Shown: positions 1-64,000 of the stretch, one piece after another
How the letters are laid out: each line of letters opens with the position of its first letter
Numbering within the stretch: position 1 is the stretch's first letter
Notes under the pieces: model-generated
Seen by the model: only the letters and a program-made list of their open reading frames with translations
Told to the model about the DNA's origin: nothing
Database searches by the model: none
Source: Cloeon dipterum
Taxonomy: Eukaryota > Arthropoda > Insecta > Ephemeroptera > Baetidae
Direction of reading: 5' to 3'
Length of the DNA stretch: 64,000 nt
Assembly: GCF_949628265.1 (NCBI RefSeq)
Contig: NC_088789.1
Span: 26,095,883-26,159,882, forward strand
Made by a program: the position numbers and the translations under genes

Positions 1-1949
1 TCCGCTTGAAGTCAAAAGAAAAGTTGCTTGTATTGCTTAGACGAGTTCAAAGGTGTCGACATATTTGTTCTACAACTAATCTGAACAAATAGCGAAAATG
101 GTTAATTTTGGGATTTCTCAATATCATGAAAAACTTAACTGTTTTCAGAGAAATTTGCTCTGCGTACGTGTGTTTAGATAAATAAAATTACAGAAGAAGC
201 AAATAAATAGTTTTGCGTTAGCTAAACACCATTTTGATCGTGTTAGGTCAAACTGGATTTTATCTACGACAGTTCTGCTTAAAGCTGAAGTAATGCGATT
301 CGTCACTGTTTCAAAAGTGGTGACAAGGTCTGTGCATGTCGGCCAGCTAGCAAAAGCACTTTTTTAATGGCTATTCATTCAGAGCACACTCTTGCGATAC
401 TTTTGCGTCACGTATATGCTCAGATCAATCGCACCGCTTTTGAATCGCTATCAAACGCATTGACAGGCTGAAATTAAAATGTGAATGGAATTAAAGAAAA
501 AGGCTGTTAAATTGGCTCTTTTCGGACTGAGACTTGTTGATCAGTACTAATTTTTGTTAATGGATATTTTTTTTTAAATTTTCCGTTTGAAAACCAAATC
601 AAAGATAGAGGTTTGAGATTCATGCCATAAGTGTTACCCAAGTTTCAAACAAAGTTAAAAACAAGAAAGAAAGAATCAAACATATATATAATTTTACTAA
701 ATTAAAATATTCGAAATGGACAGTTTTTGAAAGGAAAAATTGCATACCACGTTCTCGTACTGTACAACCTGAGTAAATCCACGCAGAGCTGAGTCATTTC
801 GTAAATAATCTTTTTTGCCAGGACCAGCTTAAGGAATACTAACTGTTGAGTAAAATGTTAAATAAATTGCGGCATTTCACAATTATTATATCATGTTAAA
901 GGTGGTTGCAACGCGTCATTAATGTAATTACAGTCAATTTGCACTTTGTAAGAAAAAAATAAAGAGATAAAACGTGTTCTTTATGTTTGAAACGTTCAGT
1001 TTGCCTCATCTCGCACGATTAGTCATTCATATCATGCTGAGGCATCTCACGCAAATAACGCGCAGCTCCGCGATTTATTTCGAGATATCTTTGACATCCG
1101 CGTGTGTGTATTACGCACGAGAAGGAGTTCCTCTCTCGTTTTATTCTCCCTTTGCTATTATTTATAGCTTTTTTAACCTGCAGTGTGCGCGCGTACATGG
1201 TTTTTCAACACCATCCGTGATCAGAATGACACATTTCTATATGAGCATTACCATTTTATGGCTTAAACCGTTCCAATTGCGCGAGGGAGAATAATTTTTT
1301 CATTAAGATTCAATCAGCGGGCTATTCCAGAGTGTGGTATTGATTTAAACACACTTTTAGAGTTTAATCGTTTAAATTAATTAATTAGATCGTTAAAAAT
1401 AAACGCGTATCCTTATTCTGGTAGATAATCTGGAATTTGGGACCGGAAATTTGAAATTCTTCCATACACCTCGAGAACAATTGATCAATTAATCACTTCA
1501 TCTCGAATGCATAATGAGCAGCAGCTCAGACTGGTGTCGCGGATTACAAAATTTTTCCAACGGCCGCGCGTGAGAAATGCGCACGAGAATCCTGTTCCTT
1601 TTGCGATTTATTTCCTCTTCAGAAATATTTATTTCTTTTTTAACCCGCTGCTGCCGAGTTCGCGCGCACATTGTATTTTTACGTGCGTGATCAGAATGAT
1701 GTTTTCTCAGCAGATTAAGAGGAAAATTGCCACACAGTTTTATTGTGTTTTTTAGTGTGTCTTGCCTCGCGGCTCGCTCTTTTCTTCTTTCGCGCGCACA
1801 TCACATTGCCTCTTGCATCTCAAACAATGCATTTGGAGCCTACTTAAATTTGGGGCGCGAACAATTAAAGGAAATGGCGTGATACGTGATCTTCAATAGT
1901 GTCTGCGCTATTTTTACCACACGGTTTAAGAAGGTTATTTTTAAACCGA
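1..1949. other. intergenic, no gene seen
   Basis: AT-rich sequence with short chance reading frames only. Two stretches, about 1040-1235 and 1560-1700, share similar wording (a GCGATTTATTTC motif, a GCGCACGAGAA motif, a TTTTTTAACC run, then a GTGATCAGAATGA motif), so they may be an old duplicated non-coding segment. No promoter, splice pair or RNA gene could be supported. Confidence 0.5.
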
Positions 1950-2275
1950 GCATTGCAATTGAAACATATTTTATGAAGTAAATTTTACATTGTTTGAAAT
2001 TTGTCAACATTTTATCCCTGCAAAGTGCAATAGTGAAATCGGAACCGAGGAATATAGTAAAATTTCAGATTTTGCCAAATTTCTTGAAAAATTAAATTAT
2101 TTTTCGCTTGATTTCGATCCCTCTCTCGTCGCAATTATCCAATGACTAGCAAAGTTTGAGGAAATGTTTCATAAATTTTAAAATAAATCGAGATTCTGCA
2201 ATAATGACAAGGAGATAGGTGATGCTCCCGTTTGATTAGCACGCAAACTTTTGAGTCGATTCCATCAATAATTTA
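1950..2275 (+). repeat. dispersed repeat, copy 1
   Basis: This segment resembles segments at about 36960-37230 on the same strand and, in reverse complement, 23860-24110 and 12060-12260. Shared landmarks are GCAATAATG or GCAATAGTG, AAATCAGGACC or AAATCGGAACC, CTTGATTTCGATC, AAAATAAATCG and a closing ATCAATAATTTA. No long reading frame or clear terminal repeat is visible, so it is probably an old non-autonomous element of unknown class. Confidence 0.5.
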
Positions 2276-2280
2276 GACAG

Positions 2281-2316
2281 AATATTTATTAAACGCCAAC
2301 GGCGTACAACTATTTC
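2281..2316. repeat. hairpin plus AATAAA tail motif, copy 1
   Basis: An approximately 35-bp motif with a short inverted repeat (ACGCC/GGCGT) next to AATATTTATT. It recurs at 2859-2894. Read on the minus strand it is a stem followed by an AATAAA poly(A) signal, so both copies may be 3' ends of related transcripts or elements. Confidence 0.4.
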
Positions 2317-2369
2317 CAGCATTTATATAAGGCTGCTTTTGTTAAATTCAAAGGTTTTAGAGGACAGTC

Positions 2370-2492
2370 ATGGATTCTAAGCAGCGCGAGGAGCGCTATG
2401 AACTGCAGCTAATCGAGCTTCGAAATGAGCTTCGTTATGTGCGTGACAGACATGACGAACAAGAACGTTTTCCTTTTCATCAACATCAATAA
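2370..2492 (+). CDS. small charged reading frame, possibly an exon
   Basis: A 40-codon frame from ATG to TAA, coding a very charged, probably helical peptide (begins MDSKQREERYELQ, ends FHQHQ). A TATA-like TTTATATAAG lies about 45 bp upstream of the ATG, which is suitable for a TATA promoter. The peptide has no signal sequence and matches nothing I recognise. It could be a genuine short gene, a first exon, or chance; no partner exon could be assigned with confidence. Confidence 0.25.
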   Translation: MDSKQREERYELQLIELRNELRYVRDRHDEQERFPFHQHQ

Positions 2493-2858
2493 TTTAAACA
2501 GTGCAATCTGGGAAATTTTTCGGTATTTTCCTATTTTTTTAAATAGCATTTCAAGCAATGAGGTAAAATGGATTTTTCACAATTTTTTGTAAATAATATT
2601 TAATCTAAAAGGGCACGCTGGCTATGCCGAACATGGTCAAGGTATAACAAACTTGCAATATTTGTATATTCAAGATCTTCTGTTCTATCAGTAAAGTTTA
2701 GTTTAATTTAATTTAATTTCATGGTCGTGTTTTGCAAAAAAACACAATTTTTCTTTTCATAGCATTTGAAATCAATGAATAAATTTGTAAAATAATTTGC
2801 AAACTAATTTTAGATGATTCCAACCTGCCTAATTTTATTTTTAATATTATGAATGAAA

Positions 2859-2894
2859 TATTTATTAGACACCACGGGTGTACAACAACAGACA
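2859..2894. repeat. hairpin plus AATAAA tail motif, copy 2
   Basis: Second copy of the motif at 2281-2316, here with the inverted repeat ACACC/GGGTGT. On the minus strand it falls just after the stop codon of the frame at 2905-3210 and would serve as its poly(A) signal. Confidence 0.4.
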
Positions 2895-2904
2895 TATACA
2901 ATAA

Positions 2905-3210
2905 TTAAATCACAGGTTCATTGCTGGTTTTTGCTTTGGCGGCTTGGCACAGTGTCAAAGTGTTCTTGTCACATTCGAGGAAATGGTAGAAACTGATTGG
3001 CTTATCACAGAATTTGCACTCACAGTCCTCACTCGCGCAGGAGTTGTAGGTCAATTTTTTACAAATCAAATAGTAAAAACCGTGACAAGCGTGTCTCGTG
3101 AACATGTGTCTGTTATTAAAAAGGGCTCCCTTCCAATTTTGGTTGACCATGGCGGGGGTGACGAAAAACCCCGGGTCGATTTCGGAGGCCTTAAAGTCCT
3201 GGATAGCCAT
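2905..3210 (-). CDS. Cys-rich 101-residue protein, possible LINE 3' remnant
   Basis: A minus-strand frame with ATG at 3210 and an in-frame TAA 11 codons upstream, so the frame cannot extend without splicing. The middle holds a CH...C...C pattern followed by a C-x2-C-x7-H-x3-C finger (residues roughly 55-85). That finger recalls the zinc-binding tail found after the reverse transcriptase in R1/Jockey/CR1-type LINEs. A hairpin and AATAAA follow the stop. I do not recognise a named host gene. It may be a short host protein or the 3' end of an old LINE; no reverse transcriptase domain is present. Confidence 0.35.
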   Translation of the reverse strand: MAIQDFKASEIDPGFFVTPAMVNQNWKGALFNNRHMFTRHACHGFYYLICKKLTYNSCASEDCECKFCDKPISFYHFLECDKNTLTLCQAAKAKTSNEPVI

Positions 3211-3310
3211 GAACTTTTTAAATGAGTCAGTCTCCGGCAGTTACAATCTTGTTATCAACTCTCTTACAAAAAATTCAGTGTCTGCTAATTTATATTTTTA
3301 ATATTATTGT

Positions 3311-3700
3311 TGGGCTATTATGTTTCCTTTTAAGTCTTAATTTTTTCAATTTAAAATTCAATTTTTCATTCCTGTATAACTATTAATAGAGATATCTGCA
3401 ATTAATGTTCTCTTAAAATGATATTTTACTTCTGCTTGTTTGATTGAAAAGCTCGAGTTGGATTTTTCCGCCTTGCAGCTTGATAATCTGAAATTATCTT
3501 GGGCTTTTCTAAGTAGAGACAAAATCGCCGCATTTGAAACAATTTTTCCTGTTCAAGGTTCCCACCGCTGATATAGCTGGTCACTGGTCTCAAATAATAC
3601 GCGACGTGGCCAAAATAGATAAGGTCTTATATTTAGTATGAAAAACAACCCGAAAGTGTGTGTGATCGATGTGCGATTTGCGGATGGTGTTAGCGCCCCC
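3311..3700. other. intergenic, nothing seen
   Basis: AT-rich sequence grading into a more GC-rich stretch. No splice-supported exon or repeat was recognised. Confidence 0.4.
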
Positions 3701-3917
3701 ACAATGTCAGCATACGTGGTCCGGGCGCGATTTCTGCGTAAACCGTGCGTGAGACGAGTCAGGGAGCCGGATCTGTACGCGAGTGCCAAGTGGGAAACAT
3801 AACTGCAGAGTGTTCAGCGAACCCTGCAAATACTGAGAACTGATCCATAAGTGCGACACGATCAGATCGCAATCGCTGCTTTTTCGCTGCTTTATTTCGC
3901 GCAGTGATTGCTTTTGC

Positions 3918-3980
3918 ATGTCGGGTCCTTGGTGGCAGGCACCTAGCTCCGGCTCTGACGAATCGCTTTCGTCGGCGCAG
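3918..3980 (+). CDS. possible first coding exon
   Basis: In a locally GC-rich stretch, an ATG starts a short Ser-rich frame (begins MSGPWWQAPSSGSDESLSSAQ) that reaches a CAG/GTGATG splice donor at about 3980. A CAGTGATT initiator-like sequence lies just upstream. The frame also runs on to 4235 if unspliced. No downstream exon could be tied to it, so this is only a candidate 5' exon of an unrecognised gene. Confidence 0.2.
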
Positions 3981-4239
3981 GTGATGCTTTATGCTAATGC
4001 GACGCTCCGGCGGTGGCGGTGGCGGCGCTCATCAACACGCAGCAACAGTGTCATCTTATCTGATGCATTATTCGCGGCCGGCCGTGCGCGCGATGCAGTA
4101 AAATTTATTGCACTTTTGCGTGTCAATCAAATGGCAGCCAAAGATAATTTGCTTCCGATACAAACTAATATAAAATCCAATCTGACTCATTGCCGAGAAT
4201 GGACACGCGTGATTTATTATAGCTTGCGCGTGTAATTGA

Positions 4240-7200
4240 TGCGTAATGCTGCATGTGCGCAATGAAATACGTGATCCACAAGCCTATTCGACGCCCAGAC
4301 AATGAGCGGGTCGAGCAATTAGCACTTCTGATTGATAGATTTCATAGCACGGCCGATTCATACCAATGAGAAGTCGTTTAATTAATTTGCATACTAATCT
4401 GAATACAAAACAATTGCTACGTTGATCAAATCTTGGTCACATTCAAACAATGTCTTCGATTTAGTATTTTTTTCACAAATTGTTTTAATTTATTCTAGTG
4501 TTTGTCGTGCTGAAAAATAAGTAAAAATTTTGTGTTATTCTAAAGTATCAAGAGAAACCGTTTAAATCTTTTTAAATTACTTCAAAATTTAAAATCTTGA
4601 TATATGACCCTTTTAAACACTCAAAGTTATTGAATAATTGATTAATGAAGCTAAAAAACATTTAGAACATCTGAAAATTACCTATGAATCATATCAAAAT
4701 CATAAGAATTCAAGGAGAAAATTTCCTTGAGGATTAAATTGGACTTTGGCATCAATTAACACATCATTGTAATTTAAGATGATGTAAAAATCTGAACCGT
4801 TTTATTTTGTTGTAAAGTATATTCGGGTGGGCTAGTTTTTTAGGCCAATAAAATACTCAATGACTCACGACAAGATTAAAAATAAAAATAAATATTGAAA
4901 ATTGAAACAAAAATAATTGCTGTGGTTTTTGGCGGTAAAAATATAACTGATTGTTTTTATGAAATAACTTTGTTTGTGATTTATGGTAGATCATGTGATT
5001 TAAAACAATAAACAAATATTTTTTCTGTCTAAAAATTGCGTAAGCAAAAATGGACTAATTAAAATGAATGAAATTATTTGCCCTCGGTAACTCTGGTGCA
5101 TTACAGAAAAGTTAAATCATGCAGTCATCCATGATATTTATAGTTTTTCATATTTAATATTCAAACTAATTAATTTTGAAAAATAAATAATAATTTTTAT
5201 TAAGGTCATATCATCTTAATTATTTTACTGACACTCCAATACAAATTAAATCGACTAAAATACGTCTGCAAATAAAATGATCAAAATAATAACACAATAA
5301 CACCTTGATTTATTTTAAACTTTTGTTCACTCGTCAAGTTTTAAATCATTTTTTTCCTCATGTACTTCTGCGCCTCATTTGGAGGGTGACGGACGATCTG
5401 CACAAATTATTTATTCCATATGCTTCGTTTTGCTTATCTGCGAGATGATCTGGAGATGAGCAAATGTGCTGGGCTCACGTGACGCACGCAAATTCGCCCT
5501 CAGCCTTCGGACCAGGAGCACGTGCAAAATGCAAATGGGCGAAAAGAGAATTTTCGCGCGTCGCAGTGATTTGAACGCGCGGAATAATCATGCGCGCAGG
5601 GGGCGAGGGAGAGCACCAGGATCCAGCACATCTCGGAGGCAGCTCACGACGCGCTTGTGCAATTAGTAATCGTCTGCTGCCGATTTTGTATTTGTAATGT
5701 AGTCGTAAATGCAGGGCGGGGCCGATTCGGATCGATTTGGACGCGCTTCCCACGACACCGGGATGCGCGCTGAATAATTGGCTGTTAATGGATGCAGCCG
5801 CGGCTGCATCCCAATCGCACTACTGGCGCTGCATCTGCAGATGGATCGCTGCGATCGGCAGGCCTCACGATTGATTTGGTTTCGCGCAGCTGAATGCCAA
5901 TCAAAGCAGCGAAGCCGGCCCTCAGCCTGCCACAGACTGGCTTCTCGGAAACGCAGCGACCCGAGTGCCAAAACCTTTGCCATCGGGTCACCTCGCAAGA
6001 AGAGACACTCCTTGCCAGATTCGATCAGGCTTCTGACTGAGTGCTGAGCAAACCCAATCGCCCCCGCACTGCACACTGCATATCGGTTTTATTTTTGCAT
6101 TTTACCTCGCTTTCGGCACGGCGCAAGGGCAATCGGGTCAAGCGTTTGCATCTGTGTCACGTGATCAAATAAAATCGAAAATACGATAGAGCAAGTAGTT
6201 TTTTGTAGTTTTGATTTAAAACCAAATTAACAGATACTTGTTTATAATTTCAGAGCTGATTTTAAAAGTTTGAGGGGAGGAAACTAATTTTTAACTCTAA
6301 AAAAATAAAAGGAATTGCCACGGAGGAGATTGAAAATAATCAAATCTGACTAAGAACTTAAAAAAACATTTAAGTCGGGTTGAAGCAGCCAAACTCCATC
6401 TTAATATGTATATTTAAAACCAGACCGAATCGTCAAATAAATCTGAAGCATTTTTGTTTGTTTTAAATGATTTATTCTACTTCAAAATCATAGTTGAAAA
6501 ATAGCAATTTAAAACGAGGCCTAATTTTGTATATTTCTTTTTGACAGCCTATAAATATTTAAACTGGCATGAATCCAGTTTATTCTAGTTAGCTATAAAA
6601 TAAAAATAGTATGATGACTGAAAATCAGTTTGAAATAAATTAGAACTGAAGTGGCGGGGACCGCAACACGATAAATATTAAAGCTTGCTAAATAAGAAGA
6701 TGATATTGAGATGTTTTGAATTTTTTCATCCAAATTGTTAGCAATTGCACAAATCAATAGAAATATAAATATTTTAAAATTTTAAGCAACACAATCAGGA
6801 TTAGGATGCAGCAAAATATGCAAGGCTCATGCAACTTTTGAATATCAACGGCAGTTATTCCAGTTCCTGCAAAGTAAATACAGATTTTAAATTTTGAATA
6901 ATATCCAATCACCATTTAGTGGCAAGAAGTGTCGAATGCAATGAATGTTTCAAGTCTCAACAAAAAATTATATTAAAAAGTTAATGTCTCTCCATCCGAA
7001 TTGCAACAAAAAATGCAAAAAAGTAAGTTTTGAAATCAGCCTAGGTCAATACAGAAAAATCTAGATGCAATGGGAATTAAAGTTTCCATTTCAGTCAATT
7101 ACCTCGGCGTACCTTCCAAGTTTCTAGTACTTGTTACAGCAATCGCATTTATAAAAGGCTTAAATTCTCCATTTTCACTACCTCTAAAATAAAATAATGA

Positions 7201-7900
7201 CTCGATCTTCGATTAAAACAGCAACAAAACTATCGATTTTGTAGCCGTTTAGTCCCATCAAACTATCAACGATCTAAATAATTTATAAAACGCCAAATCA
7301 CGTTTCTTTAAGGAAAATCTTGGCGTAGATAAAATAATGAAATCAAGATTTGTATACGAAAATATCCAAAATTCTACACTCTACCTGCTATGATTAACTC
7401 CGATCGGGCCAAAATTAATTCTAAGAAAATTGAAGAAGATTGAGGATGTGATTTCAGATTTCAGTTTCAACAAAACAAATTTTTTTCTAGTTTGAAATTC
7501 AATTCAATAGAAACCAAACTAGAAGGTAGGATTCGTGTCTGAAAGCAATGGTGCCTGTAAGTCTGAGCCAAATTCGCTTTGCACACGTGTGTCGAGTGAC
7601 TGCCTTCGAGCGTGCCGTGGAAACATGGAGAACAAAAGCGCCGAACTTGAGCTGACCTCTGTGTGGATCAATGGCGGGCCGATGCAAAGTTTGAATGAGC
7701 GAACGAGAAAAGAAATAGGGTGCCGTTTGGTCACGCCGGCGATTTGCGCCTAATGGCCGCTCGTAACTCAGACTGAAATGCACTTTAATAATGCATTACT
7801 GTCGCCATGGCGAGCTCGGGGAGGTGCACGCGGTCGGTCAATTCAGTGTCGCCGGGATGCGGCTCGCATGCCAAATGAGGCGGCCGAGGTGGGGCCGCCG
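4240..7900. other. long intergenic region
   Basis: Mostly AT-rich. Two more GC-rich patches (about 5380-6150 and 7500-7920) contain overlapping chance frames on both strands and no convincing splice pattern. The second patch runs into the promoter of the gene starting at 8027. No RNA gene or mobile element was recognised. Confidence 0.4.
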
Positions 7901-7923
7901 AGGCCGGCCTCTGCTCCACCGAG

Positions 7924-7930
7924 TATAAAA
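7924..7930 (+). promoter_or_regulatory. TATA box of the secreted protein gene at 8027
   Basis: TATAAAA, about 100 bp before the start codon. A CAA/CAC trinucleotide run (about 7976-8010) fills much of the likely 5' untranslated region. Confidence 0.7.
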
Positions 7931-8026
7931 GCACTGGCCGCACTCCCTGAGGCATCATTCGCTTCAACCTCCTCCTACAACAACAACAACCACCACCACC
8001 ACCACAACCCCAAAGCAACCAGCATC

Positions 8027-9597
8027 ATGGTGTCCAAGACGATTCTGTTTGCCTTCGCTGCCTGCGCCTTCCTCGCCGCCCTGGCCCATGCGGCCCCTGC
8101 TGAAGATGGTGAGATCCACTGCCCGTCCCAATCCGAATCAAATTCAATTTTGACCCGAAATTTGTCTATTCTGGGCGCCTTGCAAACGCCCGACGCAGCC
8201 TGCGACTCACGCATGCCTATCCGGTTGCCTATACTAAAAGTTTCAAGTCCCTAAATTGTTCTAGTCCGGTTCCAAACAAGAAATTTTATTTTTAATTTTA
8301 TCTGTTCATAAATACTCAAAAATTTGTTATTTATGTTTAACGATTTTATTTTATTAAGTTTAATCGTTTTTATCTGAGCAGTAAATCAAAATCTCCAGTG
8401 GCTTAATTGAATCATTTGCTTTTGTGGCCGTCGTAAACTTTTACGCGAGCCATTAAATAAAATCATAACTTTTGCCGCGGCAAAAGAGTGCGACGGCGTC
8501 TGCGGCCGGTCTCGTCCGCGACCCTGACCACTCTCAACGCCGCATCAGCTGCACTCTGTTGCTTTCCCGGTTGCGGCATAAATAAATCAATAGAAATTAT
8601 CAGCATGCAGTCAATCAAACGTGTGCAGTCCGCCGTCAAATCTGTAGGGACGGCGCGTCGGCCGCGAAATTATGCAATCCGTCCGCTCGTTGGCCGCGTT
8701 CCAGCCTCTGCACGTGCTCTCCGCAGTCACGCCTACGCAAGGCTGGCCTCGGAATCTCAATGCGCGGCCAACCGGATTTCGGGCCGAGCCAAGCGCGCCA
8801 CCCCCTCACCCTCTGATCGTGTTTTGCAGACTCCACCGTGTACCTGAGGGTGCCCCGCGCGGCCAACAGGCGCCAGCAAGTGGTGATGCGCGGCATGGTC
8901 GGCTACAGACGCAGGAACGGCTACCCGCAGACCTTCGCCCACGGCTACGCCGGCGCCCGCACCCAGGACGCGCCCACCTACGCCGCCCCTGAGGACGAGG
9001 AGCCCCAGGACGAGCAGCCCGAGGCCGTCGAGGCCGAGGAGGAGCCCGTGAACGACGCCGAGGACGAGCCCCTCCCCGCCCCTGTCGCGCCCAAGTGAGC
9101 CAGTTCGCTACTACTGCGCATGCGCGGTTTTTCGTATCAAACGACTGCGCATGTGCATCACACACAAAGCGTCGATTTAAATTTTAAACAGCGACGCGTG
9201 CATGTTTTTCAAAGCCAGTAGTGTTGACCAGTAGTTGACCGGACGCGTTGCATGCTAATCTCAGGAATTGCAGGAAGCCCACCCGCGCCCAGAAGGCCAA
9301 GCGTCCCGCCAAGAGGCCCACCACCACCGCCGCCCCCGTTGAGGAGGAGGAAGATGAGGAGGTGTCCGAGGAGGAGCCCCTGCCCAAGCCCGGAAAGAAG
9401 AACAACGGAGGCGCCACCGCCATCGCCACCGCCGTCAGCCGCGGCGCCGGAGCCTCTGCCCTGAGCAACGCCGTCGCCTACGGAGGCTCCTTCTCCGGTG
9501 GCACCTTCAGACACCGGTGAGAAGATTTTTTTTCTGCCTGCCGCCTCAATGAAAACTAATTATCTCGTTTTGCAGTTACCCCAAGAGCGCCCAGTAA
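8027..9597 (+). CDS. secreted acidic/basic protein with Ala/Gly-rich tail, 203 aa
   Basis: Four exons joined by GT-AG introns that keep the frame: 8027-8108, 8830-9094, 9274-9516 and 9576-9597. Exon 1 codes a typical signal peptide (MVSKTILFAFAACAFLAALA, then HA/APAED). The body goes from an Arg-rich stretch (about 28-55) through an acidic Glu/Pro region, a Lys/Arg/Thr block (KKPTRAQKAKRPAKRP), a second acidic block, and an Ala/Gly/Ser-rich tail containing ATAIATAVSRG and GGSFSGG. The last exon codes only YPKSAQ and the stop. Coding exons are strikingly GC-rich at third positions. The GGSFSGG-like tail recalls the Gly-rich protein at 22497, so both may be extracellular matrix or cuticle proteins. 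No named family is certain. Confidence 0.8.
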
Positions 9598-9882
9598 GGC
9601 TGCTTCCTGCCCGCCCGCTGCCCCCACACGATGCCGACCCGGAAATGCACATTGGCCGCGAAATTGCAAGCCCCAACTCATTGATTTGCGCCCCGCAATC
9701 AATCAGCACTGCCAGTACATGCGACGCAAACGAAACATTCAAGCAATTTTTATTTATTAGACGAGCACATTGCCAATGAATATATAATTTTGTAGATTTT
9801 GTAGTTGAGCATATTTAAAACCCAAAAATATTTGTTCAAGTAGTTTGTACACCTATGTATGTAGAAGCAACACATATTTATG

Positions 9883-9888
9883 AATAAA
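9883..9888 (+). terminator. poly(A) signal
   Basis: AATAAA about 285 bp after the stop codon of the gene starting at 8027. Confidence 0.5.
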
Positions 9889-9909
9889 AAAATGAAAATG
9901 AAACCAACA

Positions 9910-12059
9910 TATCTTGCCTTTTATACACTTTCACACATTCCCCATCAATGTTTTTTCTCACTAAAATCAGTTGAAACCATCGTTTAAAACCAACTCAATC
10001 AATTTCCAATGCAATCGTTGGTGGAAAAACTGCTTGGAAAACAATCAATGATAACGTTATTGGAGTTTAATTTAAAAAAATATAAAAATGATCTAATTTT
10101 CTGTCAATTTTCCCATGCCTAAAATCAAGACCCTTGTCTAATTTTAATCAATCCAGTATTTTCCATGCATTGCAAAGGATACACAAGTGATTTGCTTCAC
10201 TATATGCTTCGACGCGGTTATTTTAAAAGGTTCCGCTCTAGCACGTATGCAGAATTAATTTACTTTGCTTTTTATCTCAAGTATCAATTTAATCTTATTC
10301 TTTTTCTCAACGAAGTGGCAAAAAGCTTAAAAATGACTTACGATTAAACGTGTCTTTTACATCTTTAATGTCTATCTAGCCGCGGTAGCAGCAAAGAAAC
10401 TGTTCATGAAAGACCGTCGTTGCAAAAATCTCCGCTTTGCGCAATTACAAAATCAATTAACCTTTTCATCAACACTTAACGTTCCAGCTTGCCTTATCCA
10501 ATTTCTTATGACGTCAATTGAATTAATATAGGAATAATAAAATAATTCAGACATGCTCCCCCTTCAATCAATGCGGTTGCTATTTAATCTGACGTCCACG
10601 TGTTAGTGTAACCCTCTGGGCAGCACTATATGCGAACGTGTTTGACTTTCTTAAATATTAACGTGTTTCCCAATGCTCGTTTAAAATAATGACTTGCTTA
10701 ATTGTTCCTGCATCTTTTTGATTGCCATTTGACAGCCAATAAAACGAAATTAGCGATAATGAATTGTAGAAAAGCTTATCTATTCTTTTTCTATCAATTC
10801 TTTAGAGAGAGCCCAAGCTGCTGTTGGCAATCAGTCAATCACCATAACAATTTAAACCAGTCAGCAATAAATTATTGTAATCCGATTTGTTCACCACGTA
10901 CTCATGGTGATGAAACGTTGCTCTTCACAAGTAATAAAAATACAATCGAAATTAAATTTTCTCGATATTTTGAGCTTTATCAAGGTAAATTTTAATTACT
11001 TTTTGACAGGTCTTGCGGTTTGAGGTTGAAATCAATCATGATTTTTAATCAAGAGCTAAAATATTTACTTCTTTGGGTAATAAAAATTTCAAAAGTTAAA
11101 CTTTTTGATCATGAGAGTAGAAAGAATGAGATTTAGCTCTTATAATTTCAGAAAAATCAAGTCTTTAATCGTTCTGCAAACACCTGTCACATCTATCTTC
11201 AGTCTTCATCATTTTCTGTACTATGCGGGCTATTAGCTCATAGTAGAACGTTTAGCAACCAGACATCTAGAGAGAATTAAAAAAAACGGCAGGTTGCTCA
11301 ATATGGTTTAGTAAAAAAAAAGAATTTGACCCGTCGGGGAGCCGCGTTAGTAGAGACCGAATCGAAAGATTTTTTAAACAGCTCACGCAGTGAAGCATAT
11401 AAAAAACGTGTTTTTATTAATATTCTGTAATATATTTTACTGGCTTTTAGAGACCAAAAAAGGTATATTTGCATAATTTATTCTTTATCCTGCCTGAAGA
11501 AATGTGGACCGCGGCATTTGTTATGCTGATTGCAAAAATTTGGCTCCCAGCTCACCCATTAATTTTTTTGACGCCGCTGCGTGAAAGAATAAATGGAATG
11601 ACTCTCGAATTAAAACATAAATCTTAGATAATATAAGACATCATCATAATAGCTTGACTTTTCCTTCTGCAAACTTGTTGGGTATTAATTTATTGCCCTA
11701 TAAATTACTACTTTCAAAATATTTTGGCAGATTGAATAAGTGTTAACTGATCTTGTTAATCTGTTTTTGATAGGACCAACGCCTTGATAATACCTTTTAA
11801 AAATTGTTAATTAATTTTACACAATGTTAAATTAAAAAAAAAACTTTAAGAAGAAAGGAACTTGATACAGTCTGTATCCATAGCCAGCGATGAGGGATTT
11901 TACGAATAAAATTAGGCATGTCAAGTGTCCATTTCCTCAATTAAAGAGGAATGATACTGCAAAAGCCTGGGAAATGCTTGTTGCCAATGCATAAACTCGT
12001 CTCTTAGGATTCAGTTAAAGCCTAAATTGACCTAAGAAGCACTGTAATTGTTTGAGAAA
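9910..12059. other. intergenic, nothing seen
   Basis: AT-rich non-coding sequence with only short chance frames. Confidence 0.5.
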
Positions 12060-12260
12060 ATTGGCTGGAAAGTTACCGTGCTTTTCAAATGGTAATGGCT
12101 GTCTCCTTACTTGAAACCCGATTTTATTTCAAAACCAAGAGTTTCCCCAATAAGTGGCAAACACCGTTGGACAGATCTCGACGAGAGGAATCGAAATATG
12201 CCAAGTAAATATGTTCAAGCACTGTAAATTTTGGAGAAAATTGGCAAAATTTGAATTTTT
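12060..12260 (-). repeat. dispersed repeat, diverged copy
   Basis: A diverged reverse-complement relative of the repeat at 1950-2275. It shares CTGTCTCCTTACT with the copy at 23860 and a GACGAGAGGAATCGAAAT stretch that matches the reverse complement of sequence near 2110. Confidence 0.35.
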
Positions 12261-12491
12261 ACTGTAGGAAGGTCTTTTTTTATTATTGCAAATTGTTGAA
12301 CAAATTGTTTATCGATCAATTGTTTATGGCATCCAACAATTCAAATAATTTTCAATTGTTGCCCAGTATCATTCCACTTTAAAATGATGGACATCAACAA
12401 TTAATAAATTGAAAAGCTGGATAATATAATGGAAATCGCTTTAGATTGTTAATATAATTTTACCAGGGGCCATTTCAAAAGGAAAGATATT

Positions 12492-12820
12492 GTCTAGGGT
12501 GTAGCATGTTGGATACACCGGTTATCGTTTGATCACCGAAATTAAGCAACATGCGCTTAGTCGGTAGATAGACGGGTGACCGCCTGGAAAGCCTCCCTGC
12601 TGACAATATAGCTCTAGGCAAACTCGCTACTTGCTGGTTTGGCTTCACGCGACGAATGTCTAGCGTTTCAAAAAGTGTTCGGTGCGGAGGCACGTGTCCC
12701 TTCAGTGCTGGGCTGGGTCCCTGTGCGGCGTGGTGCGCCCAATGTTATCCGTTCGCGGTGTTATTGGCACCCGGGTGCTAGCACAGTGCGCGCCCTTCCC
12801 GGTCCTCAAATTGGAATAGT
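12492..12820 (+). repeat. 5S rRNA-derived SINE (SINE3-like)
   Basis: The first about 117 bp clearly resemble animal 5S rRNA, including the core GATCACCGAAATTAAGCA and a diverged C box (TAGATAGACGGGTGACCGCC). The 5' and 3' stem halves are too diverged for a functional 5S gene. GC-rich sequence unlike the surroundings follows, as expected for the body of a SINE3 element transcribed from an internal 5S promoter. The 3' limit is uncertain; the body may continue into the inverted repeat at 12821. Confidence 0.75.
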
Positions 12821-13197
12821 TTGTAACAACTAGTTGTAGGTTCAGGGCAAAGAAAATAGCAGCTACACTTAAATTAAAAAATATTAATTTTTTCATTATT
12901 TCACTGGGCACCTATTGGGGGCAGATTCGAAGGTTAGATTATCTGGCCCTATTTGGGGATTGGGTATTGCGCGAGGCAATACGGGTCGTGGCCCTTAGGG
13001 GGAAAAGGTGAATTTACTTACTAATGATAATAGTAATTTCACAAGATTTATACAGCTGTACTTATCAATTGCGCAGAACGTCCTATAACTCAAGTTGTCC
13101 TCCGTCGAGGAAGTTGAAATAATGAAAAAATTAATATTTTTTAATTTAAGTGTAGCTGCTATTTTCTTTGCCCTGAACCTACAACTAGTTGTTACAA
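12821..13197. repeat. perfect 83-bp inverted repeat pair
   Basis: Arms at 12821-12903 and 13115-13197 are reverse complements with no mismatch that I can see, and enclose 211 bp. The arm ends read TTGTAACAACTAGTTG. The loop holds a small hairpin (GTATTGC/GCAATAC, 12964-12982). No duplicated target site was found at the outer ends. It could be a young foldback element or a local inverted duplication. Confidence 0.75.
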
Positions 13198-16100
13198 GTT
13201 CATAACATTTTGTGTAAAATTTAACGCGCTGAGGCAGATCAATTGTGTTTGTGTTTCCTATTCAACACAAACCCGATAAAATAGCTCTCGAATATCTCGC
13301 GTGTTAAGTCTAGTTTTAAATTTATTGCCAGGACCAATTTAAAAAAAACGAGTGACAATGAATACTGCCTAGACTGACGGGCGTACCGTGATGATTATCA
13401 GACTACGTTCTGTTTGATTCAAGCTAGAGATATATATGCCTGTCTGAAGGCCCGCATTGATAAAACCAAAATAAAATATAATAAATATTTTCCGATGACA
13501 GACAAGCTAGACAAGTCTTGAAAAATATTCAGCGAAGAAAAACAAGTAAGCAAAAATACGTCCCGACGACTAGAGGGATCAATTAATTTATTTGATGGTT
13601 TTACGCACCTTTAAACTCCTCGCCTTAGACCTCAGCCGCTTGAATAGAAATAAATAGTCACGCCTAATTAATAAACTTCAGCAAGAGCCATTAAATTCCA
13701 TTTGACCAGCTCGTTTGGAGCCAGTAAGAAAAGTGATCAGAGTGTGTTTATTCGGCAATATCCAGGCAAGCTATCGCTTTAGGGACATACATAATGTCAT
13801 AGATTGCTCCTCGGGATTTATTGAGTTAGCTTTCTCGATAGGCAATTTTGGGATGTTTTTAAAAAGCTTTTACAATCTGCTCATTCCATCAAGGAGCCGA
13901 GAAGTGTCGTTTTATCTCCGTGTGTACCGCGTGTGCCAAATGTGGAGGAGGCGGTTAGACCTGACACACACATTTTTCGAACCGGTCCTCGGGAATGACG
14001 TCAGTGATTTAGTCTGGTCTGGGTTCACAGGTCCTTTTGCCCGAGATAACGTTGAAGCAGCCTATTACTTTAACCGCAAATGGCCCTTTTTATGTCTCGT
14101 CGTGTTTTTATAGGCTAATGCGTGCGTCACACATGCCACTTACCGCTATTAACAAAATAACTGAGTCCTTACAGCTTCTGCACGAGACCGCAGTTGAATT
14201 GCAATTTATTTGCCAATAAAATGCTACGAATGCGATTGTACATACAAGCACGCGCTTTATTGTTGCTAAACAATTCAATTAAACGGCGTGACCAACACAA
14301 AGACTAATTTTTATGTTTTAAAATTTCAATTGCGAATTAACGAAAAATTATAAAAGATGAAACGTTAATTTAAAAGGCAAATAGTGTAAATTCTAATTAC
14401 AAAATTAAATTTTCCCTGGCTTTTTTTCACTCATCTTGAAGACCACAGGTATTGCTGCCTGCTGAGAGAAGGAGATTTATTTGTTTGTCTTGGACTCTAG
14501 AATTTCTTGTAACATAAAATTTAACGTGCGGCGGGTCTAACGACGCAGCTCTTTCGAGATTCACACAAACTGCCGCTGTCAAAAGGAACAGCTTTCGTTC
14601 GTTCATCTAAATAGGAAGCACAGCAGTTCGTTATCTGGCTGTGTCCAGTTCAACGCTCCACGAATTCATATCCAAGGTCGTGAATTCATATGCACCGAAA
14701 GTGTAAGTTGATACAAACCAAAACTCGTTTCGTTCTTCATTTCTGTGTGTTGAGGCGTAAGATAAAATTTAAAATTCCAGCAAAGCTTGAATGGCTTATG
14801 GTTAAAATGGATCAAGATACAAAATTAATATTTAATTTGTTCACGCGAAAAATTCATTCCTTGATTGAATTTTTTTCAATTTTGACCAAATAGGTAAAAT
14901 TAAATGACATACAATTTTCTGGCAAATTGCCGATCTAAAACAAGGAGAAAGTCGGACTGAAATGAAGCAAACGATATGGTTTTGACATGCAGTACTCATT
15001 AGCATTTAACACATTACAAGTTAACTAAAAAGCACTCACTAATCATCAGATTTCGCAAAGTTTTGCGTCATTGAATTCGAAGTATACATGTAATACATGT
15101 AACAGAAAAAAAATGTAAAGTGATATTTTTCAATTTAATGTACCGAACAAAAATGGATTGCACATGGTGAAAAAGATTTAATTTAATTTGTGCATCCAAT
15201 TTGTGATTTTTAAATTTTTATCAGTTGGAATTAAAGGCGAGAGTGGGAAATTTTTAACATGGCAATATTTTCATAGGGCGTTTTCCCAATCCTACGCTTT
15301 GATTCAGATCATTAGATAATTAATCAGAAGTCCACGGCTCGCAATAAATGGAGCGGTCACGCCTTTGCGTGGCGTAAATAAATACGAGATTGTCAAGATT
15401 GTGTGTCATTTGATCACATTTAAACCAACCTTTGAAAAAGTAAATAAATAGTAGTTTTACAGGCTGTTCTTTTCTTTTAGAGAAAAATTAACTTCTCTTT
15501 TTAACCAGCATCTGCTGGCATAAAAAAATCATTGGATATCAGAGAAGCTCAGTGATTTTTGAGGGAGCAACGTTGTTTCCATTATTACACCGTCACAAAC
15601 TCTTCAAGATCACCTGCGTCGATAATTTCCGTTGAAACTCAAATGATAACAATTTAACGTGTTGTGTAACTGTGTTTTAGTATAGGTCGTGTTCAACTCG
15701 ACTATATTTTGATTTTCCAAAACGTTTCAGCAACTAAATCGCTTGTAAATGTTGCATTTCTTGATTTCCTTTATTGATTTTTATTCATAAATTAATTAAA
15801 TTGCGTTGCTCAATGCATAATGATAGTTTGCATTGCACGCAGGATAAGTAATTATACTTAAGAATCGATCTGGCCCATACTTTCACGCGTTGAGTTTAAT
15901 CATCATGTAAAAAAAGTGCATGACTTACTGGTATTTTAATGCGAAACGAGCAATTTTTGGCGTATGGACCAAGGGCTTTACGCTTGACTCGCAAGCAAGG
16001 ATTTATTTCCCGGATTTATTCGGTGAGCCAAAGCATCAAAGCACTTAAACTTGCTTTACATGGTTTGCGCTTTTTCAGCAGCATTATAAATAAAAACTTA

Positions 16101-17020
16101 TATGATGATTGTCAAGCGTTTCAACTAAAAATCTCAAGAGCGGGGCCGCAGGTTAAAGACCCGTCCGAGACCTGCCGATGAGGAGTCGTGATCGATGGTA
16201 TTGTAAAAACAGAGGAATTTTTGTCCGTGAACATTCATTTCGCGTCGTGAAGCCGGAAAACCTAAAATTTTAATTCTTTAAGGGTGAAAAATCTAAAAAT
16301 CAGATTCCAGAACGGTGGCTGTCCTTCGTTTGCGATGAAGTCGGTAAAACCCTTCAATTTCTACTTTAGGACAAATCGCAAACTATCGACTTCCCCATCT
16401 TATCCTCATGGAGAAAGTGCTAAAATCTTCCCCTAGGATATCTACGTGAATAACTTACGTTTTGAACAACAAAATATCAAAATAATACCAAACCATTGTT
16501 ATAATTATACTCATTATTGATTACGACAAATAGGTAACTGCGTCATATACATACTTTATAAATTAAATAACAAAATCATTCAATGGCAATTCACTCTTTC
16601 TCTCCGCATTGAGTATTGAAAACGCAACAAATGCAAAATTAATTTAATGTGCCTCATCCTCGTGGGATACCTCCGTGGCCTTTTGTCCTTCACTTTTTAA
16701 TGTTAATAAAAAGAACGGCAAACAGAATTATCAGATTAATATAATGAAAGTAAACACATAATTGCTGTTTTCACATGCAACAGAGTCAGAAAAATATATA
16801 TATTATGTTTATAGGGAATTGAAGTCAAAAATGTAGACGCTGCTAACAGCTTATTGAAAAGGCGATCATAGAAAATTTATTCAAGAAGTTGAAATCAAAC
16901 CCGTGTGTTTTGCGTTTTTAAATATTTTATTTGTTGAACTTAGGAGATGGAAAATCAACACTAACAAAATCTCTCTAGCTAAGGATAAAATTGATACGAT
17001 TATTTTTTAATTAGTCCTTA
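13198..17020. other. intergenic, nothing certain
   Basis: Mostly AT-rich. The longest chance frame (about 13715-14113) has no ATG at its start, no signal peptide and no recognisable domain. No splice pattern or RNA gene was recognised. Confidence 0.4.
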
Positions 17021-17026
17021 TTTTCA

Positions 17027-17085
17027 CTAACATATTCGAACGGTTCTGGCGTGGGCACTTCTTCTTCAGACTCATCAGACTGTTG
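17027..17085 (-). CDS. possible C-terminal exon of the acidic repeat gene
   Basis: A short minus-strand frame coding an acidic end (about NKQQSDESEEEVPTPEPFEYVSENKD then stop at 17008-17010, split here for brevity: it begins NKQQSDESEEE and ends VSENKD). It lies just beyond the stop of the long exon and has a similar acidic composition, with a CCAAG acceptor-like end. How it would be joined to the long exon is not clear, so this is tentative. Confidence 0.25.
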
Positions 17086-17132
17086 TTTATTCTTGGCAAT
17101 TACACCATAGCGTCACAGACTCCATCGAGGAA

Positions 17133-19589
17133 TTACTCCTCTCCTGCTGACTCTTCGCTTTCGGTTTCACTCCCTCCATCGGAGGAATAAAGTGTGTATT
17201 TCCCCAGAATAGGGTTGTTTGGGACAAACTCAACCTCGTGGGATTCCTCCTCGGACTTTGATTCTTCGCTTTCGGTTTCGCTCCCTTCGTCGGAGTCATA
17301 AAGTGTGTCTGTGTCTGTCCAAAGAGTTGGGTTGTTTGGGAAAAACTCAACCTCGTGGAATACCTCCTCAGCCTCTGATTCTTCGCTGTCGGTTTCACTT
17401 CCTTCATCGGAGTCATAAAGTGTGTCTGTCCACAGAGTTGGGTAGTTAGGAACCAACTCAACCTCGTGGAATACCTCCTCGGCCTTTGGTTCTTCGCTTT
17501 CGGTTTCACTCCCTTCATCGGAGTCATAAAGTGTATATTTCCACAGAGTTGGGTAGTTGGTGACCCCCTCATCCTCGTGGGATACCTCAGCGGCCTTTGG
17601 TCCTTCGCTTTCGGTTTCACTCCCTTCATCATCGGAGTCATAAAGTGTGTCTGTCCACAGAGTTGGGTAGTTTGGGACCAACTCAACCTCATGGGATACC
17701 TCAGCGGCCTTTGGTCCTACGCTGTCGGTTTCACTCCATTCATCGGAGTCAAAAAGTGTGTCTGTCAACAGAGTTGGGTAGTTATGGACCGACTCAACCT
17801 CGTGGGATACCTCCTCGGCCTTTGGTTCTTCACTTTCGGTTTCACTCCCTTCACCGGAGTCATAAAGTGTATATTTCCACATAGTTGGGTAGTTCGCGAC
17901 CCCCTCATCCTCATCAGATACATCCTCAGCCTTTGGTTCTTCGCTTTCGGTTTCACTCCCTTCATCGGAGTCATAAAGTGTGTATTTCCACAGAATTGGG
18001 TTGTTTGGGAAAAACTCAACCTCATGGGATACTTCAGCGGCTTTTGGTCCTTCGCTGTCGGTTTCACTCCATTCATCGGAATCAAAAAGTGTGTCTGTCC
18101 ACAGAGTTGGGTAGTTATGGACCAACTCAACCTCGTGAGATGCCTCCTCGGCCTTTGGTTCTTCGCTTTCGGTTTCACTCCCTTCATCGGAGTCATAAAG
18201 TGTGTATTTCCACAGAATTGGGTTGTTTGGGAAAAACTCAACCTCATGGGATACTTCAGCGGCTTTTGGTCCTTCGCTGTCGGTTTCACTCCATTCATCG
18301 GAATCAAAAAGTGTGTCTGTCCACAGAGTTGGGTAGTTATGGACCAACTCAACCTCGTGAGATGCCTCCTCGGCCTTTGGTTCTTCGCTTTCGGTTTCAC
18401 TCCCTTCACCAGAGTCATAAAGTGTGTATTTCCACATAGTTGGGTAGTTGGCGACCCCCTCATCCTCGTCGGATACCTCCTCAGCCTCTGGTTCTTCGCT
18501 TTCGGTTTCACTCCCTTCACCAGAGTCATAAAGTGTGTATTTCCACATAGTTGGGTAGTTTGGGAAAAACTCAACCTTGTGGGATACCTCCTCGGCCTCT
18601 GATTCTTCGCTTTCGGTTTCACTCCCTATATCGGAGTCAAAAAGTGTGTCTGTCCACAGAGTTGGGTAGTTAGGAACCAACTCAACCTCGTGGGATACCT
18701 CCTCGGCCTTTGGTTCTTCACTTTCGGATTCACTCCCTTCACCGGAGTCATAAAGTGTATATTTCCACATAGTTGGAGAGTTGGCGACCCCCTCATCCTC
18801 GTCGGATACCTCCTCAGCCTCTGGTTCTTCGCTTTCGGTTTCACTCCCTTCACCAGAGTCATAAAGTGTGTATTTCCACATAGTTGGGTAGTTTGGGAAA
18901 AACTCAACCTTGTGGGATACCTCCTCGGCCTCTGGTTCTTCGCTTTCGGTTTCACTCCATTCATCGGAGTCAAAAAGTGTGTCTGTCCACAGAGTTGGGT
19001 TGTTTGGGACCAACTCAACCTCATGGGATACCTCCTCGGCCTTTGGTTCTTCGCTTTCGGCTTCACTCCATTCATCGGGGTCAAAACGTGTGTATTTCCA
19101 CAGAATTGGGTAGTTTGAGACCCACACATCCTCGTCGGATACCTCCTCGGCCTTTGGTTCTTCGCTTTCGGCTTCTCTCCATTCATCGGGGTCCAATCGT
19201 GTGTATTTCCAGAGAGTTGGGTAGTTTGAGACCCACTCATCCTCGTCGGATACCTCCTGGACCTTTGGTTCTTCGGTTTCGGTTTCACTCCATTCATCGG
19301 GATCATAACGTGTGTATTTCCACAGAATTGGGTAGTTTTGCACCCAGACACCCTCGTGGGATACCTCCTCGCCATCTGATTCTTCGAGTTCGGGTTCACT
19401 CCATCGGTTGAAGTCAACGGGTGTGTTTTTTCTACAACAAGTTGAGTAGGTTGCGTTCCATACTCTCTTGGGAGACATTTCCTCAACTGCTGACTCTTCG
19501 ATTTCGGCTTCACTCCTTTTGTCTGTGTTATCGGATGGAAATGCGAAATTCGACAAAGTTTGGTTTATGTGTTGAACGTTTAGGAAGTT
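17133..19589 (-). CDS. large acidic protein of tandem 37-residue repeats
   Basis: A single open exon of about 2.46 kb codes roughly 22 tandem units of 37 residues (111 bp). Each unit has an acidic Ser/Glu part (SETESEEPKAEEVSHEVE), then NYPTLWTDTLYDSDEG; the Trp, the T-L/R-Y/F-D core and the NYP are best kept. Units alternate between a W-K-Y-T type and a W-T-D-T type, giving a 74-residue higher-order period. The first unit contains a Cys-Cys variant. The first ATG is at 19478. The frame is open upstream to an ATATTAG splice-acceptor-like site ending at 19590, so the true start is probably in an upstream exon that I could not find. No signal peptide or known domain. Probably a disordered, highly charged protein; function unknown. 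Confidence 0.7.
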   Translation of the reverse strand, partial: NFLNVQHINQTLSNFAFPSDNTDKRSEAEIEESAVEEMSPKRVWNATYSTCCRKNTPVDFNRWSEPELEESDGEEVSHEGVWVQNYPILWKYTRYDPDEWSETETEEPKVQEVSDEDEWVSNYPTLWKYTRLDPDEWREAESEEPKAEEVSDEDVWVSNYPILWKYTRFDPDEWSEAESEEPKAEEVSHEVELVPNNPTLWTDTLFDSDEWSETESEEPEAEEVSHKVEFFPNYPTMWKYTLYDSGEGSETESEEPEAEEVSDEDEGVANSPTMWKYTLYDSGEGSESESEEPKAEEVSHEVELVPNYPTLWTDTLFDSDIGSETESEESEAEEVSHKVEFFPNYPTMWKYTLYDSGEGSETESEEPEAEEVSDEDEGVANYPTMWKYTLYDSGEGSETESEEPKAEEASHEVELVHNYPTLWTDTLFDSDEWSETDSEGPKAAEVSHEVEFFPNNPILWKYTLYDSDEGSETESEEPKAEEASHEVELVHNYPTLWTDTLFDSDEWSETDSEGPKAAEVSHEVEFFPNNPILWKYTLYDSDEGSETESEEPKAEDVSDEDEGVANYPTMWKYTLYDSGEGSETESEEPKAEEVSHEVESVHNYPTLLTDTLFDSDEWSETDSVGPKAAEVSHEVELVPNYPTLWTDTLYDSDDEGSETESEGPKAAEVSHEDEGVTNYPTLWKYTLYDSDEGSETESEEPKAEEVFHEVELVPNYPTLWTDTLYDSDEGSETDSEESEAEEVFHEVEFFPNNPTLWTDTDTLYDSDEGSETESEESKSEEESHEVEFVPNNPILGKYTLYSSDGGSETESEESAGEE
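17932..18375. repeat. identical 222-bp tandem duplication inside the repeat exon
   Basis: Two consecutive 222-bp blocks (two 111-bp units each; second copy offset by exactly 222 bp) appear identical, unlike most other units, which differ. This points to recent unequal exchange within the exon. Confidence 0.75.
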
Positions 19590-19599
19590 CTAATATTGA

Positions 19600-21290
19600 A
19601 CCACGGCTGTAGCTTTAATGGGCCACCATTCCCCTTCTGTGATGTTATTGTTATTTAATACAGAAAGTGATTAATATGCCATTATTGACAGCCTACTACA
19701 AACATGTTTTTGAAGTCTAGAAAGGCTAAAAAATGTAATTTGGTACTAATCTTTAATGTATTTGTTTTCAGTTACCTTCGACTTAGATTTACACATTTAT
19801 TTGAAAAGCTAAATAAAAAAAAAATCGCTGAAAAAAACTTAAAATAATTATTTTCATTTTCATCAATATAATTGTTTCCCATGATCGTTTTTCCCATAAA
19901 GAATTGAGAGCAAAATGTCATTGAAATTGATCCACCGTGACCTATTAAGGAGGTTGATCGCCGCGAGAGAAGCAGTAAAATAAATAGTGCCCGCACACAT
20001 GTTGTGTGTGTGTGTGTGTGTGTGTGAGCGCGTGTTATTCTTTCATCTATTTCTTATCGCACGGCGCGGTGGCTCTTGTTAGCACGCGCCCATAACATAT
20101 TTATCGAAACTTGACTCTTTATATCGAAACTATTTTCAAATCAGCTACATGGATGTCATGGAATATTTTAGGCGGATTTTTACTAGACGTTGTGCTCTAA
20201 ATTACTCTTTGAATTTAGTTCTTTAAGCCTTTCATGCATACTGGGCATAACGCTCTAAAGGTGCTAAATTTTTCGTTTGCAAACAGCCAATGCAACTCCT
20301 TATACTCTATTAGCTCTCCACATATAGGAAAAGTCAGCAAAAATCGTTACAGAATATGAACTTAAAACGGCTTTATTTTATCATTGAAATCATTTCCTAT
20401 TATTAGTTAATCAAAAATTCGTGAATATCGCTCTTTTCTATCTTTGATAGACACTAATCAAGCCAGACAACCAAATTAGACCGAAAATATTCAACACAAA
20501 TTCTCTATCTAGCTATTCTAGCTGTATTGAAGATGCGACCGTAACTTTACATTCAGATTATTTTGACACCAATTCAATAAAATTTTCAATTTCTACATTT
20601 TTAAGGCAAATAAAAGAAGCAAAAAATTGCTGGCTCAATTATTTTCAGCACAAAACAAAACAACATTATTTGCATAAATTTGCTATTTCACACAATTTAT
20701 CATTCAATTCACCAGTTTGGAAGGACCATAGTAATCGACGCCGCAAACAGAGAGAGAGTCACCTCAAAAACCTTTTTTTGAAAAACCAAATTGCAGCATA
20801 TCCAAAACATTGTTTACGACCGGGGACAAATGTAATGCTTTTTTATCTTAACTGTGTCTCCTCCAGTAAACCCATAATAACTCACGCGAGAGATTAATTT
20901 ACACGGTTTTACAATCGCATACCACTGGAGAGGTTAACCGAAAATAAAATTAATATATTAAAACAGAGATGCGTCTGTGGTGAAAGAGAAAAAGTGCTAA
21001 GTGAGAGTTTGCTACTAAACATACAAAAGATTGAAAAATAGTCGTGGGTTATTGTTTAGTCTACTATGATTGATCGGGTGCTAAAGATTAAGAGATTGTT
21101 GGTTAATGAAATCAAACGAAACCACTCTCTGACAGCGCTCATTTATCTCAGAGCGGATAGTGCGGATACAGTATTCTAAGGCATTGGCATTACAATAGCC
21201 CAAGTCTTATCATGGAATCTGTTTTGGCTAACTGGCTCTATGAATTCTGTGATCGGATCGTTGCTTGCCATTCTATTGGCGTACGAGTAA
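19600..21290. other. intergenic, with a GT microsatellite
   Basis: AT-rich non-coding sequence. A (GT)n run sits at about 20000-20026. An upstream exon of the minus-strand repeat gene may lie here but was not identified. Confidence 0.4.
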
Positions 21291-21296
21291 ATAATT

Positions 21297-21351
21297 CAGG
21301 TTTTGTGAATTTTGCAATTTCCGAAAAAATGCGGATTTTTGCGAATCCTTT
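21297..21351. mobile_element. short hAT-MITE derivative
   Basis: Begins CAGG...GAATTTTGCAAT and ends ATGCGGATTTTTGCGAATCCT, matching the two ends of the 395-bp hAT-type element at 52037 with almost no interior. No clear 8-bp target duplication remains, so this is a deleted and diverged relative. Confidence 0.45.
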
Positions 21352-22430
21352 AAATGTTAGGGCCGGGATAGTCATAGATTGTAGTTAATAAGCATGATAT
21401 TTGTACAAAATCTTATTGCACGATATGAAATACAAATTAAATATGTATTGCAACACGTTGTCTTATTTGAATTGTTACATAACTAATTTACCTCTTTTTA
21501 AATTCAACAATGTATAAAATGTCCAAAGAGCAGCCAAGTTTAATTTAATTTCTTCACTTTCAGTAATTTAGCGCTAGATGCGTCACGTAAATCATTTTTG
21601 ATCTAGAATTCCCACAGCGGTAGCATCCAAGGCCGTTCCATATGAAGTAGCACGCCTTACTTGAACACGAAAATCCGATCAAAATTCCCAGACGGCTAAT
21701 GAGAACTCGTCTTGCTTGTTCGTATCTCCAAAAAATTCTTTTTTCTGCCGGCATCGGTGCGGCTTTTAAGACAATCGTTGTTTCGTGAACAAAAGTCGCA
21801 TATAAATTAGTTTTCTTATATGAAAAACTACTTAGCAAAAAAGTTCCTGGATTGAAAATATCAGAGTTCAGTTAAATTAAATTAAAAAAAGAACTGCTCT
21901 TCAAGAAAAGTGATAAATTATTTGACACAATGATTGCTGTTTCTTTAAGTCATTTATTTTGCGTTTACATTTTTTTCTGATAATTTAAGTACGATTTATG
22001 GGGACTGCATTTGGCATATATCTATTTTTAAAGACTTTCCAGCGCCTGAAAAGGAAAAACCTCAATTAGATCTGTTTGCTAGCAAAAAAAGGATGACTCA
22101 TGCTTTCAGCTATAATTACCGTCCGACAAATTACTCTGCACTCTTAGTTAGTCGTGAGAGTAAAAAATAATCAACAATGCCGCGAGAATATGGAGGAGCC
22201 GGGATTTCCGCGCAAGTCGACGGACGAGAGGCGCAGGTAAACCCCGCGGCTCCAAATTGCTTTTGATCTAGACATTCGCAACGCCCGCCAAGGCTTTTCC
22301 AAATGACGAAGCAGCACGCCGCCGAGGCAGTAAATTGAGGCTCTTTGTTGCACTTCTATCTCTCTTCTTATCCCTTCCTTTCGATCAACCATTCGCAGGA
22401 TGATGAACCTTTTTTTCTCTGGCGGAAGTA
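21352..22430. other. intergenic, nothing seen
   Basis: AT-rich, turning GC-richer just before the promoter at 22437. No other feature was recognised. Confidence 0.4.
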
Positions 22431-22436
22431 TTCGCA

Positions 22437-22442
22437 TATAAA
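22437..22442 (+). promoter_or_regulatory. TATA box of the Gly/Tyr-rich gene
   Basis: TATAAA, 60 bp upstream of the start codon at 22497, leaving a 5' untranslated region of about 30 nt. Confidence 0.7.
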
Positions 22443-22496
22443 TGCACATCTGCCTGCGTGCAGAAGCTGCAGTTCGCAACAGAGAGTGAAACAAAG

Positions 22497-25437
22497 ATGA
22501 AGAAGTTCTTCGCGGTCGGTCTGCTCCTCTTCGGGCTGCTCTGCTCAGCGCTCGCTCTGCCACTCGACGTCGCAGGTTCGTGATTGATTTATTTTCACAT
22601 TCAAAACGTACGCAGATAGAATCAAACTTTTATTTTTTAATTACGCCCCTGGCAAAAAGAAAACTCTGATTTATGGGACAAGAATTAATAGCGTGCTTTT
22701 TTATGACTTCGTGTTCTTTTTTTTCTCAGCAGCGCAAATTACTAAATTGCTTAATCTTTAATTATTGTAAGTTGTATGTTAACATTGCGTTCCTTGGACA
22801 CGAGAAATAAAATAATACAACACAGCTTGCGAGCTTTTTATAAAGACCGAACAATAAGTCATGTAAATCAAGCAAGGGAAAACTGGATTTGCAAGAGAAC
22901 TCTAGCGTATTATTTTTCTTCAGACTTCAGACCATTGTTCCTCCTTTCTATTTAGATGTTATTTTTTGATAAAATTATCACCTGTCTGTTGCAAGATCAT
23001 TAATATCTTCAAAATAGCAATTTTTAAACGTCTTATATCAAAGAAATAATAAATTAGTGTAATTTGAGTTACAAATTGTTTTGATGCTTTTGTATATGTA
23101 TACAGGCAGTTGGGAAATTCAAATGAGAGATCAAATGAACTGTGACATTATGATAGCGTTTAGAGCTACACATGTCCAACTCAATTAATTCATGATATTT
23201 ATCAAACGTCGGGCAAAGGTGTGCTGTACTCCTCATTAAGAATTTCCACCACGGCTGAGAGAAATTACTATTCTGAAAAGTTAAACCATAAAAAACGAGA
23301 GCGTCTCGTCTGCTGACGAAATTCACGTGCCTCCGCCACACGAATTAAGAGTTTATAACTGACGAAAACAGGTTTTCCACCTACAGACGGTGTGGGGCAA
23401 CGAAATCGAAAATATGTATGGCCATTTCTCCATCCGTGCCATCCAAAAGTTCAGCAGCTTTATGCCGTCACAATAAAAAGTATTTGGCCACCGGAGTTTT
23501 TGTCAGCACTCGCCACCGTGAGTGGTCATTATAGAGTCTCATTATTTCACAAAACACAATTGACAAATCAGCTTGCTTAGATATTTTTACAGCAGCAAGT
23601 AACTACTTTCATCTGCCTGACTTCGTTTGTTTATTACACAAATTGCTTATAAATAGAACTTGCGCAAAAATTTTCAGCTAAAAATAAATGACCCGCATTG
23701 GGGGGGATGGCGTTGAATCGCAGCAAAAGTATCTGGATTTCTTTTCTGATTTTCTGATAGATGTGTTTAAAGCAAATCTTTACAGAAAATTTGTGGATAA
23801 TTCTTTTTTATCTTTGCTCGAATGCTCTTTAAAAATTGCGAAAAAAGCTAAAAATTTCCCAGCTTGCGGTTAATCTTTTTTATAAAATTGGCTCAAAATT
23901 TTGCATGCAAATCAAGAACTGTCTCCTTACTGTAAAATCACGATTTATTTCACAATTAAAGCAATATTTTCCTCAAAATATCGCGATGAGAGAAATAGAA
24001 ATCAAGCGAAAAACCATAGACAAATCGTTTAATTATTTGAGAATTTTGACAAGATCCGAAATTAAACTGTTCCTCGGTCCTGATTTCATTATCGCACATT
24101 GTGGAGATTAACTATTGCTAAATTTCACAAACAATAAACTCAATTAAAATTTTTGACACAGTCAAAAATGCAAAATATTGACCTGTTTAGTTCTACTCTA
24201 CAAAAATCATTATATACATGTATCTAAATTAATTAAAGTTTCAAATTAAATGATTTAACCGATTCACGCATTTATATTTTCTTTTGCCACAGCTGTGCTG
24301 TTAGAGAAACAACTTTTGCTCTGTGTTCAATTAAACCTTAAACAGCACGTTATAAAATATCTTAATTATCTCAGAGAGTTTAAAAATATGTACAATTTTT
24401 AAGAACAAGTAAAAATGAATTCAAAATATTTATTTTTTTTCGCCTAAACCAGATTTTAAAAATATTTTAGTCACTTTGATGATCCCTTTAGGATTTAACA
24501 AGCCAGAAACCGAATTATCGAAGCTATAGAGTGGCTTTAAATTCTGAATTTGTGATATTTTTATGGAACACAAGAAGCAAAATTAATATTTGATCTCGAG
24601 AAACAACTGGCAGGCTCTACTCTGCGTGGAAAATTGATTCTAAGCGCAGTGCAGAGAGTAAAATTAATAAGTTTTTTTCCTTAAATTAAGTCCAGCTTTT
24701 TGCCATTTAACTGTACACGGATTTAAACTGGTTTTAACTTAAAGATTTATGCCCATTAGACTTATCCATTACTATTATACGTATAGGAGATAAAAAGTGG
24801 ACACAGTCATACATTTCGCAAAATACAAACTCAACGTATTTTTCATGTCAGCATACTTGTTCATGCAAATTAAAAAAAAACCAGCAGTGAAATGTATGAT
24901 TATTTTATTGTCTCTTTGTTTGTCTGTTTTGATTTATCACAAAACGGCTTTCTACATATTAATATGAGATTATATTTTGTCGATAATCTGCTTCAGCCGT
25001 TCACCTTGAAAATGAACATGATAGAAATATTTTTCCAAAGTTTTTAATTGCATTTATTTTGCAGATGACGGCAGTGCAGGGGTGCCAGAGGTACCAAACG
25101 ATGATGCCCTGGTGAGGTCGGTGCGCAGCCCCCACAGGTACGGCGGATACGGCGGCTACGGAGGTGGCTACCGCCCTTACGGAGGCTACGGAGGCGGCTA
25201 CGGCAGGCCGTATGGAGGCTACGGTGGCGGCTACGGAAGGCCGTACGGAGGTGGTTTCGGAGGCAGCGGCAGCTACGCCAACGCGGGCAGTGGCTCGTTC
25301 GGCGGCGGCTTTGGAGGCAGCGCCAGCTACGCCAACGCAGGCAGTTTTAGCGGAGGGTAAGGCTCGATTGAAGTCATTCTTCTGTGTTTTTTTTCTCTCG
25401 CTGACCGGTTTGTTGTTTTTGCAGATTCTACGGCTAA
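22497..25437 (+). CDS. secreted Gly/Tyr-rich protein, 127 aa
   Basis: Three exons, 22497-22575, 25065-25356 and 25425-25437, with phases 1 and 2 that join in frame. Exon 1 codes the signal peptide (MKKFFAVGLLLFGLLCSALA, cleaved near ALA/LPLDVA). The mature part starts DDGSAGVPEVPNDDALVRSV, followed by RYGGYGGYGGGYRPYGGYGG repeats, then GGSGSYANAGSGSFGGGFGG and a final SYANAGSFSGGFYG. It resembles insect cuticle or secreted Gly-rich proteins, and shares the SFSGG ending with the gene at 8027. The 2.5-kb first intron contains one dispersed repeat. Exons 2 and 3 were copied to 30425-30672 without exon 1. Exact role unknown. Confidence 0.85.
22576..23850. other. intron 1 of the Gly/Tyr-rich gene, first part
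   Basis: Non-coding AT-rich sequence without recognised internal gene. Confidence 0.5.
23860..24110 (-). repeat. dispersed repeat, copy in intron
   Basis: Reverse-complement copy of the repeat at 1950-2275, lying inside intron 1 of the Gly/Tyr-rich gene. It ends with CCTCGGTCCTGATTTCATTATCGC, the complement of the start of the other copies. Confidence 0.5.
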
Positions 25438-25557
25438 CGAGCTGATTTAGCCCGGCACCCTGCCTCTGCCCGACCTTGCTACTCTCTTCGGACCTGATTT
25501 TTAACATTTAAGGAGTGGATGACATCGAGTGAGATTTATACGCTAGCTACAACCGCT

Positions 25558-25563
25558 AATAAA
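25558..25563 (+). terminator. poly(A) signal
   Basis: AATAAA 121 bp after the stop of the Gly/Tyr-rich gene. A recognisably similar stretch follows the orphan copy at 30672. Confidence 0.6.
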
Positions 25564-25599
25564 TATTACAAAAGCGCCGACTACCAAAAACCCGCATTG

Positions 25600-26215
25600 A
25601 ATTTTATTTCTTCGCTTCCAATTACTTTCAATTTGTTTGATTTTTCTAGTAGAAAATTCAAATTAAAAGCCTGTGGTTTTCAATAACATAACAAGAAGGC
25701 ACTATCTTATTAATTATTTTTATGGAAAATATGATGTAGCTTATTGACAACTTATTTTCTACGGATATTGGAGAAGATAAGATGCTTTCCTGTTTTTGTT
25801 TCTCTGAAATGATTTAAACCAAGCTTTCATCTCTTATTTTGCCAGTCAGAAGTTTGACTCAGGACAGGGCGTTAGGTTGGTAACAATTCTTGGGCTTATG
25901 AATATTTACGAAATGTATCAAGTGACATCATTTTTATGATTTCGCTTTAATTTTTTATATTCATATCACGCAGAAATATTTAATACAGACGTTTCCTTTT
26001 TTATTAACTAAATCTCTTGCAATTTGCAGAAAAATTAATATTTACAAGAGTCAAATTGTTTTCTAAATGAGCAATAAGGATAATCTACTGAGAGAATAGA
26101 AAATTATAATAATGGTTTTTGAAAGAAAATGTAGATAAAAAATAGATCTCAGCAGGATTGAAAGTAATATCAAAATAATTATAAGCCAAACTCTTGCCCC
26201 TTAATTTTGGATGGT
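25600..26215. repeat. duplicated spacer, unit 1
   Basis: The spacer between the Gly/Tyr-rich exons and the first trefoil gene. Much of it recurs at about 28565-28980 and 30825-31440, including GAATTTTATTTC, AACATAACAAGAAGGC and TTGGAGAAGATAA. It marks the borders of three duplicated units. Confidence 0.7.
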
Positions 26216-26222
26216 TAATTTT

Positions 26223-26230
26223 TATATAAA
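26223..26230 (+). promoter_or_regulatory. TATA box of trefoil gene 1
   Basis: TATATAAA about 155 bp before the start codon. The equivalent place in copy 3 (near 31436) reads TTATTTCGTAAAA, a degraded box. In copy 2 the whole segment is missing. Confidence 0.55.
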
Positions 26231-26377
26231 GTATAGAAAACTGTCATGCCTAGAATCGCCCATTGTCATGTGTCATTTCCCAATCTCTCCATCTTGTCAC
26301 TCTCCTCTATTCCTTATCTATTCATCTGTTTCGCTAATATTTCGTCCGGAATTTTTAGGAGGAGTGAAGGCAAAGAA

Positions 26378-26872
26378 ATGTTGAAGATGAAGGTGATGCC
26401 GTTCGCGGCGATAATCCTTTTAATGATTATCCTCCGCACAAACTTTGTGCAAGCAGATGACATCGAAAACAAGGAGTGCTCCATCACTGAGGACGGCGAC
26501 GGCAAGTCTTTCGTTTACTTGAGTTCAATCCTCCTGGCGGCCAAGTATCAGCGGTACAGCTCGCCCGATAAAGAGGCCAAGTGGAGAATTAAACCCGTGA
26601 AATTGGGAGGAAAAACCTATTACGAGCTGAGGAACGTCAAACGTGACGAATACCTGACGGGTCACAGTAACAAAGGAATCTACGGCTCAAAGAAGCCGTA
26701 CAGCAAGTCGGACGACGAGTCCACCCTGTGGGAGATCAAACCTGCTGATACAGATTCTCCGGTAACCATCAAGAACTACAAACACGGATACATGGCCCTG
26801 CCGAAAGGAAGTGGCTCCTATATGCGCCTCACCTCAAGTTCTGTCAACAAGTGGAACCTCAAATGTAAATAA
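26378..26872 (+). CDS. secreted beta-trefoil-like protein, copy 1, 164 aa
   Basis: Single-exon frame. The start chosen is the MLKMKVMPFAAIILLMIILR signal sequence, because the ATG context is the same in all three copies; an earlier in-frame ATG at 26246 lies in poorly conserved leader. The mature part begins near ADDIENKECSI. It shows internally similar thirds built around W-R/K/E-I-K-P and then x-L/I-x-N-V/Y-K-x-x-x-Y-L/M (KWRIKPV...YYELRNV, LWEIKPA...VTIKNYKHGYM, KWNLKC), which suggests a beta-trefoil such as the ricin-B, fascin or FGF fold. Two Cys, one near the mature N-terminus and one at the penultimate residue, could pair. AATAAA is at 26941. Ligand and role unknown. Confidence 0.8.
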   Translation: MLKMKVMPFAAIILLMIILRTNFVQADDIENKECSITEDGDGKSFVYLSSILLAAKYQRYSSPDKEAKWRIKPVKLGGKTYYELRNVKRDEYLTGHSNKGIYGSKKPYSKSDDESTLWEIKPADTDSPVTIKNYKHGYMALPKGSGSYMRLTSSSVNKWNLKCK

Positions 26873-26940
26873 TTTATTTTTCAATTACCTGCTTTCCTGC
26901 TGAAAAAAAAACATGAAACGATTTATTTTTATCGTTCCTG

Positions 26941-26946
26941 AATAAA
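26941..26946 (+). terminator. poly(A) signal of trefoil gene 1
   Basis: AATAAAACGCTTTGC; the same sequence follows copies 2 and 3. Confidence 0.6.
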
Positions 26947-27079
26947 ACGCTTTGCAATGAAGAAAGGGCAAAAGTTTTATTTACCTTTCGTTTACCCACT
27001 AGAAGAAAATATTTAAAAATTATAAGGGTTTTGTTGATTCATTTTTGAGATAAAATATGTAGGAGAAATAAGTTAGTTA

Positions 27080-28500
27080 GGAGTGTATTTAATTCTAGCA
27101 GAAAGATCAAGATATGTTTCTCAACAGACACTTTTTTTTAAATGTTTTTAGTTACTTAGTTTTCCCTTTATTTGATCTGAGTAAATATTACTAACAGTTT
27201 TCCTGCTTCACCAATGTGTAAGTAAATCAACTTGACCTTTGACCTGCAAAAATAGTTGAAAAGGTACGTCTGAATCTGAATAAAAGTTTAAAATTTGGAT
27301 GGTTCAAACAACTAACATTGCATAAAGTTTAAACTGAAACATTTTCCTAAATCCAAGTTACATTTTCTGATAAATTTCTACATGTAATCAACGGGAAAAA
27401 AACAAGTGTGCTGCTCAGACCGCAACGGAAACCGCAACTAATCAGATTGTTTAACTGAAAAAACTAATTAATTTTATATTTATACATCTGTGGAAACAAA
27501 CTTAACTTGTAATTAAATTAACCTATAATTTGACAAGAAATTGTTTTGAAATATCCAGGCAAAAGGTTAAAAAATGGGGGTATACACAGCACGCAGTTAT
27601 TTTTTTTATAAAATTTAAATTTCCTAGCTTTGCATAGACCATAAACCAAACAATGGACATAAATATAGCTCTAAAGATTTATATTTTGACACGGAAAATA
27701 GCGCACCTTTTGTATTGTACAGCGATTGTTTCGACCCCGCGGACCTCATCACTCTCCACAGCAGTGTTTTACCTCCAAAACAAAATTAATTAGAAGCAGA
27801 GAATTTTGAATCTGTGATCTTTGATTTTCCAGCTCAAAATGCCATTCATTGTAACAAAAAGACAGGAACATTATTTAATGAGCTTCAAAGAAACTTTTAT
27901 TATTGGTTAAATTGGGAAGCATTGGGAAATAATTTATGAGTTCGTAAGAAATTTAATGACATCATGCCTCGCATGCTCAACGTCTGCTTGGCGGCACAGT
28001 ATTGCATCGATAACTAGGCGTTGTGCAAACAACATACCTAAACATTCCGGTTATCCTTCAAATTTCGTATCACCTGAGCTTACAAAGTAATGATGTGTTT
28101 TTCATCGGCCCTAAAAATATCTCACTTTAACGTGGAATGCTTAAAGTGCGGAGAAAATACTATACAAAATTAAATTTAACGGTCACTGATTTAATCCTGA
28201 AACCAGTTTCAAACACACTCATAATTGCTCGAATCACAGGTAAATGCACACGGAATGCTGTGTTTAAAGATGTTAACTATGCTGGGACAAATTGTTTAGA
28301 TAAAATAATTTGTGCACATCGATTTACTGGAAGGTACGATTATAAGTGAAAGTGCATATATTTTTAAGTCTTTCTAGGACATGAGCAATTTTTACCAATC
28401 GAGCCTCATTCACTGATAATTTATTCGAGGTCCCTTTCCCATAAAAATGTTTTTGATCGCAGCTATAGCCGCCAGAAAGGTTAAAAATTAAATTCCTTTC
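27080..28500. repeat. duplicated downstream region, unit 1
   Basis: Non-coding. It matches 32410-32800 and then 33955-35100, with many small changes. The match is broken in the second copy by about 1.15 kb of extra sequence. Confidence 0.7.
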
Positions 28501-28559
28501 AATTTTGCGTGAAGTATGGAGCGGAATTTTTTCCTCCTAAAAATACAAAAGGGCCTACT

Positions 28560-29040
28560 GCTAAAAATTACATACATTGAATTTTATTTCATCGCTTCAA
28601 GCTATTTTCTATTTTTTAAGTAGAAAATTCGAATTAAGCCTTGGCATTTGGCTTCCTTTGCAGTTTTTAATAACATAACAAGAAGGCGTTATCTTTGTGT
28701 TAAAGATTGATATGAAAAATATGATATAGCTTATTGACAACTTATTTGCTACGGAAATTGGAGAAGATAAAATGCTTTTTTCTCTTATTTTGCCAGTGAG
28801 AAGTGAGACTCTGGACGTTGGGTTAGTAAAAATTATTTGGTTTATAAATATTAAGAAATAAATCAAATGACGATTCGCCTCTCATTTTTATGATTTCGTT
28901 TTAATTTTTTTATGTTCATATCTCAAGCAGAATATTTTATATAAACGGTTCCTTTTTTGATTATCTAAATATCTTGCAATTCATTAATCTGTTTCGCTAA
29001 TATTTCGTCCGGATTTTTTAGAAGGAGTGGATGCAAAGAA
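28560..29040. repeat. duplicated spacer, unit 2, promoter deleted
   Basis: Matches the spacers of units 1 and 3 but jumps from CTTGCAATT straight to the sequence ATCTGTTTCGCTAATATTTCG, skipping about 290 bp that in unit 1 hold the TATA box and leader. Confidence 0.65.
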
Positions 29041-29565
29041 ATGTTGAAGATGAAGGTGATGCCGTTCGCGGCGATAATCCTTTTAATGGTTATCCTCCGC
29101 ACAAACTTTGTGCAGGCAGATGGAATCGAAAACAACGAGTGTACCATCACTGAGGACGGCGACGGCAAGTCTTTCGTTTACTTGAGTTCGATCCTCCTGG
29201 CGGGCAAGTATCGGCGGTACAGCTCGCCCGATAAAGAGGCCAAGTGGAGAATTAAACCCGTGAAATTGGGAGGGAAAACCTATTACGAGCTGAAGAACGT
29301 CAAACGTAACGAATACCTGACGGGTCACAAGAACAAAGGAATCTACGGCTCAAAGAAGCCGTATAGAAAGTCCGACGACGAGTCCACCTTGTGGGAGATC
29401 GAACCCGCCGATGTAAATGTCTCGGTAACCATCAAGAACTACAAATACGGATACATGGCCCTGCCGAAAGGAAGTGGTTCCTATATGCGCCTCACCTCAA
29501 GTTCTGTCAACAAGTGGAACCTCAAATGTAATAATTTAGTTATAAATGGTTTAATTTCCCGCTGA
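29041..29565 (+). CDS. secreted beta-trefoil-like protein, copy 2, 174 aa
   Basis: Very close to copy 1, with the same signal sequence and start. One A is missing at the stop region of copy 1, so the frame runs on for ten extra residues (NNLVINGLISR replaces the final K). The upstream promoter segment found in copy 1 is deleted, so transcription may be lost or may use another promoter. The coding frame is otherwise intact. AATAAA is at 29596. Confidence 0.65.
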   Translation: MLKMKVMPFAAIILLMVILRTNFVQADGIENNECTITEDGDGKSFVYLSSILLAGKYRRYSSPDKEAKWRIKPVKLGGKTYYELKNVKRNEYLTGHKNKGIYGSKKPYRKSDDESTLWEIEPADVNVSVTIKNYKYGYMALPKGSGSYMRLTSSSVNKWNLKCNNLVINGLISR

Positions 29566-29595
29566 AAGAAAAACGATTTATTTTTATCGTGTTTG

Positions 29596-29601
29596 AATAA
29601 A
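29596..29601 (+). terminator. poly(A) signal of trefoil gene 2
   Basis: AATAAAACGCTTAGC after the read-through stop. Confidence 0.5.
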
Positions 29602-29839
29602 ACGCTTAGCAATGAACAATGAGAAAAAGTTTTATTTACCTTTCCTTTACCCGCTAGAAGAAAATATTTTTTTTTTAAAAATAGGTTTTTTTCAATTAAC
29701 TTTTGAGCTTAAAGAGGGGAATGATATTGTTTTGTGGTTTTAATTTTTATTTGCCAAGAAATAGGAGAGTGATGTTATAGGTGGATAGGGAGCTGGCCCC
29801 TTTTTTGTAATGGAAGGTACAAATATAGTTAAAGTACAT

Positions 29840-30418
29840 ACATTTTTTAGTATTTCTAGGACATGAGCAGTTTTGACTAATCAAGCCTCATTCACTGATT
29901 ATTTATTCGACGTCCCTTTCCCATAAAAATATTTTTGATCACAGTTATAGCCGGCAGAAAGGTTAAAAATTAAATTCCTTTAAATTTTGCGTGAAGCATG
30001 AAGCGGGGTTTTTCCTCCTCCTCTCCAAAGAAGAATATTTTCGGCTTTTATTAAGATTTCGAACGACGATAATTCATCAGATAAATTTAAACCTGATGAG
30101 GTCTTATGGGCCGAAACACCTGCGAGGAATGTGTTTGATTTTTGTTTCTCCTTGAAATTCTTTCACAAACATCACATTCTATAGTGGACAGTATCAATTT
30201 GTTGAAAAAATCTTTAAATGAATCCAGGCTTTTTATTGTTATCGTCGCGATATAATTCCTTTTACAACGTTGCTGTCTGTTCAATGCATTGTTTACTTGT
30301 GTTGTTCGAGACATGAATACTAAAAAGCGCAATCTGTACCATTAAACTGCCCGCCGACTTTTTGCCAATGTTCAGGCTGGATTTTTCTTTTCGAAAATGT
30401 CATTAGCAAGATTTTATT
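29840..30418. repeat. duplicated non-coding segment
   Basis: Matches about 35020-35595, including CATGAGCA, CACCTGCGAGGAATG and GACATGAATACTAAAAAGCGC. The match stops exactly where the copied Gly-rich exon begins (splice acceptor at 30421-30424), which marks a duplication junction. Confidence 0.65.
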
Positions 30419-30424
30419 TTGCAG

Positions 30425-30672
30425 ATAGTGTCAGTGCAGGGGTTCCAGAGGTACCAAACGATGATACCCTGGTGAGGGCGGTGCGCAGCCCCTACAGGTA
30501 CGGCGGATACGGAGGCTACGAAGGCGGCTACGGTAGGCCGTGCGGAGGGGCTTTCGGAGGCAACGGCAGCTACGCCAACGCGGGCAGTTTAAGCGGCGGG
30601 TAATGCTCGATTGACGTAATTCCCCAGTTTTTTCGCTGACCGGTTTGTTGTTTTTGCAGATTCTACGGCTAA
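30425..30672 (+). pseudogene. orphan exons 2 and 3 of the Gly/Tyr-rich gene
   Basis: Copies of exon 2 (30425-30599) and exon 3 (30660-30672) with their splice sites, phases and the SVSAGVPEVPNDDTLVRAV start kept. The Gly/Tyr repeat is shorter, and one unit has Cys in place of Tyr. No signal-peptide exon or TATA box lies in the preceding several kilobases, because the upstream sequence comes from another duplicated segment. It is either a dead partial copy or an alternative 3' cassette for the exon at 22497, with which it would still be in frame. Confidence 0.65.
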
Positions 30673-30824
30673 CGAGCTGATTTATCCCGGCATCCTGCCT
30701 CTGCCCGACCTTTCTACTCTCTTCGGACCTGATTTTCAACATTAAGGAGTCGATGACATCGAGTGAGATTCAAACGCTAATAAAAATTACAAAAGCGCTG
30801 ACTACTAAAAACAACTAATTGAAT

Positions 30825-31500
30825 TTTATTTCTTCGCTTCCAGTTATTTTCCATTTTTCAAGTAGAACATTCAAATTAAGCCTCGGCATTTGGTTTCCTT
30901 TGCAGTTTTTAATAAACATAACAAGAAGGCGTTATCTGTGTGTTAAAGATTGTTATGAAAAATATGATATAGCTTATTGACTACTTATTTGCTACGGAAA
31001 TTGGAGAAGATAACATGCTTTTTTCTCTTATTTTGCCAGTGAGAAGTGAGACTCTGGACAGGGCGTTGGGTTAGTAAAAATTCTTTGGTTTATAAATATT
31101 TAAGAAATATATAAAGTGACGATTCGCCTCTAATTTATATGATTTCGTTTTAATTTTTTATGTTCATATCTCACGCAGAATATTTTATACAAACGGTTCC
31201 TTTTTTGATTATCTAAATCTCTTGCAATTTACTGAAACATTAATATTTACGAGTGTCAAATTATTTTCTAAATGAGCAATATAAGAATCATTTACTGATT
31301 GTGAGTGAATAGAAAATTATAATAATGGTTTTGAAAGAAAATGTAGATAAAAAATAGATACCATTAGGATCAGAAGTAATATCAAAATAATTATAAACTA
31401 GACTCTTGCCCCTTAATTTTGGATGGTTCATTTTTATTTCGTAAAAAAACTGTCATGCCTATAGAATCGCCCATTGTCATGCATCATTTCCCAATCTCTC
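30825..31500. repeat. duplicated spacer, unit 3
   Basis: Closely matches the unit 1 spacer and leader of the trefoil gene, but with a degraded TATA box near 31436. Confidence 0.65.
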
Positions 31501-31585
31501 CATCTTGTCACTCTCCTCAATTCCTAATCTATTCATCTGTTTCGCTAATATTTCGTCCGGAATTTTTAAGAGTGAAGGCAAAGAA

Positions 31586-32080
31586 ATGTTGAAGATGAAG
31601 GTGATGCCGTTCGCAGCGATAATCCTTTTAATGGTTATCCTCCGCACAAATTTGGTGCAAGCAGACGGAATCGAAAACAAGGAGTGCTCCATCACTGAGG
31701 ACGGCGACGGCAAGAATTTCGTTTACATGAATTGGCTCCTCCTGGCGGTCAAGTATCAGCGGTACAGCTCGCCCGATGACGAGGCCAAGTGGAGGGTGAA
31801 ACCCGTGAATTTGGGAGGAAAAACCTACTACGAGCTGAGGAACGTCGAACGTGACAAATACATGACGGGTCACAAGAACAAAGCAGTTTACGGCTCAAAT
31901 GAGCCGTACAGCAAGTCGGACGACGAGTCCACCCTGTGGGAGATCAATCCCGCCGATGAAAATGTCTCGGTAACCATCAAGAACTACAAACACGGATACT
32001 TGCGCCTGCCGAAAGGAAGTGGTTCGTATGTGCGCCTCACCTCAAGTTCTGGCAACAAGTGGAACTTCAAATGTGAATAA
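31586..32080 (+). CDS. secreted beta-trefoil-like protein, copy 3, 164 aa
   Basis: Same length and signal sequence as copy 1. It differs at several surface-type positions (for example VYMNWLLLAVKYQR against VYLSSILLAAKYQR, and SNEPYSKSDD against SKKPYSKSDD), while the W-x-x-x-P motifs and both Cys are kept. The stop is GAATAA instead of AAATAA context. AATAAA is at 32152. This pattern fits a diverging duplicate. Confidence 0.78.
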   Translation: MLKMKVMPFAAIILLMVILRTNLVQADGIENKECSITEDGDGKNFVYMNWLLLAVKYQRYSSPDDEAKWRVKPVNLGGKTYYELRNVERDKYMTGHKNKAVYGSNEPYSKSDDESTLWEINPADENVSVTIKNYKHGYLRLPKGSGSYVRLTSSSGNKWNFKCE

Positions 32081-32151
32081 TTTACTAATTTTCATTTACT
32101 TGCTTTCCTGCTGAAAAAAAATCATGAAACGATCTATTTTTATCGTGCCTG

Positions 32152-32157
32152 AATAAA
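32152..32157 (+). terminator. poly(A) signal of trefoil gene 3
   Basis: AATAAAACGCTTTGC, as after copy 1. Confidence 0.6.
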
Positions 32158-32409
32158 ACGCTTTGCAATGAAGAAAGAGCAAAAGTTTTATTTACCTTTC
32201 GTTTACCCACTACAAGAAAATATTTTAAAATTATAAGGTTTTTTAAGAAAATTTTTGAGCTTAAAGAGGGGAATTGTATTAGTTTTATTTGCCAAGTAAT
32301 AAGAGAATGATGTTTAGGTGGGTAGGGAGCTGGCCCCCTTTTTTGTAAACGCCTATATAGTACCGAAATAGAGTGCCTCCAAGTCACCAGCTCGCGACTG
32401 TGCAACAAA

Positions 32410-32805
32410 TTGGAATGTATTCAATTCTAGCAGAAAGTTCAAGATCTGTTACTCAACAGACACTTGAGTTTTAAAATGTTTTTAGTTAAATAGTTTTCCC
32501 TTTTTTTGATCTGAGGAAACATTACCAACAGTTTTCCTGCTTCACCAACGTGTAAGTAAATCAACTTGACCTTTGACCTGCAAAAATTAGTTGAATAGAT
32601 TTAATCTTAATATTATTTTCAAATTTGGATGTTTCATACACCTAAACTGAAACATTTTCCTAAATCCAAGTTACATTTTCTGATAAAATTCTACAAGTAA
32701 TGAACGGGAAAAAACAAGTGTGCTGCTCAGACCGCAACGGAAACAGCAACTAATTAGATTTATTTTTAATGAAAATACTAATTAATTTTATCTGCGAAAA
32801 CAAAC
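32410..32805. repeat. duplicated downstream region, unit 3, first part
   Basis: Matches 27080-27500, including the CAAGTGTGCTGCTCAGACCG stretch. Confidence 0.65.
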
Positions 32806-32807
32806 TT

Positions 32808-33955
32808 GAGTAACCTTGGCTTTTGTTTACTCTATAACTCGTATCTACATCCTCTTAGTCAGCGGAGGTCAGATTCCTGCGACGCGCAGTCATGGCGTCG
32901 GGTGGAGTATGGCGCGAAAAACGGTCACACATGAAAATACGCGAAAAGAAGCAAGTTTTCGTCAACATTGTGACATAATTTGCATTACTTGTACTAATTG
33001 TGTCTTTTGGATCGTAAAAACAAACTCTTGACACTCGTACGGCAATCCAAAGAGAGCTTTTTGTTTCCCACATTCAGACGCCATCTTGGATCTGCGCAGT
33101 GCGAACCAATTTTATCGCACATCTGGACCCCGCTGCTCTTAGTAAGGAATGCAATAAATAATTTGCTACACATAATTAAATTCCTGTTCTATGAACATAA
33201 CTGATGCAATACATTGTTGAAAAACTACAACTACTCAGCGTTTTGTCATTTAATCTCACGTCACATCTATGCTACCTGCGTAGCACACGTGCAATGGAAT
33301 TGCCTATAGTCCACATATTTCAGGCTCTGTACAGTACCTGTGTAGAGCAAGATGTAAGACAAAACAACAGGTAGGAAATAACTCAAAATTTGACAGACAG
33401 ACACGATAGCAAGGGCGTAAAACCTCTCGAGTGCGCAGCTGACAAAGCATTTTTTCGTAGACAGCAATCGTGTTCCTTAAAGATTATCCGTCAACAAAAC
33501 TAATGTATCGATTGGCGCCGACTTCTAGCGCTCGAAACGAGTTTGGCAGCCCGTGGCTGGTTTGGCCAACTGCAGAAAGCCCAGATTTTCCAAACTGGCC
33601 AACGAATGTTTCGACCTGTCAAGCCTCCTATATGTTCGCGCGCTGCACACAGAAGAATTGCGGAATTAATTAAACCCGTTTAATATGCCAAGATCAAGGC
33701 AACAAGAGAAATGCCAACTCGGCCCGACGTTATCTCGGCTGCGACCTGTGAAATTTGTTGTGCCTTTTTTATATATTAAGCTGATAAATATATTCTTTGA
33801 CTACTTAAATCTAAACCATATTTCAATCCTACAAATAAATTGCAGTAGCGCCAGCGACTGAATTTTAAAGCAGTCCGCCCGGCCGTTTGGAATATTAATT
33901 ATACTTTTAACTTTGAGCTAATGGTTTATTTTCTTTTATCAATATTTCTGTACAT
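32808..33955. other. about 1.15 kb present only in unit 3
   Basis: This block separates two halves of the region that are contiguous in unit 1 (near 27500). It is richer in GC than its flanks and contains short frames only. No terminal inverted repeats or clear target duplication were seen, so it could be an insertion here or a deletion in unit 1. Confidence 0.5.
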
Positions 33956-35870
33956 AATTTTTCAATTATAATTTGACAAGATATTTATTGGAAATATCCA
34001 GGCAAAAGATTAAAAAATAGGGTACAGTACGCAGATATTTTTTTTTTATCAAGTTTCAATTATAGAATTTCTTAGCTCTGCGAAGATTAAAGGATGGACA
34101 TAGCTCACTAAAAATATTATGAGACGGGAAAATAGCGCACCGTTTGTATTGTACAGTGATTGTTTCGACCCCGCCTTTACTTCCAAAACAAAATTAATTA
34201 AAAGCAGAGAATTTCGAATCATCGATCGTTGATTGTCCAGCCTGCCACTTGCCCTCCTTTACAAAAATTTACACGCTCAAAATGTCATTCATTGTAACAA
34301 AAAGAAATTTTTTTATAAAAAAAGATTTATTTGGAAACTACAGACGTCCAGCCAATTCCGGAGAATTCACTGGCTGGTGCTTATTCTGCTGAACAAGGCA
34401 TCTCAATTACAAGTACAATCTTCTAACTGGAAGGAAAATTTCCATGTACCCAAACCAAAATAGGTTTTTAGGCCCTGTAAATATAATAGCTTAGATTATT
34501 CATTAAAAATTTAAGAGTCCAGGAACATTATTTAATGAGCTAAAAAGAAAATTTTAGTATTGGTGAAATTGGAAAGCACCGGGAAATAATTTATGGGATC
34601 GTAAAAAATGGCATCATGCCTCGCATGCTCATCGTCAGTTTGGCGGCACAGTATTGCATCGATAACTAGGCGTTGTGCAAACACCACCTAAACATTCCGG
34701 TTATCCTTCAAATTTCGTATCACCTGAGCTTACAAAGTAATGATGTGTTTTTCATCGGCCCTAAAAATATCTCACTTTAACGTGGAATGCTTAAAGTGCA
34801 GAGAAAATACTATACAAAATTAAATTTAACGGTCACTAATTTAATCCTGAAACCAGTTTCAAACACATTCATAATTGCCCGAATCACAGGTAAATGCACA
34901 CGGAATGCTGTGTTTAAAGATGTTAACTGTGCTGGGACAAATTGTTTCTAGATAAAAATCATTTGTGCACATCGATTTGCTGGAAGGTACGATCGTTGTG
35001 AAAGTGCATAAATATATAAATTTTTCAGTCTTTCTAGGACATGAGCAATTTTTACCAATCGAGCCTCATTCACTGATAATTTATTCGACGTCCCCTTCCC
35101 ATAAAAAATGTTTTTGATCGCAGTTATAGCCGCCAGAAAGGTTAAAAAATTAAATTCCTTTAAATTTTGCGTGAAGCATGAAGCGTGGTTTTTCCTCCTC
35201 CTCTCCAAAGAAGAATATTTTCGGCTTTTATTAAGATTTCAAACGACGATAATTCATCCTGGTCCCTTGGGCCGAAACACCTGCGAGGAATGCGTGTGGT
35301 TTCTGTTTCTCCTTTAATTTCTTTCACAACCGTCCCATTCTATAGTGGACAGTACCAATTTGTAAAAAAAACTTGGTTTTGAATACATATAAAGGTTTTA
35401 GTTTGGAACTGAACGAATCCACGCTTTTTGTTGTTATCTTCGCGATATTTTTTCTTTTACAACGTTGCTGTCTGTTCAATGCATCGTTTACTTGTGTTGT
35501 TCGAGACATGAATACTAAAAAGCGCAATCTGCCCGCCGACTTTTTGCCAATGTTCAAGCTGGGTTTTGCTGTTCGAAAATGTCATTAGCAAGATTTTCCA
35601 CTTTCAACTGCACAGTTGGGCTCTGGAGATGTGAAAGTGTTGCGACCGGGCCACTTGTTTCAGTTATGACGCGCACACTCGCTTTTCGAGAAATAAATAG
35701 CTTCACGCGTAATCGAATCGAGATTTAAATTGCAGATCAGGCGTGCATAAATTATTTCACCCACAGGTTGCTACTTAAACAAGGGGTAATTAAGTCAAAT
35801 TTTTGCTTTAAGGTTTTTTCGTGAAAAAATAACAAAATAAAACGATTGCTTTGCGATACTTGGCGGTTAA
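33956..35870. repeat. duplicated downstream region, unit 3, second part
   Basis: Matches 27510-28500 and, from about 35020, 29840-30418. No gene was recognised. Confidence 0.6.
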
Positions 35871-35873
35871 AAT

Positions 35874-35960
35874 AATTTCTTCCCTCTTAAGAACATCGGT
35901 TTGAATAACGTAATAAAACACAAATAATGACTTGTCGACAGGCGGGGAAAAAGTGGTAAG
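35874..35960. repeat. 87-bp direct repeat, left copy
   Basis: Shares AATTTCTTCCCTCTTA, GGTTTGAATAACGTAATAAA and GGCGGGGAAAAAGTGG with 45413-45500. The pair flanks the A1-A4 gene block. Confidence 0.65.
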
Positions 35961-36381
35961 CATCAAGCCAATCGAAATGAGCCTTATAGTTAGTTTTGTA
36001 TTTCTTCGGGGGATTTCCATACTTCAAATACATACGTTTGCGAATTTCATGATTCTTAAACAATTGGAAAAATTATTATTGTTTAGACACAAAATCAGGC
36101 AAATAGCCAAAATCCTTCGCAATATCTCAGAAGGACAATATTCGAATTTGGTATTTATATAAGCACAGAGTGTACCTCCATTTCTCTCGAACAGATATTC
36201 GCTCATTGAAATCCCCACAAGAGCGTTGGCAGCCAATACCGGCGTCCAGGAGTCGGTTTTGGCGAGAAAGTATTATGCAAGGCAATGCTATGCACATACT
36301 GACCGAACAGGAGGGGTTTTATATTATCCAAGCACTAAAATTGCTGGTGATTCTTGGTGAAATGGGGAATTGGGTTCTACT

Positions 36382-36388
36382 TATATAA
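36382..36388 (+). promoter_or_regulatory. TATA box of gene A1
   Basis: TATATAA about 105 bp before the A1 start codon; a second TATA-like TTATATAAG is at about 36156. Confidence 0.55.
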
Positions 36389-36487
36389 ACAAGTCAGGCA
36401 GCTTTGGAAAGAATTTCTTTACCTTACTCACGCGCTCTCGCGCGCACAAACTCACACACACACACGTCTGCTACTCAGGCTGGAGTC

Positions 36488-38454
36488 ATGAGAGTCAAGC
36501 TTTCTTTTGCGGCGTTTCTTCTGCTTCTTCTCAAAGTGATGGCCATAAATCCTGAAAATCAGCGTGCCCATGCGCCCTTCGCAAGTAAGTCACTGAATCC
36601 ATTCTTCCGATAACGCGAGCACCAATCATTTCTCTCTTTGAAGTATGTTCTCGAGAATTACGATCTTTTACCTAATCTCAACAATGGCTTTAGTGTCTGT
36701 GAAAACTTAAATTCGTCCTGGTCCCGGCAAAATTGCGTAACTTTCAACAACCAAACGCGAATTTCCTTGTTGCAAGAAAAGGTCAACAATCAATTCGACA
36801 ATGAAAATTTGGGTGTTTGTTGAACGTTGCGCAATTTTACCGGGACCAGGACGAATTTAAGTATTTTACTTGGCTATGCAGTTCCTGCTTCAGGCTTTTA
36901 TTTTACCATTTTGAATAAATAATAAAGTAGAGCTTTAACAGGCAAACAATTTAGGTTATTTTGCATTGCTTGATTCGTTTGTGAAATTTAGCAAGAGTTT
37001 ATCTCTGCTATGTGCAATAATGATAATTAAATCAGGACCAAGAAAAAGTTAAATTTCAGTCTTTGCCAAATTTATTCAAATATGAAATGATTTTTCACTT
37101 GATTTCGATCTCTTTCGTCAAATTGTAAAATAAATCGTGGTTTTACAGTAGGGAGACACTGCTTGAATAGCATGCAAACTTGGGGACTGATGTTCTCAAT
37201 AATTTAAACGGCAACCCAGCAAATTTTTAAACATAAAATAGCATTGCAATTAAAGATACAAACTTTTGTATTGCTTTACTCTGCATAAAGTTGTGGTAGC
37301 GACGATTGCCAGTAACTGCTCACAAAAAACACAAATTCGAAAGTGCTCCAAAAATTGCTTCACAAATGATAGAACAATTAAAAGTCAACCCTTTGTCAGA
37401 AGTTACAGGCAATCGCCACTGACACAGCGTAAATAGATTATTAAGTTATTATTTGTTATTGTGTCGACAATTTAGCTATTATTTGTTACGTGGAGCATAC
37501 ATTTTTAAAATTAAGCATCATTTTCAAGAAATCAAACAGCAGAAATAGACAGACGTGCGTATTTGTTGAATCCTACATAATAAATTTATGTAGTAAAATG
37601 TTAAACAATTCAAAAAATTAAAAAACGGGCATACAAAATGCATAACTATAAAAATACTGCAAACATTATTAGTTATTTCATTTTAACAGACGTCTTAATG
37701 CAGTGCTGAAAAATTTCGATTGAAACTTAAGGCGACTAAAGAATAATCAAGAATCACGAATAACATTAAAGCAGGATTATCTCATATGAAAAATCTCTAA
37801 TTCCTGTAAAACTATAATTCTACTCTCTGTTAAAAAGCGGAACACCCGCCGTGTGGGGCCTGCCAAACGCGTGCTACGTCTGTCTGATTTACGATGCTGT
37901 CGTTTGCATGTAGTCATATATATCATCCCGAAACCTCTTGTAATTTTGTGTGAGAAATTTGAAACAAAAGCTTTACTCGAATTCCCAATGCTGTGTATTT
38001 TTTCCTAAATAGAAAATGTTAAATTGTTCCAGCTATCTCAAGAACTGCACGGGCCACCAAACAAAACGGAAGGATTTTCGGCTTGTGGGAAAAAATTCGG
38101 CCTGCCAGCTATTTTGGATTTTGGGGAACTTCAGGCTGGCCGAGTTTCACTAATCCAACCGCCGTACACAATCACTTCCACTTTGGACCCAACGGAAACA
38201 ATGGAAACAACGGGAATAGTGGAAACGGGAATGGAAATCACGGAAATGGGAACCACGGAAACGGGAACCATGGAAATCACGGAAATGGAAACAACGGGTA
38301 TTGGAACGGAAACTGGTACGGAAATTGTCCCAGCTGTTCAACTGGCAGGAAAGTCGCAGTGAAACACGCTAAGGCTTCCACCACTAAAAACTCAGGCCAA
38401 AAGACGAAGAGCAATTCGGCGCCAAAGAGGGGTGGATCGTGGTTCATTTTTTAA
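36488..38454 (+). CDS. gene A1, secreted Asn/Gly-rich protein, 172 aa
   Basis: Two exons, 36488-36584 and 38033-38454, joined at phase 1. Exon 1 codes the signal peptide (MRVKLSFAAFLLLLLKVMA) and a short linker. Exon 2 codes a basic start (RTARATKQNGRIFGLWEKIR), an aromatic stretch (SYFGFWGTSGWPSF), AVHNHFHFGPNGNNGNNGNS, then GNGNHGN repeats, a CPSC motif and a Lys/Ser-rich end (KRGGSWFIF). The H-N-H-F-x-F-G-P-N motif is shared with gene A2. Exon 1 lies outside the duplicated block, so its copy B1 lacks it. It looks like an extracellular structural protein; no family name is certain. Confidence 0.75.
36711..36856. mobile_element. TTAA-flanked MITE (piggyBac-like), 146 bp
   Basis: Lies in the A1 intron. 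The ends are inverted repeats of about 45 bp (ATTCGTCCTGGTCCCGG), and TTAA occurs on both sides at 36707-36710 and 36857-36860, the target duplication used by piggyBac-type elements. No coding capacity. Confidence 0.75.
36960..37230 (+). repeat. dispersed repeat, copy in A1 intron
   Basis: Same-strand relative of 1950-2275: GCAATAATG, AAATCAGGACC, CTTGATTTCGATCTC, AAAATAAATCG and CTCAATAATTTA occur in the same order. Confidence 0.5.
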
Positions 38455-38810
38455 AACTCCACTACTTCAATATTATCTTGTTTTATGTGTGTGTTTTGTT
38501 ATTGCAATATCTGTAATGGTATTGAGCTTTACTGTTAAATAAGTAATTAAATACTTGAATATATTGTTTCATTTCCTCACGAAATTCCACTTTTAATATG
38601 TAAAAGCTGTTAATTGTTAAAAACAGTGAATTAATTTTGGACTGTGATATTTCGCTGATCAATAATGGAATTAAAAACCATCAGGTCAATATGAAACCAA
38701 AATATGATAATCTTGAATTCTTTTTCTCACCTCCTTATCGAAATTTTAGCTGTCTTTCATTCTCACGTTAATGTTCGTTCGAGTCCGAGAGTGTTCTACT
38801 TTCCATCTAA

Positions 38811-38817
38811 TATAAAA
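38811..38817 (+). promoter_or_regulatory. TATA box of gene A2
   Basis: TATAAAA 60 bp before the A2 start codon; the surrounding sequence is kept in block B. Confidence 0.65.
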
Positions 38818-38870
38818 TCCTGCTGTACATCGCAGCGGGGCACAAGCTTTCGGACCGTGAGGTGTTCATC

Positions 38871-40228
38871 ATGATTATCGCATCCTCAGCTTTCGTTTTG
38901 CTCTCATTGCTAGCTACTCCTCAACTGATGCTGCAGCTTCCACCACGAGGAATCTACAGCCCTGTCGTAGGTCAGTAAATGTAATAAAACTTACGCATAA
39001 CCATGCGCACGTGCCCAGCTGACAAATTAGAAATTCATTTGTGAGAGCTTAAATTTATGTGACTTTCATCATCAGCTCAGATTCAAGGCAATCAAGTGTG
39101 TGGACGGCGGTTCGCTATGAACAAAAAATCCTCTCTAGCCGTTCGGGCCACGTGCGGTAGATTTTTTTTCTAGAAAAAGGCGAGTCTATCGCCCTCACGA
39201 AAAGGGCAGAGCTCAGGCGTCAATCCAATGCGCTTGCTATAAAATATTTAAATCATTTCATGCTTTAACCGGTTTTTCCACTCTTCCGCAGCAAATAACA
39301 AACATGCAGCAAGAAGGCGTTCCTAAAGCAATATCTCACTGTAGATCAAAGGGACATAAATTCCGATCATTAATTAAATTTTTACAACGCATCAATCATT
39401 AGGATGTCATTAATATTACGTGGGAGGTGCTATTGAACTTTATATAAAATATTTTCATGTTGATCGTACCTAACATTGTATTTTATGTTAAGACTGCAAA
39501 TTCGTGCAATAATGAGTACAGTATGCAATACGCATGATCGGTGTGCTCACCAAGTTGCCTACATTTTCATTCCATTAATAATATGAAGTTTGCAAAATTG
39601 CAATAAGGTGGTACAATTAATAAGTTTCTTGTAATTTATTCAGGAAATGCCAATACTGTACTTCACGACTACTTATTGAAAATTGTGGCCAATCAACCTT
39701 CTCTCAAAAAGAAAGAACAGATTACTCAACTTCCCAATAGTATTTAGATTTCCATATAATATGGTGTTCTTCCTCGAGTCAATCAAATTTTTGAAATAAA
39801 TGTTATACCTCATTCTTAAGTAAAAGTGAATAGGAAGATCAATAACCAAAAGCAACGAAAAAATATATAGAAACGATCAAAAATTGTAAATTAAAATATT
39901 TTCTATTGTTTTTAGAGCCACTGAAAATTAAAAATAAACATGTCCAGCTCTAATGTGTTTTTTTTTTTATTTAAATATTTAATATTTTCGTTATCTTACT
40001 GTGTCAAATGATGAAATTTCAGGAACGGAATTTGTTCACCAAGTCAGCGCCGTAAACGTGCCTCTCGGAGCGCATCTCGAGAAAGGATTGCACTGGAATC
40101 TTCTGTTCAAACCGTATCAACGACCTGCACCACTCCCGCCTTACTCGCATCATCACGTGCAAAACCACTTCTGGATCGCATTTGGACCAAATGAAATGAA
40201 TGGGAATAGTGGGAACAATAGACATTGA
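38871..40228 (+). CDS. gene A2, small secreted His/Pro-rich protein, 101 aa
   Basis: Exons 38871-38970 and 40023-40228, phase 1. Exon 1 codes the signal peptide (MIIASSAFVLLSLLATPQLM) and QLPPRGIYSPVV. Exon 2 codes GTEFVHQVSAVNVPLGAHLE, a Pro/His region (PPYSHHH) and a tail VQNHFWIAFGPNEMNGNSGN. The tail matches the A1 motif HNHFHFGPNGNNGNNGNSGN, so A1 and A2 are probably old paralogues, A2 having lost the long Asn/Gly tract. No known domain; likely extracellular. Confidence 0.72.
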
Positions 40229-40229
40229 A

Positions 40230-40915
40230 TAGAAAGGCCTATTTAATTATTTATTTAAAACTTGTTAGAGTTTAAATGTTTCAATATATAAATAGAGATA
40301 CTTAAATTAAGTCAACTTCCAGAAAATTTGAGATAGCCAAAGGATCACAGGACTTTTAACTCCATTTGGAGGTTGCCCTAATTGTACTTTCAAAAAATAT
40401 AAATTAAAAAACGATTAAAATGCCAGAATATGAAAGTTTCCTCTTTAGTGAGGAGAATAAAATAAATTATAAATAATGATGATATAAACGAACTTGTCTT
40501 AAACGTTAGAAATGCTTCCCTCTAGTGAAAATTTAAAGTTTTTAAAATTTTGTAGCATAATTATGCAATTTTTAGTGGAAAACATCAGGCAAGACTATTT
40601 GCGTGTGTTTTAAAATGTTTTGTCGGTGAGCATCACCCAATTTAACGTTTTTAAAAATTTCTTAAATACCAATTTCCAAAAATAAGTGGCTGATTTATTC
40701 AGATTATTTCATTTGAATGAAAAATTTAAGTCTCATAAACTTTTAACGAGTGGTGAAAAATCACAGCGATAAAATCAAATCAAAAAAGAATTTGGGAGGG
40801 AGTTGACTTTTGAAGAATGGGCGGAGGATCCTTTTCCTCGCGTATTTCTTTGGTTCCCCTCTTCTTTGCTTTTTTGTCCTCCCGAATTCTGCTTTGGAAG
40901 AAATGAACGAAGAGC
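40230..40915. other. spacer between A2 and A3
   Basis: AT-rich non-coding sequence, kept in block B at about 54580-55260. Confidence 0.5.
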
Positions 40916-40919
40916 AAGA

Positions 40920-40927
40920 TATAAAAG
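40920..40927 (+). promoter_or_regulatory. TATA box of gene A3
   Basis: TATAAAAG 82 bp before the A3 start codon; kept at 55264-55271 in block B. Confidence 0.7.
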
Positions 40928-41001
40928 CAGCTGCCTGTTTCACTTTCTATTTCTCTCGCTTCTGCCGATCTTTCGCTCTGAGTTCGCCACAGCGCGCCCC
41001 G

Positions 41002-42770
41002 ATGATGGGGGTGGCGTTGAAAGCTCTCACTCTATCGCTCTTAGCGAGCATACTAGTATTCCACGTGCATGGCGAATCAAGTACACGTAAGTTACTCATT
41101 TATTTTTACTATATATCTAGTGCTCTAAATTTTTTCGTTACTTCCTACTTTGATATTCTGCTCAAAAGTTAAACATATTTTATTTAAATTCGTCTAAAAC
41201 ATGTATTTTTGTACCAACATGCAATTATTACCTTGCCAGAACTAAATAGAAACAAAAACATTCTTTCAGGGCACTCTGATGCCATTGATAATGGTGATCA
41301 AGAGGCATTGTCTAGATCTGCAGGTTGGTTCAAAAATGCATGGCCCAGCAATGAATACAATTACAAACGATTGACCGCTGATGAGCAAATTAACGACTTT
41401 CACGCAGAGCTAAATACCGCTCAGCAAGGCGGTGGAATGGGCTCAAGAATCAACCTCGGCACAGGAGGATCACATCGCAGGAGAGCTCGACAAGCAGATG
41501 GTGAAACCATTGAAATCGATCCTGACATATTCTCCGGAGTCTCTGCACTTGACACGAACCCTGGCAACACTGGCAAGGCAGGTGGCACCGGCAGGCAAGG
41601 CGGCGGCGGCGGCGGCGGCCCAGGTGGAGGCGGCGGCGGCCCAGGCGGCGGCGGCGGCCCAGGAGGCGGCGGTGGTGGCCCAGGAGGAGGCGGCGGCGGC
41701 CCAGGTGGAGGCGGCGGCGGCCCAGGAGGCGGTGGTGGCCCAGGAGGAGGCGGCGGCGGCCCGGGCGGCGGCGGTGGTGGCCCAGGCGGCGGCGGCGGCC
41801 CAGGTGGAGGCGGCGGTGGCCCAGGAGGAGGCGGCGGCGGCCCAGGCGGCGGTGGTGGCCCAGGAGGAGGTGGCGGCGGCCCAGGCGGCGGTGGCGGCCC
41901 AGGTGGAGGCGGCGGCGGCCCAGGTGGAGGCGGCGGCGGCCCAGGAGGCGGCGGCGGCGGTGGCCCAGGAGGCGGCGGCGGCGGCCCAGGTGGAGGCGGC
42001 GGCGGCCCAGGCGGCGGCGGTGGCGGCCCAGGTGGCGGCAGCCCAGGCGGAGGCGGCGGTGGCAGCCCAGGCGGCGGCGGCGGTGGTGGCGGCAGCCAAG
42101 GCTGCAATTGCAACAACGGCAATGGCAACAACTGGAACAATGGCAACAACTGCAACAACGGACACGGAGGTGAATAAGTCTGAAAACGCTTTTAAACAAG
42201 ATGCTCATGTTGAATTGTTTGATGCTAAAATTGAAAATTAAATATATATTTCACTCCAAAAATTTATTTAAAGCAGCTGCTAAATTTAATTTATGGACCG
42301 TGCTATCATAGCCTCTTTCATTTTGAAAATTAAACTACTGCAATCTTAATATTCCAGGCAACGGATTCGGGAGACCCGGATTTGGAAGACCTGGATTCGG
42401 CAGGCCTAACTTCGGTGGATGGAGGCCAGGTGGCTGTGGCGGAAGACCTTCAAGGCCGCCATTTGGACGTCCCCCTGCTTGGGGTTGCAACAGAAATAAC
42501 TTCTTTGGAGTTTCACCCTGCGGATATCCATCGCCTCCTCCGAGGGTGCAATGTAGTTTTATGAGCAATCCATTTGATGACCAATATAGCTATAATAACT
42601 GGGGCTCTTGGGGCTCGTCGGGTTCGTCGGGTTCGTGGAATAACTGGGGTGATTACGATGATTTTGGGGATTCCTGGAATAATAATGGCAACGATAATGA
42701 CGATATTGGGGGGCTTCTTTGTGGCGGCGGGAAAGTTTTTTGCAATGGAAATTACTGTGGATGCGTTTGA
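41002..42770 (+). CDS. gene A3, silk-like GPGGGG repeat protein, 465 aa
   Basis: Exons 41002-41086, 41270-42169 and 42358-42770, both introns phase 1. Residues 1-24 are a signal peptide ([20 protein letters not shown], then HVHG). Residues 30-97 are a charged N-terminal region ([16 protein letters not shown]). RRRAR at 98-102 is a furin-type cleavage site followed by QADGE. Residues about 139-305 are almost only Gly and Pro in PGGGG and PGGGGG units, similar in spirit to spider flagelliform GPGGX. Then comes [20 protein letters not shown]. The last exon codes [20 protein letters not shown], a Cys/Trp/Asn-rich part and [18 protein letters not shown]. Probably an extracellular structural or adhesive protein. 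The antisense Pro-rich frames over the repeat are shadows. Confidence 0.85.
41600..42095. repeat. GC-rich Gly/Pro codon repeat in A3
   Basis: Imperfect tandem array of GGCGGCGGCCCAGGN units with unit lengths of 15-24 bp. The third base varies while the frame is kept. Confidence 0.85.
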
Positions 42771-42885
42771 AATGAAAAGGAGCAAGCTTATTATTTCTGA
42801 AATATTCATCGATTTATTGCTCAAGGCTGCTTCCGTTAAAGGAGTCGATTATTGTGTAATTGTTTGTAAGAATGTGCTGATATGA

Positions 42886-42891
42886 AGAATA
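42886..42891 (+). terminator. poly(A) signal of gene A3
   Basis: AATAAA about 115 bp after the stop codon, kept in block B near 59149. Confidence 0.55.
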
Positions 42892-43149
42892 AAAAGTGTA
42901 GAACGTTATAAAATAAAGTATTTTCCATTATGTATTCTCCCTTAAGTTATTTGTTTGATTTTGCAAAATAATTTACTTTCCTTACACAAAATAAAATGAC
43001 AATTTACTAGACAATCAGATTTTAGCAAAAGAAATTAAAAATGAAAAGGCGGAATTTATTTAAAACTTGCGGAAATTTATCTCGAAAATTTTCAAATAAT
43101 AACCAGAAAAATCACACAAAAAACAGCATTTTAAAAAGCAAAAAAATCC

Positions 43150-43370
43150 TACCTCCTGCGACGCATTTGCCATAAGGGCAAAAGAAAAATTCCGTGTCTC
43201 TTTTGTCCTTGAAATCGGACGTCAGGTCGTTCAACTTTTGACGACAACCCTGAACCAAGAGGCTTGTTTGCCGAAACCGCTCCCACCGGCGATCGTTTTT
43301 GAGTCGGATATTGATTGTGCCTGCCAGCTCACGGTCGCAAACTGGCCTTTCAAAGATGGGAATGCAACCA
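43150..43370 (-). other. conserved antisense reading frame block, copy A
   Basis: A GC-richer block between A3 and A4, well kept in block B (59470-59660). On the minus strand it is open, with several Cys (FERPVCDRELAGT, then VQGCRQKLNDLTSDFKDKRD, then FCPYGKC). FERPVC followed by a later Cys faintly recalls a Kazal-type exon. No start codon, signal peptide or partner exon was found. Copy B is shifted out of frame near its end. It may be a relic exon or a regulatory block. Confidence 0.3.
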
Positions 43371-43374
43371 AGTC

Positions 43375-43930
43375 AGGAAACGCTTCCTAGGATTTACGAA
43401 ATCTGAGAAAAGTTTGAATAAACTAAATGCATATTAAGGATTCGAGAGTCGAGAGCCGTATAAATTTATTTTCAGTGCACCAATCTGGACACAAAAAAGC
43501 AAAGCCACTTAAAATTTCAGTTTCAATTGCAGATTTAAAAAATTACTTCAAAATGTTAATAGATTAAAAAAGGAACAATATATTACAATTTTAATGACAG
43601 AAAGTATACATTGGGGCGAAAAAATTACTAGTAACACCATGTCGTGAGCCATTAAAGATATTCTATTCTATGAAGAAAACATATGAATTGGTGAGTGCTA
43701 AATTTCACATCAAATTAATTTTGGTAAAAAAAAAATACAGAACACCCACTTGCTGCCAGAGTCCGAGGGATTTTTTTACCATTTTTCCCTACTCCTTTCT
43801 ACCACTCCTCTGTGAATATTCGCTAAAAGAAGGGAACCAGTGAGAATGGAAGTGGAAAAGAGGCGGCGAAAATCCCTTCTCGTTCTCCTTCTCACCAAAG
43901 CTCGTTTTATTCTTTGAGAAGCAGCTCCCA
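43375..43930. other. spacer upstream of A4
   Basis: Non-coding and kept in block B. A purine-rich stretch at about 43830-43900 precedes the likely A4 leader. No clear TATA box. Confidence 0.4.
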
Positions 43931-43946
43931 AGGGTTGACAACGATG

Positions 43947-44005
43947 GTAAGCTTATCATTTAACTTGGCACTGGATACTATTTTATTTTTTATGCAATAT
44001 TCTAG
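43947..44005 (+). other. 59-nt intron in the A4 leader
   Basis: ATG/GTAAGC donor and TTCTAG/GG acceptor. The same 59-nt intron occurs in copy B at 60202-60260. Splicing would place a three-codon upstream frame (ATG GGC TCA, then TAA) ahead of the main start, in both copies. Confidence 0.5.
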
Positions 44006-44038
44006 GGCTCATAACAGCGCCAGAAAATCAATTTAGAT

Positions 44039-45177
44039 ATGGATTTGCCCATAATCGTAGCAGTTGCTCTTATTTTCAACACTGTCGTCTGCACTGACGT
44101 CAACAACGTCCATCAAAACAACAGCGTCGTCGAAGATGTTGTTACACGTGAGTATTTTGCAACATTGTTAACTCAGTTAAGAAAAAATTTGATACAAATA
44201 GCCGTTTTTTTCTCAATCTATTTGAAATGGCTTTGAATTATGTGATGAGAAAAAATATTTTTTCTGATGGTTACATTCTCTATTCTATTTCAGTCCCGTT
44301 TACTGAAAAACCAAGCCAGCAAAATGCGGGAATCAGGCATTACCTAAAGGCTGATTTCCCACCAAGAATTAGACCCTCAAATAGAGCTTCGCCATCAGAA
44401 AAGACACAAGCTGAAAAGTTTGCGGCAGAATTTCAACAATGGGCTGACTACAACTACAAAAGAAGACCCCCGTCAGGAAATGGTCCTTCACCTGGCGGTA
44501 ATAACCCTGGAGGGGATAATAACCCAGGAGGGGGTAATAACCCAGGTGAGGGTGATACCCCAGGAGGGGGTAATATCCCTGGAGGGGGTTATAACCCTGG
44601 AGGAGGCAGTAATCCCGGAGGGGGTGGTTACCCTGGAGATGGCAACTATCCCAGAGGGGGTTATAACCCTGGGGGAGGCAATAATCCCGGAGGGGGTGGT
44701 TACCCTGGATGGGGCAATAACCCTGGAGGAGGCAATCCCCCTGGAGGGGGTGGTTACCCTGGATGGGGTAATTATCCCGGAGGGGGTTATAACCCTGGGG
44801 GAGGCAGTAATCCCGGAGGGGGTGGTCACCCTGGTTGGGGTAATAATCCTGGAGGGGGTGGTAACCCTGGAGGTGGTGGTCACCCTGGCTGGGGAAATAA
44901 CCCTGGAGGATGTGGATGTTCTAGAAATGGGCCTGCATGTGAGTCTTGCAACAGCTGTTGTTCGTGCTGTAATTCGTGCAGCCAATGCTCTTCTGGTAGA
45001 TGTCAGCCCCCACCTCCGCCTCCTTGTCAAATGAACAGAAATAATTATTACGGTCGTGATCTGCATTCAGGGTTTGAAGACTGGGGAAATCGATGGGCAG
45101 ACAGAAATAACTGGAACTATCCACACTATGATAGCAATTATTACGGTCGTGGACTAGACTACGATTCATATTATTAG
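44039..45177 (+). CDS. gene A4, secreted NPGGG-repeat Cys-rich protein, 330 aa
   Basis: Exons 44039-44147 and 44294-45177, phase 1. The signal peptide is in residues 1-19 (MDLPIIVAVALIFNTVVCT), followed by DVNNVHQNNSVVEDV. Exon 2 codes TEKPSQQNAGIRHYLKADFP, a helical EKFAAEFQQW segment, then about 25 imperfect N-N-P-G-G-G units with G-Y-P-G-W-G variants. A dense Cys cluster follows (CESCNSCCSCCNSCSQCSSG), then PPPPPPC and a Tyr/Asn/Trp/Asp-rich tail ending GRGLDYDSYY. AATAAA is at 45363. It is probably a disulfide-linked extracellular structural protein secreted with A3. The Cys cluster and the tail are identical in B4, while the repeat number differs. Confidence 0.83.
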
Positions 45178-45412
45178 GCTCGCAAACTTTTAAAGGTGAT
45201 ATTTGTCGGGCATTGGAAATGCAAAATACTTACATGCTTATTTTTTTCCCAATTGTAAACCGGACCTAGATGTATCAAGAACCAATTGATAGGTGTGATT
45301 GTAGTTTATAATAAAAAAATTAAATATGTATTTGTTTTGTGTATTGCAAGGCTGTTGTACTGAATAAACGCGTCAATAAAATTACGTATTTTTTGTTCAT
45401 TTCACCTTTTTC

Positions 45413-45500
45413 AATTTCTTCCCTCTTAGGAATATCGGTTTGAATAACGTAATAAATCACAAATAATGACTTGTCGATTGGCGGGGAAAAAGTGGCAAGC
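45413..45500. repeat. 87-bp direct repeat, right copy
   Basis: Matches 35874-35960. It begins exactly where the match between blocks A and B ends. Confidence 0.65.
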
Positions 45501-45517
45501 AACTCACATTGTCAGCA

Positions 45518-45625
45518 GGCCCGGATAGCCCATCGGGCGAATCGGGCAATGGCCCGGTGGGCAGCGGCCCAAGTGGGCCGCCGGGCCGGCCACCAGACCG
45601 GCCGCAGGACTGGCCGCCCGCCGAC
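45518..45625. mobile_element. possible hAT element end fragment
   Basis: CAGGCCCGGATAGCCCATCGG and the following GGGCAATGGCCCGGTGGGC resemble the GC-rich ends of some hAT elements. No matching opposite end or target duplication was found, so this is only a fragment if real. Confidence 0.3.
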
Positions 45626-45799
45626 ACTTGATTAACTCAATTCCTTAAAATAGCACGTCTCGTTGTGCGCCCCGCGATCTGGGTACACAAACACCCAGAC
45701 TGAAAATTTCAGTGTTATTTTATATTTTGTTTTGAAAAATTCTTCCAAATTTTCAAAAAAAAAAAAATACCACACATTTTTGATTTTTCAGGTTCTTTG

Positions 45800-46415
45800 C
45801 AACTCTAAATCTCGGGTGCTAACCATCAGAAATGCATAAACTACCCACCGTTAGAGTTGACCCAACCTCCACTAACCAGCCAAAGTGTTTAGGGGGTAAT
45901 AACCCTCATTCCCTTTTAACCCCATTGCTTTAATTTTGAAAAAAATATTTTAGCATGCTTCCTCTGGGCTTTAACATAGTTTAAATTACCCAACACTACT
46001 TCTTAACTACCACTACGTCCCTTATTTTAAAATTAATACAGACAAATATATTTTAAAAGTAAAAACACAAGTTAATACATTAGTTTTGTGTTTTTACTTT
46101 TTTTGAAGTTTTTTTTTGTATTACCACTTACAATTAGGGATGGAAGGAAAGCACCTCTAAGCCCATTAGCTGGTCAGGGGAGGTGGAGATTAGTCCAACG
46201 GTGTTAATATTAGCAATTTTAATGGTTAAAACCCGAGATTTCGAGTGTGCAAAATTCGGAAAGTCAAAAAATATAGTGATTTTTGTGTTGATCCAACAGT
46301 TTAAACTCCAAAATCTCGAGTTTTAACCATCACAATTGAAAAAATTTCCCACCGTTAGACTCGTCTCGACCTTCCCTAAGCAGCTAAAGTATTTACGGGG
46401 TGATTATGAGTCATA
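45800..46415. repeat. imperfect palindrome with nested copies
   Basis: A unit (AATCTCGGGT, AACCATCA, CCCACCGTTAGA, ACC, AGCTAAAGT) occurs forward at about 45805-45915, inverted at 46165-46250 and forward again at 46305-46410. The centre has a perfect stem, AAAGTAAAAACACAA with TTGTGTTTTTACTTT, at about 46055-46106. This looks like a MITE with long arms plus a further partial copy. Confidence 0.6.
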
Positions 46416-46419
46416 TATT

Positions 46420-47832
46420 TTTGTCTAAGCCAACGTAACCAAAAAACGTCGAAACTTTGGCCAGTAAAATGTCTCATATTTCCATTGTAGATAGATGATA
46501 TAACCATAAAGTACTATCAAGTAATAAAACTGATTTTTCTGATTTTGTATGGTTTGATGAATTAATATATGACTGTCACAGCTGTGAACAGTTTTAAATG
46601 TTTCCAAGAAATAAACATATTTGGCAATACTAGCCAAATTTTAATTAATTTTATTCAAACAATTCCTTTAAATAAAAATAATGTTTCTGCGCAGACATAA
46701 ATTCACGAGTGTACGTGACTTTAAGCCCTTTCTCCATTTCTCTTCGATTAAAACAAACCTGCATGGCCGTGAGAATTTTTACCCATTTCTTTTATTGAGC
46801 AAATATAGTGGCTATTTCGGTGACAATGATATATTTCCTTGTTGCGGAGGAACTCACAACTGAAAATATTAATAACTCTTTGATTAATTAAAATAAATGG
46901 TTATTAATGATTTTCAAACAGTAACTGCAGTTACATGCAAATTAGAAAATGAAGCTGGCGTTGCCATAAATTCTAAATGGCTTAGACAGTGCGAGCTTCG
47001 AACAGTGTTTTAATTGAAAATAACTGTTAGAACGGTGTTCTGGTAAAATATATAATGCACGAAAATATAAAATCGCCCGTAATTTAGAATTATTAGAGAC
47101 TTTGTTGAATACCTTTTCAAAAGTCATCCAACATTTAAATTAAAGTATAAAGCGTACATATCATAGATCATTGTTACAATTGATTAATAAATCTATTTAG
47201 GTATTAACACGATAATAAGTATTTACTGCCAGCTGACCATGCTCCAAAGTGAGCATTTTTTTGCAAACTAGTGAGTCACATAAGTAATTATTGTAACATA
47301 AGAATTGAAAACAAGCGACAGAATTGGTTTTTTGTGTCACCTATATTTACACTACTTTAAATTAAGTGTGAAAAACAAATAATGCTGGTTTCGTTTGACG
47401 TATTTGGTTCATGAAAGAATTAGAAGACTTCTAATACTTTTGTTTGAAAAGTGATAACCTATTCCACCGTGCTGATAGGCTGGCATTGGAGTAATTCCTT
47501 CTATTCCGTCTAGCAGGGAGGGATTGTTTGATTGGTCGGTTAATTGGCTTTATGACGATTACGACTGATGAATGGTGACAGAGAAGCTGCTTATTATATA
47601 TTCATGGTTCACGGTCGCATTGTGGCTCCGCGCGCCACTGAAGTTGTTTTCTTTTATTGTTTTTTTCCTTTCTATGATATACTAGACACCTTGCGGCGTT
47701 GTGAGGACAGGCTCAAAACTGCTGACTGCACACACAAGTTGACAATTAACATCTTCTGCAAAAGGGAGGGAAATTTTCTTAGGTCCGTTTCAGTTCCTTT
47801 CCTTGTTCAAATTCTTAAAAAATTAATATTAT

Positions 47833-47874
<42 letters not shown>

Positions 47875-48400
47875 TTTTCGACGAACAACTACGTCTTTAA
47901 AAATCCATTTAAACAATATGCATCTTTTGCAAACGGGCTTCACCTTTCTCGTGAGCGCATGACGTCGTTACTAATCCGCAACAAACAAGTTTATTCACAA
48001 CATGCAAATAGCGGGTTTGCACGCGTCCACTTTGCAATGAAAATGAAGAGTTATCTATCGCCGCAGGCAGTGTAACAACTTGCATCATTACCTTCCGCGG
48101 CCGCGTGTCACGTGTGAAACAATAACCCACACTCATAAGTGCACACGATCCTGGCGTCTTTCACCATATTAATTAGAATGACGCCCGATCGGCTGCATTA
48201 TTATTATTATTTTCCCCGCACTCGACGGTTGTACGCTCACCTGGCTGGATGTGCTCTTTTATTAGCACTGATAACATTTTTGCCCGACTGCCGCTATTCT
48301 TCGGACCTTGGCTGCCATTATCTTTTCAATGGACTAATATTGACTTGATTGCCGGCGGACGCAGTCAATACCCGTGTAGTTTCTCTCGCGGAGAACCGCT
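46420..48400. other. intergenic, with a TA microsatellite
   Basis: AT-rich non-coding sequence. A (TA)n run lies at about 47834-47871. GC content rises toward 48400, before the next gene. Nothing else was recognised. Confidence 0.45.
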
Positions 48401-48412
48401 CCGGCGTCCACG

Positions 48413-49323
48413 ATGGACGGGTACCAAAGCGAGAGGCAGCCGCTGCTCGGCGGCCAAACCACCTTCCAGTACATGCGCCCCAGGGCCAGGCGAATGGTCA
48501 TCAGACGCATGTGGTCCAGGGTATTGCTCGAACTGCGTGGCGGCTACTCCAGGTACAAGCATGTCCATCTAAAAAAAAACAAATTTGCTTTCTTCATTGG
48601 AGAAAAAACACTAAAATATTTTAGCTGAAATAATTTCTTTTTTATTTGTGACAAGGTTAAATTTTCCATATTTCTCGTAGCTTATCTCCTCGTTATCATA
48701 ATTTTGACGTTTTCCAGTCTGTGTTTGATTTAACGGTTAGAATTTTGATCATTTTACTGAATCACAAAGGATTTACCTGCGCACAGAAAAATTTCCAATG
48801 AAAAAAAAACGATTGTTGGATTTAACTTGGTCTCTGAACAAAAATTTGGCTAATAATGATTAAAATGCCTGAGCTTTTTAGAACATTTATTTCTTGTCGT
48901 TCGCCTATGTAAAATCCTTAAAATTGATCTTACAAACATGTTTATCTCTGGATTGCTTTTGAAATTTGATCGATTTTTTATTCACTAGCAATATCAATTT
49001 CACCAAACAACAATTGATTACAATAATCATGGTCAATTCTTGATCTTCAAGGATAAAGATCTTAGGGATTACAGAGCTTTTCCAAGATTTCCTATGACAA
49101 AAGCAAATTTGAACCCTTCAATCGTCTCTTGTTTGTCAGGGTGAACCAACGTTATCTGCGGAAGGTGAATCGCCCGAAGGATTTTGCGCCGATGGAACGG
49201 AAGGACAGCATGTTGTGGGTGAAAATGCTGGCACAGTGCAGCAGTCCGTACATCACGGAAAGCCAGTTCATTCCCGACATGGCCATCAACGCCATCGAAT
49301 CCGGCGGCCTTGCTGTTTTCTAA
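48413..49323 (+). CDS. unidentified two-exon protein, 107 aa
   Basis: Exons 48413-48552 and 49140-49323 join in frame at phase 2 (AG/G completes Arg). The protein begins MDGYQSERQPLLGGQTTFQY, has an Arg-rich middle (RPRARRMVIRRMW) and continues VNQRYLRKVNRPKDFAPMER to a stop after GGLAVF. It has no signal peptide. Third positions are GC-rich in this frame, as in real genes here. It could be a small separate gene or an alternative 5' part of the scramblase that follows, but its phase does not fit the first recognised scramblase exon (phase 1). I do not recognise the family. Confidence 0.5.
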
Positions 49324-49509
49324 AAAGACTATATCATACCCCTTAAAGTTCCTGACTCTTCGTTCATAATTCTTTGAGACTCTCTGTACATATAAAAACT
49401 AGGTTATAAGTTGACGACTGATCTTTGTATTTGTGATATCGACTCAGTAAGTTTTCTGCTCGCGATATCGGCAAATGGTCTAAAAATAGAAAACTGGATC
49501 ATGTTTCAG

Positions 49510-50676
49510 GTGGTGAAAATTGGATGCAAGCTCCCCAAGGCCCACCAAACTGCCCTCCGGGATTGGAATATCTGACCATGATTGACCAGCTCCTCGTTCA
49601 CCAGAAAGTAGAGCTGCTTGAAGGTACGCTTTTAACACGATTCAAAAAAAGGAAACATTTAAAATTAAATGTAAATATCTTAACAATCTATCTCACAAGT
49701 CCCGTCAAAAGGACCCTCAAATTTTTAAAGCACATCAAGTGACCTTTATCACCATTGTAATCTTGGCTCCGCTAGGAATTGATATGGATGTATATGATAA
49801 ATCAAGTTTTTCTATATTCAAGAATGAAGAGTTTCTATATCCAAAATAATTCTAAATTTCGTGTAGCTATGACCGGCTTTGAAACGGCAAACAAGTACTC
49901 GATCAAGAACAGCATGGGTCAGAAGGTCTACAGCGCCAAAGAGAGCAGCGGATGCCTTGTGAGGAACTGCTGCGGCCCCAACAGGCCCTTCGACATGAAA
50001 ATATATGATAACTTTGGAAATATGGTCATTCATCTTCACCGTCCGTTCGCTTGCCAGAGCTGTTGTTGCCCATGCTGGTTACAGGTTCGGATTTTATTTA
50101 AAACCATTTTCCTTTTTTAAAAATGCAATTTATTACTCTTATGCGTTTGAAAGAAGTCTAAATTACCACCTCTAAAGAATGCCCATTTAAAATTTTTATT
50201 AAATGGTTAAGCATGAGAGAGATATATAATTTAATTTCTTAAAATTATGACAGAAATATAATTTTTAATTACAGAATGGAACGAAAATTTCCAAATAATG
50301 GTGTTCTTTGATCGACAGAATAATTTTAAGTTGAACTTAATCTTATAGCAGCATTGGAAATACTAGCCAATTTTTATATCAAAAGAGAAAATTAAGATTC
50401 ATGCAAACTTAAAACCCTGATTATTAGCTAAATGATCATCAAAATTTGTTTTATTATTCATTTGATACTCTGGTCTTGTTCTTTTTGTTTTAAAAATGTC
50501 TTTCCTTGTAGAGCGTGGAAGTGACCGCACCTCCTGGAACCTTGGTCGGAACTGTGGAACAGAACTGGAGCATCTGGACTCCTCATTTCAGCATTAAGGA
50601 TGCAGCTGGCAATGTTGTACTTAAGATCAAGGGCTCCTTCTGCACTTACAGCTTGTGCGGCGATGTCGAGTTTAAG
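49510..50676 (+). CDS. phospholipid scramblase (partial, 3' exons missing)
   Basis: Exons 49510-49623, 49867-50084 and 50512-50676 join in frame (phases 1 and 0). They code the conserved core of the scramblase (PLSCR) family: [75 protein letters not shown], a Cys-rich CQSCCCPCW segment, [20 protein letters not shown] and [13 protein letters not shown]. The family's remaining part (GKISKQW, the DADNFG calcium-binding loop and the C-terminal membrane helix) is not found before 50806, where block B starts, nor after it. The N-terminal Pro-rich exon is also not identified. Family proteins move phospholipids between membrane leaflets in a calcium-dependent way. Either the gene is broken by block B, or its last exons lie beyond a large intron. 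Confidence 0.85.
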
Positions 50677-51047
50677 GTATGTTTAAATTACGCCATTACG
50701 TTAAAAGAAAAAAAGGAATTTTGAACGTTTTTTCTCTAAAATAATACTGTCATCATTCTAATTAATGCAGCCTTTATGGCCAACATTCCTTAATATTTAA
50801 TTATTCGAATAACATTAAAGCAGGATTATCTCATATGAAAAATCTCTGTGTCTGTAAAACTATAATCCTACTCTCTGTTAAAAAAACGAAACACCTGCCG
50901 TGTGGAGCCCGCCAAACGCGTGCTACGTCTCTCTGATTTACGATACTGTCATTGGCATGTAGCCATATATAATCCCGAAACCTCTTGTAATTTTGAAGCA
51001 AGCTTTACTCGATTTTTTCCTAAATAGAAAATGTTAAATTGCTTCAG

Positions 51048-51468
51048 CTATCTCAAGAACTGCAAGGGCCACCAAACAAAACGGAAGGATTTTCGGCTTG
51101 TGGGAAAAAATTCGGCCTGCCAGCTATTTTGGATTTTGGGGAACCTCAGGAATCGGCGGCTGGCAGAGTTTTAGCAATCCAAGCGCTGTACACAATCACT
51201 TCCACTTTGGACCCAACGGAAACAATGGAAACAACGGGAATAGTGGAAACGGGAATGGAAACCACGAAATGGGAACCATGGAAATCACGGAAATGGAAAC
51301 AACGGGTATTGGAACGGAAACGGGTACGGAAGCGGAAATTGTCCCAGATGTTCAACTGGCAAGAATGTCCCAGTGAAACACGCTAAGGCTTCCACCACTA
51401 AAAACTCAGGCCAAAAGACGAATAGCAATTCGGCGCCAAAGAGGGGTGGATCGTGGTTCATTTTTTAA
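51048..51468 (+). pseudogene. B1, truncated frameshifted copy of A1
   Basis: Copy of A1 exon 2 with its acceptor kept but no exon 1 or promoter, because the duplication began inside the intron. A 9-bp insertion adds three codons, and a lost base in the GNGNH tract (near 51269) shifts the frame, giving a stop at 51374-51376 instead of the ancestral stop at 51466-51468. The frame-shifted tail is Thr/Glu-rich. Almost certainly non-functional. Confidence 0.75.
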
Positions 51469-51829
51469 AACTCCCCCACTTTAATTATTATCATGTGTGT
51501 GTGTTTTGTTATCGCAATATCTGTAATGGTATTGAGCTTTACTGTTAAATAAGTAATTAAATACTTGAATATATTGTTTCTTTTCCTCACAAAATTCCAC
51601 TTTTAAAATGTAAAGATTGCAAATTGTTAAAAACAAAGAATTAATATTTTGGTCCATGATATTTCACTGATCAGTAACGGGAGTAAAATGTTGGAAAAGT
51701 ATCAGGTCAATATGAAAGCCAAATATAATGATCTTGAATTCTTTTTCTCTCCTCCCTATCGAAATTTTAGCGGTCTTTCATTCTGACGTTAATGATCGTG
51801 CAATTCCGAGTGTTCTACTTTCCATCTAA

Positions 51830-51835
51830 TATAAA
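51830..51835 (+). promoter_or_regulatory. TATA box of B2
   Basis: TATAAA in the same position as in A2. Confidence 0.55.
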
Positions 51836-52028
51836 TTCCTGCTGTACATCGCAGCGGGGCACAAGCTTTTGGACCGTGAGGTGTTCATCATGGTTATCGC
51901 ATCCTCTGCTTTCGTTTTGCTCTTATTGCTTGCTGCATCTACTTCTCAACTGATGCTGCAGCTTCCACCACGAGGAATCTACAGCCCTGTCGTAGGTCAG
52001 TAAATGTAATAAAACTTACGCATAACCA

Positions 52029-52439
52029 TGCGCACGCAGGGTTCGCCAATTTTGCAATGCGCAAAAATGCACCACTGTTGTTTTGCGCAAAAAACCGGCT
52101 GGAAAAACGCACCAGTCTTGGGTTTTTCCGCATTTTTCCGAATTTAACCCAAAAATAGTCAATTTTCGCTACAAAAGAGTCTGAAATTTTAGAAAATTAC
52201 GTTGAGTGTTAAAATTTTCAGTGTTTTGGTGAAACCAGTGGCTCTAATACTGATTTTGGTGATTTTGAAAAATCCCTACTTTTGGTCATCCACTATGAGA
52301 TTTTTTTATTTTCCAAAAGAATGCATGTGTTTCGGAAACATGCGCAAAATTGCAGAAAAACCCGCAAAAAACAGTTTTTTTTGCAATGCAGTGGGTTTTA
52401 TCCGGTAAAATGCGGGTTTTTGCGAACCCTGTGCGCACG
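52029..52439. mobile_element. hAT-type MITE, 395 bp, with 8-bp target duplication
   Basis: The element spans 52037-52431, starting CAGGGTTCGCCAATTTTGC and ending GGGTTTTTGCGAACCCTG (terminal inverted repeats). The flanking duplication TGCGCACG lies at 52029-52036 and 52432-52439. Block A has the uninterrupted site at about 39004-39011, proving the insertion is later than the duplication. No transposase. Confidence 0.88.
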
Positions 52440-53168
52440 TGCCGAGCTGACAGATTAGAAATTCATTTGGGATGCTTGTGTGTGGCTTTCTTCGTCCGCT
52501 CAGGTTCAAGGCAATCAAGTGTGTGGACGGTGGTTCGTTTTATTAAAAATAATGTTTCTTCTCTAGCCGTTCGGGCCACGTGCTTTTCTTCCTAGAAAAA
52601 GGCGAGTCTATCGCCCTCATGAAAAGGGCAGAGCTCAGACATCAATCCAATGCGCTTGCTATAAAATATTTAAATCATTTTATGCTTTAACCGGTTCTTC
52701 CACTCTTCCGCAGCAAATAACAAACATGCAGCAAGAAGTCGTTCCCAAAAACAATAATAGATAAAAGGGACATAAATTCTAATCATTAATTAAATATTTG
52801 ATAATACATCAATCATTAGGGTGTCATTAATTATTTCATGAGAGGTGCTATTGAACTTTATATATAGAAAATTTATTTACTTTATAAAACAAATACTGGA
52901 CTTCACGACTACTCAAAGTAAATTGTGACCAATCAACCTTCTCTCAAAAAGAAAGAACAGATTACTCAACTTCCCGATAGTTTTTAGATGTTCTTAAAAT
53001 GTGGTGTTCAATTTTTTTTAATAATTGTTACCTCATTCTTAAGTAAAAGTGAGTAGGAAGATCAATCACCATAAGCAATGGCAAAATAGATAGAAACGAT
53101 TCATAATTGTAATTCAAAATAATTTCCATCGTTTTTAGAGCCACTGAAAATTAAAAATAAACATGTGC

Positions 53169-54340
53169 AGCTGTGTCGTGACATGACTCGGCCTGATTTG
53201 CCCCAACATGCGCCTGCAGATGCAGACCTAAGGCGCGGCGCGCGGCCGCCGGACGCTCCGGCCGCTACCCAAGAACCACACCGTTTTATGTATTAAATTG
53301 GTCTTTCTGTAACGGAAAGACGTGGCTCGGTAACAAGTAACCCCTCTCGCTGTCGTGAGCGTTGGAGGGGTATGCTCTGAAGGAGCAAATTTAATAATAC
53401 ATCAGGTGGGGAATACATTTGGCCGCTGCATTTCTTTATTTTTCCTTAAACGACAAGCAAGCACTGTTGAACTTAAAGTAACTTTGGCGCCCCAAACTGT
53501 ATTTTTCCCATCACTGGCTGGCACGTGATACCCCAAGCGGTGTCACACCACCCCCCGAGCTTCGAGGCGGCTTTCGCCGGCTCGGACCGCAGACGTTTTC
53601 CTGGCCTCTGCCGAGCAGCATCTCTCCTGCGCCTCTGCCTACTAGTTGCCCCTCTTTTGCCTTGTCGGTCACAGTAAGAATTGATATTTTATTTTCAAAG
53701 TCTCGTCCACGTTAACTTATTAACTTCAGTAACGTAATTATTGCAAATTTCGCGATCGAAAGTCCTTTTCTCTCTTTTCTCTCTGTTAGAGTCACACTCT
53801 GAACAATAAATCAAACAACTTAATTTCTAAGCCCAATTCTCGGCTGTTTGTCTTTGTCTTGACCAGCAATATAATTAAAGGAACGATAAAGTAATTTGTT
53901 TATTTCATCATTAATTAAAGGCTCACTTAAGGAGCAGCCTTTTTCTGTCTTAAAGCTCATTAAATATTTTTTAAAGTGATATTACCGTGGCATGTTCTGA
54001 TTATTCTCGGCTTGTGGCTTCGCGTGGCTCTCGACGTTGAATAATTAAGATTGGCTCCGGGAATTATCAATTGTTAACGAGGAAATCCTAGTTTGGGCCC
54101 TCATCCTAGCCGATGAAGGAATTAGAGCAAAATAGTAAGAATTAAATAATATCTGAGAAACGATTGATCATGAGAGACAGCCGCCGCGACTATGAGTTAA
54201 GAGGGATGGCTCGGCGGCAGCGAGAGGGCTCGGCGAGGCCAAAAAGTCGCTCCAGTTCTGCGGGCTGTAAGCTAAGGGGTTGGAGGGCACTAATCATGTA
54301 TTTTTGGTATAGCTGTGTTGCAGATATTCGCAACAAGCTG
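53169..54340. mobile_element. solo LTR of an LTR retroelement, about 1.16 kb
   Basis: The LTR spans 53174-54335, begins TGTCGTGACA and ends TTCGCAACA, and is flanked by the 5-bp duplication AGCTG. Block A has the unoccupied site (AGCTC, near 39946). Only one LTR remains and no internal genes, so this is a fossil left by recombination between two LTRs. The family (Gypsy-like or BEL-like) cannot be fixed from the LTR alone. It is younger than the A/B duplication. Confidence 0.8.
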
Positions 54341-55263
54341 TAATTTGTGTTTTTATTTAATTATTTAATATTTTCGTTATCTTACTGTATCAAATAATGA
54401 AGTTTCAGGAACAGAATTTGTTCATATAGTCAGCGCCGTAAACGTGCCGCTCATCTCCGCATCACGAGAAAGGATTGCTCTCTCACCTTCTGTTCAAACC
54501 GTATCATCAGCGACCGGCTTCACTCCAGCCTCATCCGGTGCACAACCACTTCTGGATTTGATCTGGACAAAATGAAATGAACGGGAAAAGTGGGGAAAAA
54601 AGGCTTATTTAATTATTTATTCAAAACTCGTTAGAGTTTAAAAGTTTCAATATAACAAATAGAGATGCTTAAATTAATTATGTAATTTGAAGTAAGTCAA
54701 ATTCCAGAAAATTTGAGAGTTGGCCCAAATTGCTCTTTAAAAATATATTACCAAAAATCTGTTCCAAAGTAGAAGAGAATGCAAGAATGTGAAGTTTCCT
54801 ATCTAGTGAGAAGAGTAAAATAAATAAATTATAGATGAAGATATAATCGGACTTGTCTTTATCGTTAGAAATGCTCTTGTAAAAATTTCAAGTTTGTAAA
54901 TTTGCAGCATAATTAGGCAATTTTTAAGTGGAAAACAACAGGCAAGACTATTTGCGTGTGTTTTAAAATGTTTTGTCGGGAAGCGTCACCCAAATTAACG
55001 AAATTAAAAATACGAATTTCCAAAAATAATTGGCCGTTTTATTCAGATTATTTCATTTAAATCATATTTTTAGACTTATAAGCTTTTAAAGGATTGACGA
55101 AAAATCACAGCGAAAAAATCAAATCAAAAAAGTATTTGGGAGGGAGTTGACTTTTGGAGAATGGGCGGAGGATCCTTTTCCTCGCGTATTTCTTTGGTTC
55201 CCCTCTTCTCGGCTTTTTTGCTCTCCCGAATTCTGCTTTGGAAGAAAAGAACGAAGAGTAAGA

Positions 55264-55271
55264 TATAAAAG
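55264..55271 (+). promoter_or_regulatory. TATA box of gene B3
   Basis: TATAAAAG, the same position and context as in A3. Confidence 0.7.
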
Positions 55272-55345
55272 CAGCTGCCTCATTCACTTTCTGTTTCTCT
55301 TGCTTCTGCCGGTCTTTCGCTCTGAGTTCGCCGTAGCGCACCCCA

Positions 55346-58300
55346 ATGATGGGGTTGGCGTTAAAAGCTCTCACTCTATCGCTCTTAGCGAGCATACTAG
55401 TATTCCACGTGCATGGCGAATCAAGTACACGTAAGTTACTCATTTATTTTTACTATATATCTAGTGCTCTAAATTTTCTCGTTACTCCCTACTTTGATAT
55501 TCTGCTCAAAAGCTAAACATATTTTATTTAAATTCGTCTACAACATGTATTTTTGTACCAACATGCAATTATTAATTTGACAGAACTAAATGGAAACCAA
55601 CACGTTCTTTCAGGGCACTCTGATGCCATTGATAATGGTGATCAAGAGGCATTGTCTAGATCTGCAGGTTGGTTCAAAAATGAATGGCCCAGCAAAGAAT
55701 ACAATTACAAACGATTGACCGCTGATGAGCAAATTAACGACTTTCACGCAGAGCTAAATTCCGCTCAGCAAGGCGGTGGAATGAGCTCAAGAATCAACCT
55801 CGGCACAGGAGGATCACTTCGCAGAAGAGCTCGACAAGCCGATGGTGAAACCATTGAAACAGATCCTGACATATTCTCCGGAGTTTCTGCACTTGACACG
55901 AACCCTGGCAGCACTGGTAAGGCAGGTGGCACCGGCAGGCAAGGCGGCGGTGGTGGCGGCGGCGGCGGCGGCCCAGGAGGCGGTGGCGGTGGCCCAGGAG
56001 GCGGCGGCCCAGGAGGCGGTGGCGGTGGCCCAGGAGGCGGCGGCGGCGGTGGCGGTGGCCCAGGAGGCGGCGGCGGCGGCCCAGGAGGCGGTGGCGGTGG
56101 CCCAGGAGGCGGCGGCGGCGGTGGCGGTGGCCCAGGAGGCGGCGGCGGCCCAGGTGGAGGCGGCGGCGGCCCAGGAGGCGGTGGCGGTGGCCCAGGAGGC
56201 GGCGGCGGCGGCCCAGGAGGCGGCGGCCCAGGAGGCGGTGGCGGTGGCCCAGGAGGCGGCGGCGGCGGTGGCGGTGGCCCAGGAGGCGGCGGCGGTGGCC
56301 CAGGAGGCGGCGGCGGCGGCCCAGGAGGCGGCGGCCCAGGAGGCGGTGGCGGTGGCCCAGGAGGCGGCGGCGGCGGCCCAGGAGGCGGTGGCGGTGGCCC
56401 AGGAGGCGGCGGCGGCCCAGGTGGAGGCGGCGGCGGCCCAGGCGGCGGCGGTGGCGGCCCAGGAGGCGGCGGCGGCCCAGGAGGCGGCGGCGGTGGCCCA
56501 GGAGGCGGCGGCGGCGGCCCAGGAGGCGGTGGCGGTGGCCCAGGAGGCGGCGGCGGCGGTGGCGGTGGCCCAGGAGGCGGCGGCGGCGGCCCAGGAGGCG
56601 GTGGCGGTGGCCCAGGAGGCGGCGGCGGCGGTGGCGGTGGCCCAGGAGGCGGCGGCGGCGGCCCAGGAGGCGGCGGCCCAGGAGGCGGTGGCGGTGGCCC
56701 AGGAGGCGGCGGCGGCGGTGGCGGTGGCCCAGGAGGCGGCGGCGGCGGCCCAGGAGGCGGCGGCCCAGGAGGCGGTGGCGGTGGCCCAGGAGGCGGCGGC
56801 GGCGGTGGCGGTGGCCCAGGAGGCGGCGGCGGCCCAGGTGGAGGCGGCGGCGGCCCAGGAGGCGGTGGCCCCGGAGGCGGCGGCCCAGGAGGCGGCGGCC
56901 CAGGAGGCGGCGGCGGTGGCCCAGGAGGCGGCGGCGGTGGCCCAGGAGGCGGCGGCGGCCCAGGAGGCGGTGGCCCCGGAGGCGGCGGCCCAGGAGGCGG
57001 TGGCCCCGGAGGCGGCGGCGGTGGCCCAGGAGGCGGCGGCGGTGGCCCAGGAGGCGGCGGCGGTGGCCCAGGTGGAGGCGGCGGCGGTGGCCCAGGAGGC
57101 GGCGGCCCAGGAGGCGGCGGCCCAGGAGGCGGCGGCCCAGGAGGCGGTGGCCCCGGAGGCGGTGGCCCAGGAGGCGGCGGCGGCCCAGGAGGCGGCGGCG
57201 GCGGCCCAGGAGGCGGTGGCCCAGGAGGCGGTGGCCCCGGAGGCGGCGGCCCAGGAGGCGGCGGCCCAGGAGGCGGCGGCGGTGGCCCAGGAGGCGGCGG
57301 CGGCCCAGGAGGCGGCGGCCCAGGAGGCGGTGGCGCCGGAGGCGGTGGCCCAGGAGGCGGTGGCCCCGGAGGCGGCGGCCCAGGTGGAGGCGGCGGCGGT
57401 GGCCCCGGAGGCGGCGGCCCAGGAGGCGGCGGCCCAGGAGGCGGCGGCCCAGGAGGCGGCGGCCCCGGAGGCGGCGGCCCAGGAGGCGGCGGCCCAGGAG
57501 GCGGTGGCGCCGGAGGCGGTGGCCCAGGAGGCGGTGGCCCCGGAGGCGGCGGCCCAGGTGGAGGCGGCGGCGGTGGCCCCGGAGGCGGCGGCCCAGGAGG
57601 CGGCGGCCCAGGAGGCGGCGGCCCAGGAGGCGGCGGCCCCGGAGGCGGCGGCCCAGGTGGAGGCGGCGGCGGCCCAGGAGGCGGTGGCGGTGGCCCAGGA
57701 GGCGGTGGCCCAGGAGGCGGCGGCCCAGGAGGCGGCGGCCCAGGAAGCGGCGGCGGTGGCCCAGGAGGCGGCGGCGGCGGCGGCCCAGGTGGAGGCGGCG
57801 GCGGCCCAGGTGGAGGCGGCGGCGGTGGCCCAGGTGGAGGCGGCGGCCCAGGTGGAGGCGGCGGCGGTGGCCCAGGAGGCGGCGGCGGCGGTGGCCCAGG
57901 TGGAGGCGGCGGCGGCCCAGGTGGAGGCGGCGGCGGTGGCCCAGGAGGTGGTGGCCCCGGAGGCGGCGGCCCAGGTGGAGGCGGCGGCGGTGGCCCAGGA
58001 GGCGGCGGCCCAGGAGGTGGTGGCCCAGGAGGCGGCGGCGGCGGCCCCGGAGGTGGCGGCCCAGGAGGCGGCGGCGGTGGCCCAGGAGGCGGCGGCGGCC
58101 CAGGAGGCGGTGGCCCAGGAGGCGGCGGCCCAGGAGGCGGCGGCCCAGGAGGCGGTGGCCCAGGAGGCGGTGGCCCCGGAGGCGGCGGCCCAGGAGGCGG
58201 CGGCGGCCCAGGAGGCGGTGGCCCAGGAGGCGGTGGCCCCGGAGGCGGCGGCCCAGGTGGAGGCGGCGGCGGTGGCCCCGGAGGCGGCGGCCCAGGAGGC

Positions 58301-59043
58301 GGCGGCCCCGGAGGCGGCGGCGGTGGAGGTGGCGGAAGCCCAGGCGGCGGCGGCGGCGGTGGCAGCCAAGGCTGCAATTGCAACAACGGCAATTGGAACA
58401 ACTGGAACAATGGCAACAACTGCAACAACGGACACGGAGGTGAATAAGTCTGAAAACGCTTTTAAACAAGATGCTCATGTTGAATTGTTTGATGCTAAAA
58501 TTGAAAATTAAATATATATTTCACTCCAAAAATTTATTTAAAGCAGCTGCTAAATTTAATTTATGGACCGTGCTATCATAGCCTCTTTCATGTTGAAAAT
58601 TAAACTACTGCAATCTTAATATTACAGGCAACGGATTCGGGAGACCCGGATTTGGAAGACCCGGATTCGGCAGGCCTAACTTCGGTGGATGGAGGCCAGG
58701 TGGCTGTGGCGGAAGACCTTCAAGGCCGCCATTTGGACGTCCCCCTGCTTGGGGTTGCAACAAAAATAACTTCTTTGGAGTTTCACCCTGCGGATATCCA
58801 TCGCCTGCTCCGAGGGTGCAATGTAGTTTCATGAGCAATCCATTTGATGACCAATATAGCTATAATAACTGGGGCTCTTGGGGTTCGTCGGGTTCGTGGA
58901 ATAACTGGGGTGATTACGATGATTTTGGGGATTCCTGGAATAATAATTTCAACGATAATGGTAACGATAGTGACGACATTGGGGGGCTTCTTTGTGGCGG
59001 GGGAAAAGTTTTTTGCAATAGAAATTACTGTGGATGCGTTTAA
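55346..59043 (+). CDS. gene B3, giant silk-like GPGGGG repeat protein, 1108 aa
   Basis: Exons 55346-55430, 55614-58439 and 58628-59043; both introns are phase 1 as in A3 and the whole frame is open. The signal peptide, [16 protein letters not shown] region, RRRAR cleavage site and QADGE are kept. The Gly/Pro part runs from about residue 139 to 945, over four times the A3 tract, with units [12 protein letters not shown] and [10 protein letters not shown] and rare single Ala or Ser. The C-terminal exon keeps [20 protein letters not shown] and [16 protein letters not shown]. Keeping one frame through about 2.4 kb of repeat while unit number changes suggests selection. Probably an extracellular fibre, glue or coat protein. 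Repeat length should be treated with care, as such arrays are hard to assemble. Confidence 0.83.
55943..58362. repeat. expanded Gly/Pro codon repeat in B3
   Basis: About 2.4 kb of CCAGGAGGCGGCGGN-type units. A 174-bp higher-order unit marked by a rare Ala codon (GGCGCCGGA) at about 57331 and again at 57505 shows internal block duplication. Confidence 0.85.
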
Positions 59044-59469
59044 AGTGAAAAAGAGCACGTTTATTATTGCTGAAATATCGTTCAAGGCTGCTTCCGTTAA
59101 AGGAATCGATTGTTGTGTAATTGTTTGTAAGAATGTGCTGATATGAAAAATAAAAAGTGTAGACAATCTACCACATGTAGACAGTTACAAAACAAAGTAT
59201 TTTCCATTATGTATTCTCCCTTAAGTTATTTGTTTGATTTTGCAAAACGATTTACTTTTCCTTACACAAAATTAAATGGCAATTTGCTAGATAATCAGAT
59301 TTTTGCAAACAGAAAACTCCAAATAAAAATAACAGTTTAGAACTAAATCTTGATAATTTTTTCTTTGAAATGATATCAAATTTTAAAAAATGTATCTCGA
59401 AATTTTTCAAATAATAACCAGAAAAGTCACAAAAAACATTTTAATAAGCAAAAAATTCAACCTCCTGCG

Positions 59470-59660
59470 ACGCACTTGCCATAGGGGCAAAAGGTGTGGC
59501 TTGGAAAATTTCGTGTCTCTCTTGTCCTTGAAATCGGACGTCAGGTCGTTCACCTTTTGACGACAGCCCTGAACCAAGAGGCTTGTTCGCCGAAACCGCT
59601 CCCACCGGCGATCGTTTTTGAGTCGGATATCGATTGTGCCTGCCAGCTCACGGTCTTTTG
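59470..59660 (-). other. conserved antisense reading frame block, copy B
   Basis: Match of 43150-43370. The minus-strand frame DRELAGTIDIRLKNDRRWER to KDKRDT is kept, but an insertion after it puts FCPYGKC out of frame, and the upstream FERPVC part is deleted. Relic exon or regulatory block. Confidence 0.3.
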
Positions 59661-59664
59661 TTTG

Positions 59665-60190
59665 AATAAACTAATCGCATATTTAGGAGTCGAGAGCAGT
59701 ATAAATTTATTTTCAGTGCACCAATCTGGACACAAATGATTTTGAGCTAAAAGAGCAAAGCCACTTAAAAATTTTAGTTTCAATTTTGCAGATGTAAATT
59801 TCAAAATGTTTAAAGATTAAAAAAGGAACACTATTTAACAATTTTAATGATTAAAAGTATTCATTGGAGGAGAAAAAATGCCTAGTAACACCATGTCCAA
59901 AGTCATTAAAGTTATTCTATTCTATAAAGAAAACACGCATGAATTGGTGATTGGTAAATTTCACATCAAAAAGATTTTGGTAAAAAAAAAATACAACACC
60001 CACTTGCTGCCAGAGTCCGAGGGATTTTTTCACCATTTTTCCCTACTCCTCTCTACCCCTCCTCTGTGAATATTCGCTAAAGAGAAGGGAAAAAGTGAGA
60101 ATGGAGGTGGAAAATAGGCGGCGAAAATCCCTTCTCGTTCTTCATCTCACCAAAACTCGTTTTATTCTTTGAGAAGCAGCTCCAAAGAGT
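59665..60190. other. spacer upstream of B4
   Basis: Non-coding, collinear with 43440-43940. Confidence 0.45.
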
Positions 60191-60201
60191 TAACGACGAT
60201 G

Positions 60202-60260
60202 GTAAGCTTATCATTTAACTTGGCACTGGATACTATTTTCTTTTTTATGTGATAATCTAG
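60202..60260 (+). other. 59-nt intron in the B4 leader
   Basis: Same donor (ATG/GTAAGC), acceptor (CTAG/GG) and length as 43947-44005; the three-codon upstream frame (ATG GGC TCG TAA) is kept. Confidence 0.5.
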
Positions 60261-60291
60261 GGCTCGTAACAGCGCCAGAAAATCAATTAAG

Positions 60292-61117
60292 ATGGATTCG
60301 CGCATAGTCGTAGCAGTTGCTCTTATTTTAAACACTGTCGTTTGTGCTGACGTCAACAATGTCCATCAAAACAACAGCGTCGTCGAAGATGTTACACGTG
60401 AGTATTTTGTGACATAGTTATCTCAGTTAAGTTAAAAATTTGTTACAAATAGCCGTTTTTTCTCAATCTATTTAAAAATGGCTTCGAATTATGTGATGAC
60501 CAAAATAAAATATTTTTTGTTCTGATGGTTAAATTCTTTATTCCATTTCAGGCCCGTTGACTGAAAAACTAAGCCAGCAAAATGCGGGAATCAGGCATTT
60601 CCTAAAGACTGATTTCCCACCAAGAATTGGACCTTTGCAATCAGAAAAGACACAAGCTGAAAATTTTGCGGCAGAATTTCAACAATGGTATGACTACCAC
60701 TACGGAAATAGGCCTTCACCCGGTGGTAATCAACCTGGAGGAGGCAATCCCCCTGGAGGGGGTGGTCACCCAGGCTGGGGTAATAACCCTGGGGGAGGCA
60801 GTAATCCCGGAGGGGGTGGTCACCCTGGCTGGGGTAATAACCCTGGAGGAGGTGGATGTTCTAGAAATGGGCCTGCATGTGAGTCTTGCAACAGCTGTTG
60901 TTCGTGCTGTAATTCGTGCAGCCAATGCTCTTCTGGTAGATGTCAGCCCCCACCTCCGCCTCCTTGTCAAATGAACAGAAATAATTATTACGGTCGTGAT
61001 CTGCATTCAGGGTTTGAAGACTGGGGAAATCGATGGGCAGATAGAAATAACTGGAACTATCCACACTATGATAGCAATTATTACGGTCGTGGACTAGACT
61101 ACGATTCATATTATTAG
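60292..61117 (+). CDS. gene B4, secreted NPGGG-repeat Cys-rich protein, 223 aa
   Basis: Exons 60292-60397 and 60552-61117, phase 1. The signal peptide MDSRIVVAVALILNTVVCA is followed by DVNNVHQNNSVVEDV. The N-terminal TEKLSQQNAGIRHFLKTDFP and FAAEFQQW parts are kept. The repeat is reduced to about seven units, against about 25 in A4. The Cys cluster (CESCNSCCSCCNSCSQCSSG), PPPPPPC and the Tyr-rich tail are identical to A4. The contrast between a changing repeat and a fixed tail points to function in the tail, or to recent sequence exchange. AATAAA is at 61304. Confidence 0.83.
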
Positions 61118-61303
61118 GGTCGCAAATTTTTAAAGGTGATATTTGTCGGGCATTGGAAATGCAAAATACTTACATACTTATTTTTTCCCAATTGTAAACC
61201 GGACCTAGATGTATCAAGAACCAATTGATAGGTGTGATTGTAGTTTATAATAAAAAAAAACTATTGATGTATTGGTTTTATGCATTGCAAGGCTGTTGTA
61301 CTG

Positions 61304-61309
61304 AATAAA
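61304..61309 (+). terminator. poly(A) signal of gene B4
   Basis: AATAAACGCGTCA, as after A4. Confidence 0.55.
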
Positions 61310-61354
61310 CGCGTCATTAAAATTACGTATTTTTTGTTCATTTCACCTTTCTCA

Positions 61355-62730
61355 CTATATGATATACAGATTTCATTGGTACAAATTATAAATCATAAAA
61401 AGTATGTTAAAATGCCCTAGCAATAAATAATAAATAAGTTTTTTAGTTCTGTCTTCTCTATCTAATATTATTGTAAATTTAGATAAGAAATTCCGTAGTT
61501 ATGTTTGAAGCTCATAGTTTTTACATAAAAAAATCAACCGTAGTGAATATGATTCCTGCAATTTCCGCACGTCTGAAAAAAGTGGCATTTATAAACAACC
61601 TCAGCTAAAGTGCTTTCTATTGGATTTTTATGTCAATCTGCATTAGCGAAACATGACCAGAGGAGAATTTACTCCAGTAATCAGAAGTATGCAACACGCG
61701 AGACTACTGTGCCCAGCAGGTTGCCTATAGCTCAATAAATTTATAATTTTCAGCTCCGTTAGCTGAGAAAGCCTTTAACATTTACTAAATGCTTAAAAAA
61801 TAATCAAAACAAGTATTTTTTCAATATACAACCATTGTTAAGAGAATTAGGTTAAGTAAGCCTAAAATACGATGGATTTATGTTGCTAAAATCTAATTTT
61901 TTCTCTCGACATTCAATTTTTTATTCATGAAAAGTGCTTTTAATTTAAATTTCTGTTAAGTATTGATGTGATAAAAATTTAGGACTCTTAAATAATATAT
62001 TTTTTAATTTTTTCTACTCAAGAAAAGTCTAAAAGAATAATTTCCGCTGGTACATATGCAACACCAATGCGTAAATGTTGTGCAGGTTGCATAAATATAT
62101 GGTTTCATCATTTGGAGGTGCTAATTTAGCACCAAAATTGTGAATGACCACTTGAGCCAGCAAATTAATTTTTAAATAGCATGAATAAGCAATTAAGATT
62201 TTTATTACACAATATGGCTTCACCCAAAGACGAAAATCAAGAAAATAAAATAGGCAAAAATAGAATCAAACTAGCTCTTAGCTTTTTCTGCCCCTTCAGC
62301 AATCGTTCAGCAAGTTAACTCCACAAAGTATGCAGCATTCGAGAAGATAAATAAAATTTATATTTTTCTTTTCTAAATGGGATGCTTACAATTTTTGTCA
62401 CTCTTTGAAAATAATTCAAAAAATTAAAGGAATGAATTCATGGCCTAGGGGGAAATTATTGTGAGAGGGAACTTTCACAGTGCGGGGTTTTCCTTTGTTA
62501 CTCGTTTTCTCTTTCCGTTTGCACTCAAATCAGAAAAGTAGGATTTTTATGAAAAGTGCCTCTTAGAAAAAATAAAATCGCTCTAAAATCTATATTGAAT
62601 TAATTATATTTTCCAAACATGCAAATATAATACAGAAAAGTAGTTTAAAAAGTATAAAAACAGAATAAGAATAATTTTAAGAATACTAATCAACGCTCAG
62701 TTTAAAAATTTTCGTCTTTTGTCTTAAAAT
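61355..62730. other. intergenic, nothing certain
   Basis: AT-rich. A TTTTCAG/CTCCGTTAGCTGAGAAAGCC at about 61750 faintly resembles the start of A4/B4 exon 2, but the frame dies at once; possibly a relic. No scramblase 3' exon was found here. Confidence 0.4.
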
Positions 62731-62732
62731 AG

Positions 62733-64000
62733 CTACATTTGATCTAAAAATTCTTCATGAAGTCCCACTTTGTACTGCATCAATTTCATACAGGTACGGG
62801 CGTCTTCTGCGCTGTCATGTCCATCTCCTGTGAACAAAAAATGGATAATTTTTAATAAAAAAATTCAGAGGTTGTTTTATTTAGTCATTCGTACCGTCTT
62901 GGATGCTCTGATCGAGGAACCTTCTCGCCAACCACCACAGAGAATTTCTTTTGAAGGAATTTGAGTGTGGGAAAACGATGACTGTGTCGACAAGCTTGTC
63001 GTGGCTGAGCTGTAAATTAAATTCAAAAGATTAGATTAGATTTGAGGATGATTCGTGCTCATTTGATGGTCCCACAAAGATTGCAGGATCAGGAATAAAT
63101 TCTTGATTATTAAAGGCCGACTTTGACGAAAATTTTGAGCACTTGAATCGATTCTTGAGGGTCGAATTAGGTAAATTTGATATTTTTTCAACGAAAAGTC
63201 CAGCGTGACGCGCGTAGCACACGTGGAACTTTTTTGCCGCCAAATAATATGATCCTTTTTGCGCGAACTACGCAAGCGTAAGAGAAAAAAATATCAAATT
63301 TACTTAATCCGACCCTCAAGAATCGATTCGTGTGCTCAAAATTTTCGTCAAAGTCGGTCTTTAAGGGCTCCAAAACCTAAAAGATCGCGCGGCTAATTTC
63401 CCAGTTGGGTAAGACCTTGGTGTTTGAAGCCACCAACAAATGGCGCCACCTTATACTTTCGATTATAAGTTACTTCCGCTGCGATTTCAGACTCAATCAT
63501 GCCACTCTGCATTCTTCACTTAATATGGTTTCATTTGATGTTCTGAAAACCAAAATCGGTTGAGCCAATCACCGTGTAGAATCCTGAAAAGTATTTTTTT
63601 TAATAAAATCATTTCAGACATTTCTACGGTGAATGGCCGGATAGATTTTCGTTTTCAGCACGTATAAAGAAATCTTTCTAGAAGCAGGATGCACAGCAGC
63701 AGAATTAAGTCTTAAATCGCAGCGGAAGTGCCTTAAAATTAAATTTATGACGAAAGTACACGGTGGCGCCATCTGTTGGCGGCTTCAAACGTTAAGGTCT
63801 TACCCAACTGGTGAATTAGTTAGGAGCCCTTAATAATTAACATTTCTTACCTTTAGCGACTTTAAATCGTTGCCGATGCTGTGCCCAATCAAAATTGTGT
63901 CTTCTTTTATGAGCTCCAGCAAATCACTGTGAACCTCTCGCAAAGACTTGCTAGGTCCCTGTTCCATAATTTCCTCGTCGATTCCACTATGTTTGGTCAC
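62733..64000 (-). CDS. REXO1-like 3'-5' RNA exonuclease, C-terminal part
   Basis: Three minus-strand exons join in frame: 64000-63851 (continuing beyond the window), 63009-62895 and 62827-62733, with the stop at 62733-62735. The protein reads VTKHSGIDEEIMEQG, LGH-type Exo II motif ILIGHSIGNDLKSLK, then VDTVIVFPHSNSFKRNSL, and Exo III motif IQDGDGHDSAEDARTCMKLM, ending VGLHEEFLDQM. The GHSxxxDL Asp and the HDSAED His and Asp are catalytic-type residues of DEDDh exonucleases, and FPH plus IQD-x-x-GHDSAEDA-x-x-CM-x-LM fit the REXO1 branch rather than REXO5 or ISG20. Such enzymes trim RNA 3' ends, usually in the nucleus. The Exo I DxE motif must lie upstream, outside the window. Confidence 0.88.
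63110..63364. mobile_element. TTAA-flanked MITE 1 in REXO1-like intron
   Basis: The element spans 63114-63360 with inverted repeats of about 80 bp (AGGCCGACTTTGACGAAAAT at one end, the complement of AGACCGACTTTGACGAAAAT at the other). It is flanked by TTAA at 63110-63113 and 63361-63364. No coding capacity; piggyBac-like target choice. Confidence 0.78.
63361..63833. mobile_element. TTAA-flanked MITE 2, adjoining MITE 1
   Basis: The element spans 63365-63829 with long inverted ends (GGGCTCC, then CCAGTTGGGTAAGACCTT, then TTTGAAGCC and ATGGCGCCACC). TTAA lies at 63361-63364 and 63830-63833. Its left TTAA is also the right TTAA of MITE 1, so one element inserted into the target copy of the other. 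Confidence 0.78.

Follow-up and report, generated by a model that had tools for sequence, protein, structure and literature searches.

Tandem Duplication of a Four-Gene Segment

The analyzed window, a stretch of 64,000 bp of Cloeon dipterum DNA (C4:26,095,883–26,159,882), contained a tandemly duplicated segment, and the six genes that are open at this locus (A1–A4, B3, and B4) probably code for secreted components of a single extracellular matrix. The duplicated segment ran from inside intron 1 of gene A1 to just past gene A4. The genome comprised 190,111,064 bases in 10 contigs, five of 33–43 Mb and five shorter than 1 Mb. Positions are given in the window's own numbering, which is also applied to sequence outside the window (window scale). 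The two copies were as follows:

37757..45413, + strand: block A, the duplicated segment (self-comparison, re-alignment)
50806..61354, + strand: block B, the second copy (self-comparison, comparison of the joint, re-alignment)

Comparison of the window with itself revealed the two diagonals that had been described in the initial annotation, with block A repeated as block B in identical order and on the same strand, i.e., two collinear copies on one chromosome, as in a tandem segmental duplication. The seven A/B pairs of matches were 37757–39011/50806–52036, 39004–39446/52432–52864, 39652–39949/52892–53172, 39958–42083/54344–56475, 41581–43336/57791–59655, 43412–44627/59660–60855, and 44782–45413/60722–61354, all of them collinear and on the same strand (E-values from 5e-87 to 0). 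Ungapped identity in the seven re-aligned pieces, which exclude the long arrays, was 0.931, 0.885, 0.883, 0.874, 0.941, 0.892, and 0.974 (87–97%, corresponding to a divergence of 2.6–12.6%). The non-coding spacers of the two blocks, previously reported to match as well, were indeed 77–96% identical per 150-column bin, with the single exception of one bin at 60%. The greater length of block B was due to a repeat of about 0.4 kb (52036–52432), a repeat of about 1.2 kb (53172–54344), and the longer array of gene B3. According to the self-comparison, exon 1 of A1 (36488–36584) had no counterpart in block B, the flank of block A upstream of 37757 had no match beside block B, and the sequences following 45413 and 61354 differed. 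Neither the window nor the 100 kb on either side of it contained a single N; thus, there was no marked scaffold gap at the joint.

Spacer Between the Blocks

The sequence adjoining block B on its left was a copy of a region located elsewhere on the same chromosome:

46410..50805, + strand: inverted copy carrying a scramblase gene without its last coding exon (comparison of the joint, re-alignment; Pfam PF03803)

The source of this spacer was C4 at window-scale 120601–125934, about 70 kb downstream, with which it shared 93.8% identity over 1380 aligned bases and 96.8% over 2937 aligned bases (6.2% and 3.2% divergence, respectively). The last coding exon of the source scramblase gene was located at window-scale 120346–120519, 82 bp beyond the limit of the copied sequence. 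No match to this exon was listed between 50805 and the window end in the family search. The joint at 50805/50806 was blunt: the sequence tracked the source through 50805 and block A from 50806 onward, and no base was common or extra. A spacer derived from another place thus abuts block B directly, as in a templated insertion. The remaining sequence of about 1 kb (45413–46410) was of other origin, and half of it matched a repeat at window-scale −19862. The inverted, truncated scramblase fragment would either have arisen together with the duplication, by templated insertion, or have landed later, removing exon 1 and the promoter of B1; both scenarios fit the data. A spacer later than the duplication is slightly favored, since the scramblase piece was 3–6% diverged from its source, as against 3–13% for the A/B pieces.

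Genes of Block A

Four spliced genes were identified in and immediately upstream of block A:

36488..38454, + strand: A1, open spliced frame; exon 1 36488–36584 (signal-like), exon 2 38033–38454
38871..40228, + strand: A2, spliced frame; exons 38871–38970 and 40023–40228
41002..42770, + strand: A3, spliced frame; exons 41002–41086, 41270–42169, and 42358–42770
44039..45177, + strand: A4, spliced frame; exons 44039–44147 and 44294–45177

All four genes were open, and all five coding introns, as judged from splice sites and frames, were GT–AG introns in phase 1. The A1 product had 172 aa (Asn 15.7%, Gly 15.1%), with exon 1 of its gene outside the duplicated block and exon 2 inside it, and the A2 product was a His/Pro-rich protein of 101 aa. 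The A3 product (465 aa, 11 Cys) had a dibasic RRRAR site and a Gly/Pro array of 165 aa, in which 23 prolines were spaced mostly by 7 and 6 residues. The A4 product (330 aa, 13 Cys in total) contained an NPGGG array, with prolines spaced mostly by 6 residues, followed by a Cys-rich tail. The low-complexity Gly/Asn/Pro character of these products was evident from the composition of the predicted proteins, and the first exons of the four genes appeared signal-like; it should be noted that both the signal peptides and the RRRAR protease site were read by eye. A1, A2, and A3 had TATA boxes upstream of the ATG at distances of 106, 60, and 82 bp, respectively, with the sequence TATAAAA at A2 and A3; those of B2 and B3 were found at the same distances from the ATG as in A2 and A3, and no TATA box was found within 200 bp of the ATG of A4 or B4.

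A1 and A2 had a motif in common (VHNHF..HFGPN in A1 and VQNHFWIAFGPN in A2, i.e., HNHF..FGPN-like), and their local alignment score of 63 was reached by none of 1000 shuffles (best shuffle, 60); thus, judging by this motif, the two genes are probably relatives of each other. Homology between A3 and A4 is not claimed (the scores of the N- and C-parts were reached by 39 and 12 of 1000 shuffles, respectively), nor is homology between A1 and the C-part of A3 (131 of 1000).

Fate of the Genes in Block B

The corresponding features of block B were as follows:

51048..51468, + strand: B1 remnant, exon 2 alone, frameshifted
51890..54575, + strand: B2, exon 1 51890–51995 open, exon 2 from 54409 (frame comparison with A2)
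53172..54344, + strand: dispersed repeat in the B2 intron (genome match search)
55346..59043, + strand: B3, open frame; exons 55346–55430, 55614–58439, and 58628–59043
60292..61117, + strand: B4, open frame; exons 60292–60397 and 60552–61117

The four-gene set proposed for both blocks was open throughout block A and in B3 and B4, whereas B1 was broken and B2 frameshifted. B1 lacked exon 1 and showed a change of frame in exon 2. In B2, exon 2 was frameshifted relative to A2, leaving a 90-aa frame that retained the first half of A2 and had neither its C-terminal half nor the motif common to A1 and A2, so that B2 could be either a dead gene or an altered one. The 1.2-kb repeat in the B2 intron was a dispersed one, with at least 77 match pieces from 40 scored of 210 candidates, and the 0.4-kb repeat recurred near window-scale −85888 and 97511. 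The B3 product had 1108 aa and 11 Cys, with an array of 807 aa containing 125 prolines (23 in A3), i.e., an approximately fivefold difference in array length; this array was open in all six frames, and its openness therefore proves little. B4 encoded 223 aa, with an NPGGG array shorter than that of A4 and the last 86 aa identical to those of A4. The broken B1, the frameshifted B2, and the changed array lengths agree with the quick turnover suggested in the initial annotation. Several fates of duplicates are thus found side by side at one locus: genes were truncated or frameshifted, a repeat was inserted, and arrays were lengthened or reduced.

Substitutions between the copies were evaluated outside the arrays, where synonymous changes were few (6.0, 6.5, 7.0, and 1.0), and the dN/dS ratios are therefore rough. 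In A3/B3, dS and dN were 0.063 and 0.026 for the N-part (138 codons) and 0.068 and 0.015 for exon 3 with about 20 preceding codons (153 codons), giving a dN/dS of 0.23–0.41. In the N-part of A4/B4 (91 codons), dS was 0.125 and dN 0.123 (dN/dS 0.98), which indicates weak constraint there, and in the A4/B4 tail 86 of 86 codons encoded the same amino acid, with one synonymous change. These values suggest constraint or homogenization for A3/B3 and for the tail of A4/B4, but not for the N-part of A4/B4. If expressed, the pairs A3/B3 and A4/B4 would offer a built-in comparison of change in array length after duplication, with the end domains fixed.

Copies in the Genome, Protein Families, and Neighborhood

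In an exon-by-exon search of the 190-Mb genome, with the best candidates scored, none of the four proteins had a confident copy besides those in A and B. Confident matches numbered two of three for the A3 N-part, four of eight for the A4 ends (in two places), two of two for A3 exon 3, two of two for A2, and two of three for A1, and every one of them corresponded to block A or B. Weak matches outside the blocks (C2:27478744, E-value = 1.64; C4:4425229, E-value = 1.09; and four further places with E-values of 0.175–6.19) were judged to be due to chance. No Pfam family was matched by the searched A or B frames, and chitin-binding, chorion, and vitelline families were likewise not matched among them. 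A3 exon 3 and A4 had no relative among solved structures; the match of the A3 N-part to 7rdr, a "circular tendon repeat protein", was rejected as chance (E-value = 4.1e-5 over 19 residues, with no stretch passing alone), and structure prediction for this part was poor (mean pLDDT 54).

In the 264 kb examined around the locus, 62,518 bases lay in local same-strand duplicates (at least 300 bp, at least 80% identity), which were densest at about 20–90 kb on the window scale. Tandem copies in this neighborhood included glycine-rich, lectin-like, His/Gly-repeat, and scramblase genes. With so many tandem arrays in the neighborhood, a duplicated cluster is nothing out of the ordinary there; it is the protein set that is unusual. 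A tRNA scan found none.

Possible Function and Alternative Explanations

The products of the six open genes would be exported by their putative signal peptides. In A3/B3 and A4/B4, the Gly/Pro chains may remain disordered and extensible, with the Cys-rich ends cross-linking them, and a furin-like protease could remove an N-terminal piece of A3/B3 at RRRAR; the small A1 and A2 proteins would be partner proteins in the matrix. Predicted export, together with Gly/Pro chains that are probably disordered and ends rich in Cys, points to an extracellular matrix. As for the tissue, cuticle is preferred, then egg coat, and then glue or silk, each being a tentative candidate at best. A more specific reading, in which the locus encodes a four-component extracellular elastomer or adhesive specific to the mayfly line and absent from other insects, with B3 evolving a fivefold longer array and A1 and A2 kept as single intact genes, is considered unlikely.

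Among known systems, insect cuticle protein and chorion genes form tandem clusters that encode small secreted proteins, have a first exon coding for the signal peptide, and duplicate quickly. The present cluster resembles them in its tandem genes for predicted secreted proteins, signal-like first exons, and quick duplication; however, in contrast to CPR cuticle proteins, no Rebers–Riddiford (chitin_bind_4) domain was found by Pfam in the searched A or B frames. Spider flagelliform and MaSp2 silks carry GPGGX repeats and, like A3/B3, combine turn-forming Gly/Pro repeats with non-repetitive ends, whereas here X is nearly always Gly and no Pfam silk-end (spidroin) domain was found in A3 or B3. 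The GPGGG motif is also described for mussel byssal preCol-P in an excerpt of PMC13052691. Both preCol-P and A3/B3 have elastin-like repeats of the GPGGG type, located in a structural protein that is secreted in the former case and predicted to be so in the latter; however, A3, B3, A4, and B4 gave no Pfam Collagen match, no His-rich ends were seen in A3/B3, the organism is unrelated, and homology is not claimed. A literature search on mayfly silk, glycine-rich proteins, and genome returned no match. If expressed, these genes would provide a set of Gly/Pro-rich structural proteins, as yet without a name, in a probably early-branching winged insect.

Other explanations of the locus are less probable than the matrix. 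Secreted Gly-/His-rich antimicrobial proteins encoded near secreted lectin-like genes would be in keeping with three ricin-type beta-trefoil genes at 26237–32077 (Pfam) and with the tandem array with an HHG-repeat peptide that begins just downstream, but such peptides are usually far shorter than the 465 aa of A3 and the 1108 aa of B3 with their Cys-rich ends, and no peptide family was matched in Pfam, so that a role in defense is rather unlikely. It is distinctly unlikely that the genes are dying and their arrays are selfish minisatellites, with no functional protein produced from either block: the disrupted B1 and B2, the fivefold difference between the A3 and B3 arrays, and the near-neutral ratio in the A4/B4 N-part are what such decay would leave, whereas the excess of dS over dN outside the A3/B3 arrays, the identical 86-aa tail of A4/B4, and the retained splice sites and most TATA boxes speak against it.

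A misassembly in which A and B are two haplotypes placed end to end is highly improbable. In insects with large populations, haplotypes can differ by several percent, and the divergence between the blocks would be compatible with this; nevertheless, the flanks of A and B have nothing in common on either side within the window, and the joint, free of N, holds an inverted copy of sequence located 70 kb away, bluntly fused to block B.

Observations on the Host Genome

Excerpts of earlier reports give 2n = 10 for C. dipterum (PMC6446309) and an assembly of 180 Mb (PMC7250882), the latter also naming odorant-binding-protein genes such as OBP260. The genome studied here would fit a baetid mayfly such as Cloeon or Neocloeon, and flies with comparable genome sizes and chromosome numbers also exist; the reading of the duplication is independent of the species. 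An exon-by-exon search for this protein family yielded one match among four candidates, and a search for COX1 yielded a single piece of 46 positions on C2, which scored under the cut-off of the family. The TTAGG telomere repeat is listed as absent from mayflies, dragonflies, and flies in an excerpt of PMC8977481; no (TTAGG)n run was visible in the first 120 bases of six 250-base terminal pieces, two each from C1, C2, and C4. Orco was present, in agreement with insect DNA, with 45 of 54 residues matching chains 8v00_A, 6c70_A, and 9vqo_B (counted manually on the alignments); these chains are identical to each other in this stretch, a pattern that would be expected from an insect branching outside the three.

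Sequence Similarity Between the Duplicated Blocks

The last parts of A4 and B4, the fourth genes of the two collinear blocks A and B, each with an NPGGG array and a Cys-rich tail, had an identity of 97.4% (44917–45413 vs. 60857–61354), compared with 87–94% for the other A/B pieces. This higher identity of the gene ends perhaps reflects gene conversion or constraint. The source of the scramblase gene fragment in the spacer between the blocks was one of at least three genes arranged in tandem on the same chromosome:

C4:26,204,532–26,217,474, minus strand, tandem scramblase genes (at least three)

Other Repeats and Features

A further tandem array of the window (25053–35597) consisted of repeated copies of two genes, one glycine-rich and the other of the ricin-type beta-trefoil kind, with an identity of 70–91% in the window self-comparison and three PF14200 matches in the Pfam search. 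Another tandem array was found directly downstream of the window (~65,000–90,900, in window numbering extended past its end); its products included short signal-like peptides, HHG repeats were present in one peptide, and a 1124-bp pair (72570–73693 vs. 79077–80200, same numbering) had 100% identity. Two more features were identified within the window:

12489–12608, 5S rRNA match, full length (Rfam, 45.4 bits)
17133–19586, minus strand, 817-aa open frame, Glu- and Ser-rich, built of ~111-bp repeats

In the Pfam search, this frame matched Thyroglob_assoc (44.1 bits, E-value = 2.8 × 10−11), although no individual stretch passed.
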